Position numbers and translations under genes: made by a program
In this document: piece by piece, positions 1 through 64,000 of the stretch
Position numbering within the stretch: position 1 is the first letter of the stretch
Layout of the letters: each line of letters starts with the position of its first letter
Notes under the pieces: model-generated
What the model saw: only the letters and a program-made list of their open reading frames with translations
Told to the model about the DNA's origin: nothing
Databases searched by the model: none
NCBI GenBank assembly: GCA_963669155.1
Contig: OZ022577.1
Location: 33,363,850 to 33,427,849, forward strand
From: Arbacia lixula
Lineage: Eukaryota > Echinodermata > Echinoidea > Arbacioida > Arbaciidae
Direction: 5' to 3'
Length of the DNA stretch: 64,000 nucleotides

Positions 1-670
1 AACCACCCTTGCACTATAGAGTAGAAGGCAAGTCCACTAGATCACAAATATTATACTTCGGAGCAATTAATACAAGCAAGCTTTGTTTTCAAAATCAAAT
101 TCAAGAATTAATTTTTGGGGTCTCTTTTAAAACTATGTTCGCAACTAGCAGAATGTGTCCTGAATTTTGTTCATTCCATTCGGGTGGAGCTACTGTCAAT
201 CATCCTTACAAGAAATGAAAAGTATAACCCAGGTGATTATTGAATTGGCCGACACTTGTCATAGAGAGATATTTGGATGTTTCAGGTCATTAATCTTTAA
301 TGCATGTGCACCTGCTTTCAAGTTTTCAGTTCAGCAACCATCTTTGTCCAACTCTGTTGGACTTCAGTGCAGTGCTACTTCTGTCGAGCTGCTCTACTGC
401 CTTCTTGACCGATCTTAATCAAGTTACCGCTTCTCTGCATGTGCGAGTGCAAATATCTATGAGTGGATGCAATTTTTTCACTTTCCTTCTCTTGACTTTC
501 CTTCTCCCGGCTCACCTATACAGTAGAGAGACATCCAGTAATTTGAGTCTAACTACTGAGGTCCTTTATTTGATTTTGCTTTCTCGCGGTTCATGTTTAA
601 TTTGTCACCAATTACAAATCTTCGCTCTACTACTGCTAAGAAAAAAAAATGGACTACTTCATTACATGAA

Positions 671-1556
671 GTTTCCGGTATGCATTCATGAGTGTTACTT
701 TACATTTCTGAGAGTGTGTTTTTGCTCTATGTGTATCCCTGCCTACTTCACTACATTAAAGGGAAAATCCACCCGGAAATTTCAATAAAAGCAAAAACAT
801 GAAAGAAAGAAGAGAGAGTTTGACGGAAATCTGTCAAAGGATAAGGAACTTATGATTTTTTAAGGTTAAATCTTATGACGTCAGCTTCAAGATGCTCTCC
901 CTCATGTTGTGTACTATTTTCCCCCAAAATTTCCTTTTTTCTGTTTTTTGATGAAGGAATAAATTTTTTTCATACAGGCATGGTGTTCACAAGTAAATTT
1001 TATGTTTCAAAAGGGCAGAATGTCACTTGTCAGATATGTGTGCTTGACACATGGTACACAACCATGGAACGCATGGCTCAAAGAACGCAAAAACGGTAAG
1101 AATGAAAAAAAATTGATGCCGATTTTACGGGTGGCACACTAAATTTACGCATGGCTCACAATCACTTTCTGGACCCGACGCGTGGTGTATGCGCCACACG
1201 TTTTCTACACTGGGGACCACACTGCATAGAGGTATGTGTGTAAAAACATGGGTCTAATGATATATCAAATGCACAGGTAACATGATATATAAACTTTTGA
1301 GAAAATTAATATTGAAAAAACAACAACAAGCATGTACCATATGGGAGAGCAGCTCATATGTGACGTCCCCAAATCTTCATTGTAACTTTCTTATCCTTTG
1401 ATGGATTTTCAGCAAACCTTCATTAATTTTTTTCTGCTTTCATTAATATCAACTAACCTCAGGCTGGACTTTCCCTTTAAGTTTCTGGTATGCATTCATG
1501 AATGTTACTTTACATTTCTGAGAGTGCATTCTTGCTCTAAGTGTCTCACTGCTTGT
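671..1556 (+). repeat. ~75-bp direct repeat flanking the TIR element
   Basis: The segments 671-746 and 1481-1556 share gtttc(c/t)ggtatgcattcatga(g/a)tgttactttacatttctgagagtg and more, about 80% identity by eye. Together they frame the 756-1480 element, so the pair may be arms of a larger mobile unit or a duplication made after insertion. Confidence 0.6.
756..1480. mobile_element. DNA transposon relic with long inverted ends
   Basis: The ends read attaaagggaaaatccaccc and, in reverse complement, ttaaagggaaagtccagcct. The similarity of the arms continues inward for roughly 150 bases (caaaggataag, tgacgtc and gctctccc recur in both arms in inverted order). No transposase reading frame is seen, so it is non-autonomous. 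A related end (taaagggaacgtccaccctg) appears alone at 61613-61632. Confidence 0.6.
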
Positions 1557-2531
1557 GGGAAGGTATGGGGTAAGTATTAGAGTCAGAGTGAGGAGGAAGC
1601 AGATAAACAAGCCACACCATTACCAATCAGAGACAGAGAGAGAAGCCGTGCACCACTCAACAACACCAAAACAAGAACATAAAGTAAAGCTGTGTTTGCA
1701 TCAAAATTCACAAATATTGTCTCTCTTTAAATCTGTATCGAATTAAACGGATACAAATATCTCACCGTTGCAACACTACATGATGTAGCTCATATCAATA
1801 TGAGCCCTTAAAATATTTAATGCTTACGCAACTTTGAAAACATGTTGGGACATGTACTTGAGATGATACAACAGAAAAACTTAAGATTCTAGACTCCAAT
1901 TCTAAAAAAAGTTTTTTTTTAGTAGACACTGATTGATGTTCTGACTTAGGTATCCTTAGAAAGCTTATTTGCAACACATTACATTTTCATTTCCCTGTCA
2001 AAAAACAAATGAAAAAGAAAAGAAATACTTGAAGCAAAGAGCAAGAGACCCTATTATCACACTAATACTAGGCTTTACAGTAGTCTCAAGTCATGGCATG
2101 TTAAGTTAACTTCATAAACACTGAGTACTATGTGTTAACAAACACATTTCCCCCTTTTGATCAATAATAACCAAAACGCTACAACTCAAATCACGCTGAA
2201 AGTTACAAACATTACACAGTTGAGGGATGACAGCATCTTGGGATGCAATGCAGCTCGCAATGAATTAATTATGTTTGTGTTTATCAGATAATAGAATTAT
2301 CAGGGAAATGGAAATAAATGTGCAGATGTGCTTTTCAATGATACCTAATTCAAATAATCAGCAAAATATACTACTATCTTTATAAATTCTTTGTTATCAT
2401 ACTAGAGATAGGGCTTAGATTCTTGTGTGTGTGTGATATTTGATGCAAACACGGGGGTAATAAAAATAGCTACAAACTGTCAAATAAAAACACAACATGT
2501 GTAGAGAGGATAATATTCTTGACTGTGAGCG

Positions 2532-2719
2532 TCAAGGTGAAATATAAGCACACAAGTCCCATGGGGTTAAAGAAAAGGTCGCTGAGTTTTTACCCGTTGA
2601 CTTGGAGGTGAGCTGCAGCTTGGAGGGTAGCAGAGAGGTTTTGCTGTCGACGCTGGTCAGATTGTGAGCGGGGCCAGGGGCACTGCCCGATGACTCGGGG
2701 CTAGTGAAAAACCTTGTGT
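2532..2719 (-). CDS. RALGAPA1: RALGAPA probable terminal exon 40
   Basis: With acceptor ccaag at 2720-2724 the phase is correct and the frame reads [35 protein letters not shown] and onward to a TGA at 2532-2534. The human protein I compared with has no matching tail. A weak donor (gtaaaa, 2588-2593) could instead end the exon at 2594 and send splicing to an exon left of the window, so the last 20 residues and the stop are uncertain. Confidence 0.6.
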
Positions 2720-5700
2720 CTTGGATTGATGCATGCAAGGAACAGGAGGTTCATTAAACATCTCTTCAGGTTCATGTCCTTACCATCACATATACAATGC
2801 ACTTGTAAGTGCATTGTAAGTACTGTGTCTGTTCCATTTCACAGACATCCTTTGGTTATTTCACCACATAAGTACATTGTTTCAAGAATGTTTCATTGTA
2901 TGGAGTACCATCAGCCGTTTAATTAATGCAGATTCATTGTGCTCTCCCTTGAGTAAAAAAAGAAAGCTTAATGTTGGTTTTTACTTTGAATTCATGTTCA
3001 ATGCCCCATGTCTCTTGATGATTTTTTCTTGGATTTGATGCATGAACAAAAATAGGATGCTTTGGGGGAAATAAACTCAACCTAGATGCTTGAGGATTTG
3101 TAAGATGTAATACTTACAATGCATCCATAAAAATGTAGGAATGGGATACTGCAAGTCAGACAGGCTCTTAAAGTGATTTTATGCAGCAGTATACTTTTGC
3201 ATTGAATGAAGGGAAATATAGGTACTCCAAATACTTTCATGATGCATGTAATGTTTTGCTTTGTTTTCTTAAAAAAAGCTGTATTTTGGGGATATGAGTG
3301 GCCACAAGAACATCAAATCATGATATGTGATCACCATATGAAGCATGAACACTTCACATATAAACCCCCTTGTCCACAGAATACCAACAAATTTGAAAGG
3401 TACACTACAGCTCAAAGGAATTGGCATAGGGAAAGGGAAGAAAGGGAAGGAGTTGCAGTTTTAAACCATGATATATTTTGTCCAGTTCAGCATGGAACAC
3501 AATGCTTTAGCCTAAAAAGCATCGTGTTTCATGCTGAACTGGACAAAATATACCACAATTTAAAACCGCAGCTCATTCCCTTTCCCTTTCCCTATGCCAA
3601 TTCCTTTAGCTGTAGTGTATATCAGCACTAACAAATACTGACGGTCTGGATGAAATTAATGACGGTTGACATGACAAGGCCAAATTTGCACAATGCTTTC
3701 AGCTTGTCAGGGCATGTTCAAATGACTGATTTTATATATTCCTGCAATCACACTTGATACATTTGTATAATTTTGCAATGTTGAGTACACAGAAAAGCTA
3801 TAGAGACACTTGAAACATAAAACCTGTGAAGTGTTGGAGAAGATGATGTATACATGTATGTACAACATGATCACAAATTGCACATTTTCATGATAGTGAA
3901 AAAAGCTCCCCAAATTCATAGGAAAATCAAAAGCACAATCAATACTGATAGGTACTTTTTTGAGAACCAGGTGAAAATAAATAAATTCCTAGAGAGGCAA
4001 GGAATGGTACTGCTTGCTCAGAGAAGAATGAACTTGATGCCATTCATGATATAATTTATATTACAGGCAAGGAAAGCATAGGATTACGAGAATAACAAAA
4101 CATGTCTTTTTGTGGTATCCACGATTTCATGAAGAATATTTGCAAGAAAACATATCATGTAGCACATGTAAGTAAATAAAGAAAAGCCATAGACTCAACT
4201 ACATGTAACTCCAGCTTTTCTTACAAATACCCAGCATTCATTTAAAAAATGCATTTCTTTGAGTGGACGTTTTGAATGGACTACACACCAGAGACTGGCA
4301 CAAATAGAAACGGACATACGGCCTCAAGTGAAATGCTGAGAATTTTTATTCAATAACATCATAACAAAAACCCTCATTTCAACAGCCCACATCTAATCAG
4401 AGTCCCAGCTAAAAAGTCAAAAGATCTCATGAAATTGTTTTCCCCAAAGCAAACGCAGGGTCCTCCTGATGCCACGCACATTCCAAACAGAATGAGAAGA
4501 TGTAAGTCAAGTGGCTGTTTCTTGGACGAGAGAGAAACGATCACCTCCAATTAAAATCAGTATCACTGCTCTCATTTAAACCAAACCTCGCACAGACATA
4601 TTTTGTCTTTGGCAGCGCAACTTACGATTGGAAGAAAGCAATTTGCGCCAGAGAAATGTGAAGAGGCCAGACTGTATTATGTCTTGAGAACATGAATGGA
4701 AAAGGACGACCTGAAGAACCACTTGAAGTGTTTCTTCACTTTGAGATATGCCCAGGCATCTGACTGTAAATGCCTGAAGCATGATGATTTCACTCCACAT
4801 GCATACTCAAAACCCATCACATCAAATGATACAATGCCAACAATTTGGAGGATCACCATTATTGGGTCACTTACTCCTTTGTACAAACAAAGAATGTGTA
4901 AACACCTCGACAGCGCAATGACGAGCAAATACCTTATTGTTTTTCATTGAGCGACCCGGTATTTAGGAATGGAGAAGAGGCTTGGTACTTACTTCGAATC
5001 TTCTGTCTTGCCAGGGCGGGCTCAAAGACGTGAGCTGAGAAGTCTTCAAACGTTGAGAGGTCTTTGTGGTTCTTTACGATGGTCGCCAGGTATTTTGCCC
5101 TCTCCTCATAGCTGTTAGAAGTAGGTGCAGTTAAGGATCATACTGTAAAGCAGCGACAACCTGGATATTACGGCCGCTCAAGGGAGGCGAGAGATGTGGT
5201 CTTTATAAACAGGTTACTTAAACAATCATCAAGGTATCAACTCCTTACTTGATTTACATGATTTAATGATTTAATGAAAAATATTCTTTAACCGCTTGTG
5301 CATCACATATGTATTTGTTTGCAAAAAATGCCCTTTTGCCTGACACACAAAAGATAAAGAGATACAAAACATATGGATGCACCCATATAGCGCAGAATTG
5401 AGAGATAATGTTACCCGAAATGTCATGTATCCCATTGTAAATCTCCTGCAAAAAACAACAACCATATGCTATATGTATCCCATTGTACACATTTTGAGTG
5501 GAATTGCTCACATACTGTTACATTTCAGTGAAACCAGTCGCAGACAGAGAGCAACCTCCCATCAGATTTAACAAAACATTTTACAAAAAGCTCATAATTG
5601 AGTTAAGATACTGCATTCCTAGCATATCTTGCATTCATTGACAAATGAACAATGAAATGGTCGGATACAGACTTATATCTAAATTCTTGCCATTTAAGGA

Positions 5701-8700
5701 ATTTCCTGTACAGGCAGATACATGTACATGGGCCTTAATTGCCAGCGTTATAGTTCATGTGGTATGATTACCATGTGCAAACTGTTAGAGCACCAAATGT
5801 ATGGAGTGCTTAACCCTTTGTGTGCCAGACTAAACATTTCTCTATGGGATTTGTGTGTGTTAATGGCAGAATAATGAACAAGTGGCATGACGGGTTAAAA
5901 ACAATTATCGTCAAATTCATAATTCTGGAATGACTGATGTAGTAATCTACCATGGGATTTGACATTGTCTAGTCAAGGTTTAATTGGCAAAACATCTTCA
6001 AATAATGCACTGAATGAAGAAGCATTTATATTGCATTAATGCCATCATAAACGACATGCCCTTTATGGTTTGTGTGGAATAAATACCCCTAGCTCCCACG
6101 TGCATAATGATATGCGTTGAAAGGTTTGGTGAGGTTCTTACGATGCCCTGTCATAGGATTTACCTGTGATGGAGGGACAATGTAGTCACGACCATAATGT
6201 CCCCATAGACATCCTTTTATCTCTCTATACATGGGCCATAGTTTTGGTCATCACGCTTAATGACTAGTTTCCTGATGGAAATCATGTCAATGCATCCCCA
6301 CACACATCTTAGAAGCCATGCATTATTCACTTCATTGACGTGATCAAATTATCACCATACTATCTGTCTATCTCCTTTCCTCCTTTCTGTTTTACCCGGT
6401 AGAAGAGAGGGCGGCTGAATAGGGTGATGCCATTAAAATATACATGTATGTAAAATCGCTCTTCATTTCTGCAATTTACGCGCAGGCCAAACAGATATGA
6501 AGGTATGCATGGCACTGGCGGTACGGGTGGCGCAAGAGGTTACAAACAGCCATTCACATGCACCACAATTATTGTTTAAACGGAGTCTCAGGTTTCTGCA
6601 CGCCCAGACATTCAATCTGCGCTGATTGTTCCATATTTTCAATTCTGCTGGTTGCTCAAATATTGGGTTGCTCTTAGTGCCAACTCACCGTGAGTCAGCG
6701 TTCCCACTGCCAACCCCTTGCATCAACTGGCTCTCACCCGTGCAGCTTGCGTACACAGAAATCACACTCCAGGGCATACACCAATCCTTGGATGCTATCA
6801 AACCACCTGGAGTTAGTAAATGGGGCTGTGCATCGCGCGGCTCTGACTCGCACTAACCTAATTACACCGCAGTGGGAACGCACCACACGGAAAGATACGG
6901 GCATGCAACTCAATCCTCACTGATTGATATGAATAGCCCCACAGTGTGATTGCTTTTATCATTCACACTCAATTACAGAGCCTTAAGCAAGGCTGTGCAC
7001 ATCTCCCTGCATTTGGCTTGACTCTGCGGGTCAGGGGTTCATCAATTAAACCGAATACGAGAACCCGGAGAGTCATCAACGTAAAGCAATGCACGAAAAG
7101 ACATGACGAATAACACCTTGTGCCTCTCAAATTTCTCTGCTAAAATTGCTACAGGAGAAGTTGGAGAAAGCAAACAAGATGAATCCCTTGTGCATCCTAC
7201 TCCCCCTTCCCCTCCCCCTTCCCCTCCCCCCTCCTACTACACAATACATCTTAAAACACTATGCATACGACACAGGTTAATGATAAGCCTATTTAACAAG
7301 AAAAGATCTATGCAAATGCAATCATCACACAATCCATATATGTTTGAATACATGATGATGAACCCTTTTCTCCATCTGAATCAGGGAGCTTCTACATGTC
7401 CTATCAGACCTGACCATGTGCCCTTAGATGTATTTGATTGAAATTCCTTTCCTGTACAACCTGACTTGTACATGTACATCACCCCTATTATTCACCCTTG
7501 AAAAGGAGCTCAAAGCATCTACATGTGCTTGACATAACAAATGCAGTGAGCTGAATAAATGAAAAAGGTCAAAAGAGGGAAGAGGTATTCATAACTCCCG
7601 GTTATCCATTCTGCACAACTCCCTGGAAGTTTAATAGTTCATATAGCCCTCATTTTGATGGATACACATAAAACAGGTAAATGTGCACTGATAGGTTACA
7701 AATTTGATCATGTTGGAAGGCACCAGCAGATGTATATTGATGCACTAAAAATGCCATGGCATAGAAAGTGAGAGACAAAATACAAAATGTACTGTCCATC
7801 AACCTTCTCCATTAATATCACATTTTGTGTTTTGAATATCTCTTTTCTTTTCATGATTATCATTGAAGACATAAAGTGGGCACTAAGTTGGGAAAAACAT
7901 AACTTTCTAAATAGATGATGCAATTTAATGAACTTTAAAATATTATGTTAAAAGTACCTTTATTAGCTCACACCAATATGCATTGTATATAAAAAAAAAG
8001 GGGGGGGGGTGAATTTAATTTGATTAGGAATCTGAAAATGAAAACTTGACAGTTATCATTACTTAACTGTAGGAAATTTGTTATTAATCCTATTTATTCT
8101 TACCTATAAATATCAAATTTATTGATCAATCTGTTGGAAAGAATAGCAAGTTGTTAAAATAAATATGTCATGTATATGATGCCACGTAGAAGCCAATAAT
8201 TCATGTTAAAATGGATTTAATTTGGTATTTTTTAGATAGAAGTTACTCTTGTATGATTATAATGCAAGTTACTTCTTCATTACGTCAGCCCCACATTTGT
8301 TTTGAATCAGTCAATCGACAGCATACCAGCAGAAATTAAAATTATGATATTGTGCTCTTGGTACTTCTTCTTCCATATTAAGTTTAGCATACTAATTAAT
8401 ATCTACAGTGTACAGTGCAGCAGCACCAGTAGCAACATTAACTTCAAACGACTAATACGTCTTCGCAAAATGCTCTTTCTCCCAAAGCACTAAATTGCAT
8501 TTCAATTTCAATCTCTGCATTTAGCCCTGGGTCACAGTTAGTCCTTGTTAAATATGCGGCGCGGAGCACATTTCCCAATCATAAAGGGGCATCTGACGAT
8601 ATGTAGTCTTTAAGAGCGCCAGCGAGGGAGGATTGACAAGAGGTCCTTGCAAAACCAGAAGCTGCAAGAAATCCTCCCCTCCAGTAATACGTATTACCAT

Positions 8701-9264
8701 ATCAAGTCTTAATATAGACCAAATTTTGTCAGCCAATTTCTTGACCCCAATACTGCCACAAACCGGCTACATTATTCCACATTTTGTTATCCCGATGTGG
8801 ACTTGTGTTAATTGAATCTCACAAAGAATAGAAACTTGTTGCTCCATCACCCCAATTTAACTGATTGAAATGAGTCTGGCAAAATCTCAGATGGAGAAAA
8901 TTAACCTTTCTACCCCCAAAGAGGTGACTGAAAGGGGAGAATTTGGCTGTTTGTTAATGGCGTTCCATTAACCTATTAACCTCATACCAGCACTCATCCC
9001 TGGTGCACGCTGCGTCAAAGTTAATATCTTTTGTGATCCCATTCAATTAAGCATAATTCAGGATGCTTTTAGTGACAATTTTCGAGCCCTCTGCTGCGAG
9101 AAAAGGATACGTATTCATCATGAAGAAAAGAAAAGTGTGAGCCACAGACAAATGTGGGGGAAGGGAGAGAAAGGTACGGAAATACGGATAGAAAAAGAGA
9201 GAAATTTACTGAAAAAAGTCAGTGGATGGAAGGGGAATGAGAGTGAGCTGAAAAGAAAGAGAGA

Positions 9265-9345
<81 letters not shown>

Positions 9346-9663
9346 TGGGGGGGGGGGTTAAGGAACAGCGAGAGAGAATAAAACTGGGATGGGGATATGA
9401 CAAGAATGAGATGGAAAAGGAAGGAGACAGAGTCTACATGTAAAAGAGAGGGACAGAGAAAGAAAAAACAATGGGAAAATGAGAGAAGTGTAGAGAGAGA
9501 AGGATTAAGAGATAGAAAGAAAGAGAAAAGGGAAAAGAATGGGAACAGAGAGAGAGAAAGAGAGAGAAGAGATGAAGAGAGAAAGAGAGGGGAGAGAGAA
9601 AGAAATGGTAGAGAGGTAGAGAGAAGAAGGGGGAGAAATATGTATAAAGAGAACTGGGTATAA

Positions 9664-9734
<71 letters not shown>

Positions 9735-12700
9735 AGAGAGGGAGAGAGAGAGAGAGAGATGAAGAGAGAAAGAGAGGAGGACAGATAGGTAGAGGGAGGA
9801 AGGGGAGAAATAAATAGAGAGAGAACTGCGTAGAAAAAGACAGAGAGGGAGAGGGCCAGTCAGGTAGCCACAGCAAGTATATCCATGCTGAGCAGTAAAA
9901 TGCTTCAAGGAGTGAATCCGTAGGATTCTACAGATTGTACCAAACACACATTTTTCCCTAAGCATTTCCAATTGCTTTATTTAGTGTGAATAAATTACCA
10001 ACTACATTAAACTAAATGAAATATACTGTTCAACATAAATGTATCTATTAGGGAAAAGGGAATATAAGTTAAGCTGTACATTTTCTTCCAATCATAATGT
10101 TCTGTAGAAATGTATGATAGCATACATTTGTGCACACTTAAAGTTGTTCCTAAACTCTGAACAAAAAGTCTTACCAGTAACATTTCATTAAAGTACACAA
10201 CACCAGATGAATATGTCATAGTATTGCCAAAAAAAAAACAACCATGAAGTAATTCTACACAAGATATGACCTCAAATATCAAGAGGCCTACAAGTAAGAA
10301 AAGGATACAATTGCTGGTAGAACTCTAGCTGTGAACGCTTGATGCGGTTTGCGTTGATGGCCGTTGCTCTTACCAGGCCTGGCAACACACGGTAGTCTAC
10401 GATGGCCCCATCGAAGAGAGGCCCAAAAAAGGGCACCTAGGGCAGAAGAATGAACAAACAGTGTGTAAGGGCATTTTGTTGGTCGTGTCTGAAATCGAAA
10501 GACAATTATAATCTAATACAGTATATGACACATAACATACAGACTCTTTACAGAGGGTATAATAAACAAAACTATTTTGAAAGTTGGTGATAATAATTCA
10601 TAATCCTAACAATGATGACAATGATTATAATCTTTATGCCTGCTTTGCCCAATGACAGGATATTGGGAAAGAAAGTTAAAGTCAAAATGAATCACCACAT
10701 AAATAGATCTGAGGAGCCTTGCAAATTTTTTTATCCATTACTCCATGAAGCTAAATTCAAAGCATAGTATAGTAGTGACAGTACAATGCCCTTAACAATG
10801 TTTGTAACGTAGATGATCTGCTTTCAACTTGTGCCAGTCAACATAGGGATAGAGGTACTTTAAAAGTCAACAACACCATGTAATGTAACATACATTGTAT
10901 GTACCAGATTTTGTCAAAATGACTGACAAGATATTTCATAATTGCAAAAAAAATATATGTTACTAATTTTAAACCACTTTTTAAAACTAAGTTAATCGAC
11001 ATTTGATATCTAAAGGATTTGACATGAAGTCTTATCACTTTATCTCCATGGTGTGATCCAAATGATACATGTACATGTCACATTTGCTACAAGAGTTCAC
11101 TGCTTATTGATCATTGACCCCAATTTTATATTTGCCTCATTTATGCAACTGTTATGCTTGTTATTTAAATAATACATTTCTCATAATAACCCAAAAGCTT
11201 GTCCAAGGATTCTTAGACGAGAAACAACTTGACAAACTTGTGGTAAATCACTGGGAACAGTTGCATATGGATTGTGAGAACTCTCCACAAAGCAGTCAGA
11301 AAGAGAGTTTCCATCAGTTAAAACAAACTATGAAAACAGCTACATGTATTCCACACACTTCCTTTCCATAAATTACATGATTTTAGTATGAAGCAAGTTG
11401 GCAGTACGGACAGGCAACCTGAAACATAAGCCAGGGCCCAAAACTAGCGGGACCTGACACACACAGGCACCCAAATCAAAGCTTTGGACCCCTTAAATCT
11501 AACACATTTAACAGGGGCCCTATTCACTAAAAGCCTACAAAGGATATCTACACCCACTTAAAAAAATAAAAAAAGGCAGGCACCTGTATTTGAAGCACGT
11601 TATCAACCATTTATCAATATGATTACAGCAACCATAATTTGCATAATTGTGGAAACATCAATGGCAGGAAGTTGGTAACAATGAATAATTCATTTGAATT
11701 TCTTATTAAGCTTTTTTTTTTTGCTCTCCCTCTCTCTCTTGAGGAGAATGTAGAGGGTATCATGGAGGAAAGTCTCCATAGCCAGAAGCCACAATTTAGC
11801 ACAAGAATTTCAGCTCTTCACAATACATGAAATTTCCCAATAAAAATGATCATCTACATGATCTTAGCCCATGGGTAAAGGGTTAAGGAATGGTAATTAA
11901 CCCTGAACACTTAAAACTGTGAAGGGTATGTTAATTCCTTTTGTAAAATTGCCATCTCTCTCCTCTTTTCTCCTTACCTAAAATTGTTCTGCTCTTTTTA
12001 ATGTAGTTTATTTGTCTTTTGATATCCTTTTTTTTTTTTTTAAAGGAGTACCTTACAAATACAAATTAACTTACTCCCTTCACTCCAAATATGTCTTTTC
12101 TGCACACATTCTTTTTCATCCATCAATTTTCTAGATATTATAATCTTTTGTTACTGCATCTATTTGAAGTCCATGTAAGTACATTTTCACTCTGCAACTT
12201 GTTCAACTAGCAAGGACAGAACTGTTATATCGGCTCTTTCTAATAATAATATTTCTTACATTTACTGCTTCCAAAATTCCCTTAGCTGAAAACTGGGGAA
12301 ATCCTGCGAGGCTGCCTGATGTCTGTTCTATAAAACACCAGCTTGTATTGAGTCATATTTATTTTAACCCTTTAACATGCCACTAGATGATTTCACAGTC
12401 AATACACACAAATCTCATAGAGCAGCATTTTGTCTGGCATACAAAGGGTCAAAGAAAACAAAATTGTACACTTTCAAGCATTTCATTTCTTTGCATGTTG
12501 TTTATCATGATTTCCAATTGAACCAGTGAAAGCATGATGCAAATAATGATTAAACACAATGAGGTGACATCAATGAATCAGGGTTCACTTGGTACACGTA
12601 CATGTACATGGTATCCTTTACAAAACTCTTAAAGTGGTGTTGATGGATAACACATCGAAAAACAAGTCTAATTTAAGATGACCCCCCTCCCAAATATAAA

Positions 12701-15700
12701 GCTGATGTAAATCTGTATCAATTGAAATCAAATTTATGCAAGTACATGTAATTAAGAACAGCCACAATGTTTTAAAAACTACGACATGATCACCACTTTT
12801 AAAAAGTCTTCCCCAATGTTTTGCACATCCCCACAATTCAACCAGAAAGACATCTTGACCATCACGAACAACAGAGGGATACTAGTACAGTGAGAGAAGG
12901 CTGAGAAAATAATCATGCCTACTGCTTATGTTGCACACACAAAATGATCAATACAATTCAGTGAAAGAAGACAGTGTTTCTAATTTTTTGTGTGGACAGC
13001 GATGCACACGCACAAAAGAAATCAAGGGATTCTGCGCTTTTCTTCTCGGTGACAAATGATGGATCGCTAGCCCAGCGATAAGCAACTCTCCACTTATCAC
13101 TTTCCGAGGGTAAAGAGCTCATGAGATGGATGGCAGCAAATCTCCTAATTGCCCATTTTCTCCCATTTCTACTAGAGGTGAATAATTTAACTCAGCATGC
13201 GGTAAGGGGGAGGGCCTGGTACGAGAATGCAGGGATAGGTAGGGGGATTCCATCCCAAGATGACAAGATGCGCACAATCCCTTCCTGGGATATTTCTTAG
13301 GTGTCTTTAGACCATCTTGATAAATCACTATGTGCGCTCGGAATGAGGGCTTCTCTCTCCCGCTACATCCTGTCTCTCTTTGCGAGTGGGAAGTCAATGA
13401 CCGATGGTACATGCATATGCTGGCATGTTTCTCTCCATCACTGAGGAATTTTAATGGTTTATGTGCTAGCAGTTTGATCAATCATAACGCGCTGGGGATG
13501 CACAAAAGATTGCTATACTTACAGGTACATGTATGGCACACAAACACATGCATATCAAATCGGGTGCGTCTGTTTGCAAGCAGCAGATTATCATGCTTGG
13601 CTTGTCCAAATACCCTACCAATTACGTGTATAAAATATTGCTGCCACAAAGTTTAAAATCTAAATATGAAAAGTGAAAAACTAACCTTGCTGGTCTACAT
13701 TATAAAAAAAAAATTGGCAAGAAAAGAAGTGGCATTACCAACGACAATGAATGCCTCCCTAAAAAAGGGGCATGGACCCAGATAAGATGTTGTCCTTTCT
13801 GTCTTTACAGTGGCGATTTTTTAGATTTTACTTCCAGGGTCAACAAACTTACCAAACTACCCCTTCCTCCCCCCCCCCCCCCCCCCCCCACCCTCCCCAA
13901 GGCATACAGTGGCTGTGTGCTACAACTCTCATTCTATATAAAACTGTTTTCACTCCAGACTACAGCAACCATGAAATTATTGGATGGCCCGCGGATAATC
14001 AAATTTGATATCTCATGGTTGATATACATGTACATGTACGCAATTTCATGAAATGCTAGAGAATCCTGCTTGCTATATTCTGAGGGGAGTTCTAAAATGT
14101 GTTTCTTTGCTACCATGCTATTTACACAACATATTCTGGCTTGCAATAGGGAAATACAACCCTCAAGACCCTCTCTCAATAAACACACACGTGAGGTACC
14201 ATATGCAAGCATATTGCAAAGTGTTTGCTACATTTTCTACTCTTACACACGTATGGATATGGAATTGCATCTAATTTCCTTATTTCTTACAGTTTGGAAC
14301 TTGGAGGATATGCATTCAAGGATTATTCATCATTTTTCTTTAATGCACTAGGCATGGCATAGTGAACATGTATGATATCATGGGTGAAGTCAAAGTGCAC
14401 TGCATCTTAAATGTACAGGACCTCCAATCCCACCTAACTCAAGTACATGTCAAGGAAACAAGTTCTATGATGTGTATGGTACATGTAGTAGCATCTTGGG
14501 GTACTTTCCCATTTTATAGCTTGAATGAAGATGTTATTTAAGAAGAATATGAATTAAGAAAGCTGAGCTCAACTGCAACATCGCAGTATTATACCAGTTT
14601 CTCCAATTTTGCACATGTCTGAAAAATGTATACCTTTTGTTGTTCTTGCTACATGGAGATTTTAATCACACTTGTGCTAACCTGTTGTATTATTTTTCTA
14701 TGATTGACCAGAATTTTTATCGGAGTAAACTGCCCCTTTTAAGATCTGTATACACAAAGGGGAACATTCAAATATTTAATCTCATTTTCTCAATTTAACT
14801 AGTAATGTAAGGCTCAGGAAAACTATGGTAATATGCACCACGTTACTGTAAATCATAACAAACGATAAATTCATTTTCCAATGGAACTTGTAAAAGAAAA
14901 GAAAAAAAGAAAATAAAACAATGAAATTGTACTTGGTGCATGTATATTAGAGCTGACTCTGAATTGTTTAATTTGATGGGGACAGAAAAAGTGGTGCATG
15001 TACATTTCACATAAAGTGCTATACTCATACATTCAAGAATGAAACCATGGACAAAAAGAGTCTTCAGGTTGCAGCTCATGCACTCGTAACAAGTTTCCTC
15101 AACCTTTCACACATTCACAATTATAGTGGACTATGGATACGATCATACATGTGCTTCTATGGCGCAAAGTAGATTTGATCTATTTGGAATCAGTGACAGA
15201 CAGCATCAGCTATTTTAATACAGATGAATATGGTTTCAACAAAGTATGGACACCGATCACAAAGGAATATATTTATGGCTACAATGACCGCATGGGGATT
15301 GTCTGGAAACATCAGGGCCATGTGGCATATATAACATTCATTAACTTATATATACATTCTATATAACTTATATATCACATTAACTTACCATCAATGGAAA
15401 CTACCATGGCAACAGGTGCACTAATGAGAGGTCATTTGCTATTCCCATGGTAGTTACCATTAATGGTAAGTTACAATTATTGAAAACCTACAGTATAAAA
15501 AATATATATATATATATATATATGCAACATGGCCCAGCTTTCTAGTAACTTCCTGTGTCAGATATTGTGAAAGGATTCAAGAGGATGAACAGCCATTTAA
15601 CCATTTGAGTGCTAGGCAAACTGATGCTCTATGCGATTCGTGTGCATTAGTGGTTAAAAATCACACACATGGCACATAAATACAATTCTTTTTATTGGGA

Positions 15701-18700
15701 CGATTGCGCTCTTTGCAATTTTGTATGCACAAAGCATACATTTCAATTCAGTTCAATTCAGTTCAATTCCTGACAACTGTGAAAATCCTTTTTATATCAC
15801 TTGAATGAGAACACTTAATATGATATCACACATACAAAATAAGACCCTCCTCCCATCCAATACAACTACAGTGTACTATCCAATGGTCATACAAAACCTT
15901 CTTTAACACTTTAAGCGCCACATATGTATTCGTTTGCCTGTAAGTAATGCACACAAATCCAATAGAGAATAGGTTTGTCTGGCACGCAAGGGGTTAATAC
16001 ACATCTTCATAATACAGTGCATTTCATGTTATATATATACACACACAATTTCTTGCGTACAGCATGTCTCACTATGATAAATGATTATAGGCTTGAATAT
16101 GAAGATTTCATGCCTTAAAAAGAGCAATTTATTAATTTAATGAGGTACACAAACAAATATAGATTTCCACATCATTTCCACAACAATTTCTGTCAAAATG
16201 GACTAAAATCGGTAAAAAATATTTCAATCCAATCAACAAATATTGACAAGATTTGAATGATGTGAAGATTCAAATGTAAGCAAAAGGAGTTAAGCTTTTG
16301 ATAAGAACTTCATCCCTTTGAAAAAAAACTGGCATGACTGTGGAAAATCCTTCTCAGTCTCTGATACCTTCACTAGACACAAGTCAGACTTTCTTTGTTT
16401 GAGCCCCCTTCTCATTCATCACCATTAACCTTTATGTGTCAGGCAAAATGCTGCTCTATGGGATTTACGTGTGTTCATAGTTGTGAATAAATAAATATTA
16501 GGGCATTCATATGGCATTCTAAGAATTAAAAACAACAACTGCACTTCATACTGTTAATATCACATACAGCCAATATCATAATCATGGTCTCCATGGAAAA
16601 CTGCTAATAATATATTTTGGGCTGAGCACATGAAGATTGTGCTGTGATTCTTTCATCCTTTCCTTTACTACAATGATCAGGGCCATGCTGCATATGGATT
16701 TTCAATTATTGTAACTTTTCAACAATGGTAACTACATGTACACTACCATGGCAATGGCCAATGAGCGCTCATTATTGCAGCTGTTGCCATGGAAGTTACC
16801 ATTGATGGTAAGTTACCATTGGTTGGTATGTTACCATTGATTGATAAGTTACCATTGATGGTAAGTTACAATTATTGAAAACCAACATGACTCAGATCAT
16901 GACAATTAATGTCTTTATTCATCCAGGGAAGCTTCATTCATTGTGAATGCTACGTTCCACGATAGCCCCTGCATCCCCCTCATACAAACTACTGGATCAA
17001 GCGATCCGACAAGGTGAACAATTGTCCCCTCTCCACTCCAGCTCCGTCAAAAGGGGAATATAACGAAATAGCTAACGATATGCCAGGCATACCTCAGCAA
17101 TGCTTAATACAACGGCTTCGGAGCGGTATCAATCATGCAGCTGATATTCGACTGCGAATCGGAGCACTACGGAGCTCCTTACTGCTATAAATACACGACA
17201 GCGGGCAAAAAGCACAGGACAAGGCCGATATCGTAGCACTTGTGTCATTACATAATCAGGCAAGAGTGCGCTTCAGAGTGGCGTTATGGGAAGCTCGATC
17301 AGAGCACACATTCTGCAACTTTGTGTCTTCATGTTAAGCAATGCGATACTGGCATATACTGTAAATGTGGTATATTCTACGTATTCAGATTTTTTTTTTT
17401 AACTGAGACAAGTCCAATAACCATTTTGCGAGTACTTAAACTTCGCGGGTCCACCCCAGGCCCAACACACAGACCTACAAAACGATATACAACACGAGTC
17501 AGAATATTCACATTGCAACATATAGTGATAAGAGACATCCTTTGCCTATAAGTAGTTAGCTAGTGATAATAGCTTTGCTCAAAAATCTTACAGCACAATT
17601 AGGCCGCCCATTTGAAGCGCATTGTTGCTAACAGAGAGTGTACATGCGTAATGCAGGAAAATGTTCAGCACAATACGAAATCGCAATATTTTCGTGTGTT
17701 TTTATTTTAAGGATGTAAGGATCATTTGCAAAATTCACGAAAATCAAAAGAATGAGACATATACCACATTTACAGTAAGCTGGCTGAAAACTGAAAAGGC
17801 AAAATTTTGTGCCTTATGTTGTGCTACAATTTGCAGGTAACATGATAGGCATTGCAGACTCTGACCTTTGTTCTTGTGGTCAAGTACAGACCCATAAACA
17901 TGTCATGAGCAGGTGTGTCAGTACCTCCCTATTCACTGACCTACAGTGATGACCCCAATTAGTGACCCCCCACCCCCCCCCCCCCCCATATCAACTGCCA
18001 ATTTTTGACTACTTTTATACCTTTCAGAGCTGATCAGTCCTTTTCAGGACTACCACGTGGTGTACCGTGAAACTCATCGTATATAGACAGCTTTAGCTGA
18101 CATATTACATAAACAAAGAAGAAAACAGGCACATGAAAGTGAACTAAACCTGAAAAGAAAAGGATGTGTGACTTACGTCTCCCTTGCGCTGAATCTGTAT
18201 CCTGAAGAGCTCATTCTTGAGAGGGTAAATGACAATGATGACATCTCCAAACTCGGTTGCTATGATACCCCTCCGGTAGTCCCTGGAGTGCTCTGACCAG
18301 ACAATGTGCACCTCATCGTTGCCCAGGTGCCTCATCTAGGGACGACAGAGAGAGAGAAAGAGGGAGGGAAATCAGCATCAAAATAACTCACGTCCAGAGG
18401 AAGATGGCATTCAACCCATCCAGGGTGGGAAATTACCATAAAATCATCTGAGATTTGTGGTCAATCTGTCTCTAAGCATCTATCGTCTTCCCATCCCTGG
18501 ATGCTCTACAAGGTAGCAGTGACCCATTTACTGCAGTTCACTCACATCTTCACTTCTGCAAAGGACATTAAGACTCCTGCCCTACTGCAATGTGTACTCT
18601 CACTTCTCAACATGATTGCTGCCAACAAAAAAAATTGTGATCTAAATGCACAGGGAAAAAATAACAAACATGTAAAACTAGAACAATTTGACAGCCACAC

Positions 18701-19695
18701 AATCGATAGATATGCCTCTGCCACTAAAATCAATCCTCTATGAACAGAAAAATTGTATGTTTGGTTGAAATTGGACCACTGAATTCCTAGTCCCCACCAC
18801 CAAAAAAAAAGCATGTCTTGGCCATGTTTTTTTTTAGTTTGTTGATCAAAAACCTCAGAGAAATTTGACCTCTTACATCATCAATCTATCTCATCCATGC
18901 ACCATGTTTGGATGAAAATTGGGCTACTGAATTCTAGTTATTGTGATCGAGATCACTTTTGGGCAATTTTGGTTATTTTTGCACATTTCACTGACCTTTG
19001 ACTTTGGTCTGAGTTGACTGAATTTACATAGGTCATTGGTTTAATGAATTACAGAGAGGTACTTTGGAGAAAATCTGTTTAAAACTTCTCCAGACACTGC
19101 ATAAACCGATCCCAGACTTTGTGGTGGAGCCTAACAATATACTAAATAAAATAGACAGTGGTAAGATAACAAATGAGTATGGATCACAAATAGTTAATTA
19201 ATCAATTACTTCCAAATGTTTGCTCTTGTTCTCTCATTCTGCCAGGGAATCCTACAGGAATACAAGTGCTACTCGTTCATCCTTTCACTCTCCCTCTCTC
19301 TTTCTCTGTCTGTCTGTCTGTCCATCTCTTTCTCTCTCATTGTCTCATCATCTCTCTACTTTCCTGATTTTTCATTATTTCTTTGTCATTTGTGGATCAT
19401 ATATTATCAATCTATCTATCATCGTATCTCATCTTCTTGTAAGGGTCTGAACCCGAGTGTATCCTAATAGACACATGAAAGATGGCCTCCCTTTTAGAGG
19501 TATTCATCCACCCATCCATTCATCCATTCATCAATATATCTACCCATCTATTCATCTATCTATCTATCTATTCATCCAGTCATCCATCCATCCATCTATC
19601 CATTCATCAATCCATTAATTCATCCATCCATCTTTCTACCCACCTACCCATCTATCTTTCCATCCATCCATCCATCTATCCATCCATCGATCTAC

Positions 19696-19730
<35 letters not shown>

Positions 19731-21644
19731 CCCATCCATCTATCCATTGATCAATCTACCAACCTACCCATCTCTCTATGTATCGACCCACCTACTCATC
19801 CATCTGTCCATCCATCCATCCATCCATCCATCCATACATCCACTGATCTCACCTTCTTGTTGAGGTCTGGACCTGAAGGCATCCTGGTAGACACATGGAA
19901 GATGACCTCTACTGTGGAGGTAGCATAATAAGGCGCTGTCTCACCGGTGCTACGGTTCTTCTGCAGACCACCCAGGAAGCCAGGGTGAGTACCCAGGTCA
20001 ACCTACACAAATGATTAAATAAACATCGATAAATGATAGTAATAATTTTTAAATTTTTACATGATGTACCACGCAGCCACATTCAGATTTTGTTTGCTGT
20101 TCTATCTGCTTCTGGTCTAGTGTACTAGTGTATGAGACTGGAAGTAGACTTAAAATGCAAAAAAAACAAAAAACAACAATAGTGCATTATGGAAAATTGA
20201 ATGAATATCAATGAATTTATGTAGAATTCAATATAAATGGATAAATGAATAATATAACTGAATCAATTATCAAAAGTCATAAAATAATAACTGTGAAAAA
20301 ATTTAATAAAAATATAATACACAATCGGCAGGACACTATTCACTTTCCAGATATGTTTTCCTGTTATAGTCGTTTGAATGACCAATAAAAAGAAATTCTT
20401 GACATGCAGTGATAAAAAGTGTGAAATTTAAATCTATCACCCTAAAATGTGAATTTCTTCTTATCAAATATTCTGTGTGGAAATGAAAAAAATTCCAGCA
20501 GCAACAGAATCAAAATATGACAGGTGTGATTAGTCTCACCTCCCAGCCGAGACCAGAGATGAAGTTCTCATAGGCGTGGCTGCCCCCGCTGTTCGACAGG
20601 ACGGACTGTTTGTCCTCCTGGCCCTCAGCCACGTACAACACAGCGATCTTGTGCGTCTCACGGCTGCCCATAAGTCATGGGGATACCAGAAACAGGGCAT
20701 TAATTCATCGTTGCGAACTTAAATGATGGTGATTTCATTAGATGGGCAACTCCTTGGTTTTCGCTGAGATTATGTATGTTTATTATGTTTCCTTTATTGT
20801 TTTTGAATGACTAATAAAGTGATCTTGAAAAACAAGTGAGGAATTAACATTTCTTTAATTTTTCTTTTCTCATAGCTTTGCATCAATGACTTCATTGTTT
20901 GTTTCAGCAGTATACATTCTATTCAGAGCTACATTCACTTCACGTGCCATACTGATGATTTTGTGCACACGCTACGCATGGTCTACAATGGATCAGCGTG
21001 GTCAACTTTATATTTGTCTTATGCACTGATAAGTGTCGGTCATAAAGCACAGAAATACAGCAAACTACGTGGAACAAAGCTATGATTGTTGGCAAAAATC
21101 ATAATAGAAATAGATTTATTACCGATCACAGATTCTTCTATTTTTTAAAGGACCTTGTTTTTTTGCTGCAAATGCAATATTTTGTTGAGTGAAAACTAAG
21201 TGGAAGTATTACAGTAAAGAATGAGCAACATCTTAACCATTGTAAGTTACATTATAATTGAAGCTACAAATGTCTTTCTTTGTTCTTTTTATGCAGAACT
21301 TTACAGGGTTTTTTTTAAATGGACTCACCATTGTCTGGAGTCGAGATTCTTGAGCTCCCGTGAAAATTGCTCATTCTTCTTCACAATGTCGACCTCATCT
21401 CTGCAACGGGGAACAAAAAAAACCCAAAGTTTGTTTAAGATGTAAATCACATGGTCATAGGGAGAGACAGAGGGGTAGAAAGAGAGAAATGGGCAAAGCG
21501 AGAGAAGAGAGGAGAGAGGTTAGACAATAATTCAGAGAGAGAGCAAGAAGGGGGAGAATATAAGAGAGGATAAGTGAGAGTGTTAAAAAATGCACAAAAG
21601 AGAAAAACAAAAAGAACAGGACTGTAAAAAGAAAGAGGGCAGAG

Positions 21645-21711
<67 letters not shown>

Positions 21712-24700
21712 TGGATCACCTTTTTAACCATCACAAAAGAATCTCATTCATTTTTGGAGTGCAACTCAATGAATGGTTACATTGTGTAACAGGACAGAAA
21801 TATGTATTCACCTAAGGTGTGGAGAGGGCAAATGCCCTTGCCTGAAAAAAATGTATTACTCCAAACAAAGGATGCACTGACTCATTTCCTGTCATGCATC
21901 TAAATAATCATGTGTACTCAAGAACATATCTTGGACACTTTCAAAAATGTACCACTCCCAGAAAGCAACAATGCCATGACGTGTGAGCAAACATGTGAGA
22001 AATTGGCAAGACTATCAGAGCAATCACAGTGAGGAGAAAATATTGTGTGCCGATACACATCTTTGAAAAGACTTGCACAAATTGAAGAAACAGACATATA
22101 GACAAGACTGAGAATTCAGGTCGATTCACACTAAAGAGATCTGCCATTGCCATTGGTGGCTTGAAGTTGGACAAAATCATTTTTCTGCTGCATCAACTCA
22201 AAAAGATCATTTAATTGAGCAATTTGTAAATGTAAATGTAAATGTACATGTAACTGGAAATGTCCATTTCCTTCTACCTATCTTTACATACATTTTGTAT
22301 AGAGACCATTGTGGTTATACATGCCTTAACAATGAAAATTGTCATCATATATCATTATTAAAGGGAACAGAGAGAAAGTTCAGTCTGCCGCTTTGTCGCC
22401 TTTAACTTCACATCATTTAAACCTATAATTTATCGAACTACCATGGTAACTGGGAAAAATGCTCGCGCTAATAGGCTATTTCCATGGTTACACTGTGGGA
22501 CGGTACGTTACCTCTTATCCCAGCTCATCATGCCCAGCTGGCTGATGAGCTGTCGACACAGGTAGAACTGAGACTCTGGCTCCGTGTGCTGGGTCTCCCA
22601 GCATTCCTCAGCTATCATGCTGCACAGAAAAAATGCAGAAAAACAAGACAGACATTAATACATAATTTCAGACTGAGGTTCCATGTGCTATCACACTACA
22701 CAGAAGAAAAGCAGACAGACATTAATACATCATTTCAGACTGAGCCTCCATGAGCTATCAGGATAAACATGAAACCTTGAAAATGAATTGAATTCCATAA
22801 AAGCAGAAAAATCTGAAACTATCTGGTTAACAATTAAACAAAAAATTAGACAAATTAGGAGGAAAATATTATTTCTTGAAAATGTCATTACAAGCACTGA
22901 TTCCTGATCACTTAGCTTCATGGGCAACTCCATTGGTCGAAGATGACGTACTGAATGGTATTGTCATTGTTCTTGTGTAACATGTACAAACAAGACAATA
23001 CTCAAAGCATCAATTGTCTATACTCGATCCAAGGAGCAAACATACGTGGCTAGTGATTCAAATTTTAAACCTCTCCACCTCCATGGTACCCCCATAGACC
23101 CACACACCAATACTAACCCTCATCATAGACCTACCTCTCCACCTCTCTGTAACACTCCATGACACCCCATAGACCCACACACCAACACTAACCCTCATCA
23201 TAGACCTACCTCTCCACCTCTCTGTTACCATCCATGGCACCCCCATAGACCCACACACCAACACTAACCCTCATCATAGACCTACCTCTCCACCTCTCTG
23301 TTACCATCCATGGCACCCCCATAGACCCACACACCAACACTAACCCTCATCATAGACCTACCTCTCCACCTCTCCATAGCGCTCCACATACTCCGCCTCC
23401 AGGTCACACTGCTTGAGGAGAGCCCCCATGGCATGGCGCTCCATGTCGCTGCACATGTCTGCTGGGGACGGGAAGGGCAGGTTGAGGGGAATCCCCGGTC
23501 TCAGCAGGCACTCTGGGCTGGTGAAGCCAATGTACTGCTGCAGCTGTATGTCAATGGCAGGTCAGAATGTTCAATTGAATCATTTGGAATACTGTGTGTA
23601 TAATGGTATGAGTTCATTTGGCAATATTGAAGACAATACAAGAGAAATGCCGGCCTACAACTGGTATTGCCAATCGCATGCTTCATTTTGTATTTTAATG
23701 AAATACAAGTCGGAAAATCTTGGAAGTACTGGGACTTCAACCTGCCATCTACTGCTTCCAGGGCAGCAACTTAACCACAAGGCCATTTCCATGACAAACT
23801 TTTCAGACTTTTGTGTACAGCTCAGTATTGAATTATTTAGGAAATGGTAATTACATCCACGCACAAATTTGTAACCCTTGCCCATAATCTAGAATCAATA
23901 ATGTCCAAAGTATGACAAATTAATCCTGGTTAACTCTAAAAAGAGAGCACCACTTAATGACATTTTTGGAGCCCCTTTCACGCATGAAACCCTTACCAGA
24001 TAGGTCACGCATACTGTTTGTCATATGTTTAATCCTTTGCTATCAAATATAACTTCGACATAAATTTTGTGGCATTCAATAAATATTTAACTTATTTCCT
24101 GAAAATGTTGGTAGCTTTACTGGTTCATGTTTTCATGCCTTATTGGACACGACAAATGTCTCAAATTAGCATCCTTACCAATAGCACGACCCTCCTTCTT
24201 GATCTTTTCAATGCCAAACAAAATGCCTCTCTATGGGATTTGTGTGTATAGATTGTGAAATAATTCCCGAGTGGCACAGCGATGGCTAATGTCCTACCTC
24301 GTTGAGTACGTCCAGTGAGTCGCCCTCTTCATGCCAGGACGGGACAGTGTTGCGAAACCTCCTGTTGCTGTTGTTGACGATGTCGACAGGGGGCTTGCGA
24401 GACTTGGGTGCGATCCAGAAGACTGCGTCTGTATTCTCCTCAGTGGGCGGGGCAATGGGAGGATTCTTTCTCTCAACTGTTGGGGGAGGGGGAAGGGGAG
24501 TGGGAAGGGGAGGGATGAAGGATGAAGGGTAGGGGGAATTGATAGATACCTTGCTATTAGGCTGACATAGCAACCTGTACATAAAATTTGAAGTGCTTTA
24601 GCTACCTTAAAAAAATACACACCAATGTTTTTCGAGGTTGGCACATTGCGAACAATATTTTCTTTTAAATTAAGCAATAGAGAAACAGGAAAAGATAACC

Positions 24701-27503
24701 TAGTACAAACATTTTCTTTCAATTTACTTCAGTGAGTTACGGAAACAACCAGAGTTGTACCTACCTAGTCGTGTGGCCTGGACTTTGCAGTCCGCTGGTC
24801 CGTAGATGATCCTCCCATCCCAAGCAAACTTGCCTGCCACGTTCCTCACCACAGCACGGATGTCTGAGGTAGCCAAGGATAGATTCGACTCTGAGCCGTC
24901 GTCCTGCGGTGCAAGAAATAAAGTGAATCTTAAAATAGATTTTATGCATACCAAACATATTTTTTCTATGCATATTTGCTTTCCTTGAGGTGTAAAATTA
25001 TGTTAGGTTGAGGGTAAGTATCCTACAATCAAAGAGCAATGGGACCCAGGTTTTTTATACAATGGCACTGTATTGATTATATGTTCTTCAGTCTTTACCA
25101 CTACTACTCCTTACCTTGAAATTGTATATGACATAAGTGGAATAAATTGAAACAGAAATCAAGAGTGACACCTAGCGCAATCTTACTAAAGGCGAGATCT
25201 GTATTACAGAGAGAAGTGGTGGATCGTTTATCGGATCATAAACAATGACATGGATGTCCAGGTAATTTAATTGATCTTTTATGTTAGTTAAGCTCAAACA
25301 GAAAGAAACCGCGGGTGACACCTCATGTCATTTTACCAGTGGTGGGATCTGTATGACAGAGATCAGCGCGGCATCATTGTAGAGGAAGAACTGAACGTTC
25401 TCCGACTCAAAGAGCCTGGGCGTGATGTCATCCGTGTCAAAGGTCGGGAGGTCGTCGACCTCGTTGACCAGGGAGGTGATGCACGCTGGCCCCCCACCCA
25501 GGGGAAAGTGGTGCAGCTTATCTGTCAGATGGGTCAGCACCTGGTGAGGGCAGAGAACAATTGGGATCATCATCATTATCATCGCGATGTTCTTTGTATA
25601 TTTCTATGGTAAGAGCGTACTTATGAATACTATTTCAAAATTATTATCAGTTGCGCCAACACAATGCATTAAATTTTGTACTTCAAGAGATAAGAAAATA
25701 GAAATAAAATATATCATACCACAATTTCTTTTTCTTTTTTAGTTTCCACATAATATTTAAGTCATTAATGTAAATCATTACACTAACATAAATCATTAGA
25801 CAATTGTTCTAAATAAATGATTTGCATTTTGCAAAAAGATAATACAAATGTTTAAGTAAATGCATTCGGAAATTTATGCATAGAGATGTGAATACAAATA
25901 ATTTTCAAAATATATCATGAAGTTATCATGCTGAATAAATCTTCCATAATCATCTGTAATGATTATATGTAGATCTTAAATTTGAGGTGTTCTTTATGTG
26001 TTTTAACCATGCCTTTGCATTCCTGTTGTGTTGTGCAAGGTTTACTGTTGTATAGAGAGGAGACTATGCTTACTGTTCTTGCTGTTAGCCTCGTGAGTTC
26101 CGATGAAAAGGAAGATTGCATTTGGTTCGGGGGTAGAGACTGTTCTCCTGCTATGTATAAGAAGTAGTATAAAGAATACAGATGAAATATTCATAAGCCA
26201 TTATTGAATATAATCATGCATATTCAATGATAAGTCAAATAAATCATTCAGCTTCAATCTTTACAATAATGTCATAATCAAATGTTCTTTGAATGTTTCA
26301 ATGGTGAGAGAGGACTCATAAATACTATTTAGAAAATAGTATTGATGAATGTCATTATCTTTCGTCTGCATCCGTCGTGTTGTCTGCCTTGATACCTTTG
26401 TGCTCTGCAACACGAGAGCTTAAATGCACTCTCAAAGCAATGATGCTAGGTCGTATTTGGGCGGGGGAGATTGAGATCAATCTGCCCCGCCCAAACATAA
26501 AAGGAATGTGTGTGTGTGGGTGTGTTTGCGACACAAACCATCCTTAAAATGTATTTTGAGAAATAGAGGGTGTTAGGTTGCAGGACAAGGTGCAGGGTGA
26601 TCTATCAGGGGGTGGGGATGGATTTAGGGATGGGGATGGGCTGGAAGAGTGGGGGGGTGAACAGGTGGGGCTATTATACCGCTCCTCATCATATATGTCT
26701 TCAGAGAAATATAGGGTGTTGTGTTTAAGGGTTGGGTGCAGGGTGTGTTTATATGAGGTTGGGATACGGTGTGGGGTCGGCTGTTGCACTTACCGTCCTC
26801 AAAGAGGTAGTCAGAGAAATCCGGGGCATTGTTTTTGAGGGCGGGGTGCAGAGTGTGTCCATCCTTGAGGGCATCCAGGGTGATGTGAGGGTCATAGTCG
26901 GGCGACGCCAGCTCAGCAAAGTTGACGATGTAGCGGCTGTCTGCTGGCACACCCTCAGCCGCTGTCTGCAGCACCTGGGTGGGAGTTGGGGTGGGGTAGG
27001 GGGAAAAACAGAATGAGAAATACAGTCAAACCTGTCTACAAATAGTAATGTCTTTAACCCTTTCACTACCATAGGCGCACAAAATGTGTTGTAAGTAAAT
27101 GGACGTTTCCTGCCTTGTACTGAGAGGGTTAAAAGCCACTCAACTCAAATCCCTTTAGAGCAATATGCATGTATTTGTGCCTGTCTTTAAAGAGGACCTG
27201 TCCCTTTAGGACGGGGGGGGGGGGGGGGGGGGGGGCGGGGGGCCTTTATAGAGAATCTTGACTGAACCTCCAAATAAATACCTACACAATAAACATTTTA
27301 CATTCAGTTCCAAACAATAATCTCATGATTGTATATGTAGTTTGCTTCCGTTATACAATCTCCATACCATGGGATACATGCGTCCCACAATCTTAACCAC
27401 TGTTTTCCTTTATCTTTAAAGGGTGCAACTATTCAAGTAACATTGCAGTTGTGAACAAGACAACAACATCACCATAAAAGAGGACAAACACATGCTGTGA
27501 TGT

Positions 27504-27540
<37 letters not shown>

Positions 27541-30500
27541 AACCTTGAACACTGTGTGTATGAGTGGCTTGCTCTCCCGCTTGGTCTTGCTCTCCGTGCC
27601 TTCTTGTAGCGAGGAGGGAGGGACCGCCATACACCACTCACACAAACAGAACATCAGAGATACAATCAGCTGGAAAACAGAAGCAAAGAAAGATCACATA
27701 TCTTCACAATGTTAGCAATGCCATTTTAGGACTAATGGGTGACATTGAAAAATTGGACAAATACATGTACATTGGAAATCAGTTTTCTTTCAGGGAAAAA
27801 TAATAAAAATTTAGGACATCGCACCAAAAAAATATGATTAAAAGAGAGGCTATAATATCGCTGCCTCACAACCTTCTTGCAAATTTTCCTCCATTGAATT
27901 AAAGACCTTCACATTGTTAAAACATTCATAACCTACCTATTAGTTAATCGATTTAGCTCATACACTTTTTGATTGGTTTCTCTGATATCTCCTTTAGGAC
28001 CAGAATTGCCCTTTAATGAATGACGCCGTCTGGTATCTCACCTTTCTGTCCTCTTCCTGTTCAGTCATCTCTGTACTCGATAAGAGGCTGGCTATCGTCA
28101 TGGCGATGACCTGGACCAAAGACACAACATTACACTTACTAACGGTCAGAATATTGCTAGAGCCGAGCAATACGTCCATCAATACTATCAAGTAAGGTCT
28201 GTTCTGTCAGTCTTCTCCCACCAAGAATATCCTCCAATGCTGCGAGCTCAATGTATCCCGTATCCATTTGTGTGTCAAAAAAACTTCTATCTATGGCTTC
28301 TGTGTACAATAACTGTGCCAAACTGCATAAACAGCACATAAAAGGTTAAATTGCGATGTGACGCGATCGTCGTTCACAATGAATGATTTTGCAAAGAACC
28401 CTTCAACAGATGCTACAGGTACTGTAGATATCAATGCTTTATCAATGTCATGTGCATCTTCCCACTCATAACCTTGGAAACCACATAACAAATGTAAAAT
28501 GTTCCCTGTTAGATGATGGGGCCCACCATAATGACAGAACTATTCACCTGTGATCACAAGTCCTCTCCTCATTTGATATCAGTATGGAAGAAAATGACTT
28601 AAGATTTCAGTATTTCAGAAAACGACTAAATTAGGAGGCACTTCCTTGGTCTAATCCTGAAATCAAGTGAGAACAGGACCAGTAGCTACACCACAATGGT
28701 ACTGCAGTGATAATGGGTTCCATCAGTAAATCATTACCACGCATTTCCTGTTCTAAATGCAACGGTGTTCAATTTCATATGATCCGTGACCATAAGTGTA
28801 ATGAATGGGGCAATTAACCCTCTCGGTATCAAGCTTTAAAAGCCCCATATCAATGACAACTCAGTGACACGCACTGGTAGCCCCATATCAATAACAACCC
28901 AGTTTCCTGACTATGGGAATGAAAGTGTTCAATCAAGTGAATAGAGCAATGCTTTATCAAGTGATCAGTGATTGTAAACAGAGGAAGTTACATTTATTCA
29001 TAGGTCTTTCGGCTACCATGATTGCCAACGACACTGAAGAAGGAAATGGAGAGTAGCTGCAAAGGACTTACCTCGATGATCTTCTTTGGTGCTTCTGGGA
29101 GGTGTCTTCGTAGCCTCTCTGCGTGATCGCAGATGACCAGCAGCATGTCACACGCCACCTGGCCGACCTGCTTGTTATGCAGCTATACAAACAACAGAAA
29201 CAACTGTCATATAGTTATATGAGTCACCTTATATTCCATCTTCTCAATATCTACCTTCACATAAAATAATCTCTTCTGTCACATCAGCATGTCACAGGCT
29301 ACCTGGGGTATATGCTTGTTATGCAGTTATACAAACAGAAGAACACAAAGTATACTCCTGTTAGTCATATTAATCATTTTATATTCTATCGTCTTGATAT
29401 CTCCCTTCACACTGAATGAACTCTCCAGACTGATTCATAGGGAAGGTAGCCCATTTGCAGATCAACATATTAAATTGTTTAAATCCAATTAAAAAACATG
29501 GAAGAATATAAATTACACAAACTTTTCCCCAGAGCAAAATTACATTGCATTTTGAGAGTAGTGGTTCCTGTAGCTTAGAGACCTGAGACTGCAATAATGT
29601 TTATCATGGCTCTCTACATCACAGTCATGCATTGATACCAGCAATGCCCCACTGACCGACGCATGGCATACTGACCAAGGTAATGGGGTAAATGAATGTA
29701 GACCATGGTCGCTGGCGCACTGACCGGGGTTATGCGGTAAAATAATGTAGACCATGGTGGCTACGACACAGTCTTTCAAATGAACAGATTTTTAATTTTC
29801 CTGAAAAGGTTTGTGAAGCTATGACTGAGAGACTTCCGACATGTCATCTTTAGGGTAAATTGCTGATCCATGTTGAATCTCATGAGTTTTGTAAAAGGGC
29901 TACACTGCCCTTTGACCTCGTACTGACCTTGAGGCTGGCAAGCAGGACGTTGATGGCCTCCTTGATGCGTGGATGGAAGGTCGTGTGGACCAGCTCTTCA
30001 TAGATAAAGATGCCCAGCCCGCAGAGGGCGGTACATCGAGCCTCGCAGTTTGGCTCCTTCCTCCCGCACTTCAGCAGGATGCTGATCAGGTGATCCTGGG
30101 GCAATGGCACAACACAGAGAGATCAAAATATGATATCTGCCTAAAGGTGTCGTGTTCCCCTTCGCAGAAAGATATCATCCGATTCGTCATACCGCATATG
30201 AGGAGAAGTCGCTCAAAATGCACCATGCAGTGACATCCAGGCATTTTGTGCAGTTATACCCACTTCTGGTCGCATGAACTAATACATTCACTCTGAACAT
30301 GGTCTTTTGTTACACAAAATTTGAAAATTGGAAAAGCATCCTTTCAATTTTGTTCTGGATGTCGTTGAGTATTGCATTATGGGAAGATATTACCCTACAT
30401 GCGGTATGGAGAGATCATTTACTAAGCCCTGATTACTGTGAATGCACACGAATGCACAGACAAGTTTTAAAGTTGATCTTGCTTTTTGAATTTTGTGCAC

Positions 30501-33500
30501 CAACTCTTGCATGGAATGCAACGTGAGATTACTTATTGACTAATGAAGTATCACTGCAGCTGCATGCTAAAAACAAACAAAACATTAAGAAATATAAAAC
30601 AATAAACTGTGGAATGTAGTCAAGAAAAATGTTAGTGTTTCAAATGTAAATCATAACGTTATCTTCAGTGGTTCAATAAATGTTAGCACATGTTAGCAAA
30701 ACACTTTTCAGGGAAACTATGAATGCATGATTATGAGCTCAATGATCGTGATCATTTTGATGGGTATGAAAGTACCGTAATGTGAAGAGGTCTCACCTTG
30801 ACTGGCTTTTTGTCCTTTGGTGACTGCTGGAACATAATCACATTATAGAATATGATTACGATCTTATCAATCAAGATTAATCCAGACAAATAAAACATCA
30901 CTTGAGTGTGAATGGGTCTTACCTTGAATGGTTTGATATCCTTGAGAGAGAATTAAAGCACGGCCACATTGCACAACATAATTATGATCTGAATCAGGGC
31001 AATTATTGAAAAAAGGTAGCAAGTCAGCCCACTGTGAACGAGTCTTACCATGACAGGCTTTATATCCTTTCACGCACACCAAAATGCTAGTATCCTTGGA
31101 AGAGGGCGGGAAGACAGTCACATTACAGAGCATAATGATGATCTGAATCAGCATAACTATATCAAAAGGTTGAAAAATAAGCCCTATGTGAACAGGTCTC
31201 ACCTTGACTGGCTTGATATCCTTACACACCAGAGTGCCAGTTTCCTTGGGAGAGGGCTGGACAACAGTTACATTACAGAGCTTGATTATGATCTGAACCA
31301 GTGTTATTATTTGAACAAGTCGAAAATTAGACCAATGTGAAAAGCGCTAAATAGATGTATTTAGAAGAGGGTTGGAGCGCAGTCACATTGCAGAGCATAA
31401 TTAAGACCTGAATGAGATATACTACCTTGATTGGCTTGATATCCTTGCACATCATGGCGTTACGTGTCCGTGGGAAAGGGTTGGGTCATGGTCACATTAC
31501 AGAACATAATTATGATTAATAATTGTGTTAATTCAGTCACGTTTAACATCACTTTAGTGTGAACGGGGTCTTACTTTGACTGGCTTGATATCCTTGCACA
31601 CCATGGTGCTTATGTCCTTGGGAGAGGGCTGGAACACGGTCACATTACAGAACATGTTGGGGAAGCACACTAGAGACCCAAGCAGTGACAGAGCCTCGAT
31701 CCGTGGGGCCTGCAGGTAGTGATATCAAAGAAAAATCATAACATTACGAAATCCTCCATCTGCAGGAAAAGTCGATGCACTTCTGAAATCACCAAACCGC
31801 TGCTGTGACAAACTGCACTATATGTGAGGTGAGATCCAAGCATCTATCAGAGGTCCCTATACTATGTGAAAAGCAACACATATTATAATTTTATCAATTT
31901 TACTGATGGTCCTGCCTGGAATAATCAGTACATTTGAGCAAATCACACACTCCAGCTGTCTACGCACAAAGCTTGATTATTCCTGACTCCATTATCCCTT
32001 GGTATTGAATCAATGAATGTCACGGCTCTACATTCAAATCTGTGTCCACCAATACACTCACAATAATGCTACAGGCCTCTCGGATTGTAGAATGTGTTGA
32101 GGAAACAGCAAAACTGACCGACACAAATACACCTTGTGATTGTGTGGTAAAAACAATAATAAACAAAGACAATGTTCTTTTTCCTTCACGGCAGTCCTTA
32201 AAGAAAGGTTATTTCCTGTTTTACAGCTGCTCAAAGTGCATTGTGGTCTTGATCACTCCTTTGTACTGCAACAACAAATATCAAGCATTTCTCTACCGTC
32301 CTCCACAGGTAATGCACCTCAGTTTGATCTTGAGATAAGAATTTTACACGGTTCACATTGTAACACATTTGGGTATGTATCCAATGGAGCAGGAAGTGTA
32401 ACAGAGTAGGGCTCGCAATACTAGAATAGCAACCCTGAGACAGACGTTTACGATGCTCAGTATTTGCTTTTACTATAAAAGGACATGTATTAAGGTATAA
32501 AAGAGGTCAGAGGTCGATTCATACCAGAGGAAGGATTGTGGTCATGTTATGATAGGAAATCAGATTTGATCCTCTGTGTATACAGGAAGATGAAGAGTGT
32601 AAGCGCTAAACCTACACAACTCAACAACAAAAGGTGGCAGTACGTGGTTTATAACACATGGTTTAAATGTCTTTTTATCTATTTAAAGGGCATATACTGT
32701 ACTGGGAAGGCAAAAAAAGCCTTCAAAATGCAATTGTTAGAAATCTTCTCGTCAATGGTCTTAAATTCATGCATTGTCTATTTTAGAAGCTTGCTGAAAG
32801 TTATTTGCCCTCAAATGATCTACATTTGGAGTGATTAAATCACAAATCCTCAAAATGTTCGGGCCGAACATTTTGAGGAGTTAATCAATAATCATTAATT
32901 ACTCCATATGTGGATCATTTGAGGGCAAATAACTTTCAGCAAGCTTCTAAAATGTTCAATACATAAATTTAAGACCATTAGCAAGAAGATTGCCGACAAT
33001 TACCTTTTGAAGGTTTTTTTTGCCTTCCCAGTACAGTATATGCCCTTTAAAGAGATTTGTAAAGAGGAGTTAGATACAAAGTTATTTCGATAAACTTTTG
33101 TTTAAACTCCCATTGTTCATTATAAACCTGAGAAATTGGCAATTCACACCTGATGTGTGAAAAGCCTCAAGGAAGTGCAAAGTGTGCATTGCAGGAATAA
33201 CATAGAAAGTAAACCACTCATTTTATTTAATTTTATCATGACGGCTAATATGCCAATATCTACATTGTATTTCACATCAATAAATCCAGCCTCACATTGA
33301 AATTGAAATTGAAAGGGAAGTAAGTGAAACCTTGTCAAATATAGCCAATAGATTTGTATATGTACACTGCATAAACATTTGAGATCCTGGATGAAATAAT
33401 CCAGTGGACAACATTTTTATACACAACATTTACGTTCAGATGCGAAATTAAACATTAAGGTAGAGGAAAAGATACAAAAAGGAGAAAATTAAAAAACTGA

Positions 33501-36500
33501 TGAAAACTCAAGAAAATAAGCAAAAAAGAAAAATAAAAAAGAAGGAGGAAAACAAGAACAAGAAGATAGAAATAGCAAAGAAAAGAAGGAGAGAGGCAGC
33601 AATAATTATTATTAGATTTCAAAAGAAAATAAAACAACACCATATTGATTCACATACCAGTTTTGTATGCCTATCCAATGACTTAATTCACATTGAAACA
33701 ATCCACATATCAACGTTCCAACCCTCATCTATCGCAGACTCTGAACAATCACACGTCTTTATAGAAGAACTGAATAGAACAAATTGCTACTCTGCTCTCC
33801 TGCTTACAGCATCACCTTTGGCACTACAACGCAAATGGAGTACTGATGATATGTACAGTCCTTACATTCAAGCACAGACCATAGTGAAAGAGATAATTTT
33901 TTGTTCTGCTAGAGCTACTCTATATGTTGAGAAGGTAAGTCCATGGAACAGTTCCCATGCCAACATAATGCCAGTGACTATAGATAAAAGACACGGAATG
34001 CTTTAATGAATGCAAACAACTTTGCAAACAAGTGAAATCTTGTCCCTCTGCAACCAGCATGTATGCAACCATTCAAACACAACGCTCATTTTTCACACTC
34101 CCCGATTCCACAACCCATGCATAGCCTGAAAAGGCAGGCCGCTCTGGCTGAATGAGTCGTTAATCTGGCAGGATAGACATGACAAGTGGGACTTCGTGAC
34201 CTTGCCCCTGACGACTCAGGTTTGGAGGCCGCGGATCACGCGCACTTTGGAGAAATCAGCAAACAACTTAATTCTGCTTAAGCTCCTCATAATCAGTTTT
34301 CATCCATGATGTCGTTGCATGTTGACACTTGCACTGCTGGAAACGCATGTATGGAGATGCTTACTCGGCTGTCATTTAGGCAGTATTTGTATTCATTTTT
34401 GTTTAATGCAGGACCGGTGAAATGTTAGTTTCTGCTTGGGGCTTGTGTGTACTTTTGCAATAAAGACATTGCAATATCCCAATCTGTGATGTGATCCCTT
34501 GTGCTGTGAGGGTTCTTATTGCTTTCATACATAAAGGATCTTTATCGACATGTCTGGTCTTTGTTGTAATTGGTTGAGAGGGGGTGTAGTTATGCCCCTA
34601 TTTTGACAATCACATTTCCTTGAAGAATTGTACCTTCCACTGTCTACACGACACAAACAACAGTGTGATTGATTTGTTTGTCAGATTGCAGTGAACTCTC
34701 ACAAAATACATAAAAAATAAACCCTTGTTCAAACAGGAAACGTTTATTTCACCGAGTGTCAAAGACTGATTTAATTCAGTCAACTGCTTGTCACTTTTTA
34801 AATGGACATAGAATGGTAGTGCATGGAATGCAATATTATGTCAAAATGACAACATTAATTAAGACAACTGTTTCATCTGTTTCATAATACAATACTACAA
34901 CCTCTCTCTGCCAATGGCAACAACTGAAGTGAAGGCCTGGTAATTCAAAGCCAAAACACACACATATTCAAGCCAACATGCAATCACTGAAGGGAATGAT
35001 TAGCCAGGAATAATAACAGCTGCAGCTGCATGACTCATGGCAAGCCCAAATCTGAGTTAATCCCACCTGAATCAATCAGAGACATGGTTATCTCACAGAG
35101 ATCATCACACAAAAAAACATATTGACGGCTATTTTGGGAAGGATAGAATATGACAGTTTTATGAGGGAAAATGTACTTTGCCACATGAGTTTGTTAAGCA
35201 CACAAATCAAACACATACGAGTGTACAAAGTACATTAAGAGCAGATTGCTCTCAGTATGTCTACATAGCAGTACAACATATACAACATCTATAAGTATGA
35301 AATATTCAACAAAATCATTTATTAGACCACCCTACATATAACTATACTGTATTTGAGTACCATACTAAGCTTGTGCCTGCTTGGTCACAACCACTCTGTT
35401 CATTACATTAACCCTTTGTGTGCCAGCTAAACTGCTGCCCTATGTTCAATCGCATGTAAATAGTTAACAGTCAATGAAATTTGTGGTCACTAAATGAAGT
35501 TATAAATGCAAATACCTCGATTTGGCTGCAGTGGTGGTATGTCAGCCATGTGGTATTCAATGTCTGAATAAAATATTACAGCAGGAAGAACTGATGCAAT
35601 GTTGAATACCTGTCAGTATTCCTGTTACTTGCTTTTGAATATTTTATTTTCCAGGCAAAATATGAGAAAGTGGCTAGCATAGGTCTGGCTCCTGATATAC
35701 GGCAGAGTCATATCAGCATCTGAAGTGTAGTTTATCTTCTTCTCCAGACAGATCATGAGAGAAGAGATCCAACAGTCCTCTCCCCCCCCCCCCTCCCAAA
35801 CCACACCCAACCCTCATACCCCTACCCTAATCCCTACCCTCACCACTCTCATGTATCAACATGCTACCTGCTTGGAAGTCCAGTATGACGAGGGTGGCCA
35901 CAGGCAGGTCAAAGGAAAATAAATCACAGTCCCCCCCCCTTACCACACCCCACCCTCACTCTACCCTCACCCTACCCTATCCCTTACCCCTCTCCTTTTC
36001 CCTCACCCCTGCCCTGTACTTACATCCAGGTCATTGCTAGCTGCTATCATGTTGCCTGCTTGGATGAAGTCCAGTATGAGGAGGGTGGCTCCAGGCAAGT
36101 CACAAGAAAAGAAGTCTGGAGCACTGTATTGCACAATAGTATTGATCACATCCTGCAAGTCAAGCGTTAAAATAATGCATTTTTATTTGAATGGCAAATC
36201 TGGCACAAACAAATGCACGAGATACCTTTAGTAATGGCATATAACTATGCATCTGTTATAATAAATTGTGCATTAATAATATGATGAATAATAAAGGTAC
36301 ATTTCTTCATATTATTCAAATTTATTTCATCTATGAATAAATCTAGCAATAGCTAAAGTCAAAAGTCAGGTTGGAGCCTAACCTGGTCAGTTCCGACGAG
36401 GCCGTAGTGAAGGACGCGGTAGAAGTGGACGAGTCGGTCCCTGGGCAGCGGGTGGTCCTGGCGCCGCACCATGACGGCGCATAGCTGCTTGTAGGCCGAT

Positions 36501-39500
36501 AGCCGGCCGTGCTGGTAGCCCACCGGCAGGTAGGTGGCGCCAAACAGCCAGGGAGAGAAGAGGAGCAGGGGAGGGATGTTCTCTGGAGGAGGAGGGGTCG
36601 TCTGGTTGTCCGTGCTGATGCCCTGATTGTCACGGATCTACATGTCCACAGAGAGAAGAAAGGGAGGAGAGAATGGTAAGTCTAATGAAAACCCATACAG
36701 ATATGTGCCGTGTTGCATAAAACTTACCGTCAATGGTAACTACCATACTGACACCGCTCGACAGCCAATCTCATTCAAGATGTACAAAGCAGTTGCCATT
36801 GGTAGCAAAGTTACCATCAATGGTAAGTTAACGAGACAATGACGTGGTCTTCTGGATCAATCCCAACTGTAGTAACAGAATTATAAAAAGATTTTCCAGT
36901 AGCACCGTTTCATGACCCCTTTTGGTCTGAAGACTCAAAGAGCAGGCATCATCACTGCAATATGACTGTGTGCCCCTTTAGAGCACTTTGACTCATTTGT
37001 GAGATTTGAATAAGGGTATCACTACTTCCTAGTGAATGCCATGCCTGAATAGGCGACCAACTGTCTCAACGAATACTAGAACCTGTATGTCATAGCTGTT
37101 GTAAATGTTATGACATCACAAGAATCGGGGACATTATCACCTATATAGTTTTCAAAGTGGTTCAGTTTATCGGCAAGATCCAAAGGGTCCCAATAAACTC
37201 CCTTGTCGGGCCGTTCTTATGATTGAAAACATTCAAGCCTTTGCTAGAACTGTAGAGGAAAAGACCAGGCCCGACTTCAATAAAATCTTCATGAGCCCAG
37301 CACCCAACTTCAGCATTTAGATTATTTTGATAACAACTTTGTTCTAACTCTGATTGCTCATTAAAATGAACCTGGGACATTGTCCTTTCACACCTGATGA
37401 CACGTAAGAAGCTGTAAGGAAGTTCACAGATCATGGTAGAGGATTAAAACAAGGCATTAGCAATATTGTGTCTCGCCCACTTGCGAAAATAACCAGAAAT
37501 ATCGCGATCTCCGTTGCTACGCAAAAGAATTGTATCCCCGGCTGATTGTGAAATATCTGCCATAGAATGTAACATTCCATAAATGAGAAGGGCTATTTCA
37601 CGCAATGCTACTTCCTCTATCTACTCCCCCTCCCCCACCTTCCCCCTTCTTTGAGATGGAATAAAAAGCCTCCACCAAGTTCTATTACATTAGACAAAGA
37701 CAAAACAGGATGATAATCAGTTGCACAATAGAGGCGAAGTAAACTTTGTCTCTGGGGGGAATAGAAATGTAAAATGTAGTGCCTGCCTGTAAAACCTGTG
37801 AAAAACTGAAACAAACAAATAAGCAACTTTAAACAGACAACATCAAAATCAGGTGCAAAATAGTGACTTTGAATAAATTTGCATAAATGTGCATGAGTAA
37901 TGTTTGCCTAAATCTACATCAGTAATGCTCACACATGCTCACACAATTCTGTGCACAAGTTAGGAAGCCTTCACCAAGAGTCTTGCAAGTAAACTTTAAT
38001 GTATGACCTCAAATGACCTTTGACCTTATCATGTGACCTCTTACAGCACAATAACATGCAGGTGCCCCCAGTGCATCCATCATCCAAGTTTGATTGCCAT
38101 TGTAGCAACATGTGATGAGTTATGTGTGATAAGAGAGTCTTGCAAGTAAACTTTAACGTATGACCTCAAAAGACCTTTGACCTTATCCTGTGACCTCCAA
38201 CAGCACCATAACATGAAGGTACCCCCAGTGCATCTATGACCCAAGTTAGGTTGTAATCCAAGCAACCTATGTGAAGTTATTTGTCAAAAGAGAGTCTTGC
38301 AGGTAAACTTTAACGTATGACCTCAAATGACTTTTGACCTTATCCTGTGACCTCCAACAGCACCATAACATGAAGGTACCCCCAGTGCATCTATGACCCA
38401 AGTTAGGTTGTAATCCAAGCAACCTATGTGAAGTTATTTGTCAAAAGAGAGTCTTGCAGGTAAACTTTAACGTATGACCTCAAATGACCTTTGACCCTAT
38501 CCTGTGACCTCCAACGGCACCATAACATGAAGGTACCCCCAGTGCATCTATGACCCAAGTTAGGTTGTAATCCAAGCAACCCATGTGAAGTTATTTGTCA
38601 AAAGAGAGTCTTGCAGGTAAACTTTAACGTATGACCTCAAATGACCTTTGACCTTATCCTGTGACCTCCAACGGTACAACATGAAGGTACCCCCAGTGCA
38701 TCTATGACCCAAGTTAGGTTGTAATCCAAGCAACCCATGTGAAGTTATTTGTCAAAAGAGAGTCTTGCAGGTAAACTTTAACATTTGTGACGGACGACGG
38801 ACGACGGACGGACGACGGACGGACGACGGACGGACGACGGACGGACGACGGACGGACGACGGACGGACGACGGACGGACGCCATTTGGATCCCTTAGTCT
38901 CGCCTTCACCTCCGGTGGGCGAGACAATAAAGTAGTAAACTTATTTTCTTGTTCTTGATTTAGGAGATAAAAATAAATGTTGATCAGTGAACAAAGCATG
39001 TCAAAGGATATGCCAATTCTCCATACCCAATATAGGGGAAAATCGTCCTATAATGCATCGCGCAGCCACATTTGGATTTTGTTTGCACTCATGTTCATTT
39101 CTGAGCCCTGTTGCGTAAAACTTACCATTGATGGTAACTTTTCTATCAACTTCTATGACAACCTTGAATTTCATTTGCTGTTGAGCAATGTTACCATGGT
39201 AGTTACCATCGATGGTACAGTTACTATCAATGGTAAGTTTTATGCAACGGGCCCTGGTCTAGTGTCCTAGTATACGAGACCAGAACTGGACATGACTTCC
39301 AAGTAAATCTGGATGTCGCTGCGCGGTGCATTATGCAATGACTTTCCACAGTATGTGGTATTGAGAATTGGTGATTAAGGCACATGGAGAGTATAGCCCT
39401 GGTTGTCCTGACCTTTGCGAGCATCTGCCAGATATCCCAGAGGCACTCCAGGACCACCCAGTGGAGCCGCGGGTCACTGATCTGATTGATGTCTCCCAGA

Positions 39501-42500
39501 ATGCCTAGTAACCGTCTCCACACCACCACGGCAACGTCGGGATGCCAGCCGATACGGTTGCCTCCTGACATCACGCTGGCATCGGGACAGCGCACTGGGC
39601 CTGGCGGACCTACAGAAGGTGTGTATGCATGGGGAGGGGGAGGAGGGGGGAGAGCAGTCAAAACACGAAGGTGACATCCCAGCTGGCTTATATTCTGACA
39701 CAAAATGAAAAGCTATCCCGAATGTTCTTGTTACAAATGAAACATCTACCATTGCTCAGATTTAACTTAGATTTAAAGACAGTTTGCCGACATCGTAGGT
39801 ATTCAAATACAATTTCCCTTTGTTTGACATGCCTGAACACCACACAGCTTGCATCCGTTAATTTGACAACCTGTAAACATCATTCGATTCTACTTATTGT
39901 TGGCATTTTCCATACCCCTTTTAGAGTTGTACATCAAATGACAAGTGCAAGTGCAGAGCTTTTCCTTAGTTCACTGCAAGGAGAGTTAACCCTCTCAGTC
40001 CTATAGGTGCATGGAATGTGTAGCAATATCAAACAGGATTTCCTTGCTTAGTATTGACAGCATTAAGAGTGGTTACCTGACTCATTCTTCTCATTGGAGA
40101 GCTCCAGCTGGTCCTCAATCTGAATTTGGCCGTCCTCCTCCTCCATCATGGGTGACTCCTTGGTAGGGTCGACGCCCATCTCCCCATTACCCCCCACCAC
40201 CCCTAGGAGGGGCGTGGTCTCCCTCGCACTCCCACCGTCAGACTGGCAGGTGCTGGAGCCCCCCGGGGAGAGCCCATCTGAGGTGAAGCTCCGGGGGGCG
40301 CTGGGCGACGCTTCCTCGTAGCTGAAGAGAGGGGTGCCCACCGTGGTGGGGGTCTCGCCCCCGCTACCGTCAGCCACCGGGGTACCTGCTTCGCTCCTGT
40401 GTGTATGTGTGAATAAGAGTGAAATTGGAATGGTTTGTGCAGTGAAGAAAATACATAATGCAAGAAATAGCCCATGTTATGTTTACTGTTTGATTCATGA
40501 CATCATAAGTTTATATTGAAGAAATGTCATTGGGTTTCCATCAGTACTCTGCAGTGTAGCCGTTTGTGTAAGCCAAGAAATTACTCCTCACAAACATAGG
40601 CCAATGAAAATATACCTATATGGAGCCCATCACCTACCAGTGATTGAAGCGGCTGTTGACCGCCGAGGAGAGAGAGGGTAATGACCCCCAGGTTGATCTC
40701 AAGCATACATAATATTCATGTGCATACAATGACCATATACCACAGTTTCGTTCATACTAAACGCCACCACCTACCAGTGATTGGAGCTACCGTTGCCTGT
40801 CGGGGAGAGGGCAATGACCTCCTGGTCGATCTCCTCAATGAGGCTGCTGGTGGGGGTGAGGCGGTTGTTACTGTCCGTGGGCGTGGTGTGGATGGAGTCG
40901 GGCATTGGCACCTCCAGGGAGCTGCTGTCAAGGCTGAGGTCGTCTGGCTGGGTGATCAGCGGCGTGATGCTGGTTTGGCTCAGACTCAGGTCGTCCAGGA
41001 GCTTGTCAGTCTCGCCTAGGGATGGTGGTGGTGTGGTTGGGGGTTAGAGGGAGGTATAACCACTCATAGTTCCTACACTGATGTATAACAATAGGCTGCT
41101 TCCATTTTGCATGTGTCGAGATGCCATTTTCAATGCACTACGCATGCATCATTGGCTCACTATCTGATTTCGAACACGCATTGGCCCACTCACGAGGGAT
41201 GTTTCCACCGAAAAATTTTAGTTTTTGCTAGCAATGGATCGTATTCATTGTTTGTGTTTCATTGTGATTGTGTATGCCTTTCACTGTATTGCTTTTTTCT
41301 TGCAAAAAACTGAAAAACAAACACATATCAGTCATCATCATCACATGATGTGATGACGTCCTCAAATTGACTTGCGTTTGTTTACTGGAAACGAAACAGA
41401 TATCAACAGTGGTTGAACTAAGTAGTGAACATGTTGATGTATGCCTTGGTTCACCCAAAACTAAAGCAGCCTAAATATATATTGTGAAACATCAAAGGTA
41501 AGGGATTGCAGAGGTTAAGATTTTGGTACACGTAATTACTGCAGAATCATTCTGTCAAAATTATGGGCCCTGGCCTCATTTAGAGCTAATTCCTTCAAAT
41601 GATCCTAAAATCAAACATGGGTAGGATCCATGGTCACGGCAGGATAGGTTTTCCATGATAATGTGTCATGTAATCTTTACCAATGTGACAGCATTACGTC
41701 TGGGAGTGAAGGAGTTTATCTTAAAGGCCCCCAAATGAGGTATGATAAGACATAAAATAACACTGTACTTAAAGTTATATATCATTTAGAAAAGAGTGAC
41801 ACTGACTTTAAACATCATTTTGAAACAAAATATCTGTTATTAGTGACATGAAACAACGCATAATAAAGTTATTTTTTTTAATGTGAGATGAAACACATGT
41901 TGAACTTACATCAACATATGAATGCATCACACAGCATATTTCTTAATGAAATAAACAGACCAGATATATGATTCCTTCATAGATATAATCATTCATTCAA
42001 CACCAAATAAGTGAGAAGAACAAAGTTATTTGATTGATTTTGCAAGGTACAATGAGGACATGATTTAATGGAAGAGGAACGCAGTGGATATGGAGTGAAA
42101 CACAGAGAGAGGTGAAAACAGCAAGCGGAAGGGGCAGAAAGAGATAGTGGGCTAGATAATTTGGGTGAAAGGAAGATCCTCATACCATTCTCAGGAGGTA
42201 ACTCCTGTCTACATGTGGTGACCATTGGGAATGTGGTGGATTTCACCATTCCTTCTCTCTCACCATCCTCTGTATTCGACCATGGCAGTTAGAAAGAGAG
42301 AAAGATAATGAATGGAACTTAGAACATAATGTTAGTGAATCACTCCTATGCCCATGAATCACAAATAACAAGTTGCAACAGATAGCAAAGATTGATATAT
42401 ATTCTAACTGTTTGTATCACACAAAACATCACTTCTACCTATTGCAAATGCGAGCCAATGATATGTTTAATTTTGTATTGTTACCATACATCCACATAAG

Positions 42501-45500
42501 CTAGCCTCAATATCCAAGTACTGACAAATATGCAAGTTATGGTTGATTTCTATTGCAACTTCTTCGTGATACAAATTTTTGATTGATCAATCATAGCTCT
42601 TAAGGAGTTGGCTTGACTTGTCCAGACTTGTATCCAGGGTTGTATGTTGCATGTGTAAAGGAGTGCCATGAGCAATGTGCACAACATGAAATGAAATGAT
42701 AACTTGAAGAAATAGTGAAGTGAAACATTGATATGTATCCATTTCTTTAAAAATAACTTCAAATGATGAAAGACGTGTTTGAGACCTTACATTTATCCTC
42801 ACATTTCAGACCTAACCAACATTGTGCATGTTATATACACTATGTATTAAAAACAACTTTTTACATTGATGCTGTCACAAAGTATCGATTTTCATCACAA
42901 CAGTGGGTGATTTCAATCATTTGCCGTAATTATTACGTGGTCAAACTCATTATACCATAGTGATTACAGAACCAAATCCAATTATATTGAATCCATGATG
43001 TTACATGTTGTTTTATATGGCATCCCACAGTTAGTACCAAATCCAATTATATTGAATCCATGATGTTACATGTTGTTTTATTTGGCATCCCATAGTTAGT
43101 ATAGGGTTAGTACACTGTTTGCGTTCAACCTCTGAATACGGGTCTGGGTAAATGAATAGCATACCTCTGTGCCTATGTAAGGCGAATCCGTCGAAGAGCT
43201 CCCCCGCACTGCTGCTGCGTGGGATCGGGCCGGCTGGCAGAGGGGGAGGGTCTTCCCTGTCGATCAGGGAAGGATCCACCGTCAAGGAGCGCTGCCGGGT
43301 CAGATTCGGGTGGGAGGAGTGCAACGATAGGTCACCTGGCATACCGAGAGGAGAAAGAAATAGGGCGCTGTATAAGTAATGGGGAGCATACTCACATAAC
43401 CAAATCACCTAGAATTTAAAAAAAAGAGAGAAAGAGATGGCATAAGTAAATATGATCAGCTTTTTCTACAGTGCTTTTTTTGTACTTGCCATTCAAAGCA
43501 CTGGATTAGCCTCAGGCCTTTGGGTTTAAGTGTCAAAATGCTACAGGCAACTTACATTACTGAGAGCATGATTTCTTTTACACACACACACACCCACACA
43601 CATACGTTTACGCATCAGGATCGGGTCTGAACAAACTCTCATTGCAGTGTAAGCGGAATAGCACCAAATGCCTACTCACATATACAAAAACAGACTGATC
43701 TGTACATGGCCTATTGCACCTGAAGACAAAACTTGATGGTTCAGGGGTTGAAAGGACCATGCTCGAGTTAATGTAGGGATATATGAAATGCAGGAGACAA
43801 ATTATATTGATCTCTGCAGAAATGTCATAATCCACTCTAGAAACATAACCCACAGCAGTGCCTTACCATGCTAAAACATTTAACACAACATCCACAACAT
43901 ATCTTTTATTCTAAGAGAGTAGTACTGTAAAACCGGTTACTTTTGCCTGAGTAAATTTTTTGCAGCACAGCATGCACACCTTCCACATATTCGCAGGATG
44001 TTATTTTCACACACAATAAATACTTGTCACTACAAAACAATCCACTCTATGCGTTACATGCGATGACAAAACAAAAATACATATTAAAGAAAATCACTGA
44101 CAAAGCCCCCAACGCGGCATTATCCTGAACATTTAACCCATTCAGGACCAAGTACCGCAAATATGTGGTTTGGGGCTGAAACTATTGACATCAACTGTTA
44201 AAAATAATCAAAGATGCATTACATGAAAAAGCATACATTTCGGCCCAAGATGAATCTATTTTGGGCATTAAGTGATATATATTGCCTTCATAATTGCACC
44301 ATTTCCGCTTCGAAGATTTGCCCCATCCTGCTCCCTATTGCCCAGACTTAATATGAACACATACCCCGTAGTCCATAGACACCTTCAATGCTTTAAAATT
44401 TAAACAAAAATCCATCTATTGCACAGCGCGGAGGACGAGAGACTGCCAAACCTTGTGGAAGTCTCCTAGTGTCTTACCGTCCTGATCTGTCTGCCGCCGA
44501 TCCCTGATGCGGGAGAGATCCCCCTGGCTGCCAATGGTGTTCATCTTGTTCCTCTTCCTCTCTAGCTCCTCCACGGTGAGACCCCCACCCACCACGCCCC
44601 CTCCTCCTCCTCCTCCCCCTCCTCCCCCACCGCTGTTGGGCGACGTGGAGTCGCACCTGCTCCACCCGCGGGAGAAGGAACGCTCGTGCATGCCTGACAT
44701 GGCGCGGCGGGTGAGGTCGCCCTGGTGGCCCGGCGCTCCCCCGGCAGTGCCTCGGAGACGCTTCTGCTTCTGCTCAGAGAGCTTGTCCAGCGGCAGGTTG
44801 CTCAGGTCCAGGTGGTAGACCCGGCGGGCCAGCACACGGGTCAGCGTCTCCATGGTTCTCTGGAAGGGAGAGGGTTAATCCTTTTAGTCCTTTAGGTTTA
44901 TCATGAGGGCTATTGCATGTCTACCACTCTTTCTTTGTGTCTTTTTCAGGTAGCAGTGCTTCATCAAAATTCTAACAAAATAAATTTTGGGGCCGATATT
45001 AAGAAAAACCTCGGACTGAAATATTATAAGTCCAAAGTTGAACATATGCTCAATGAATTTTGGAGGTCCACCAGAAGAAGGAGTTGCGAAAGGGGAGAAA
45101 TTGAAAGGTCAAAGGTCAATTGTTGAGACAGTGACTTACAAACCACTTCTTGGTGGTTCTTCCCAGTGGGTAAGGGAGGAGATAATATTAAAAGCCAGAT
45201 GTCAATGAGGGATCATACAGTGAATGACCTACACACCATTCTTGATCAATTCCTCTCGGTGGATCAGGGAGGAGAGAAATCAAGTCAAAGGTCAGAGGTC
45301 AGAGGTCAATGAGGGAGAGAGGTTATGAGACAGGAACTTACAGACCACTCCTTGATGAGTTCCTCCCAATGGGTCAGGGAGGAGAGAACTCGCAGGAAGT
45401 CCTCCCAAAGACTGGTAGACACTTGGATCTCCAGGTTAGCCTTGATCCAAGTCACTATCAGGGTCTGCAAGAAAATACATATAGTCATGTTTTGTGAATA

Positions 45501-48500
45501 AAAGTATCACTTACTCGAGGAATCACTTACTGCAAAACTCCACATCATTTCTCACGCTAGAGAAATACTGTTCTGTATACATGGTTACTGAAACAGGCAC
45601 AAACCTAGATTCTGCTAAAGTAATAGACATTGATAAATAAAACATTTTTTTTCCAGACCACATTTCATCTTACTGTTGCATAAGAAAGTCCATGTTGATT
45701 TGAGTAGGGATGAACTTGAGTGGACTTTCAAAGTGACCTCTACAGCCCACAATTCTGCAAAGACCAGGCAACTATTGGCTTACCTGAAAGAGGATGTGAG
45801 CGAGCTGTTGGCCCAGTGCCAGCCGAGGCTTGCTGGGGGTTCCCCCTAGGATACCCTCTGTAACCCGTAGCAACACCATCAACAGCTGCTCCCTGTAACA
45901 TCAGACAAGAGATTTCAATGTTTCTATGTTTAATTGTACAATTCATAGAATGTAAACATGTGCAATTCAGCCACTGGCAACAAAACATAACCTGCTTTAA
46001 ATACACTGTTTTAGTACTGTATTTACAAATTTCCTCAAAACTACGTAGTAACGTTATTACATTAAGCTTATTTCATGATTCAGTTTTAATGGGTGGCATG
46101 CACCCTGAATCTTTAAGTTGTTGCTAGTCAACCAAACCTTGGATAAGCTTTTGGGTTACTGTAAGTAACACATCGTTTGAAAGATGTGCATACAATTTGC
46201 ACACATAATGATAGTGATCTGTTTAATAGACCGTTTCATCGTTATGTATGCAAGTGTTACGTACGTCGTTCAAACAATACATTCCTATTGATAACCCTTA
46301 AGCTTGTCCGAGGTTTGCCCGAGTAGCAAGAAATTAAGAAAGAATTCCACCAAATTAAACTAAATCATGAAATATAGGTGAATGTCACAACTTGTTCCTA
46401 CACATTTGGTGTTAAAGTTGGGGGAAGTAAGCCGAAAACGGCTTATTGAAATGAGCCACATGAAATAATGGCACATAATGAATAAGCTCCCCTACCATGT
46501 GGTCTTGTCTAGCTTGACGTTCATGACGATGTGGCGGTAGCTGCCCAGCACTCTCCGACAGATATCCACCTGGTCTCTGATTGGCCGGGTCGGGTCAGGT
46601 GCCCCAGAGGCCCCTCCCCCTGGCTCCAGCAGGAACACATTGGAGGAATTGGTGATGAACACCTGGCAGACACAGGGACAACATATCAATGAGAAAAGTT
46701 AAATCAACACTCCATTCTCAATACGGTTTGTAACGTTCTTTAAATTAGTGTACTAAACTTACGATCATAAATGAATCATTGTGGGTTTTGAAAGTTCCAA
46801 ATATATGAATATGTAGCTAAAGTTGATATGATATAATATGATAGAAACTGTTATGACCTGCCATTCATAATTCCTCTTTTTACAGCATATCTTTCTTTAA
46901 CAGTACATATGTTTTGGCTGTATACTTCCATTAGTCTACCGTGGGCCCAGGGCGAAGCTAGCTGGCCAGCGTAAATGAGATTTGCTTAAAAAGATAACTG
47001 ACATTTACTTGCTGTGCATGACATTGTATGCATGCAAAGGATATATCTGCTATATGTATAAATATGGTTGGGTGGAAGTAAACTTTTTGAGAATGGTTAC
47101 AGTGAGCCGACTTCATACCTGGACCACCCTCTGCAGTCCTGCGCCCACATTGCACTTCTTCATGTCATCTCGGATGGCCTGGTTGATTGCACCAATGTAC
47201 GAGTTGCTCCGCCGAGCCTTGGTCCCGTCCGATGATGTTGAGGGGCTCTTGACCAGTGGGGGCAGTTTGGACTCGCCCGTCTGGACATGGGTGAGGGGTC
47301 AAGCACACAAGGCTCATGAGCATCAGATTCTCACAAGAGGACAATATCTCATTTTGTGAAAAAGAAGCATCAATATCATTGCCCAATTCAGCATTTATAT
47401 CTAATTACAATTCTTAATGTAATGTCACTTCCATAGTCAGGTCCTTAGTTTGATGGATATGCAGGCTGCCAAGACGCAAAAAAAAATCTATGCATGGGAC
47501 CATTTACTAAACACAAGTACCTGCACGTACGTGTGGTTGTAGCTTTTGTGAGGTCATAAGAATCTGTATGAAATACTGAAAGTGATGGAAAGATTTTGAA
47601 TTTTGTTCTTATTGTCACATAATTGAAACTGAAAAAAGGAATTACCGGAAGTTTTTCCTTCATTTTCTTTCAGTACATTGTATTTCCACCAGCAATGTGA
47701 CGTAAGCTTGGTCAGCATAATTTTCAAACTCACAGTTAACATATGGTCACCATGCATTGTTTTCAATGGCCAGTCAGTTGCTAGGCTCGAGGTCCAAAAA
47801 TGCCTGGCTGCCTGCAGCCACCTGTACGACCAAATCAATCTCGTGGGCAGCTCTGTAGCTGTTTCATCTCCATGATAACCAGGGTTCAGTGACCCACCTC
47901 ATTCTCTGGTAAGCCGGCAGAAAAGGTCTTGGTGGCCGTCTGGTGGGAGGGGCTATCCACCTCGGACACCCCGCCCTCATGCGAAGCCTCCAGGATGGAC
48001 GTAATCTGGGTGGCCAGGCAGGATGGCGGCTCAAACTTTCTAGCGTTCTTCTCGTTCTCCCCATCTCCTCCTCTTTCTCCTTCCTCCTCCTCCTCTTCCC
48101 CCTCCTCTGGTTCCTCCATGAATACAGGCTTGGACATAGAGTTCTGCAGGGAGGAGTGTAACAGGTTAGCGCTGCGATCACTGCTCCAATATGATTACAA
48201 ATGCAACCACAGCTTGGGCTGCTGTACGAAACTTTATCAGTACATTAATGCTCTTAGCAAGTACAGCCTTACCCAATATAAACAACCAAGACAGACAACA
48301 GACAAAGTCTGCCTCTTCCATGAAAATAGGCTTGGATATAGAGTTCTGTGAGGAGGTGTGTGATGGAGGCTATTGCGAACACAGCTTGGGCTGCTGTTAG
48401 AACTTTGAAATATAACCAGTACATTCAATGCCCTTACAGCCTTACCCAATATAAAAGACTAAGATGCACAAAAGACAAAAGGCCCCTATTGTGAACATCG

Positions 48501-51500
48501 GTTTCATGCGAACAGTGTACTAAACCTGTACTTACTTTATGGGACAACAAATAAAACAACATCAAACATTCATATTGATTAAATGAAATTGGATTTGTCC
48601 TCGGGATCACTTAGCTATATTGAGATTGTCCACAAAGTGATTACAGCAAATAGCTTCCGTATGAACGCAGCTTTCCTGGCACAATCAATGCCTTTGCAAG
48701 AACAGCCTTTTATTTTTCTTTGAAAAAGCTCTGTTCATCTAGTCATAAAATCCATTGAAAGAGAGGCAAAAATCATCACAGGCATTCAAATTTTGAAAAC
48801 ACAACTCTATGACTTAAACATGTATCTCATAAGTATAACTATACTGAGATGAGCAATGTCATGGATAAGCCACATATCTGCATGAATCAAGCCAATCTAA
48901 AATATCAACAGTATTGGGGCTGAATCACACTGAGCTCCCATGAGCCCATGGTAAGTATAATGACAGAAAACATGTACTGTCTCACCTGGATCCACTCATT
49001 GTAGACCTTGAGAGAAAGCTTGACGGCTTTGGATTCACTCATTGGCAGAAGAAAACCCTGGAGAAAGAGTAATACATAATAAACATCATGGATTTATATC
49101 CCTTTTGCACCAGATATAAATAATCAGAAAAGGTACATAGTACCTATCATATTCCACATACTAAGAATGTTGCTATATGATTGGTCGAGAGTTGATCACA
49201 TGATAAACCTAGGAAAAAAAGTTTGTTACACTCTAGGTGTACTTTTTGGTTTTGCTATTCTCTTCACTCCTCACAATCCTAACATGTGATCAATATTTTG
49301 AATACTCGCGAAATAAAAGTGCGTTACACTCGGACTATTAATTCTACGAACGCGTCCTCATGCGCGTTCTAACGCATGTTCCCCTTGGCAGCGGCTCGGG
49401 GTTAGGTAGAGAAATAAAAATTACTTTTGTACGTCAAATTGTCATTTTTAGTTTTTTTAATTGGTTTCAGATGTGGAATATAAAGCAAATAATCAACTTT
49501 TGGTTTCAAGCAATGAGACGAACTATCACTTCCGAGGCGATCTGAATGTATACGCTATCTTTCCTCAGCTGCGCTTTGGAAAGGTAGCTACATCCAGATC
49601 GCCTCGGAAGTGATAGTTCCTCCCATCACCCTCACCAAGGTTGATTATTTGCTTACTATTGTCTACCAGTGTCCTTATTCACCCAGCGAATGAATGAGTG
49701 AAGACAAGAATAGTACATGATTTGTCATAGGTGAAACCCTATCAAATGATGAAGACAAATGGAAGAGGCAAAAACACACACAAGAGAGAAGCGATCAGAT
49801 GACAGACAAAACAAAAGACACACATACACACACACACACACAAACAAATAAATCATCATACCCGAGACATAGCACTGACTGAACAAAGGTCATGCTGTTT
49901 CTGGTTGAGTAGACCATACAGGCAGATATACATACACACACACACAGACAAGTACACATACAAGTACACATACACACACAGACATGTACACATACAAGTA
50001 CACATACACACACAGACAAACATATACTAATCAGCCTACCTGGCTCAGCACAAAGTTAATGTCGTCCCTGGCAGAGTAGAGAATACAAGTACACTGTAGA
50101 CAGACAGGTTCACAGACACACAGCCAGACAGACATACAGACAACATAGACACAAACACCAATCAGCCTACCTGGCGTAGCACCTCCTGCACAAAGTTGAT
50201 GTTGTCCCTGGTAGAGTAGAGCACCCTAAGCACCAGCTCCCGCCCTGCCCCGGTCTCGGCCTCCCCAGGGAGAGGCAGGGCTAGGGAGAGGGTGCTGGTG
50301 GAGAGGGAGAGGGTGGAGTTGGGGCTGATGGTGGTGGCTGAGGAGGAGGAGTGGGAGTCGCCCCCTCCGCTGCCCCCATCCTTCAGGTGCATTGGGTCCA
50401 GCCGGCGGTCCAGCGAGTCCTTGCTACTCGTCTCATGCTTCTCATTGGCAAGATTGCTGCAGGTGGGTGGGTGGGGGGGGGGGGGATGAGGGGATTGAAA
50501 CACATTCAAGGAACACAATTCAGTTTCAAGGGTAGTTCTAGATTACAATACAGATCCTATAGTGCAGAGCCCATATTCATGAAACCTTACTAGCCTAGTT
50601 AGTTACTAATGATGCATGCAGCTGAATGCACTTTAGCAACTAACTAGGCTTAAGAAGGTTTTGTGAATATAGCCCCAGAACTAATATTTCACATACTTGA
50701 ACATACTTGTAAATGCTACATGCAGGACTCCACACTAATTTTTTTTCAAGGGGGGTCCGGACTTACTTTTTAATGTTTCTGTGTAAAGGGGAACAAACAA
50801 TATGGTCTTTGTAAAGAAGTGGTCACTGAGATTTCAGGGATAGCTTTGCCTCATACCAACCCTTGTTTCTACATCGGTGATAAGCATATTTTTGTTCAGC
50901 TAGAAACATCAGCCACATTGTAGTTAGTCTATCCATTATAGTTCTATATATTTCCAAATTTAGAGTCACCTGTTGACCATCACCCAGTCCTTAAACTTTT
51001 TTTTTTGCTTGAAGTTTACTTTAAATTCTAGTTTATTTGGAATCAAAACTATTTCTTAAATCATATTTCCATCTCTATTTGAAAAGCAGACAACACTGCT
51101 GTAAAAGTGATACTGCGGCTCCTTTCTGAGTTAGCACACATCGAAAGATCAATTCTGTGTTGCTATGACTACCTGTATGTCATGCTTGCTGACAAAATAC
51201 AAGTCTGGTTTCAGTTTTCATAACTCTGTATGATTGGAAACCTCTGAATGAATTATATTTGCAAATGTTTCCATCAAAACAAATCCGTAGTGATAAGTAT
51301 ATATGTAACTGTAAGGATTGCTACTAATATCGCTTCTTCTTTTCCTAAGGTTGCTCACAGCTGCCCACTGTAAATATATTCATAAATTTTTGCATGACAC
51401 TACTTATTGGGATGAATCTGCATATGAATCTATAATGAATAAGAAATAACGGCCTGTTTTCGATTTCACTAAAAATTTATTTGCAGAACCCATCGTTAGC

Positions 51501-54500
51501 TGCAGCGTTTATGCATTGAATTTGAGGATTTCACAAAACCTCTTAAAGCAACGATGTGTTGTAATTATGTATACACGTCTCAAACGAGAAGAAGCAATTA
51601 TGACATCAAATTATCTAAGTTATTTGAAGATTGGTCATGCATGTGTCCATGCTTTAAATGGTCATCCTAACGGCGATGAATAAAGGAGTATGAATGAGGA
51701 AGAACCTCCCTTTTATTTTACCACATTACATTTCATTTTTAATGTGTAAGATTATTCTGCACTGGTCACTGAATGACTATGTTTCAGTTACAAACAATGA
51801 CACCAACGCATATAACATCACTGCTTTGAATTACTGTACAAAGTTAGCAGCCTACATGACACAAGTAACAACCCCTTCATCGCTGTTTCATACACCCAAC
51901 ACATGATTTTTCAATCCGTCGCTGCAGTGCGACACGTTTGCGAGCAGCCACATGGTATATAACCAATTGCAAAGGGTTTGCGATGGATTGACCCATGACA
52001 GGAGCTTTTTGAAATCTTAACTTGAGCCCTTAGCTAATTTGCAACAGGGTTCAAGTGGATGTATGCATGGATGTAAACTGACCAATTAAGAATGGTCAAA
52101 CAGACCTCATGGACTCACCTGATCTTACTGGTGGCCTTGCGTACGGTGATGAAGCTGACCACCCAATTGACCACACTGACCCGACAGGCGGTCAAGTTGC
52201 TGGTGTAGCTGGACCCAATGCTGTTGATAGTACTTCTCGCTCTGGGGATTTCTGCAGGATGATTAACATTAAATACAATGAAGCCTTATTTACAGGCCTT
52301 GAAAAACAAAGTTATATCTATACCCCAAAAAGGATTTGTTTCCAATTTTTTCTTTCACTAGAACTGCTTAACTTTTTTAAAATAAATGTATTTCACTTTG
52401 TGACTTGATAGGGACAATAAGTCCAAGACTCCCAACATCAAACATTCCATTCAAATAGTCTCCAAGGTTGAATGAGAAAAGTCTAGTAAAACAATAGGAA
52501 TAAAAACAAAACATTTGTTCATTCACATCCCGTGCTTGGCTATTGCAAAGAGAGAAACAATTTTCTTAAGCAAATGACTTTGCTTAATTACTCTCAATGC
52601 AAAAGAAAGTGAAAGCTGGGGTCGGGTTTCATGGAGCTCAGGATGGTCAGATTCTCAGATCTTTCACACAAACCAGAGATACTGAGAACTGTGTTCATAC
52701 TACTATCAACGACAGATAAGAATGTTGCACAACGATGACCTGAACACTCGCTCCAGACTCTTTTGGTCAGAGATATAAGATTAACCTTGTCATTACCAAG
52801 CACTGATAATCCAATGTCAATTACAACACATTGTATTGCCTATGGGACTGAAAGGGTTAAGTTGAGGGTTAGGTAGAGTGTTGGAACCAGGATTCAAGGA
52901 AGGAGTACGACTACTGTAAGAAATTGTCCAAAGAGCAATTACTGATGGAAAAATTACAAAAAGCCTACATTAAAGACAGCCCGTCCCTTTTTCAGATCAC
53001 CACAAAACCATCGAAACATTGGCAAAACATATAGAGAAGTGTTAGCAAGGTGCATATTCATAATTTGAAACTGATACGTAAAGTAAAATTCAAATAATGC
53101 ACGTAAACAACGTCTGATTGATAGTCTTTACCTCAGGCTCTTAGCAGTTTGTGTTGAAATATCTGCTTTATTGATTAATCTGTTTATTAAGTTATAAAAC
53201 GCATTATGAAAACAATTGTTCTATAGAAGGAATCATCTCCAAAGTTTGGTAATTACTCATACAATTAGGATTTCAAACATACATAATAACCACATAGATC
53301 CTGTAACAAAGACTAATACTTCTTTCGTAGTACGAAAAAAGTCGGTTTGAAATTTAACGGCTGAAATTTTTACATACACAGAAAGCTTCAACATGCTATA
53401 TTCTTAGAAATGGTCTTGCATCACACTTTCTTCAATTTACGATCGTGATAGACGATTTCAAATTTTAAGCTTGCAAAAGGGACGGACAATCTTTAAATGA
53501 AAAAATATAAATTGTGGGGGCTACTTTTAATGATTAATATCATGAAAAGCACAACAATAATCATTGCCTTATACCCAAAGATTAATTGTTTACATGGGCT
53601 CTTTTCCATTTTTCTTTCCCTTCTTTTTTTGATTTAAGAAAAAAAAGGGGGGGGGGGGCTCATTTTTGATTCGCGGGGGTTTAATTGCACTGAGCTTCTA
53701 TTAAATTTGTACATAATTCAATACCATACCTTTAATCTTTTTGAAAATAGTGTGAACACAAACAAACCATATCACTCACCTAGGATAGGGCTATAGAGGC
53801 TGGTGCTGTGAAGGAACTCTGGGAATATGTGTGGCAAGTAGAACCGCTTGAAATTCTCCAGGAGAAAGATAAAGGCCTCGTCTTTCTTAGTTCCATCCGT
53901 CCACTCAACTCTAGGAACCTGTAATCAAAATATGAACATATCTCATGACCTCTAAAAAAGTAATAATAAATAGAGTAGTTTCTATAATTCTACCTGATAG
54001 AAGCATTATTATCCCCCACAAAAAAAATAGTTTTAGAGCTTCTTAGTATATATTAACTCCAAATTCATCTGAAAATGAAATATAATGAGGACTTTGGGGG
54101 AATTCATCCCACAAAGTATTAAAGAACTGAAAATAAGTGAATGTACCAATAACCTGCCATACATCAAATGGCCACAAAATGGGGAACCCTGACCTAACAT
54201 ATTCTATTTTTCACTTCACTTTTTTTCCACTTATAAGAGACTGCACTCCTCACCAAGACACTAACTCATTTCAACGTTCAATGTCACCATGATACTTTTC
54301 TAGAGCTATAGGACCTTCTCCATTTCTTCATGTGTTAAGCTCCAACTGGAGAGGCGGCGTCCCCTTCTTGCACATATCCAATGACCGCGTCATGCGATTG
54401 ATGAGATAGTGCTGTCTGTAGTGGCCTCTAAGCATTTTTCCTGACCGTGACAACTGATAGTGTACATTACCTTAATACAAGCAGCATGCCCGACATAGCA

Positions 54501-57500
54501 CCAGGTGGCATCACCTACCTGAGACACTGTGTACTCCAGGAGTCTCTCGAGAAGGAGCTTGGTGAGGTTCTCTGCAGGCTTCTCTCCGGGTGGGGCGGGG
54601 GCGATGGGATTGATCTCGACCTCCAGGATTGGACCTGGGAATAAGTAAGGTTCGGTTGGGGATATTACTCTGTTTCCTAGACAAGATACACATGTAATAC
54701 TTAACGATTCCATCTACTACAATGTACCAATTTAACTTCTCTTTGTTGGGGCAAAGGCAATGTGGTTGATCTTTTACCTAAAGGATCGAACTTGTTGATT
54801 AACAAGGTTTGGTCAAGGCTATTAAAAAAATAATGACTTTGAGTTAATGATTTAAATTACTACAATGTTCTAACTTCAATCATCTCTGGTTGGAGTATGG
54901 GTGATGGGGTTGATCTCTTGTTAGCATTGCGTGGGCTAAATCACCCCCATCAAATATTTATCCCTTCAGTATTTAACAATGGAAGGTAGAAATGTGAGAA
55001 TCACACAGCCAATTTCATGCACACTAAGTGGTTGGTAGCGGGAAGGGCATACTTCGTTAGCTGAATGGCATACTTCTGTCATACCCTAGGAAGTGAAACT
55101 CTGAAAGTACTTCAGCTTCAAGTGCAAACTTCAATCTAGATGTCAGTGAGGATGGCACCCACATCATAGATAGGTTGTGAAGGATCCTTCTAGCCATCAA
55201 ACTTTTGACAAGATATAAAACATCACATGATAAAAACCAATGAAATGCTGATCAAACTGTTTTGCCCGGGGACTGAAATCAACTAAATAAATAATAATTT
55301 TTTGTGTTGTTAAATTCACGACCCTACAGAGATTTGTGAAATTCGAAAAAATAAAACCCTTACGAAAATTAACCCTCATACTGTACAAGTCAATTTCAAA
55401 TAACAACTTACTGTCATAGTTCGGGGAGGTGCGTGAGGTGTGGGTCATGACGTGCTCGAGGCTGGTACCGTAGATGCCCGTGGGCACTGGGAAGCCAGGC
55501 ACCAGGGTGGCGTACATCAGATAGCACTCCTCCGAGGCGTTCTCCTGTAAGAGCTGGAACCACAGCAGGAACAGCCGCATCCCGTCCATGCGATGCTGCA
55601 GGGGGAGATGGTCAGGGTTAGATGAGTCAATCTTTTTCATGTGTAGTACATGTATAGCATCCTTTTAACTCTTTCAGTACCAAACAATGCTAGTTCCTTG
55701 TCAAATAAAACATGAAACATTATATTTTTTATTCAATATTATTGATTTTATCCTTGGAATCACTATGGTCTATTGGGTCTGTCAACATAATGATTACAGT
55801 GAAAAATAGACCAGGAGGGCATTTCATGAACATTGTCAGCACTGACCAAATGGTCAGTCCTGACAACTTCACTGAAATCCTCGGTTTTGATTGGCTGAGA
55901 GGCACTAGCCTCTGACTGTTACTATGGTAACTGTCAGAGAAAGACAGCTTGTCAGACGAAAAATGAAACACCCTCCAGTTTGTAGTTACACCATTATCGG
56001 ACAATCCACTGAATAAGTGCTACTAGACTGCTGACTGGGATTTTTTCATGAAGCTGTGTTGGATGATGGATGTAAAGACATCTTAAAGTGTGCCCGGAAC
56101 AACAGATGCACATTGGAATGTTCTTTCACTACCTTCTCAGAGCTGAATAGCTGTTGCCATATTTGCATGATAATAAACTGAAATTTGGTCGACCATCTAA
56201 TGAATTCCCATTTTACTTTGTGAGTAGTGAAATTGACCCGACGTCATTTTCTACCAGCGATAATCTGTTCATGTGCAAATTGCAATTACAAAGTGGTTTA
56301 TTGCAATCACCCACTGTTCATTTCATTTGATTTACATGTACTATCAGGAATTAATTCCTCTTTAATGTCATTAGTCTTCTTTTATTCTAAAGGTTTATAC
56401 AAGTGCCCCATTAATGTGCATTCACCATGGCCCCCTTGCCATAAATTCCGATTCATTAGGACTTTCACACTTGTTTGCCACTTGCTACATGTACATGGAA
56501 GTGGTGAACCGCCTTGGCATTCATAAATTACAGTGATTGGTTTTCTGGCCTTTACTTTAATGCACACGGGGTCATTTTGTATAAATGACTAAAATGTGTC
56601 TGTCATTTGCATGGGTATTAATGCAATGGCACATCATGCTGGACTGAGAGTCCTTCTTTCTGTTTTATTGTCATTTCTCAAAAGTTAACATACATGTGGT
56701 TGAAGCTGCAGTGCATAAATATTTAATATAGGGTTCTATACAATCTGTGGCTATTTACCTTGAGTCCGTTGCCCACATGGAGAAGCTTCTTCATGATTCG
56801 TCCTGCAAACAAAACAAGATGGTCCCTTCAAGACATTGAGCATAATGCATTGCTTCCACTGGAAAACACAATCATATATAAATCAACATTATCACAATTA
56901 TAACCTCAGTCCTCATTCTGTGCACTTTTTATATCATACCTCTTCAGATGAAATAGAAAAGTTCAAGTAAATTTACCGAAATATTTCCTACTTTACACTT
57001 TATGTGCTACATGTACATGTAGATACACTGCTGCTCCATTGGATGTGTGAGTGTATTACTGGATAAAAAGCAACATGTGGCATACATGTACAGTGTACAT
57101 GTACACTGTATGTTAAGAGTCAATTCATCATATAAGCATGCATAAAATATGCATACTATTTAAATGATGATATCTACATGCTGTACAATTAGTTCAAATG
57201 TATATAGCTTGCTACACACTGTATTAGGATGCATTGATTCTGTGTTAGTCAAATGTTTGTTTTTCATAGCAACATTTCTGTTGAAATGCACGATAAACTC
57301 ACAATGTTCAGGGATCATTTCGAACTTTCAATACAGGTAGGAACACTCATACTGTTCAAGTGTATTTGCAATCATACAAAAATATATATGATGTGCATCA
57401 TAAACCCTGCACAGGCATTTTTGGTACTCAAAGATAGAAAGACTTCAAGGTGGAGATGAGTACAGTCTACAATTACATGTACTACCTCTTGCTTCACAAC

Positions 57501-60500
57501 AGTGCATCATTAATCATTAACACTCATTCATTCCTGACTTCTCAATCTGGAATGCAACGAGCAACTCCATGTAAATGTATTGGTGAGATGCATTTACACA
57601 TTGAAGACCGAGGCCCTTTTAGAGCAAATTAATTACTATATATACATGTATTTGGCTCTCAAAATGGGAACACTACTTTTTAAATAAGATTGTTATCATT
57701 CCACTGCAAGTATAATAATGAAATGTCAAATAAAACATAATTGAGAGCAATAATTGAGCCAATTTTGAGAGTAGCAGCATGATTCAGTCATATCCAGCAC
57801 TGTCAATGTGAAGAATTATGCTTATTTAATCTTTGAAAAAAATTAATCTAAGGGGACATAGATCTAGCACTAATCAGCAAAATTGGATTTACATTGCACG
57901 CAGGTAATATCAAAATCAAAATGTATAGCCTCAAACAACATAATTGCTGTTTTACATGACATACTTAATTAACCCCATCATCCATCACTCCATTTAAAAT
58001 ATGCAATCAACAATACTTTTCATGGAAGATGAGGGACAGACAAACACACGTCTCAATTTTGTACTGAACAGAATGAATGGAAGTCCATAGAAATCTACAG
58101 GACTATGGTCTTGGCACAAAATAATGCAAAGAGATGTATTCAAGAATATGTACAGTATTACATGTGATATTGTAGATATGCTTATAAATACAAATTCAAG
58201 CAATAATAGTATTTTTAATGTATCTTTATTCTGTAGAAGACTATTGCACATGAAACATAAACATTACTGATCTAATCCAAGTATAAGATATATTTTCTCT
58301 GAACATTGTGAGCTTTAAATCAGAGGGGTACACAGTATATCCTAGAATATGTACTGTAATTAAAGATTATTGCGTATGTACAAAAACAAACATATCCGGT
58401 GCACTACTATCATTCCAGCATCTACTATAAACAAAGTACATTGTTCAGGCCATGTTTATACATAATGTTCTACCATTGAATAAACATTGCAAATCACTGG
58501 GGATGTCTTACAGTATGCACACAGAATGCCTTGGACTGCAATGTATACACTTGTATACACTTGTGTACGGTACAGGACAAGTACTGAGTAGTAGGCAACA
58601 GATTCTCTTGGCCAGCTCCCAACTGTATTCACCTTTTATTTAAGGTGATATAGTGTACATGAATACACATATTTTAAACAGGCCTCCAAGATATTAATAT
58701 TCTAAAAATATGAAACTGAAGGGCATTTTGCATGGTATGCACTAGACAGCATGTACACTGTACTGTATCTTAGCATGACTGTAAACAATATGCAGACTTG
58801 TCAAATGTACAGCTGTATCTATTTTGTTTCAAACTTGTAGGGGGCAGCCTTTTTCTCGAGTATGATGTCACAAACATGCTTAAAAGTTGATTTAATAAAT
58901 ATTTAAAAGAATAATCAATAATTTTTCTTGCTTTTGTTCAAATAAGGTCTTTAGTGAGTTTGAACCCTGTGTATAAATACTGTACATGTATGTTATCAAT
59001 CTTTGCATCATACATTTGAACCAACATTCCAGGGGGTTGTTTCACCAAGCTATTTGTAAGTTACGAACGACTTTACGAACGACTGGTGATCCCTTCTTGT
59101 GCTAAATCAGATTCTCAATGAACAAAGTGTGGTATCGCATTTACCACAAGAAGGGATCACCAGTCGTTCGTAAAGTCGTTCGTAACTTACGAACAGCTAG
59201 GTGAAATACCCCCCAGGTAATCAAAAACATTCAATAACTGACATCAAATTAAATGCATCCAATGTTGTAAGTATCAGTTTGCTGATTAAAAGATGTTACA
59301 AGATAAAGGGAAGAAAGCCATCTTCCTACACGTACTTGCCCACAGCAGGAACTCTATATGATCTGGAAACAGGTCATGAGGACTTTCGGAAATGTGTGGG
59401 ACTAAAGACTTCAGTCAGACAGTGGGCAAATACAGTGTGCAGTAAATGTACTTTGGTGACGACGAGCGGCAATCACTCATGAAGGCTTTTCGGTGGAGCG
59501 AGCCCTTCATCTGGGGAATACTCATCAAAATGGGTCCTCTGATTCACCGGCAGATATTTTGGGACTGTCGGACATTCCTTGGCAAAACAGTGGAGCCCAC
59601 AACGAACACATTCTTGAATTAGTCCGTCCATCGGCAGTGTGACCTAAGACGGCTTTAAGGCATATATATCAGACTTCCTGCTGTAATAGTTTGGACCCCC
59701 CATATTCATTGCAATCATCGTTCACTGCTGACAGATAATTTGAGAAATTCCTCTCATCGCTTTTTAGCATCCATAGTAGTTTGAATACATCACACATCTC
59801 TGGACATGTAAATGATTATCTCTAGGTTAAAACATTTCAATATTATAATTTGCTTTCTGGATCTAGAGTAATACAGTCTATATAGTATCAAGCACTGCGT
59901 ACATGTACAATATGGACATGCGCAGTTTGTGCAGATAATGAGTACATACATTTACATGTACATGTACCTCATAGATTGGTGCATGACATGAACAAGTACG
60001 GTACACTTGCACATTCAAAAAAGTAAGATGGCACTTTAAAAAAAATAATAATAATATTCAAGAGCAAAAATATGCACACTGTACAAATACAATGTGATAG
60101 GCCTCCAATAAACCAAGTACTTCTCAATTTCATATTAAAGGGGATCAATAGATGGTAAACAAGGATACCCCATATCAAGTATTGATTATCAATAAGTGTG
60201 ACGGGATGTAGTCCAGAGGGGGAAAAAAAGCAATTTGCTTTGATGCCAGTAGTTACAGAAGAGAATGGGACTGGGCATTCGGTACACTGTTTGACTAGAA
60301 AATATGAATTTCATCGTGTTCTTGTAATGAGTACAGCATATTGTACATAATATACTGCACATGTACAGTGTAGTTTTGCCTGCACTTCAGCAAACATTAT
60401 TGTTATCCTCCTCTGTACTAAGTACAGATGCAGGTCCCCTGCATATAACATTATGACCTGCAGCACAATTGAGCTACTACAGTCCATACTGTACTTAACA

Positions 60501-61854
60501 AAAATGCTGAAACCCCAGTATGGGTATGAGTCAAACTCAAAGAGCTTCAACATAGACTTGTCAAGAATGCTTAGCACTATAACAAGTACATGTTGTGTAA
60601 TGCACACTGTCCTGTAGATCTACAGGTGTGTGTATTGTAATAGTTCATACATTCCACCCTGCCTTCTTATTACATTCTGCATCAGCTTTCAGAAATAATC
60701 ACACTAATAAAAAGGCATATAGTTTGTTTACACTGCCCCACATGTACATTCACATGTAGGTCAACACATATTTAAGTCTAGATGAATAAATGTGCATTTC
60801 CTAGAAATGTTACAAGCCCTCTCATTTATACCAAAGTCATATTTACTACATGTCTAAGGCAATGATCAATCTATGACTTGGTATCATGAGGGTTAATACA
60901 ATCAAAGCCAAGCCAAGCTGAGGTGGTTCCCCCAGAGAGGTTTCATTCAAAAGAAGCCCCCAGAAACACAATGGATGGGATTAACCCTGAAGGATTAGTG
61001 GTAGCTAAGCCCCCATGGACAACGACCTCTTCTAAGGGCATTCAGTACACACCCAGGCAAGCTGCCATTGTAGTTCTACCTGTACATGTTTACTTTATTA
61101 CTGTACGCTGTAAGCAAACATGAGCTGGTGTAAAAGAACTAGTCAACTAGCCCTCCATGAATCATTACAATCTCATTACATGTTAGTGGTAACAATTTGC
61201 CAATAACTTGTATACTTCAACAAATTTCAAATGATCTAACCAGCAATTAGTCAGACTGTTAACAGAATATTTTTCTATTATTTGTGTTAAATTCATTTAT
61301 GAAAAAATGCAATATCTTCAGAGATTCAATATGATATGATCTATCACCAATGTTAATTAAAACACACGCTAACTCTTCAAGTGCCATTGAGGTTACATAC
61401 AGTTTAAGTAGTAAATATAAAACCTATAAAAGAGCAGATGTTTATCTGGCACACAAAGGGTTAATGAATGATAATTTGTCTGAGTACTCGGCCGGCTCCC
61501 CAAACATCTAATTTGGGATGGTTGGCAACATTCATTATTGCTCTGTGGGGGAGTCTCTCCTCCTTGAGGTGGCTGGATCAAGGAAGAACTGAGATCCCCC
61601 CCCCTCCCCAAATTAAAGGGAACGTCCACCCTGAAGTTACGTTTGTTTGAATCATTTAAGCAGAAACATGAACGACTGCAAGTCCAATCCCCTAACTCTA
61701 AAGAGAACAGAGTGACGATCAATATCAATCGTGAATCACGTTGTGATCAACCGTAACATTTCGTATGACAGGACCTGAGGTGACAATCTCAATTCCGTTA
61801 AATTGATATGAACACCAATTTTAATTAATTATGGTGTAAAAAAAAGTGCCCGCC

Positions 61855-61904
<50 letters not shown>

Positions 61905-62407
61905 TTTTTGTTTTTCCATATTCTTTATTTGATTTCATTCCCATGATAAAATAAACAATTTCACTTTATAACATACAATAACAAATACATAAAAGTAATA
62001 TTTCTATTAATTTGATAAACACAAATCATATTCCTCTAAAATAATAATCATTATATGTATAAATGATAATAAAACAATTCCATAAGAATGAAATCTTTTC
62101 TGATACCTCTCCCCCCCCCCCCCCCCCGAACATATCCACCCCCACACAAAAAACAAACAAGTCCATGTTATTGTGTGTCATGCAACTATCACTATGAAGA
62201 TGGTCTTTTGATATGCGGACAAAATTTGAAACGGACCCTTTGAGATTTTGTTCGCGGAATAAAAGACCATGGTCATAATGTATACCATGTACATTACTAC
62301 AGAAAGAAGGATAAGACCATACTGTCATGATCTTATGACCGCTACTCACCAATACTGTGGAACTGCCATCTGGAATGAATCAGATCTGGTAGATACAGGA
62401 AGATTTT
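2532..62407 (-). CDS. RALGAPA1: Ral GTPase-activating protein subunit alpha (40 exons, 5' end off window)
   Basis: This is the catalytic alpha subunit of the cytoplasmic RalGAP complex. Known for the family: it pairs with RALGAPB, stimulates GTP hydrolysis on RalA/RalB and is an Akt target. Seen here: 40 exons read on the minus strand, all bounded by AG and GT, with phases that close through all 39 introns (6234 coding bases including a stop). Nearly every exon matches the human alpha-1 protein as I remember it, for example [71 protein letters not shown] and [15 protein letters not shown]. The RHLGND block is the asparagine-thumb motif of the Rap/Ran-GAP family, so the enzyme looks active. 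The central linkers (exons 14-18) are Ser/Gly/Pro-rich and poorly conserved. The first ~90 residues lie right of 62407. Whether it is called alpha-1 or alpha-2 is arbitrary, because an invertebrate would probably have a single alpha gene. Confidence 0.95.
2720..4992. other. Intron 39, 2273 bp
   Basis: It contains the hairpin element at 3401-3619. The rest is AT-rich, with no coding similarity or conserved-looking block seen. Confidence 0.7.
3401..3619. mobile_element. Palindromic MITE, family C copy 1
   Basis: A near-perfect inverted repeat of about 219 bp: tacactacagctcaaaggaa at the left, and its complement at the right. The arms contain repeated gggaaa blocks and ccagttcagcatg, and meet at a short loop near 3510. 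No coding capacity. Two further copies lie at 63121-63351 and from 63821 to the window end. Confidence 0.85.
4993..5111 (-). CDS. RALGAPA1: RALGAPA exon 39 (end of GAP domain)
   Basis: This 119-bp exon reads [20 protein letters not shown] then [12 protein letters not shown] and ARQKIR. It matches human [20 protein letters not shown] and FEDFAAQVFSPA, near the human C-terminus. Acceptor ctaacag, donor gtaagt, ending in phase 1, so at least one more exon follows. Confidence 0.96.
5810..5902. repeat. Dispersed repeat family B (type copy)
   Basis: A ~90-bp sequence with ttaaccctttgtgtgccag at one end and ggcatgacgggtta at the other, containing ctctatgggatttgtgtg. Related copies in either orientation are at about 12362-12452, 15598-15676, 15903-15996, 16426-16490, 24209-24282, 35410-35466 and 61437-61463. 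The short inverted ends suggest a tiny MITE. Confidence 0.7.
9268..9357 (+). repeat. (GT)n microsatellite with G tail
   Basis: About 38 GT units with one GC interruption, ending in an 11-base G run. The run creates spurious poly-Cys/Val and His/Thr reading frames on both strands. Confidence 0.97.
9400..9855 (+). repeat. Purine-rich (GA)n tract
   Basis: About 450 bases are almost pure A/G on the plus strand, with a perfect (GA) core at about 9667-9725. The minus-strand reading frame of 250 residues here is Ser/Leu/Pro-only translation of the repeat and not a gene. Confidence 0.95.
10309..10436 (-). CDS. RALGAPA1: RALGAPA exon 38 (GAP domain)
   Basis: This 128-bp exon reads [20 protein letters not shown] then [15 protein letters not shown] and EFYQQ. 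It matches human [20 protein letters not shown] and [15 protein letters not shown]. Acceptor gccctag. The donor gtatcc was chosen because it gives phase 2 and recreates F-YEER with the next exon; reading on gives an unrelated tail and a stop. Confidence 0.95.
15313..15537. mobile_element. MITE, family A copy 1
   Basis: Terminal inverted repeats gggccatgtggcatat and (reverse complement) gggccatgttgcatat enclose inner arms with ttaccatcaatgg and ccattaatggtaa. A (TA) microsatellite has grown at 15500-15524 inside the right arm. Confidence 0.8.
16681..16895. mobile_element. MITE, family A copy 2
   Basis: Inverted arms sharing gttttcaataattgtaac and ttaccattgatggta with copy 1. In the right arm the ~20-base ttaccattgatggtaag motif has been repeated in tandem about four times (16796-16870). 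Confidence 0.78.
18177..18335 (-). CDS. RALGAPA1: RALGAPA exon 37 (catalytic asparagine exon)
   Basis: This 159-bp exon reads [20 protein letters not shown], then [20 protein letters not shown] and RIQIQRKGD, almost identical to human. GND is the asparagine-thumb motif of Rap/Ran-GAP proteins; the AAC codon is at 18318-18320, so the catalytic residue is intact. Acceptor ccctag, donor gtaagt. The following intron is the longest in the window at 7740 bp. Confidence 0.99.
19428..19502 (-). pseudogene. Copy of exon 36 donor end
   Basis: On the minus strand it reads [19 protein letters not shown] against exon 36 [19 protein letters not shown], then atgaga where the real donor is gtgaga. The lost G makes it unusable as a donor. 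Confidence 0.85.
19503..19850 (+). repeat. (ATCC)n / (CAGC)n tetranucleotide array
   Basis: About 350 bases of imperfect catc/catt units with a run of seven to eight cagc units at 19699-19729. Its 148-residue plus-strand frame is repeat translation. Confidence 0.95.
19853..20002 (-). CDS. RALGAPA1: RALGAPA exon 36 (GAP domain)
   Basis: This 150-bp exon reads [20 protein letters not shown], then [20 protein letters not shown]. It matches human [23 protein letters not shown] and [15 protein letters not shown]. Acceptor tgtgtag, donor gtgaga. A 75-bp copy of its donor end with a mutated donor lies at 19428-19502. Confidence 0.98.
20061..20190. mobile_element. Short TIR element (family X, empty-site copy)
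   Basis: It shares tgcatcgcgcagccacattt-like ends (here gtaccacgcagccacattc and ...agtgcattat) and the core ggtctagtgtactagtgtatgagac with the element at 39050-39334, but lacks the inner insertion found there. Confidence 0.7.
20540..20663 (-). CDS. RALGAPA1: RALGAPA exon 35 (GAP domain)
   Basis: This 124-bp exon reads [20 protein letters not shown] then [20 protein letters not shown] and WE. It is nearly identical to human [20 protein letters not shown] and ends AYEDFVAGLGWE. It is the first part of the Rap/Ran-GAP fold. Acceptor gggcag, donor gtgaga. The 537-bp intron after it contains a short TIR element at 20061-20190. Confidence 0.98.
21329..21400 (-). CDS. RALGAPA1: RALGAPA exon 34
   Basis: This 72-bp exon reads [20 protein letters not shown] then DSRQ. 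It matches human [21 protein letters not shown]. Acceptor gttgcag, donor gtgagt, ending in phase 2. The 665-bp intron after it shows nothing notable; the 1111-bp intron before it has a (GA)n tract at 21648-21708. Confidence 0.96.
21648..21708 (+). repeat. (GA)n microsatellite
   Basis: About 30 uninterrupted GA units inside a wider purine-rich stretch (21460-21710) of intron 33. Confidence 0.97.
22512..22619 (-). CDS. RALGAPA1: RALGAPA exon 33
   Basis: This 108-bp exon reads [20 protein letters not shown] then [17 protein letters not shown]. It matches human [21 protein letters not shown] and leads into the catalytic domain. Acceptor gtgcag, donor gtaacg. Short copies of its acceptor side lie at 22672-22770. 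Confidence 0.95.
22640..22775 (-). repeat. Tandem copies of exon 33 acceptor side
   Basis: The strings gactgaggttccatgtgctatca and gactgagcctccatgagctatca repeat the exon 33 edge gagactctggctccgtgtgct...agctatca, and cagacagacattaatacat is also repeated. The unit is about 65 bases and spans the exon-intron border with a deletion inside. Confidence 0.7.
23070..23361 (-). repeat. 76-bp tandem array seeded on exon 32 donor
   Basis: Four extra copies follow the exon, with donor borders at 23285/86, 23209/10, 23134/35 and about 23069/70 (spacing 76, 76, 75, 65). Each unit has gaggtggagag followed by gt, then ctatgatgagggttagtgt. Three copies have ag directly before a 12-base AGAGGTGGAGAG and gtaggt after it. 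Confidence 0.93.
23362..23543 (-). CDS. RALGAPA1: RALGAPA exon 32
   Basis: This 182-bp exon reads [20 protein letters not shown], then [20 protein letters not shown]. It matches human [20 protein letters not shown] and INAILKQHTEEKEFVEKH. Acceptor catacag, donor gtaggt, ending in phase 2. Its donor end is the seed of a 76-bp tandem array at 23070-23361. Confidence 0.97.
24298..24476 (-). CDS. RALGAPA1: RALGAPA exon 31
   Basis: This 179-bp exon reads [20 protein letters not shown], then [20 protein letters not shown] and VLNE. It matches human [24 protein letters not shown]. Acceptor ccaacag, donor gtagga. The 754-bp intron after it carries one copy of the 'accctttgtgtgcca' dispersed repeat at 24209-24282. 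Confidence 0.94.
24765..24903 (-). CDS. RALGAPA1: RALGAPA exon 30
   Basis: This 139-bp exon reads [20 protein letters not shown] then [19 protein letters not shown]. It matches human [20 protein letters not shown] and LYGPPP. Acceptor accgcag, donor gtaggt. The 288-bp intron after it shows nothing notable. Confidence 0.96.
25178..25232 (-). pseudogene. Copy of exon 29 donor end
   Basis: Reads [10 protein letters not shown] followed by gtaaga on the minus strand, against exon 29 [10 protein letters not shown] followed by gtaaaa. The intron sequence after both donors is also alike (aggtgtcac). Its donor looks stronger than the real one. Confidence 0.88.
25337..25540 (-). CDS. RALGAPA1: RALGAPA exon 29
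   Basis: This 204-bp exon reads [20 protein letters not shown], then [20 protein letters not shown] and VIQIPPL. It matches human VITHLVNHLGHYPMSGGPA and [23 protein letters not shown]. Acceptor caccag; the donor gtaaaa is weak. A copy of its donor end lies at 25187-25215 in the 433-bp intron after it. Confidence 0.97.
26074..26147 (-). CDS. RALGAPA1: RALGAPA exon 28 (short, 74 bp)
   Basis: This 74-bp exon is the only reading that joins phase 1 (exon 27) to phase 0 (exon 29). It reads [20 protein letters not shown] then LTART, continued by VLTHL in exon 29, which reproduces human QMQHGLISIAARTVITHL. Acceptor tagcag, donor gtaagc. A second downstream gt gives the wrong phase. Confidence 0.86.
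26540..26765 (-). pseudogene. Two copies of exon 27 donor end
   Basis: The first copy (about 26680-26765) reads [20 protein letters not shown] against exon 27 [20 protein letters not shown] and keeps a gtataa at the border. The second (26540-26600) is more decayed, with a stop codon and no donor. Confidence 0.85.
26794..26974 (-). CDS. RALGAPA1: RALGAPA exon 27
   Basis: This 181-bp exon reads [20 protein letters not shown], then [19 protein letters not shown] and DFSDYLFED. It matches human LSDLASVDYDPFMHLESLK. Acceptor acccag, donor gtaagt, ending one base into a codon. Two diverged copies of its donor end lie within 26540-26760. Confidence 0.94.
27213..27242 (+). repeat. Poly-G run
   Basis: Twenty-three G in a row, then one C and six more G, in intron 26. 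It is a possible G-quadruplex site or an assembly-sensitive tract. Confidence 0.95.
27544..27669 (-). CDS. RALGAPA1: RALGAPA exon 26
   Basis: This 126-bp exon reads [20 protein letters not shown] then KPLIHTVFK, matching human [20 protein letters not shown] and VLNCIYK. Acceptor ttccag; the donor gtttgt is weak and is followed at once by a (CT)n tract. The 569-bp intron after it holds a 23-base G run at 27213-27235. Confidence 0.94.
28042..28110 (-). CDS. RALGAPA1: RALGAPA exon 25
   Basis: This 69-bp exon, phase 0, reads [20 protein letters not shown] then DRK, matching human LIATITHLLPSTEAS and the DKR that follows. Acceptor ggtccag, donor gtgaga. The 372-bp intron after it shows nothing notable. 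Confidence 0.93.
28140..28520 (-). pseudogene. Unidentified coding-like fragment with a frameshift
   Basis: In intron 24 the minus strand reads [20 protein letters not shown] and [17 protein letters not shown] in one frame. It then continues in another with [33 protein letters not shown] and [10 protein letters not shown] before a stop. The composition looks like real protein. I do not recognise the family; it could be a transposon relic or a retrocopy. Confidence 0.4.
29072..29182 (-). CDS. RALGAPA1: RALGAPA exon 24
   Basis: This 111-bp exon reads [20 protein letters not shown] then PEAPKKIIE, matching human TNKTVAHVACNMLHMLVHY and SPLKIIQ. Acceptor tgtatag, donor gtaagt. A copy of its first ~45 bases with a mutated acceptor (tataa) lies at 29286-29333. 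Confidence 0.94.
29286..29333 (-). pseudogene. Copy of exon 24 acceptor end
   Basis: Reads [15 protein letters not shown] against exon 24 [15 protein letters not shown]. The acceptor tag has become taa, so it cannot splice there. Confidence 0.85.
29928..30095 (-). CDS. RALGAPA1: RALGAPA exon 23
   Basis: This 168-bp exon reads [20 protein letters not shown], then [20 protein letters not shown] and [12 protein letters not shown]. It matches human [20 protein letters not shown] and KEALNVICVSLK. Acceptor ccccag, donor gtcagt. The 745-bp intron after it carries a damaged copy of the next exon's acceptor end and a short duplication at about 29640-29760. Confidence 0.97.
30797..31516 (-). repeat. 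Array of about six partial copies of exon 22 donor half
   Basis: Copies start (donor side) at 31426, about 31365 (remnant), 31203, 31049, 30923 and 30797. Each has a tgtaatgtgac-like core and most have gatatcaagcca..aag followed by gt. The unit is about 125-150 bases and includes exon and intron sequence. Two copies (31203-31292 and 30797-30862) are open, in phase 0 and flanked by ag and gtgaga. Confidence 0.93.
31575..31709 (-). CDS. RALGAPA1: RALGAPA exon 22
   Basis: This 135-bp exon reads [20 protein letters not shown], then [20 protein letters not shown]. It matches human [20 protein letters not shown]. Acceptor cctgcag, donor gtaaga, phase 0. It is followed by an array of about six partial copies of its donor half (30797-31516). 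Confidence 0.96.
32683..33050. mobile_element. 368-bp palindromic element (family D)
   Basis: The left arm ttaaagggcatatactgtac and the right arm gtacagtatatgccctttaa are perfect inverted ends. Arms keep about 85-90% similarity to a centre at 32849-32878, where caaaatgttcgggccgaacattttg is a perfect palindrome. No coding capacity. Confidence 0.88.
35774..35930 (-). pseudogene. Copy of part of exon 21 plus intron
   Basis: The text gctacctgcttgg, aagtccagtatga and gagggtggc repeats exon 21 (36045-36110), followed by a pyrimidine-rich (CCCTA/CCCTC) intron piece that is likewise present twice. The donor itself was lost in the copy. Confidence 0.8.
36024..36152 (-). CDS. RALGAPA1: RALGAPA exon 21
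   Basis: This 129-bp exon, phase 0 at both ends, reads [20 protein letters not shown] then [19 protein letters not shown]. It matches human [20 protein letters not shown] and GATMLIMDFIVAAGRVASS. Acceptor ttgcag, donor gtaagt. An internal piece is copied at about 35860-35930. Confidence 0.97.
36383..36637 (-). CDS. RALGAPA1: RALGAPA exon 20
   Basis: This 255-bp exon reads [20 protein letters not shown], then [20 protein letters not shown] and [20 protein letters not shown]. It matches human [38 protein letters not shown] and the HFYNIMHCGLLHIDQ segment. The exon is strongly GC-rich. Acceptor acatgtag, donor gttagg. The intron after it is only 230 bp. Confidence 0.97.
36709..36838. mobile_element. 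MITE, family A copy 3
   Basis: Starts with gttgcataaaacttaccgtc and ends with agttaccatcaatggtaagtt, the inverted end motif of the family; the right terminus is truncated relative to the copy at 39105-39254. Confidence 0.75.
37978..38800 (+). repeat. 157-bp tandem repeat, five units plus a part
   Basis: Units begin at 37978, 38135, 38292, 38449, 38606 and 38760 with gagtcttgca(a/g)gtaaacttt. Spacing is exactly 157 for four units and 154 for the last. Every unit holds atgacctttgacctt or a one-base variant, an inverted DR1-type nuclear-receptor half-site pair. Confidence 0.96.
38791..38882 (+). repeat. (GACGGACG)n tract
   Basis: About ninety bases of gacgga/gacggacg units directly attached to the end of the 157-bp array, followed by ttagtctcgcc and ggtgggcgagac, a short inverted pair that may mark the element's end. 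Confidence 0.93.
39050..39334. mobile_element. TIR element (family X) with a nested MITE
   Basis: Outer inverted ends ataatgcatcgcgcagccac and (reverse complement) ataatgcaccgcgcagcgac. Between them a family A MITE (39105-39254, inverted ends ccctgttgcgtaaaacttac and cccgttgcataaaacttacc) is inserted. The copy at 20061-20190 shows the site without it. Confidence 0.85.
39413..39609 (-). CDS. RALGAPA1: RALGAPA exon 19
   Basis: This 197-bp exon reads [20 protein letters not shown], then [20 protein letters not shown] and [13 protein letters not shown]. It matches human [22 protein letters not shown] and LCELWQNLAK, starting the conserved middle of the protein. Acceptor ctgtag, donor gtcagg. The 2775-bp intron after it holds the 157-bp tandem repeat and MITEs. 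Confidence 0.97.
40077..40396 (-). CDS. RALGAPA1: RALGAPA exon 18 (linker)
   Basis: This 320-bp exon completes a Trp codon and reads [20 protein letters not shown], then [16 protein letters not shown] and [15 protein letters not shown]. It is a disordered-looking Ser/Gly/Glu-rich linker. Acceptor cacacag, donor gtaacc. The composition is GC-rich against AT-rich introns, as expected for a coding exon. The 467-bp intron after it is ordinary AT-rich sequence plus a weak boundary repeat at about 39990-40060. Confidence 0.86.
40638..40697 (-). pseudogene. Copy of exon 17 donor end
   Basis: Repeats gaggtcattgccctctc..caatcactg with the donor gtaggt intact. It is 60 bases after an ag, but splicing it in would create TGA at its first codon, so it is a relic or a poison exon. 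Confidence 0.82.
40775..41015 (-). CDS. RALGAPA1: RALGAPA exon 17 (Ser/Thr-rich linker)
   Basis: This 241-bp exon reads [20 protein letters not shown], then a Ser/Thr/Pro-rich linker with [20 protein letters not shown] at its end. It is diverged from human, where this region is also a long serine-rich linker. Acceptor ccctag, donor gtaggt, ending in phase 2. A 60-bp copy of its donor end lies at 40638-40697 in the 378-bp intron after it. Confidence 0.85.
41016..42185. other. Intron 16, 1170 bp
   Basis: AT-rich. Nothing beyond short simple repeats was seen; no MITE or exon copy recognised. Confidence 0.6.
42186..42269 (-). CDS. RALGAPA1: RALGAPA exon 16
   Basis: This 84-bp exon reads [19 protein letters not shown] then CRQELPPEN, phase 1 at both sides. 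I see no clear counterpart in the human protein, so the call rests on AG/GT borders (acceptor aatacag, donor gtatga), correct phase and open frame. An alternative acceptor two bases downstream runs into a stop. Confidence 0.7.
42971..43100 (+). repeat. 65-bp tandem duplication
   Basis: Two units of accaaatccaattatattgaa... at 42971 and 43036, differing at about two positions, hence recent. The duplicated unit lies wholly within intron 15, just downstream of the exon 15 donor. Confidence 0.96.
43165..43335 (-). CDS. RALGAPA1: RALGAPA exon 15
   Basis: This 171-bp exon reads [19 protein letters not shown], then [18 protein letters not shown]. The second part matches human PLPRSSSTSDILEPFTVE. 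RQRSLT fits the Akt-type R-x-R-x-x-S/T pattern; human alpha subunits are known Akt targets in this linker, but this particular site is only inferred. Acceptor atgccag, donor gtatgc. The 895-bp intron after it contains a 65-bp tandem duplication. Confidence 0.92.
44478..44859 (-). CDS. RALGAPA1: RALGAPA exon 14 (poly-Gly linker)
   Basis: This 382-bp exon opens [20 protein letters not shown] then [14 protein letters not shown], matching human [21 protein letters not shown]. It carries [10 protein letters not shown], conserved in the human protein as [10 protein letters not shown] run of 12 glycines coded by a GGA/GGG tract (about 44590-44635) is absent from the human protein. Acceptor cttccag, donor gtaaga. 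The 1142-bp intron after it shows only low-complexity AT-rich sequence and a short CA tract near 43580. Confidence 0.96.
45140..45341 (-). repeat. Two copies of exon 13 donor end
   Basis: Donor borders at 45232/33 (gtaggt) and 45139/40 (gtaagt). They read [14 protein letters not shown] and [13 protein letters not shown] against exon 13 [14 protein letters not shown]. Each copy carries intron text with aggtcaaaggtca- or aggtcagaggtca-type repeats. Confidence 0.9.
45342..45464 (-). CDS. RALGAPA1: RALGAPA exon 13
   Basis: This 123-bp exon reads [18 protein letters not shown] then [18 protein letters not shown], nearly identical to human TLIVAWIKANL and LWDDLLSVLSSLTYWEEL. Acceptor cttgcag, donor gtaagt. 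Two diverged copies of its donor end lie in the 482-bp intron after it. Confidence 0.97.
45784..45892 (-). CDS. RALGAPA1: RALGAPA exon 12
   Basis: This 109-bp exon completes the Trp codon and reads [19 protein letters not shown] then [11 protein letters not shown], matching human EQMLLVLLRVTESVL and LAGPLFQ. Acceptor gttacag, donor gtaagc. The 319-bp intron after it shows nothing notable. Confidence 0.95.
46496..46662 (-). CDS. RALGAPA1: RALGAPA exon 11
   Basis: This 167-bp exon reads [17 protein letters not shown], then [19 protein letters not shown] and DKTTW. It matches human VFIINSSNIFLLEP and [23 protein letters not shown]. Acceptor ctgccag, donor gtaggg, ending in phase 2. The 603-bp intron after it shows nothing notable. 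Confidence 0.96.
47119..47280 (-). CDS. RALGAPA1: RALGAPA exon 10
   Basis: This 162-bp exon reads [17 protein letters not shown], then [14 protein letters not shown] and [10 protein letters not shown]. It corresponds to the human stretch NGSYQGALHNAS through AGTQAVLQ. Acceptor atgtccag, donor gtatga, phase 0. The 456-bp intron after it shows nothing notable. Confidence 0.92.
47898..48143 (-). CDS. RALGAPA1: RALGAPA exon 9 (acidic linker)
   Basis: This 246-bp exon opens [20 protein letters not shown], matching human KPLFMQEPEE, and continues as an acidic then Ser/Glu-rich linker ending GLPENE. The Glu run is coded by a GAG/GAA triplet tract, which may vary in length. Acceptor ctgcag, donor gtgggt. 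A diverged copy of its acceptor end lies at 48311-48355. The 617-bp intron after it shows nothing notable. Confidence 0.92.
48311..48420 (-). pseudogene. Copy of exon 9 acceptor end
   Basis: Reads [11 protein letters not shown] against exon 9 [11 protein letters not shown] and keeps a good acceptor (ctcacag). The intron stretch with cacagcttgggctgctgt is also duplicated. A downstream gtaagg could close it as a 73-base exon, but that breaks the frame. Confidence 0.87.
48986..49057 (-). CDS. RALGAPA1: RALGAPA exon 8
   Basis: This 72-bp exon, phase 0 at both ends, reads [20 protein letters not shown] then EWIQ. It matches human [23 protein letters not shown]. Acceptor tctccag, donor gtgaga. The 842-bp intron after it holds a copy of the next exon's 5' end. 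Confidence 0.94.
49521..49618. mobile_element. Hairpin with perfect 24-bp arms
   Basis: The arm at 49521-49544 (aactatcacttccgaggcga...) is exactly complementary to 49595-49618; a 50-base spacer holds a weaker ctatcttt/ aaaggtag pair. Probably the whole of a small MITE; no other copy is in this window. Confidence 0.75.
49862..50093 (-). repeat. Two copies of exon 7 donor end in a CA-rich intron
   Basis: The first copy reads [15 protein letters not shown] with gtaggc after it (50040-50093). The second reads [16 protein letters not shown] with gtatga after it (49862-49916). Exon 7 has [18 protein letters not shown] dinucleotide tracts separate the copies. Confidence 0.9.
50171..50456 (-). CDS. 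RALGAPA1: RALGAPA exon 7 (Ser-rich linker)
   Basis: This 286-bp exon opens [15 protein letters not shown], runs through a Ser/Thr-rich, Leu-rich linker, and ends [20 protein letters not shown]. The last part matches human [20 protein letters not shown]. Donor gtaggc, phase 0. Two partial copies of its donor end lie in the 1113-bp intron after it (50040-50093 and 49862-49916). Confidence 0.93.
50566..50676. mobile_element. Inverted-repeat element (family F)
   Basis: The ends gcccatattcatgaaacctt and (reverse complement) ggctatattcacaaaacctt continue into agcctagttagtt on both arms. About 110 bp, non-coding, one copy seen. Confidence 0.75.
50677..52118. other. Remainder of intron 6
   Basis: AT-rich DNA with no repeat or exon copy recognised; short open frames lack coding signature. 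Confidence 0.55.
52119..52251 (-). CDS. RALGAPA1: RALGAPA exon 6
   Basis: This 133-bp exon begins by completing a Glu codon and reads [18 protein letters not shown], then [16 protein letters not shown]. The [11 protein letters not shown] stretch matches human RVIVIRWLVSF; the rest has diverged. Acceptor ttctgcag would be read from the minus strand as cctgcag, donor gtgagt, ending in phase 2. Confidence 0.88.
53780..53918 (-). CDS. RALGAPA1: RALGAPA exon 5
   Basis: This 139-bp exon reads [16 protein letters not shown] then [13 protein letters not shown] and SLYSPIL. It aligns with human FKKYYLPYIFPN and SLYHPILD. Acceptor attacag, donor gtgagt. The 1528-bp intron after it holds an A-run/G-run at 53636-53658 and little else. 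Confidence 0.95.
54519..54634 (-). CDS. RALGAPA1: RALGAPA exon 4
   Basis: This 116-bp exon reads [17 protein letters not shown] then [18 protein letters not shown], matching human VTIEEITPLVPP and the LLKYIVIQ helix. Acceptor ttcccag, donor gtaggt, ending in phase 0. The 600-bp intron after it shows nothing notable. Confidence 0.94.
55412..55595 (-). CDS. RALGAPA1: RALGAPA exon 3
   Basis: This 184-bp exon reads [16 protein letters not shown], then [19 protein letters not shown], aligning with human EGVRLFLLWLQAL and LIPGFSAP. The acceptor is ccctgcag and the donor gtaagt, ending one base into a codon. The reading frame stays open beyond the donor, but that extension has no similarity to the family. 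The 777-bp intron after it shows nothing notable. Confidence 0.95.
55811..55978. mobile_element. Inverted-repeat element (family H)
   Basis: Ends ccaggagggcatttcatgaa and (reverse complement) ctggagggtgtttcattttt, followed by inner gtcag/ctgac pairs and a ggttttgattggctgagagg core. About 168 bp, non-coding. Confidence 0.7.
56759..56802 (-). CDS. RALGAPA1: RALGAPA exon 2
   Basis: This 44-bp exon (donor gtaaat, acceptor tttgcag) completes the split Gly codon and reads [15 protein letters not shown], matching human GLILKKLLHTGNSLK. It belongs to the N-terminal helical region. The 1163-bp intron after it holds an inverted-repeat element at 55811-55978. Confidence 0.92.
59029..59217. mobile_element. 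Palindromic MITE (family G)
   Basis: Arms ttacgaacgactttacgaac followed by gactggtgatcccttcttgtg are exactly inverted on the other side of a ~45-base loop. Outer ends are ccagggggttgtttcacc and (reverse complement) cctggggggtatttcacc. Non-coding, about 189 bp. Confidence 0.87.
61858..61902 (+). repeat. (CA)n microsatellite
   Basis: About 22 uninterrupted CA units in an intron. Confidence 0.97.
62350..62407 (-). CDS. RALGAPA1: RALGAPA exon a (1 of 40 in window)
   Basis: This 58-bp exon starts in phase 0 after ttccag and ends before gtgagt. It reads [20 protein letters not shown], close to the human segment ending RWQFHSIG. It is the first coding exon I can support; exons for about 90 upstream residues must lie beyond 64000. 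The intron after it is 5547 bp. Confidence 0.93.
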
Positions 62408-62867
62408 CTGGAAGATGATAAAGAAAAAACAGAGCAAAGCATGAAGGAAATTTTATAAACAAAAGCCTTACTGTGTTCAAAGTTCAAACATAAAGGTCTG
62501 ACTTGTTTTTACATTCTGCAACTTGTATGTATTTCCATTAATGTATCCCAGTCCCTCGCTCCTCAGTAAGTACACAGGAAAAGTCTTGTTTCCATGACGC
62601 TCATGAATGAAAGAACAGAGGGCATTGCATTTTCATGATAAATCTCATAAAAAAAAATGAAGGGATATTGTGTAATGTGTAAGGATGTAAAAACAGTTGC
62701 AACAAAATAACAATTTACTCTTGACATATAATTTCGCATACATACATGTAGGTCTGTTCACCAACAGCATGTTTTACTGGTAAAGTGATTTCTACATGGT
62801 TTCAAACTCTTGTACTATACAGTAGTATCCCCTCTCCTTGATTTACCCAAAGACAAACATCAGAAAA

Positions 62868-63117
62868 AAAAAAAAATGTAAAGCAACAATACACACATCA
62901 TACAATGTTATGACCTTGCAATGTTCACAATTATGACCATCATCAAATGCTACAGTGTAGCAATATGAAAGAAATTTGTGCATGTAATCAGAAAAACAAA
63001 AAAAAATGTAAAGCAACAATACACACATCATACAATGTTATGACCTTGCAATGTTCACAATTATGACCATCATCAAATGCTACAGTGTAGCAATATGAAA
63101 GAAATTTGTGCATGTAA
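62868..63117 (+). repeat. 130-bp tandem duplication
   Basis: Two nearly identical units beginning aaaaaatgtaaagcaacaat at 62871 and 63001. The second unit abuts the family C hairpin at 63121. Confidence 0.96.
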
Positions 63118-63120
63118 ACA

Positions 63121-63351
63121 TACACAACAGCTCAAAGGAATTGGCATAGGGAAAAAGAAAGGGAAGAAAGGGAAAGAGCCGCTGTTTTAAACTGTGGTAT
63201 ATTTTGTCCAGTTCAGCATGAAAAATTATGCTTTAGCCTAGAGAGGATCATGTTTCATGCTGAACTGGACAAAATATACATGTAACACGGTTTAAAACTG
63301 CGGCCCCTTCCCTTTCCTTTCCCTATGCCAATTCCTCTGAGTTGTAGTGTA
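63121..63351. mobile_element. Palindromic MITE, family C copy 2
   Basis: About 231 bp, the same arms as the copy at 3401-3619 (aggaattggcataggg, ccagttcagcatg, aaatatac). Extra aaagaaaggg in the left arm makes it slightly longer. Confidence 0.87.
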
Positions 63352-63820
63352 CATATGTGATAAAGATAAATTATTTAAGCTAATAAAAGTCATTTTGGCA
63401 GCGTCATTTTGAAAATAGTCTTTTGTTACACAGACAAAATTTTGAAGTCCATTTTCATTTTTTGTATGTGTAACAGAAGACAATGGGAGTGTGTATAAGG
63501 AAAGATTTGTTCATTCCTGATTATTCTACTCTTTAAACTATCAGGAGTCAATATCAATCAGGCAGCGCATGAGGGTAGAGAGATGAGAGATAATTGTACA
63601 TGGCTGTACAATGCATAGCGTATGCTGTCAATGAGTATTACGAGTAAGACATCTGAATATTTCTAAATGTAAATGAATACATACAGAACATGTTAGATGT
63701 ACAGAACACATGACATTATATTTTCTGCTCTTTCTCCAGTTCACAATATAACATAATGTGCATATCATGGTCAGCGCCAGCCGGGAATGGGCCTCCTCGT
63801 ACATGTCTCACATGTACGTG

Positions 63821-64000
63821 TACAGTACAGCTCAAAGGAATTGGCATAGGGAAAGGGAAAGGGAAGAAAGGGAAGGAGCCGCAGTTTTAAACCGCAGTAT
63901 ATTTTGTCAAGTTTAGCATGAAACACCATGCTTTAGCCTAAAAAGCATGGTGTTTCATGCTGAACTGGACAAAATATACTGCAGTTTTAAACTGCGGCTC
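63821..64000. mobile_element. Palindromic MITE, family C copy 3 (cut by window end)
   Basis: It starts tacagtacagctcaaaggaa, passes the loop near 63930-63950 and stops in the right arm at 64000. Its arms are the best matched of the three copies, suggesting the most recent insertion. Confidence 0.87.

Follow-up and report, generated by a model that had tools for sequence, protein, structure and literature searches.

The window, by which we mean the whole 64,000-nucleotide stretch of Arbacia lixula DNA analysed here, carries an orthologue of RALGAPA1 on its minus strand; the source genome comprises 607 Mb in 590 contigs. Three sea-urchin RALGAPA1 proteins were retrieved by a homology search adjusted for length, and protein identity is 83.0% with Strongylocentrotus, 82.2% with Lytechinus and 80.7% with Diadema, the Strongylocentrotus and Lytechinus proteins being 93.7% identical to each other. 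These values suggest a euechinoid that stands apart from the latter two. Spliced alignment of sea-urchin RALGAPA1 proteins yielded 40 exons running from 62400 to 2589, and the joined reading frame contains 2056 codons and no stops. One exon matched the solved RalGAP alpha-2 structure (PDB 9qwp), and a Pfam search with four single exons returned no family. The exon numbering of the initial annotation agrees with that of our spliced model (exon 7 = 50456-50171; exon 36 = 20002-19853). Upstream of the first exon found, a 130-bp direct repeat occupies 62859-63120 in two copies that are 98% identical.

2589..62400, minus strand: RALGAPA1 orthologue, 40 exons found (tblastn with P0001-P0003 and a spliced model), with both termini of the protein lying outside the model

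Partial exon copies beside RALGAPA1 junctions

Self-alignment of RALGAPA1 revealed tandem partial copies, each combining exon, splice site and intron, beside exons 4, 7, 9, 13, 17, 21, 22, 24, 27, 29, 32 and 36. Such junction-straddling copies had initially been placed at 12 exons, and the clusters at exons 7, 9, 13, 17, 22, 24, 27, 29, 32 and 36 bear this out. The copy claimed at exon 21 is also recovered, as two alignments flanking the donor rather than as a single continuous one. The claim is weakest at exon 33: a copy reaching the exon can be accepted by eye, but the scored match, 63 columns long, 84% identical and at a distance of 67 bp, stops ~20 nt short of the acceptor, and this exon is counted as a junction case in none of the statistics below. 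Exon 4 (acceptor side, 54919-54591) is an additional case, absent from the initial annotation and outside its span.

54591..54919, minus strand: exon 4 acceptor-side copies, 144/157 bp apart, 68-71% identical
49802..50223, minus strand: two exon 7 donor-side copies, 140 and 307 bp away
48106..48479, minus strand: exon 9 acceptor-side copy, 173-202 bp apart, AG kept
45124..45391, minus strand: two exon 13 donor-side copies, GT kept in both
40627..40833, minus strand: exon 17 donor-side copy, 133 bp apart, GT kept
35745..36116, minus strand: exon 21 donor-side copy, exon and intron parts in separate alignments
30725..31656, minus strand: exon 22 donor-side array, five to six copies with a spacing of mostly 126-150 bp, found at a single place in the genome
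29138..29424, minus strand: exon 24 acceptor-side copy, 150 bp apart, copy without AG
26514..26858, minus strand: decayed exon 27 donor-side copies at distances of 110 and 256 bp, the more distant one weak (E = 7e-4)
25154..25378, minus strand: exon 29 donor-side copy, 150 bp apart
23079..23386, minus strand: exon 32 donor-side 76-bp array with three further copies, 92-96% identical, GT intact in all three
22600..22769, minus strand: tandem unit of 67 bp on the upstream side of exon 33, scored part 22769-22640, extending by eye over ~20 nt of the exon
19406..19922, minus strand: exon 36 donor-side copy at a distance of 420 bp, beyond a CATC-type repeat, copy without GT

As claimed, the copies are mostly donor-side (exons 7, 13, 17, 21, 22, 27, 29, 32 and 36), with acceptor-side copies at exons 9 and 24, weakly at 33, and additionally at exon 4. 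Their number ranges from 1 to 5 or 6 per exon, in keeping with the one to six proposed, and is highest at exon 22. They lengthen the introns in which they lie, as had also been suggested.

The gene contains tandem repeats of other placement as well. In intron 19, a purely intronic array of a 157-bp unit, similar in size to many of the junction copies, spans 37977-38787 with ~5 copies at 93-94% identity, and an 11-bp repeat stands beside it at 38796-38880.

Age and splice sites of the copies

Identity of the aligned junction pairs ranges from 64 to 96%. As initially proposed, copies of different ages are present, from near-identical to decayed; the exon 32 array, with its 76-bp unit at 92-96%, is young. 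When summed by hand over the pairs, which overlap, and with exon 32 left out, 785 of 999 exon columns (79%) and 545 of 776 intron columns (70%) are identical. This difference fits pairs in which one copy is held and the other is free to change. The smallest strong periods of the RALGAPA1 junction clusters are 56-173 bp, the lowest value being due to the exon 36 CATC-type repeat.

Similarity by chance or through inverted repeats was rejected on the basis of controls: three block-shuffled versions of the gene yielded one cluster each as compared to 18 in the real gene, and at equal thresholds we found three inverted pairs within 700 bp, none of which touches an exon. A mobile element, a retro-copy or an assembly artefact is a highly improbable source of the copies. 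Intron 22 does harbour dispersed repeats outside the exon 22 array (30174-30420; short, with at least 43 other genome places at 72-90%), which would suit a mobile element, but the exon 22 array, the one array searched, matched only itself in the genome. The copies also include intron and stand in tandem, and since 11 of the 12 junction clusters have a best identity of only 69-84%, duplication of haplotypes in the assembly is unlikely.

Decayed splice sites had been claimed for some of the copies, and both decayed and intact ones are present: GT is kept in 14 of 17 mapped donor copies and AG in one of three acceptor copies, the mapping covering all cases other than exons 21 and 33. At exon 22, the true donor (31575) scores 2.6 with a simple matrix of our own, and four of the five mapped downstream copies (31202, 31048, 30922 and 30796) score 4.3-6.4. 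The retention of GT and the higher scores at exon 22 are what one would expect if the copies were maintained by selection to serve as decoys or as alternative splice sites. We consider this very unlikely: extension of the exon to the copied splice site meets stops in 19 of 20 cases, which excludes alternative exons, the remaining one, at the first copy of exon 27, has no GT, and the extension length is a multiple of three in 6 of 20, the share expected by chance. Judged from these reading frames, the copied splice sites appear useless for the protein, and the donor copies that keep GT are potential cryptic splice sites.

Junction copies in other genes and their placement

For comparison we drew 30 exons from the 73 myosin-head matches and 30 from the 91 matches to dynein DHC_N2, and took loci with 1.5 kb of sequence on either side of the exon. 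The comparison covers these two families only, picked before the outcome was known; a further family, PF00122 (17 matches), stands outside all counts. At E <= 1e-3 a pair overlaps 15 of the 60 control exons, and by the stricter cluster definition 13 of the 60 have junction copies. The feature is thus not confined to RALGAPA1. With neighbouring exons annotated too, the count is 13 junction clusters per 121 exons, and intron-only clusters are frequent beside the control exons (49 in 180 kb, a figure in which overlapping loci count double). Cluster counts exclude pairs that were of low complexity (trimer diversity < 0.4), shorter than 40 bp or separated by more than 700 bp; clusters in overlapping loci are counted once in the 121-exon count and in all placement tests. 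The edges of control exons are approximate, being domain or tblastn edges shifted to nearby splice sites. L011 was retained although its domain match contains stops, and L068, with a 17-nt overlap, is included among the 13 of 60 but is not a junction cluster in the placement tests.

We also annotated DNAH1 by tblastn over 43.6 kb, obtaining 54 stretches that cover amino acids 788-3871 of 4207; the last of these ‘exons’ (amino acids 3852-3871, 50%) probably represents one of the copies in the young array. Five loci inside this gene (L039, L054, L055, L060 and L069) were moved from the loci set and counted under DNAH1. Junction copies affect 12 of 40 exons in RALGAPA1 and 3 of 54 in DNAH1 (Fisher p = 0.003, RALGAPA1 having been chosen for the feature). 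The young array of DNAH1 (L076, ~3190-4064; G000:C4, from about 7950690) is donor-side, measures ~875 bp, starts inside an exon and consists of a 136-bp unit at 94-97% identity.

The expected number of junction clusters was obtained by placing clusters at random and accepting a position only if the coding sequence stayed whole, i.e. if the cluster was intronic or extended across a single junction by at most one unit. In RALGAPA1, 12 of 17 clusters lie at junctions as compared to 2.1 expected; if the pair around exon 28 is included, which with its 695-bp distance is not a tandem copy, the figures are 13 of 18 and 2.4. DNAH1 has 3 of 12 at junctions versus 3.0 expected, one cluster (30660-30882, 92%) that overlaps an exon with unrefined edges by 15 nt being counted as intronic, and the remaining dynein and myosin loci have 15 of 58 versus 7.6. 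All controls together give 18 of 70 versus 10.5, a 1.7-fold excess (p = 0.012, uncorrected). These figures replace earlier control estimates (13 versus 3.4, then 13 versus 6.4 expected), the value of 3.4 having ignored neighbouring exons, overlapping loci and placement geometry. The initial expectation that the copies exceed randomised positions therefore holds for RALGAPA1, modestly for the controls taken together, and not for DNAH1.

Junction copies may also remain visible for longer than intronic ones. When copies were simulated with a slow rate of evolution in the exon copy, detection of junction and intronic copies was near-equal up to 0.14 substitutions per site (0.85 and 0.81, respectively) and then diverged, to 0.69 and 0.48 at 0.18, 0.47 and 0.16 at 0.22, and 0.36 and 0.01 at 0.26; summed over ages, the advantage is 1.2-fold. 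Corrected by this factor, the expectation for the controls rises to 12.2 (p = 0.046), and by a factor of 2 to 17.7 (p = 0.52). At a weight of 3, RALGAPA1 is still in excess (13 of 18 versus 5.5 expected, p = 0.0003). Among young control clusters, with age judged on the intron part alone (>= 90% identical), 9 of 19 lie at junctions versus 2.9 expected (p = 0.0009; p = 0.036 at a retention weight of 2), and clusters below 85% or too short to score show no excess (8 of 41 versus 6.4). An excess would be masked if some low-identity intronic clusters are simple sequence, or if some ‘intronic’ clusters in the partly annotated loci adjoin unannotated exons.

The counts for RALGAPA1 and for the young control clusters are those predicted if exonic or junction DNA is a hot spot of tandem duplication, with exon-internal products being purged and those across junctions remaining; nucleosome-sized re-replication, or template switching where exonic nucleosomes are positioned, could be the cause. 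Many cluster periods fall at 130-190 bp, and the accessible text of the amphioxus reports gives 150-160 bp for globin repeats of this kind (PMC3087553, PMC3902484). Nevertheless, DNAH1 matches its expectation, the controls overall exceed theirs only 1.7-fold, and periods overlap between junction clusters (43-235 bp, the 695-bp pair left out) and intronic ones (36-278 bp), larger units straddling junctions more often by geometry. We regard such a hot spot as a serious but rather unlikely explanation. The more general proposal of a process seeded at exon borders likewise has the young control clusters in its favour and the corrected control p-value and DNAH1 against it: a junction-seeded process is possible, not established.

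Relation to known systems and proposed origin

Tandem exon duplication, as in mutually exclusive exons, likewise leaves exon sequence repeated in tandem within an intron. There, a whole and open exon with both splice sites is duplicated; the RALGAPA1 copies comprise only part of an exon, and the tested extensions are not open. Intron gain by tandem or internal gene duplication is reportedly the subject of studies by Gao and Lynch (2009) and Hellsten (2011). According to the accessible part of a review of this process (PMC3443670), it shares with RALGAPA1 a local intragenic duplication that copies splice-site-like sequence, but there an exonic, AGGT-bearing segment makes a new intron, whereas the RALGAPA1 units already contain intron columns as well as exon and lie inside existing introns of the model.

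The closest counterpart is found in amphioxus, where ‘mirages’, tandem repeats across exon-intron boundaries, are described in Adh3, two globin genes, TnC and PGBD5, with units of 10-72 bp in Adh3, 150-160 bp and 157 bp in the globins, and 60 and 108 bp in PGBD5 (PMC3087553, PMC3902484). The accessible text of these papers reports that mirages leave splicing undisturbed and that they are unstable, BflGb6 varying in length between haplotypes and Adh3 being somatically unstable. Homogenisation of the inner copies, but not of those at the boundary, is a further trait of mirages. As far as that text describes them, the RALGAPA1 copies are alike in having tandem units over the donor or acceptor boundary, both kinds of boundary being hit, partial exon copies in the intron, many remaining AG and GT dinucleotides, and a similar unit length. 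They differ in belonging to an echinoid rather than a cephalochordate, and in affecting 12-13 of 40 exons of one gene. The initial statement that no case on this scale had been described thus needs qualifying: the kind is known, and we have not seen this many reported in one gene in the accessible text of those papers. Literature searches, judged by titles and abstract openings and with subscription papers mostly outside their scope, found no report of mirages in echinoderms. The RALGAPA1 case is real, and represents, at a notable density, a kind known from another phylum.

We think it probable that mirages are products of a general local tandem duplication, of which the junction-spanning ones are harmless and stay visible longer. 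In the genes sampled from this genome, a minisatellite-type process would make units of ~40-280 bp. If such a duplication fell entirely within an exon, it would alter the protein and be removed; one wholly in an intron or across a single junction would, as the intact reading frame suggests, be harmless, because the copy joined to the intact exon would supply the splice site and leave the spare copies in the intron. These would then decay, with the exon copy held by selection, and old junction copies would be recognisable after intronic copies of the same age had faded, as the simulation supports. RALGAPA1 would represent the rich end of the genes sampled, and an additional, two- to threefold junction preference, whatever its cause, may exist.

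A common process is favoured because 13 of 60 control exons are affected with intron-only clusters frequent nearby, because the period ranges of junction and intronic clusters overlap, and because the controls depart only modestly from uniform placement and DNAH1 does not depart at all. The higher identity of exon than of intron columns, the stops in the extensions, the single genome match of the exon 22 array and the undisturbed splicing reported for amphioxus mirages also speak for it. This explanation by general duplication is weakened, since longer visibility is worth only 1.2-fold while the RALGAPA1 excess survives a weight of 3, and since the control total exceeds uniform placement even after correction. 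Furthermore, visibility alone is insufficient, as it predicts an excess of old copies, yet the excess in the controls is among the young. A more specific conjecture, which we consider unlikely, is that small tandem duplications arise preferentially on exon-edge DNA, at two to five times the uniform rate, through an exon-sensing DNA or chromatin mechanism with nucleosome-sized units, here and perhaps in mirage-bearing deuterostomes.

Mirages may be a common by-product of tandem duplication from which introns could grow and new splice sites could arise. Chromosome-scale genomes of echinoids, together with RNA-seq, make any junction preference of duplications directly countable, and the excess of young copies, if genome-wide, would indicate a mutational process that senses exons.
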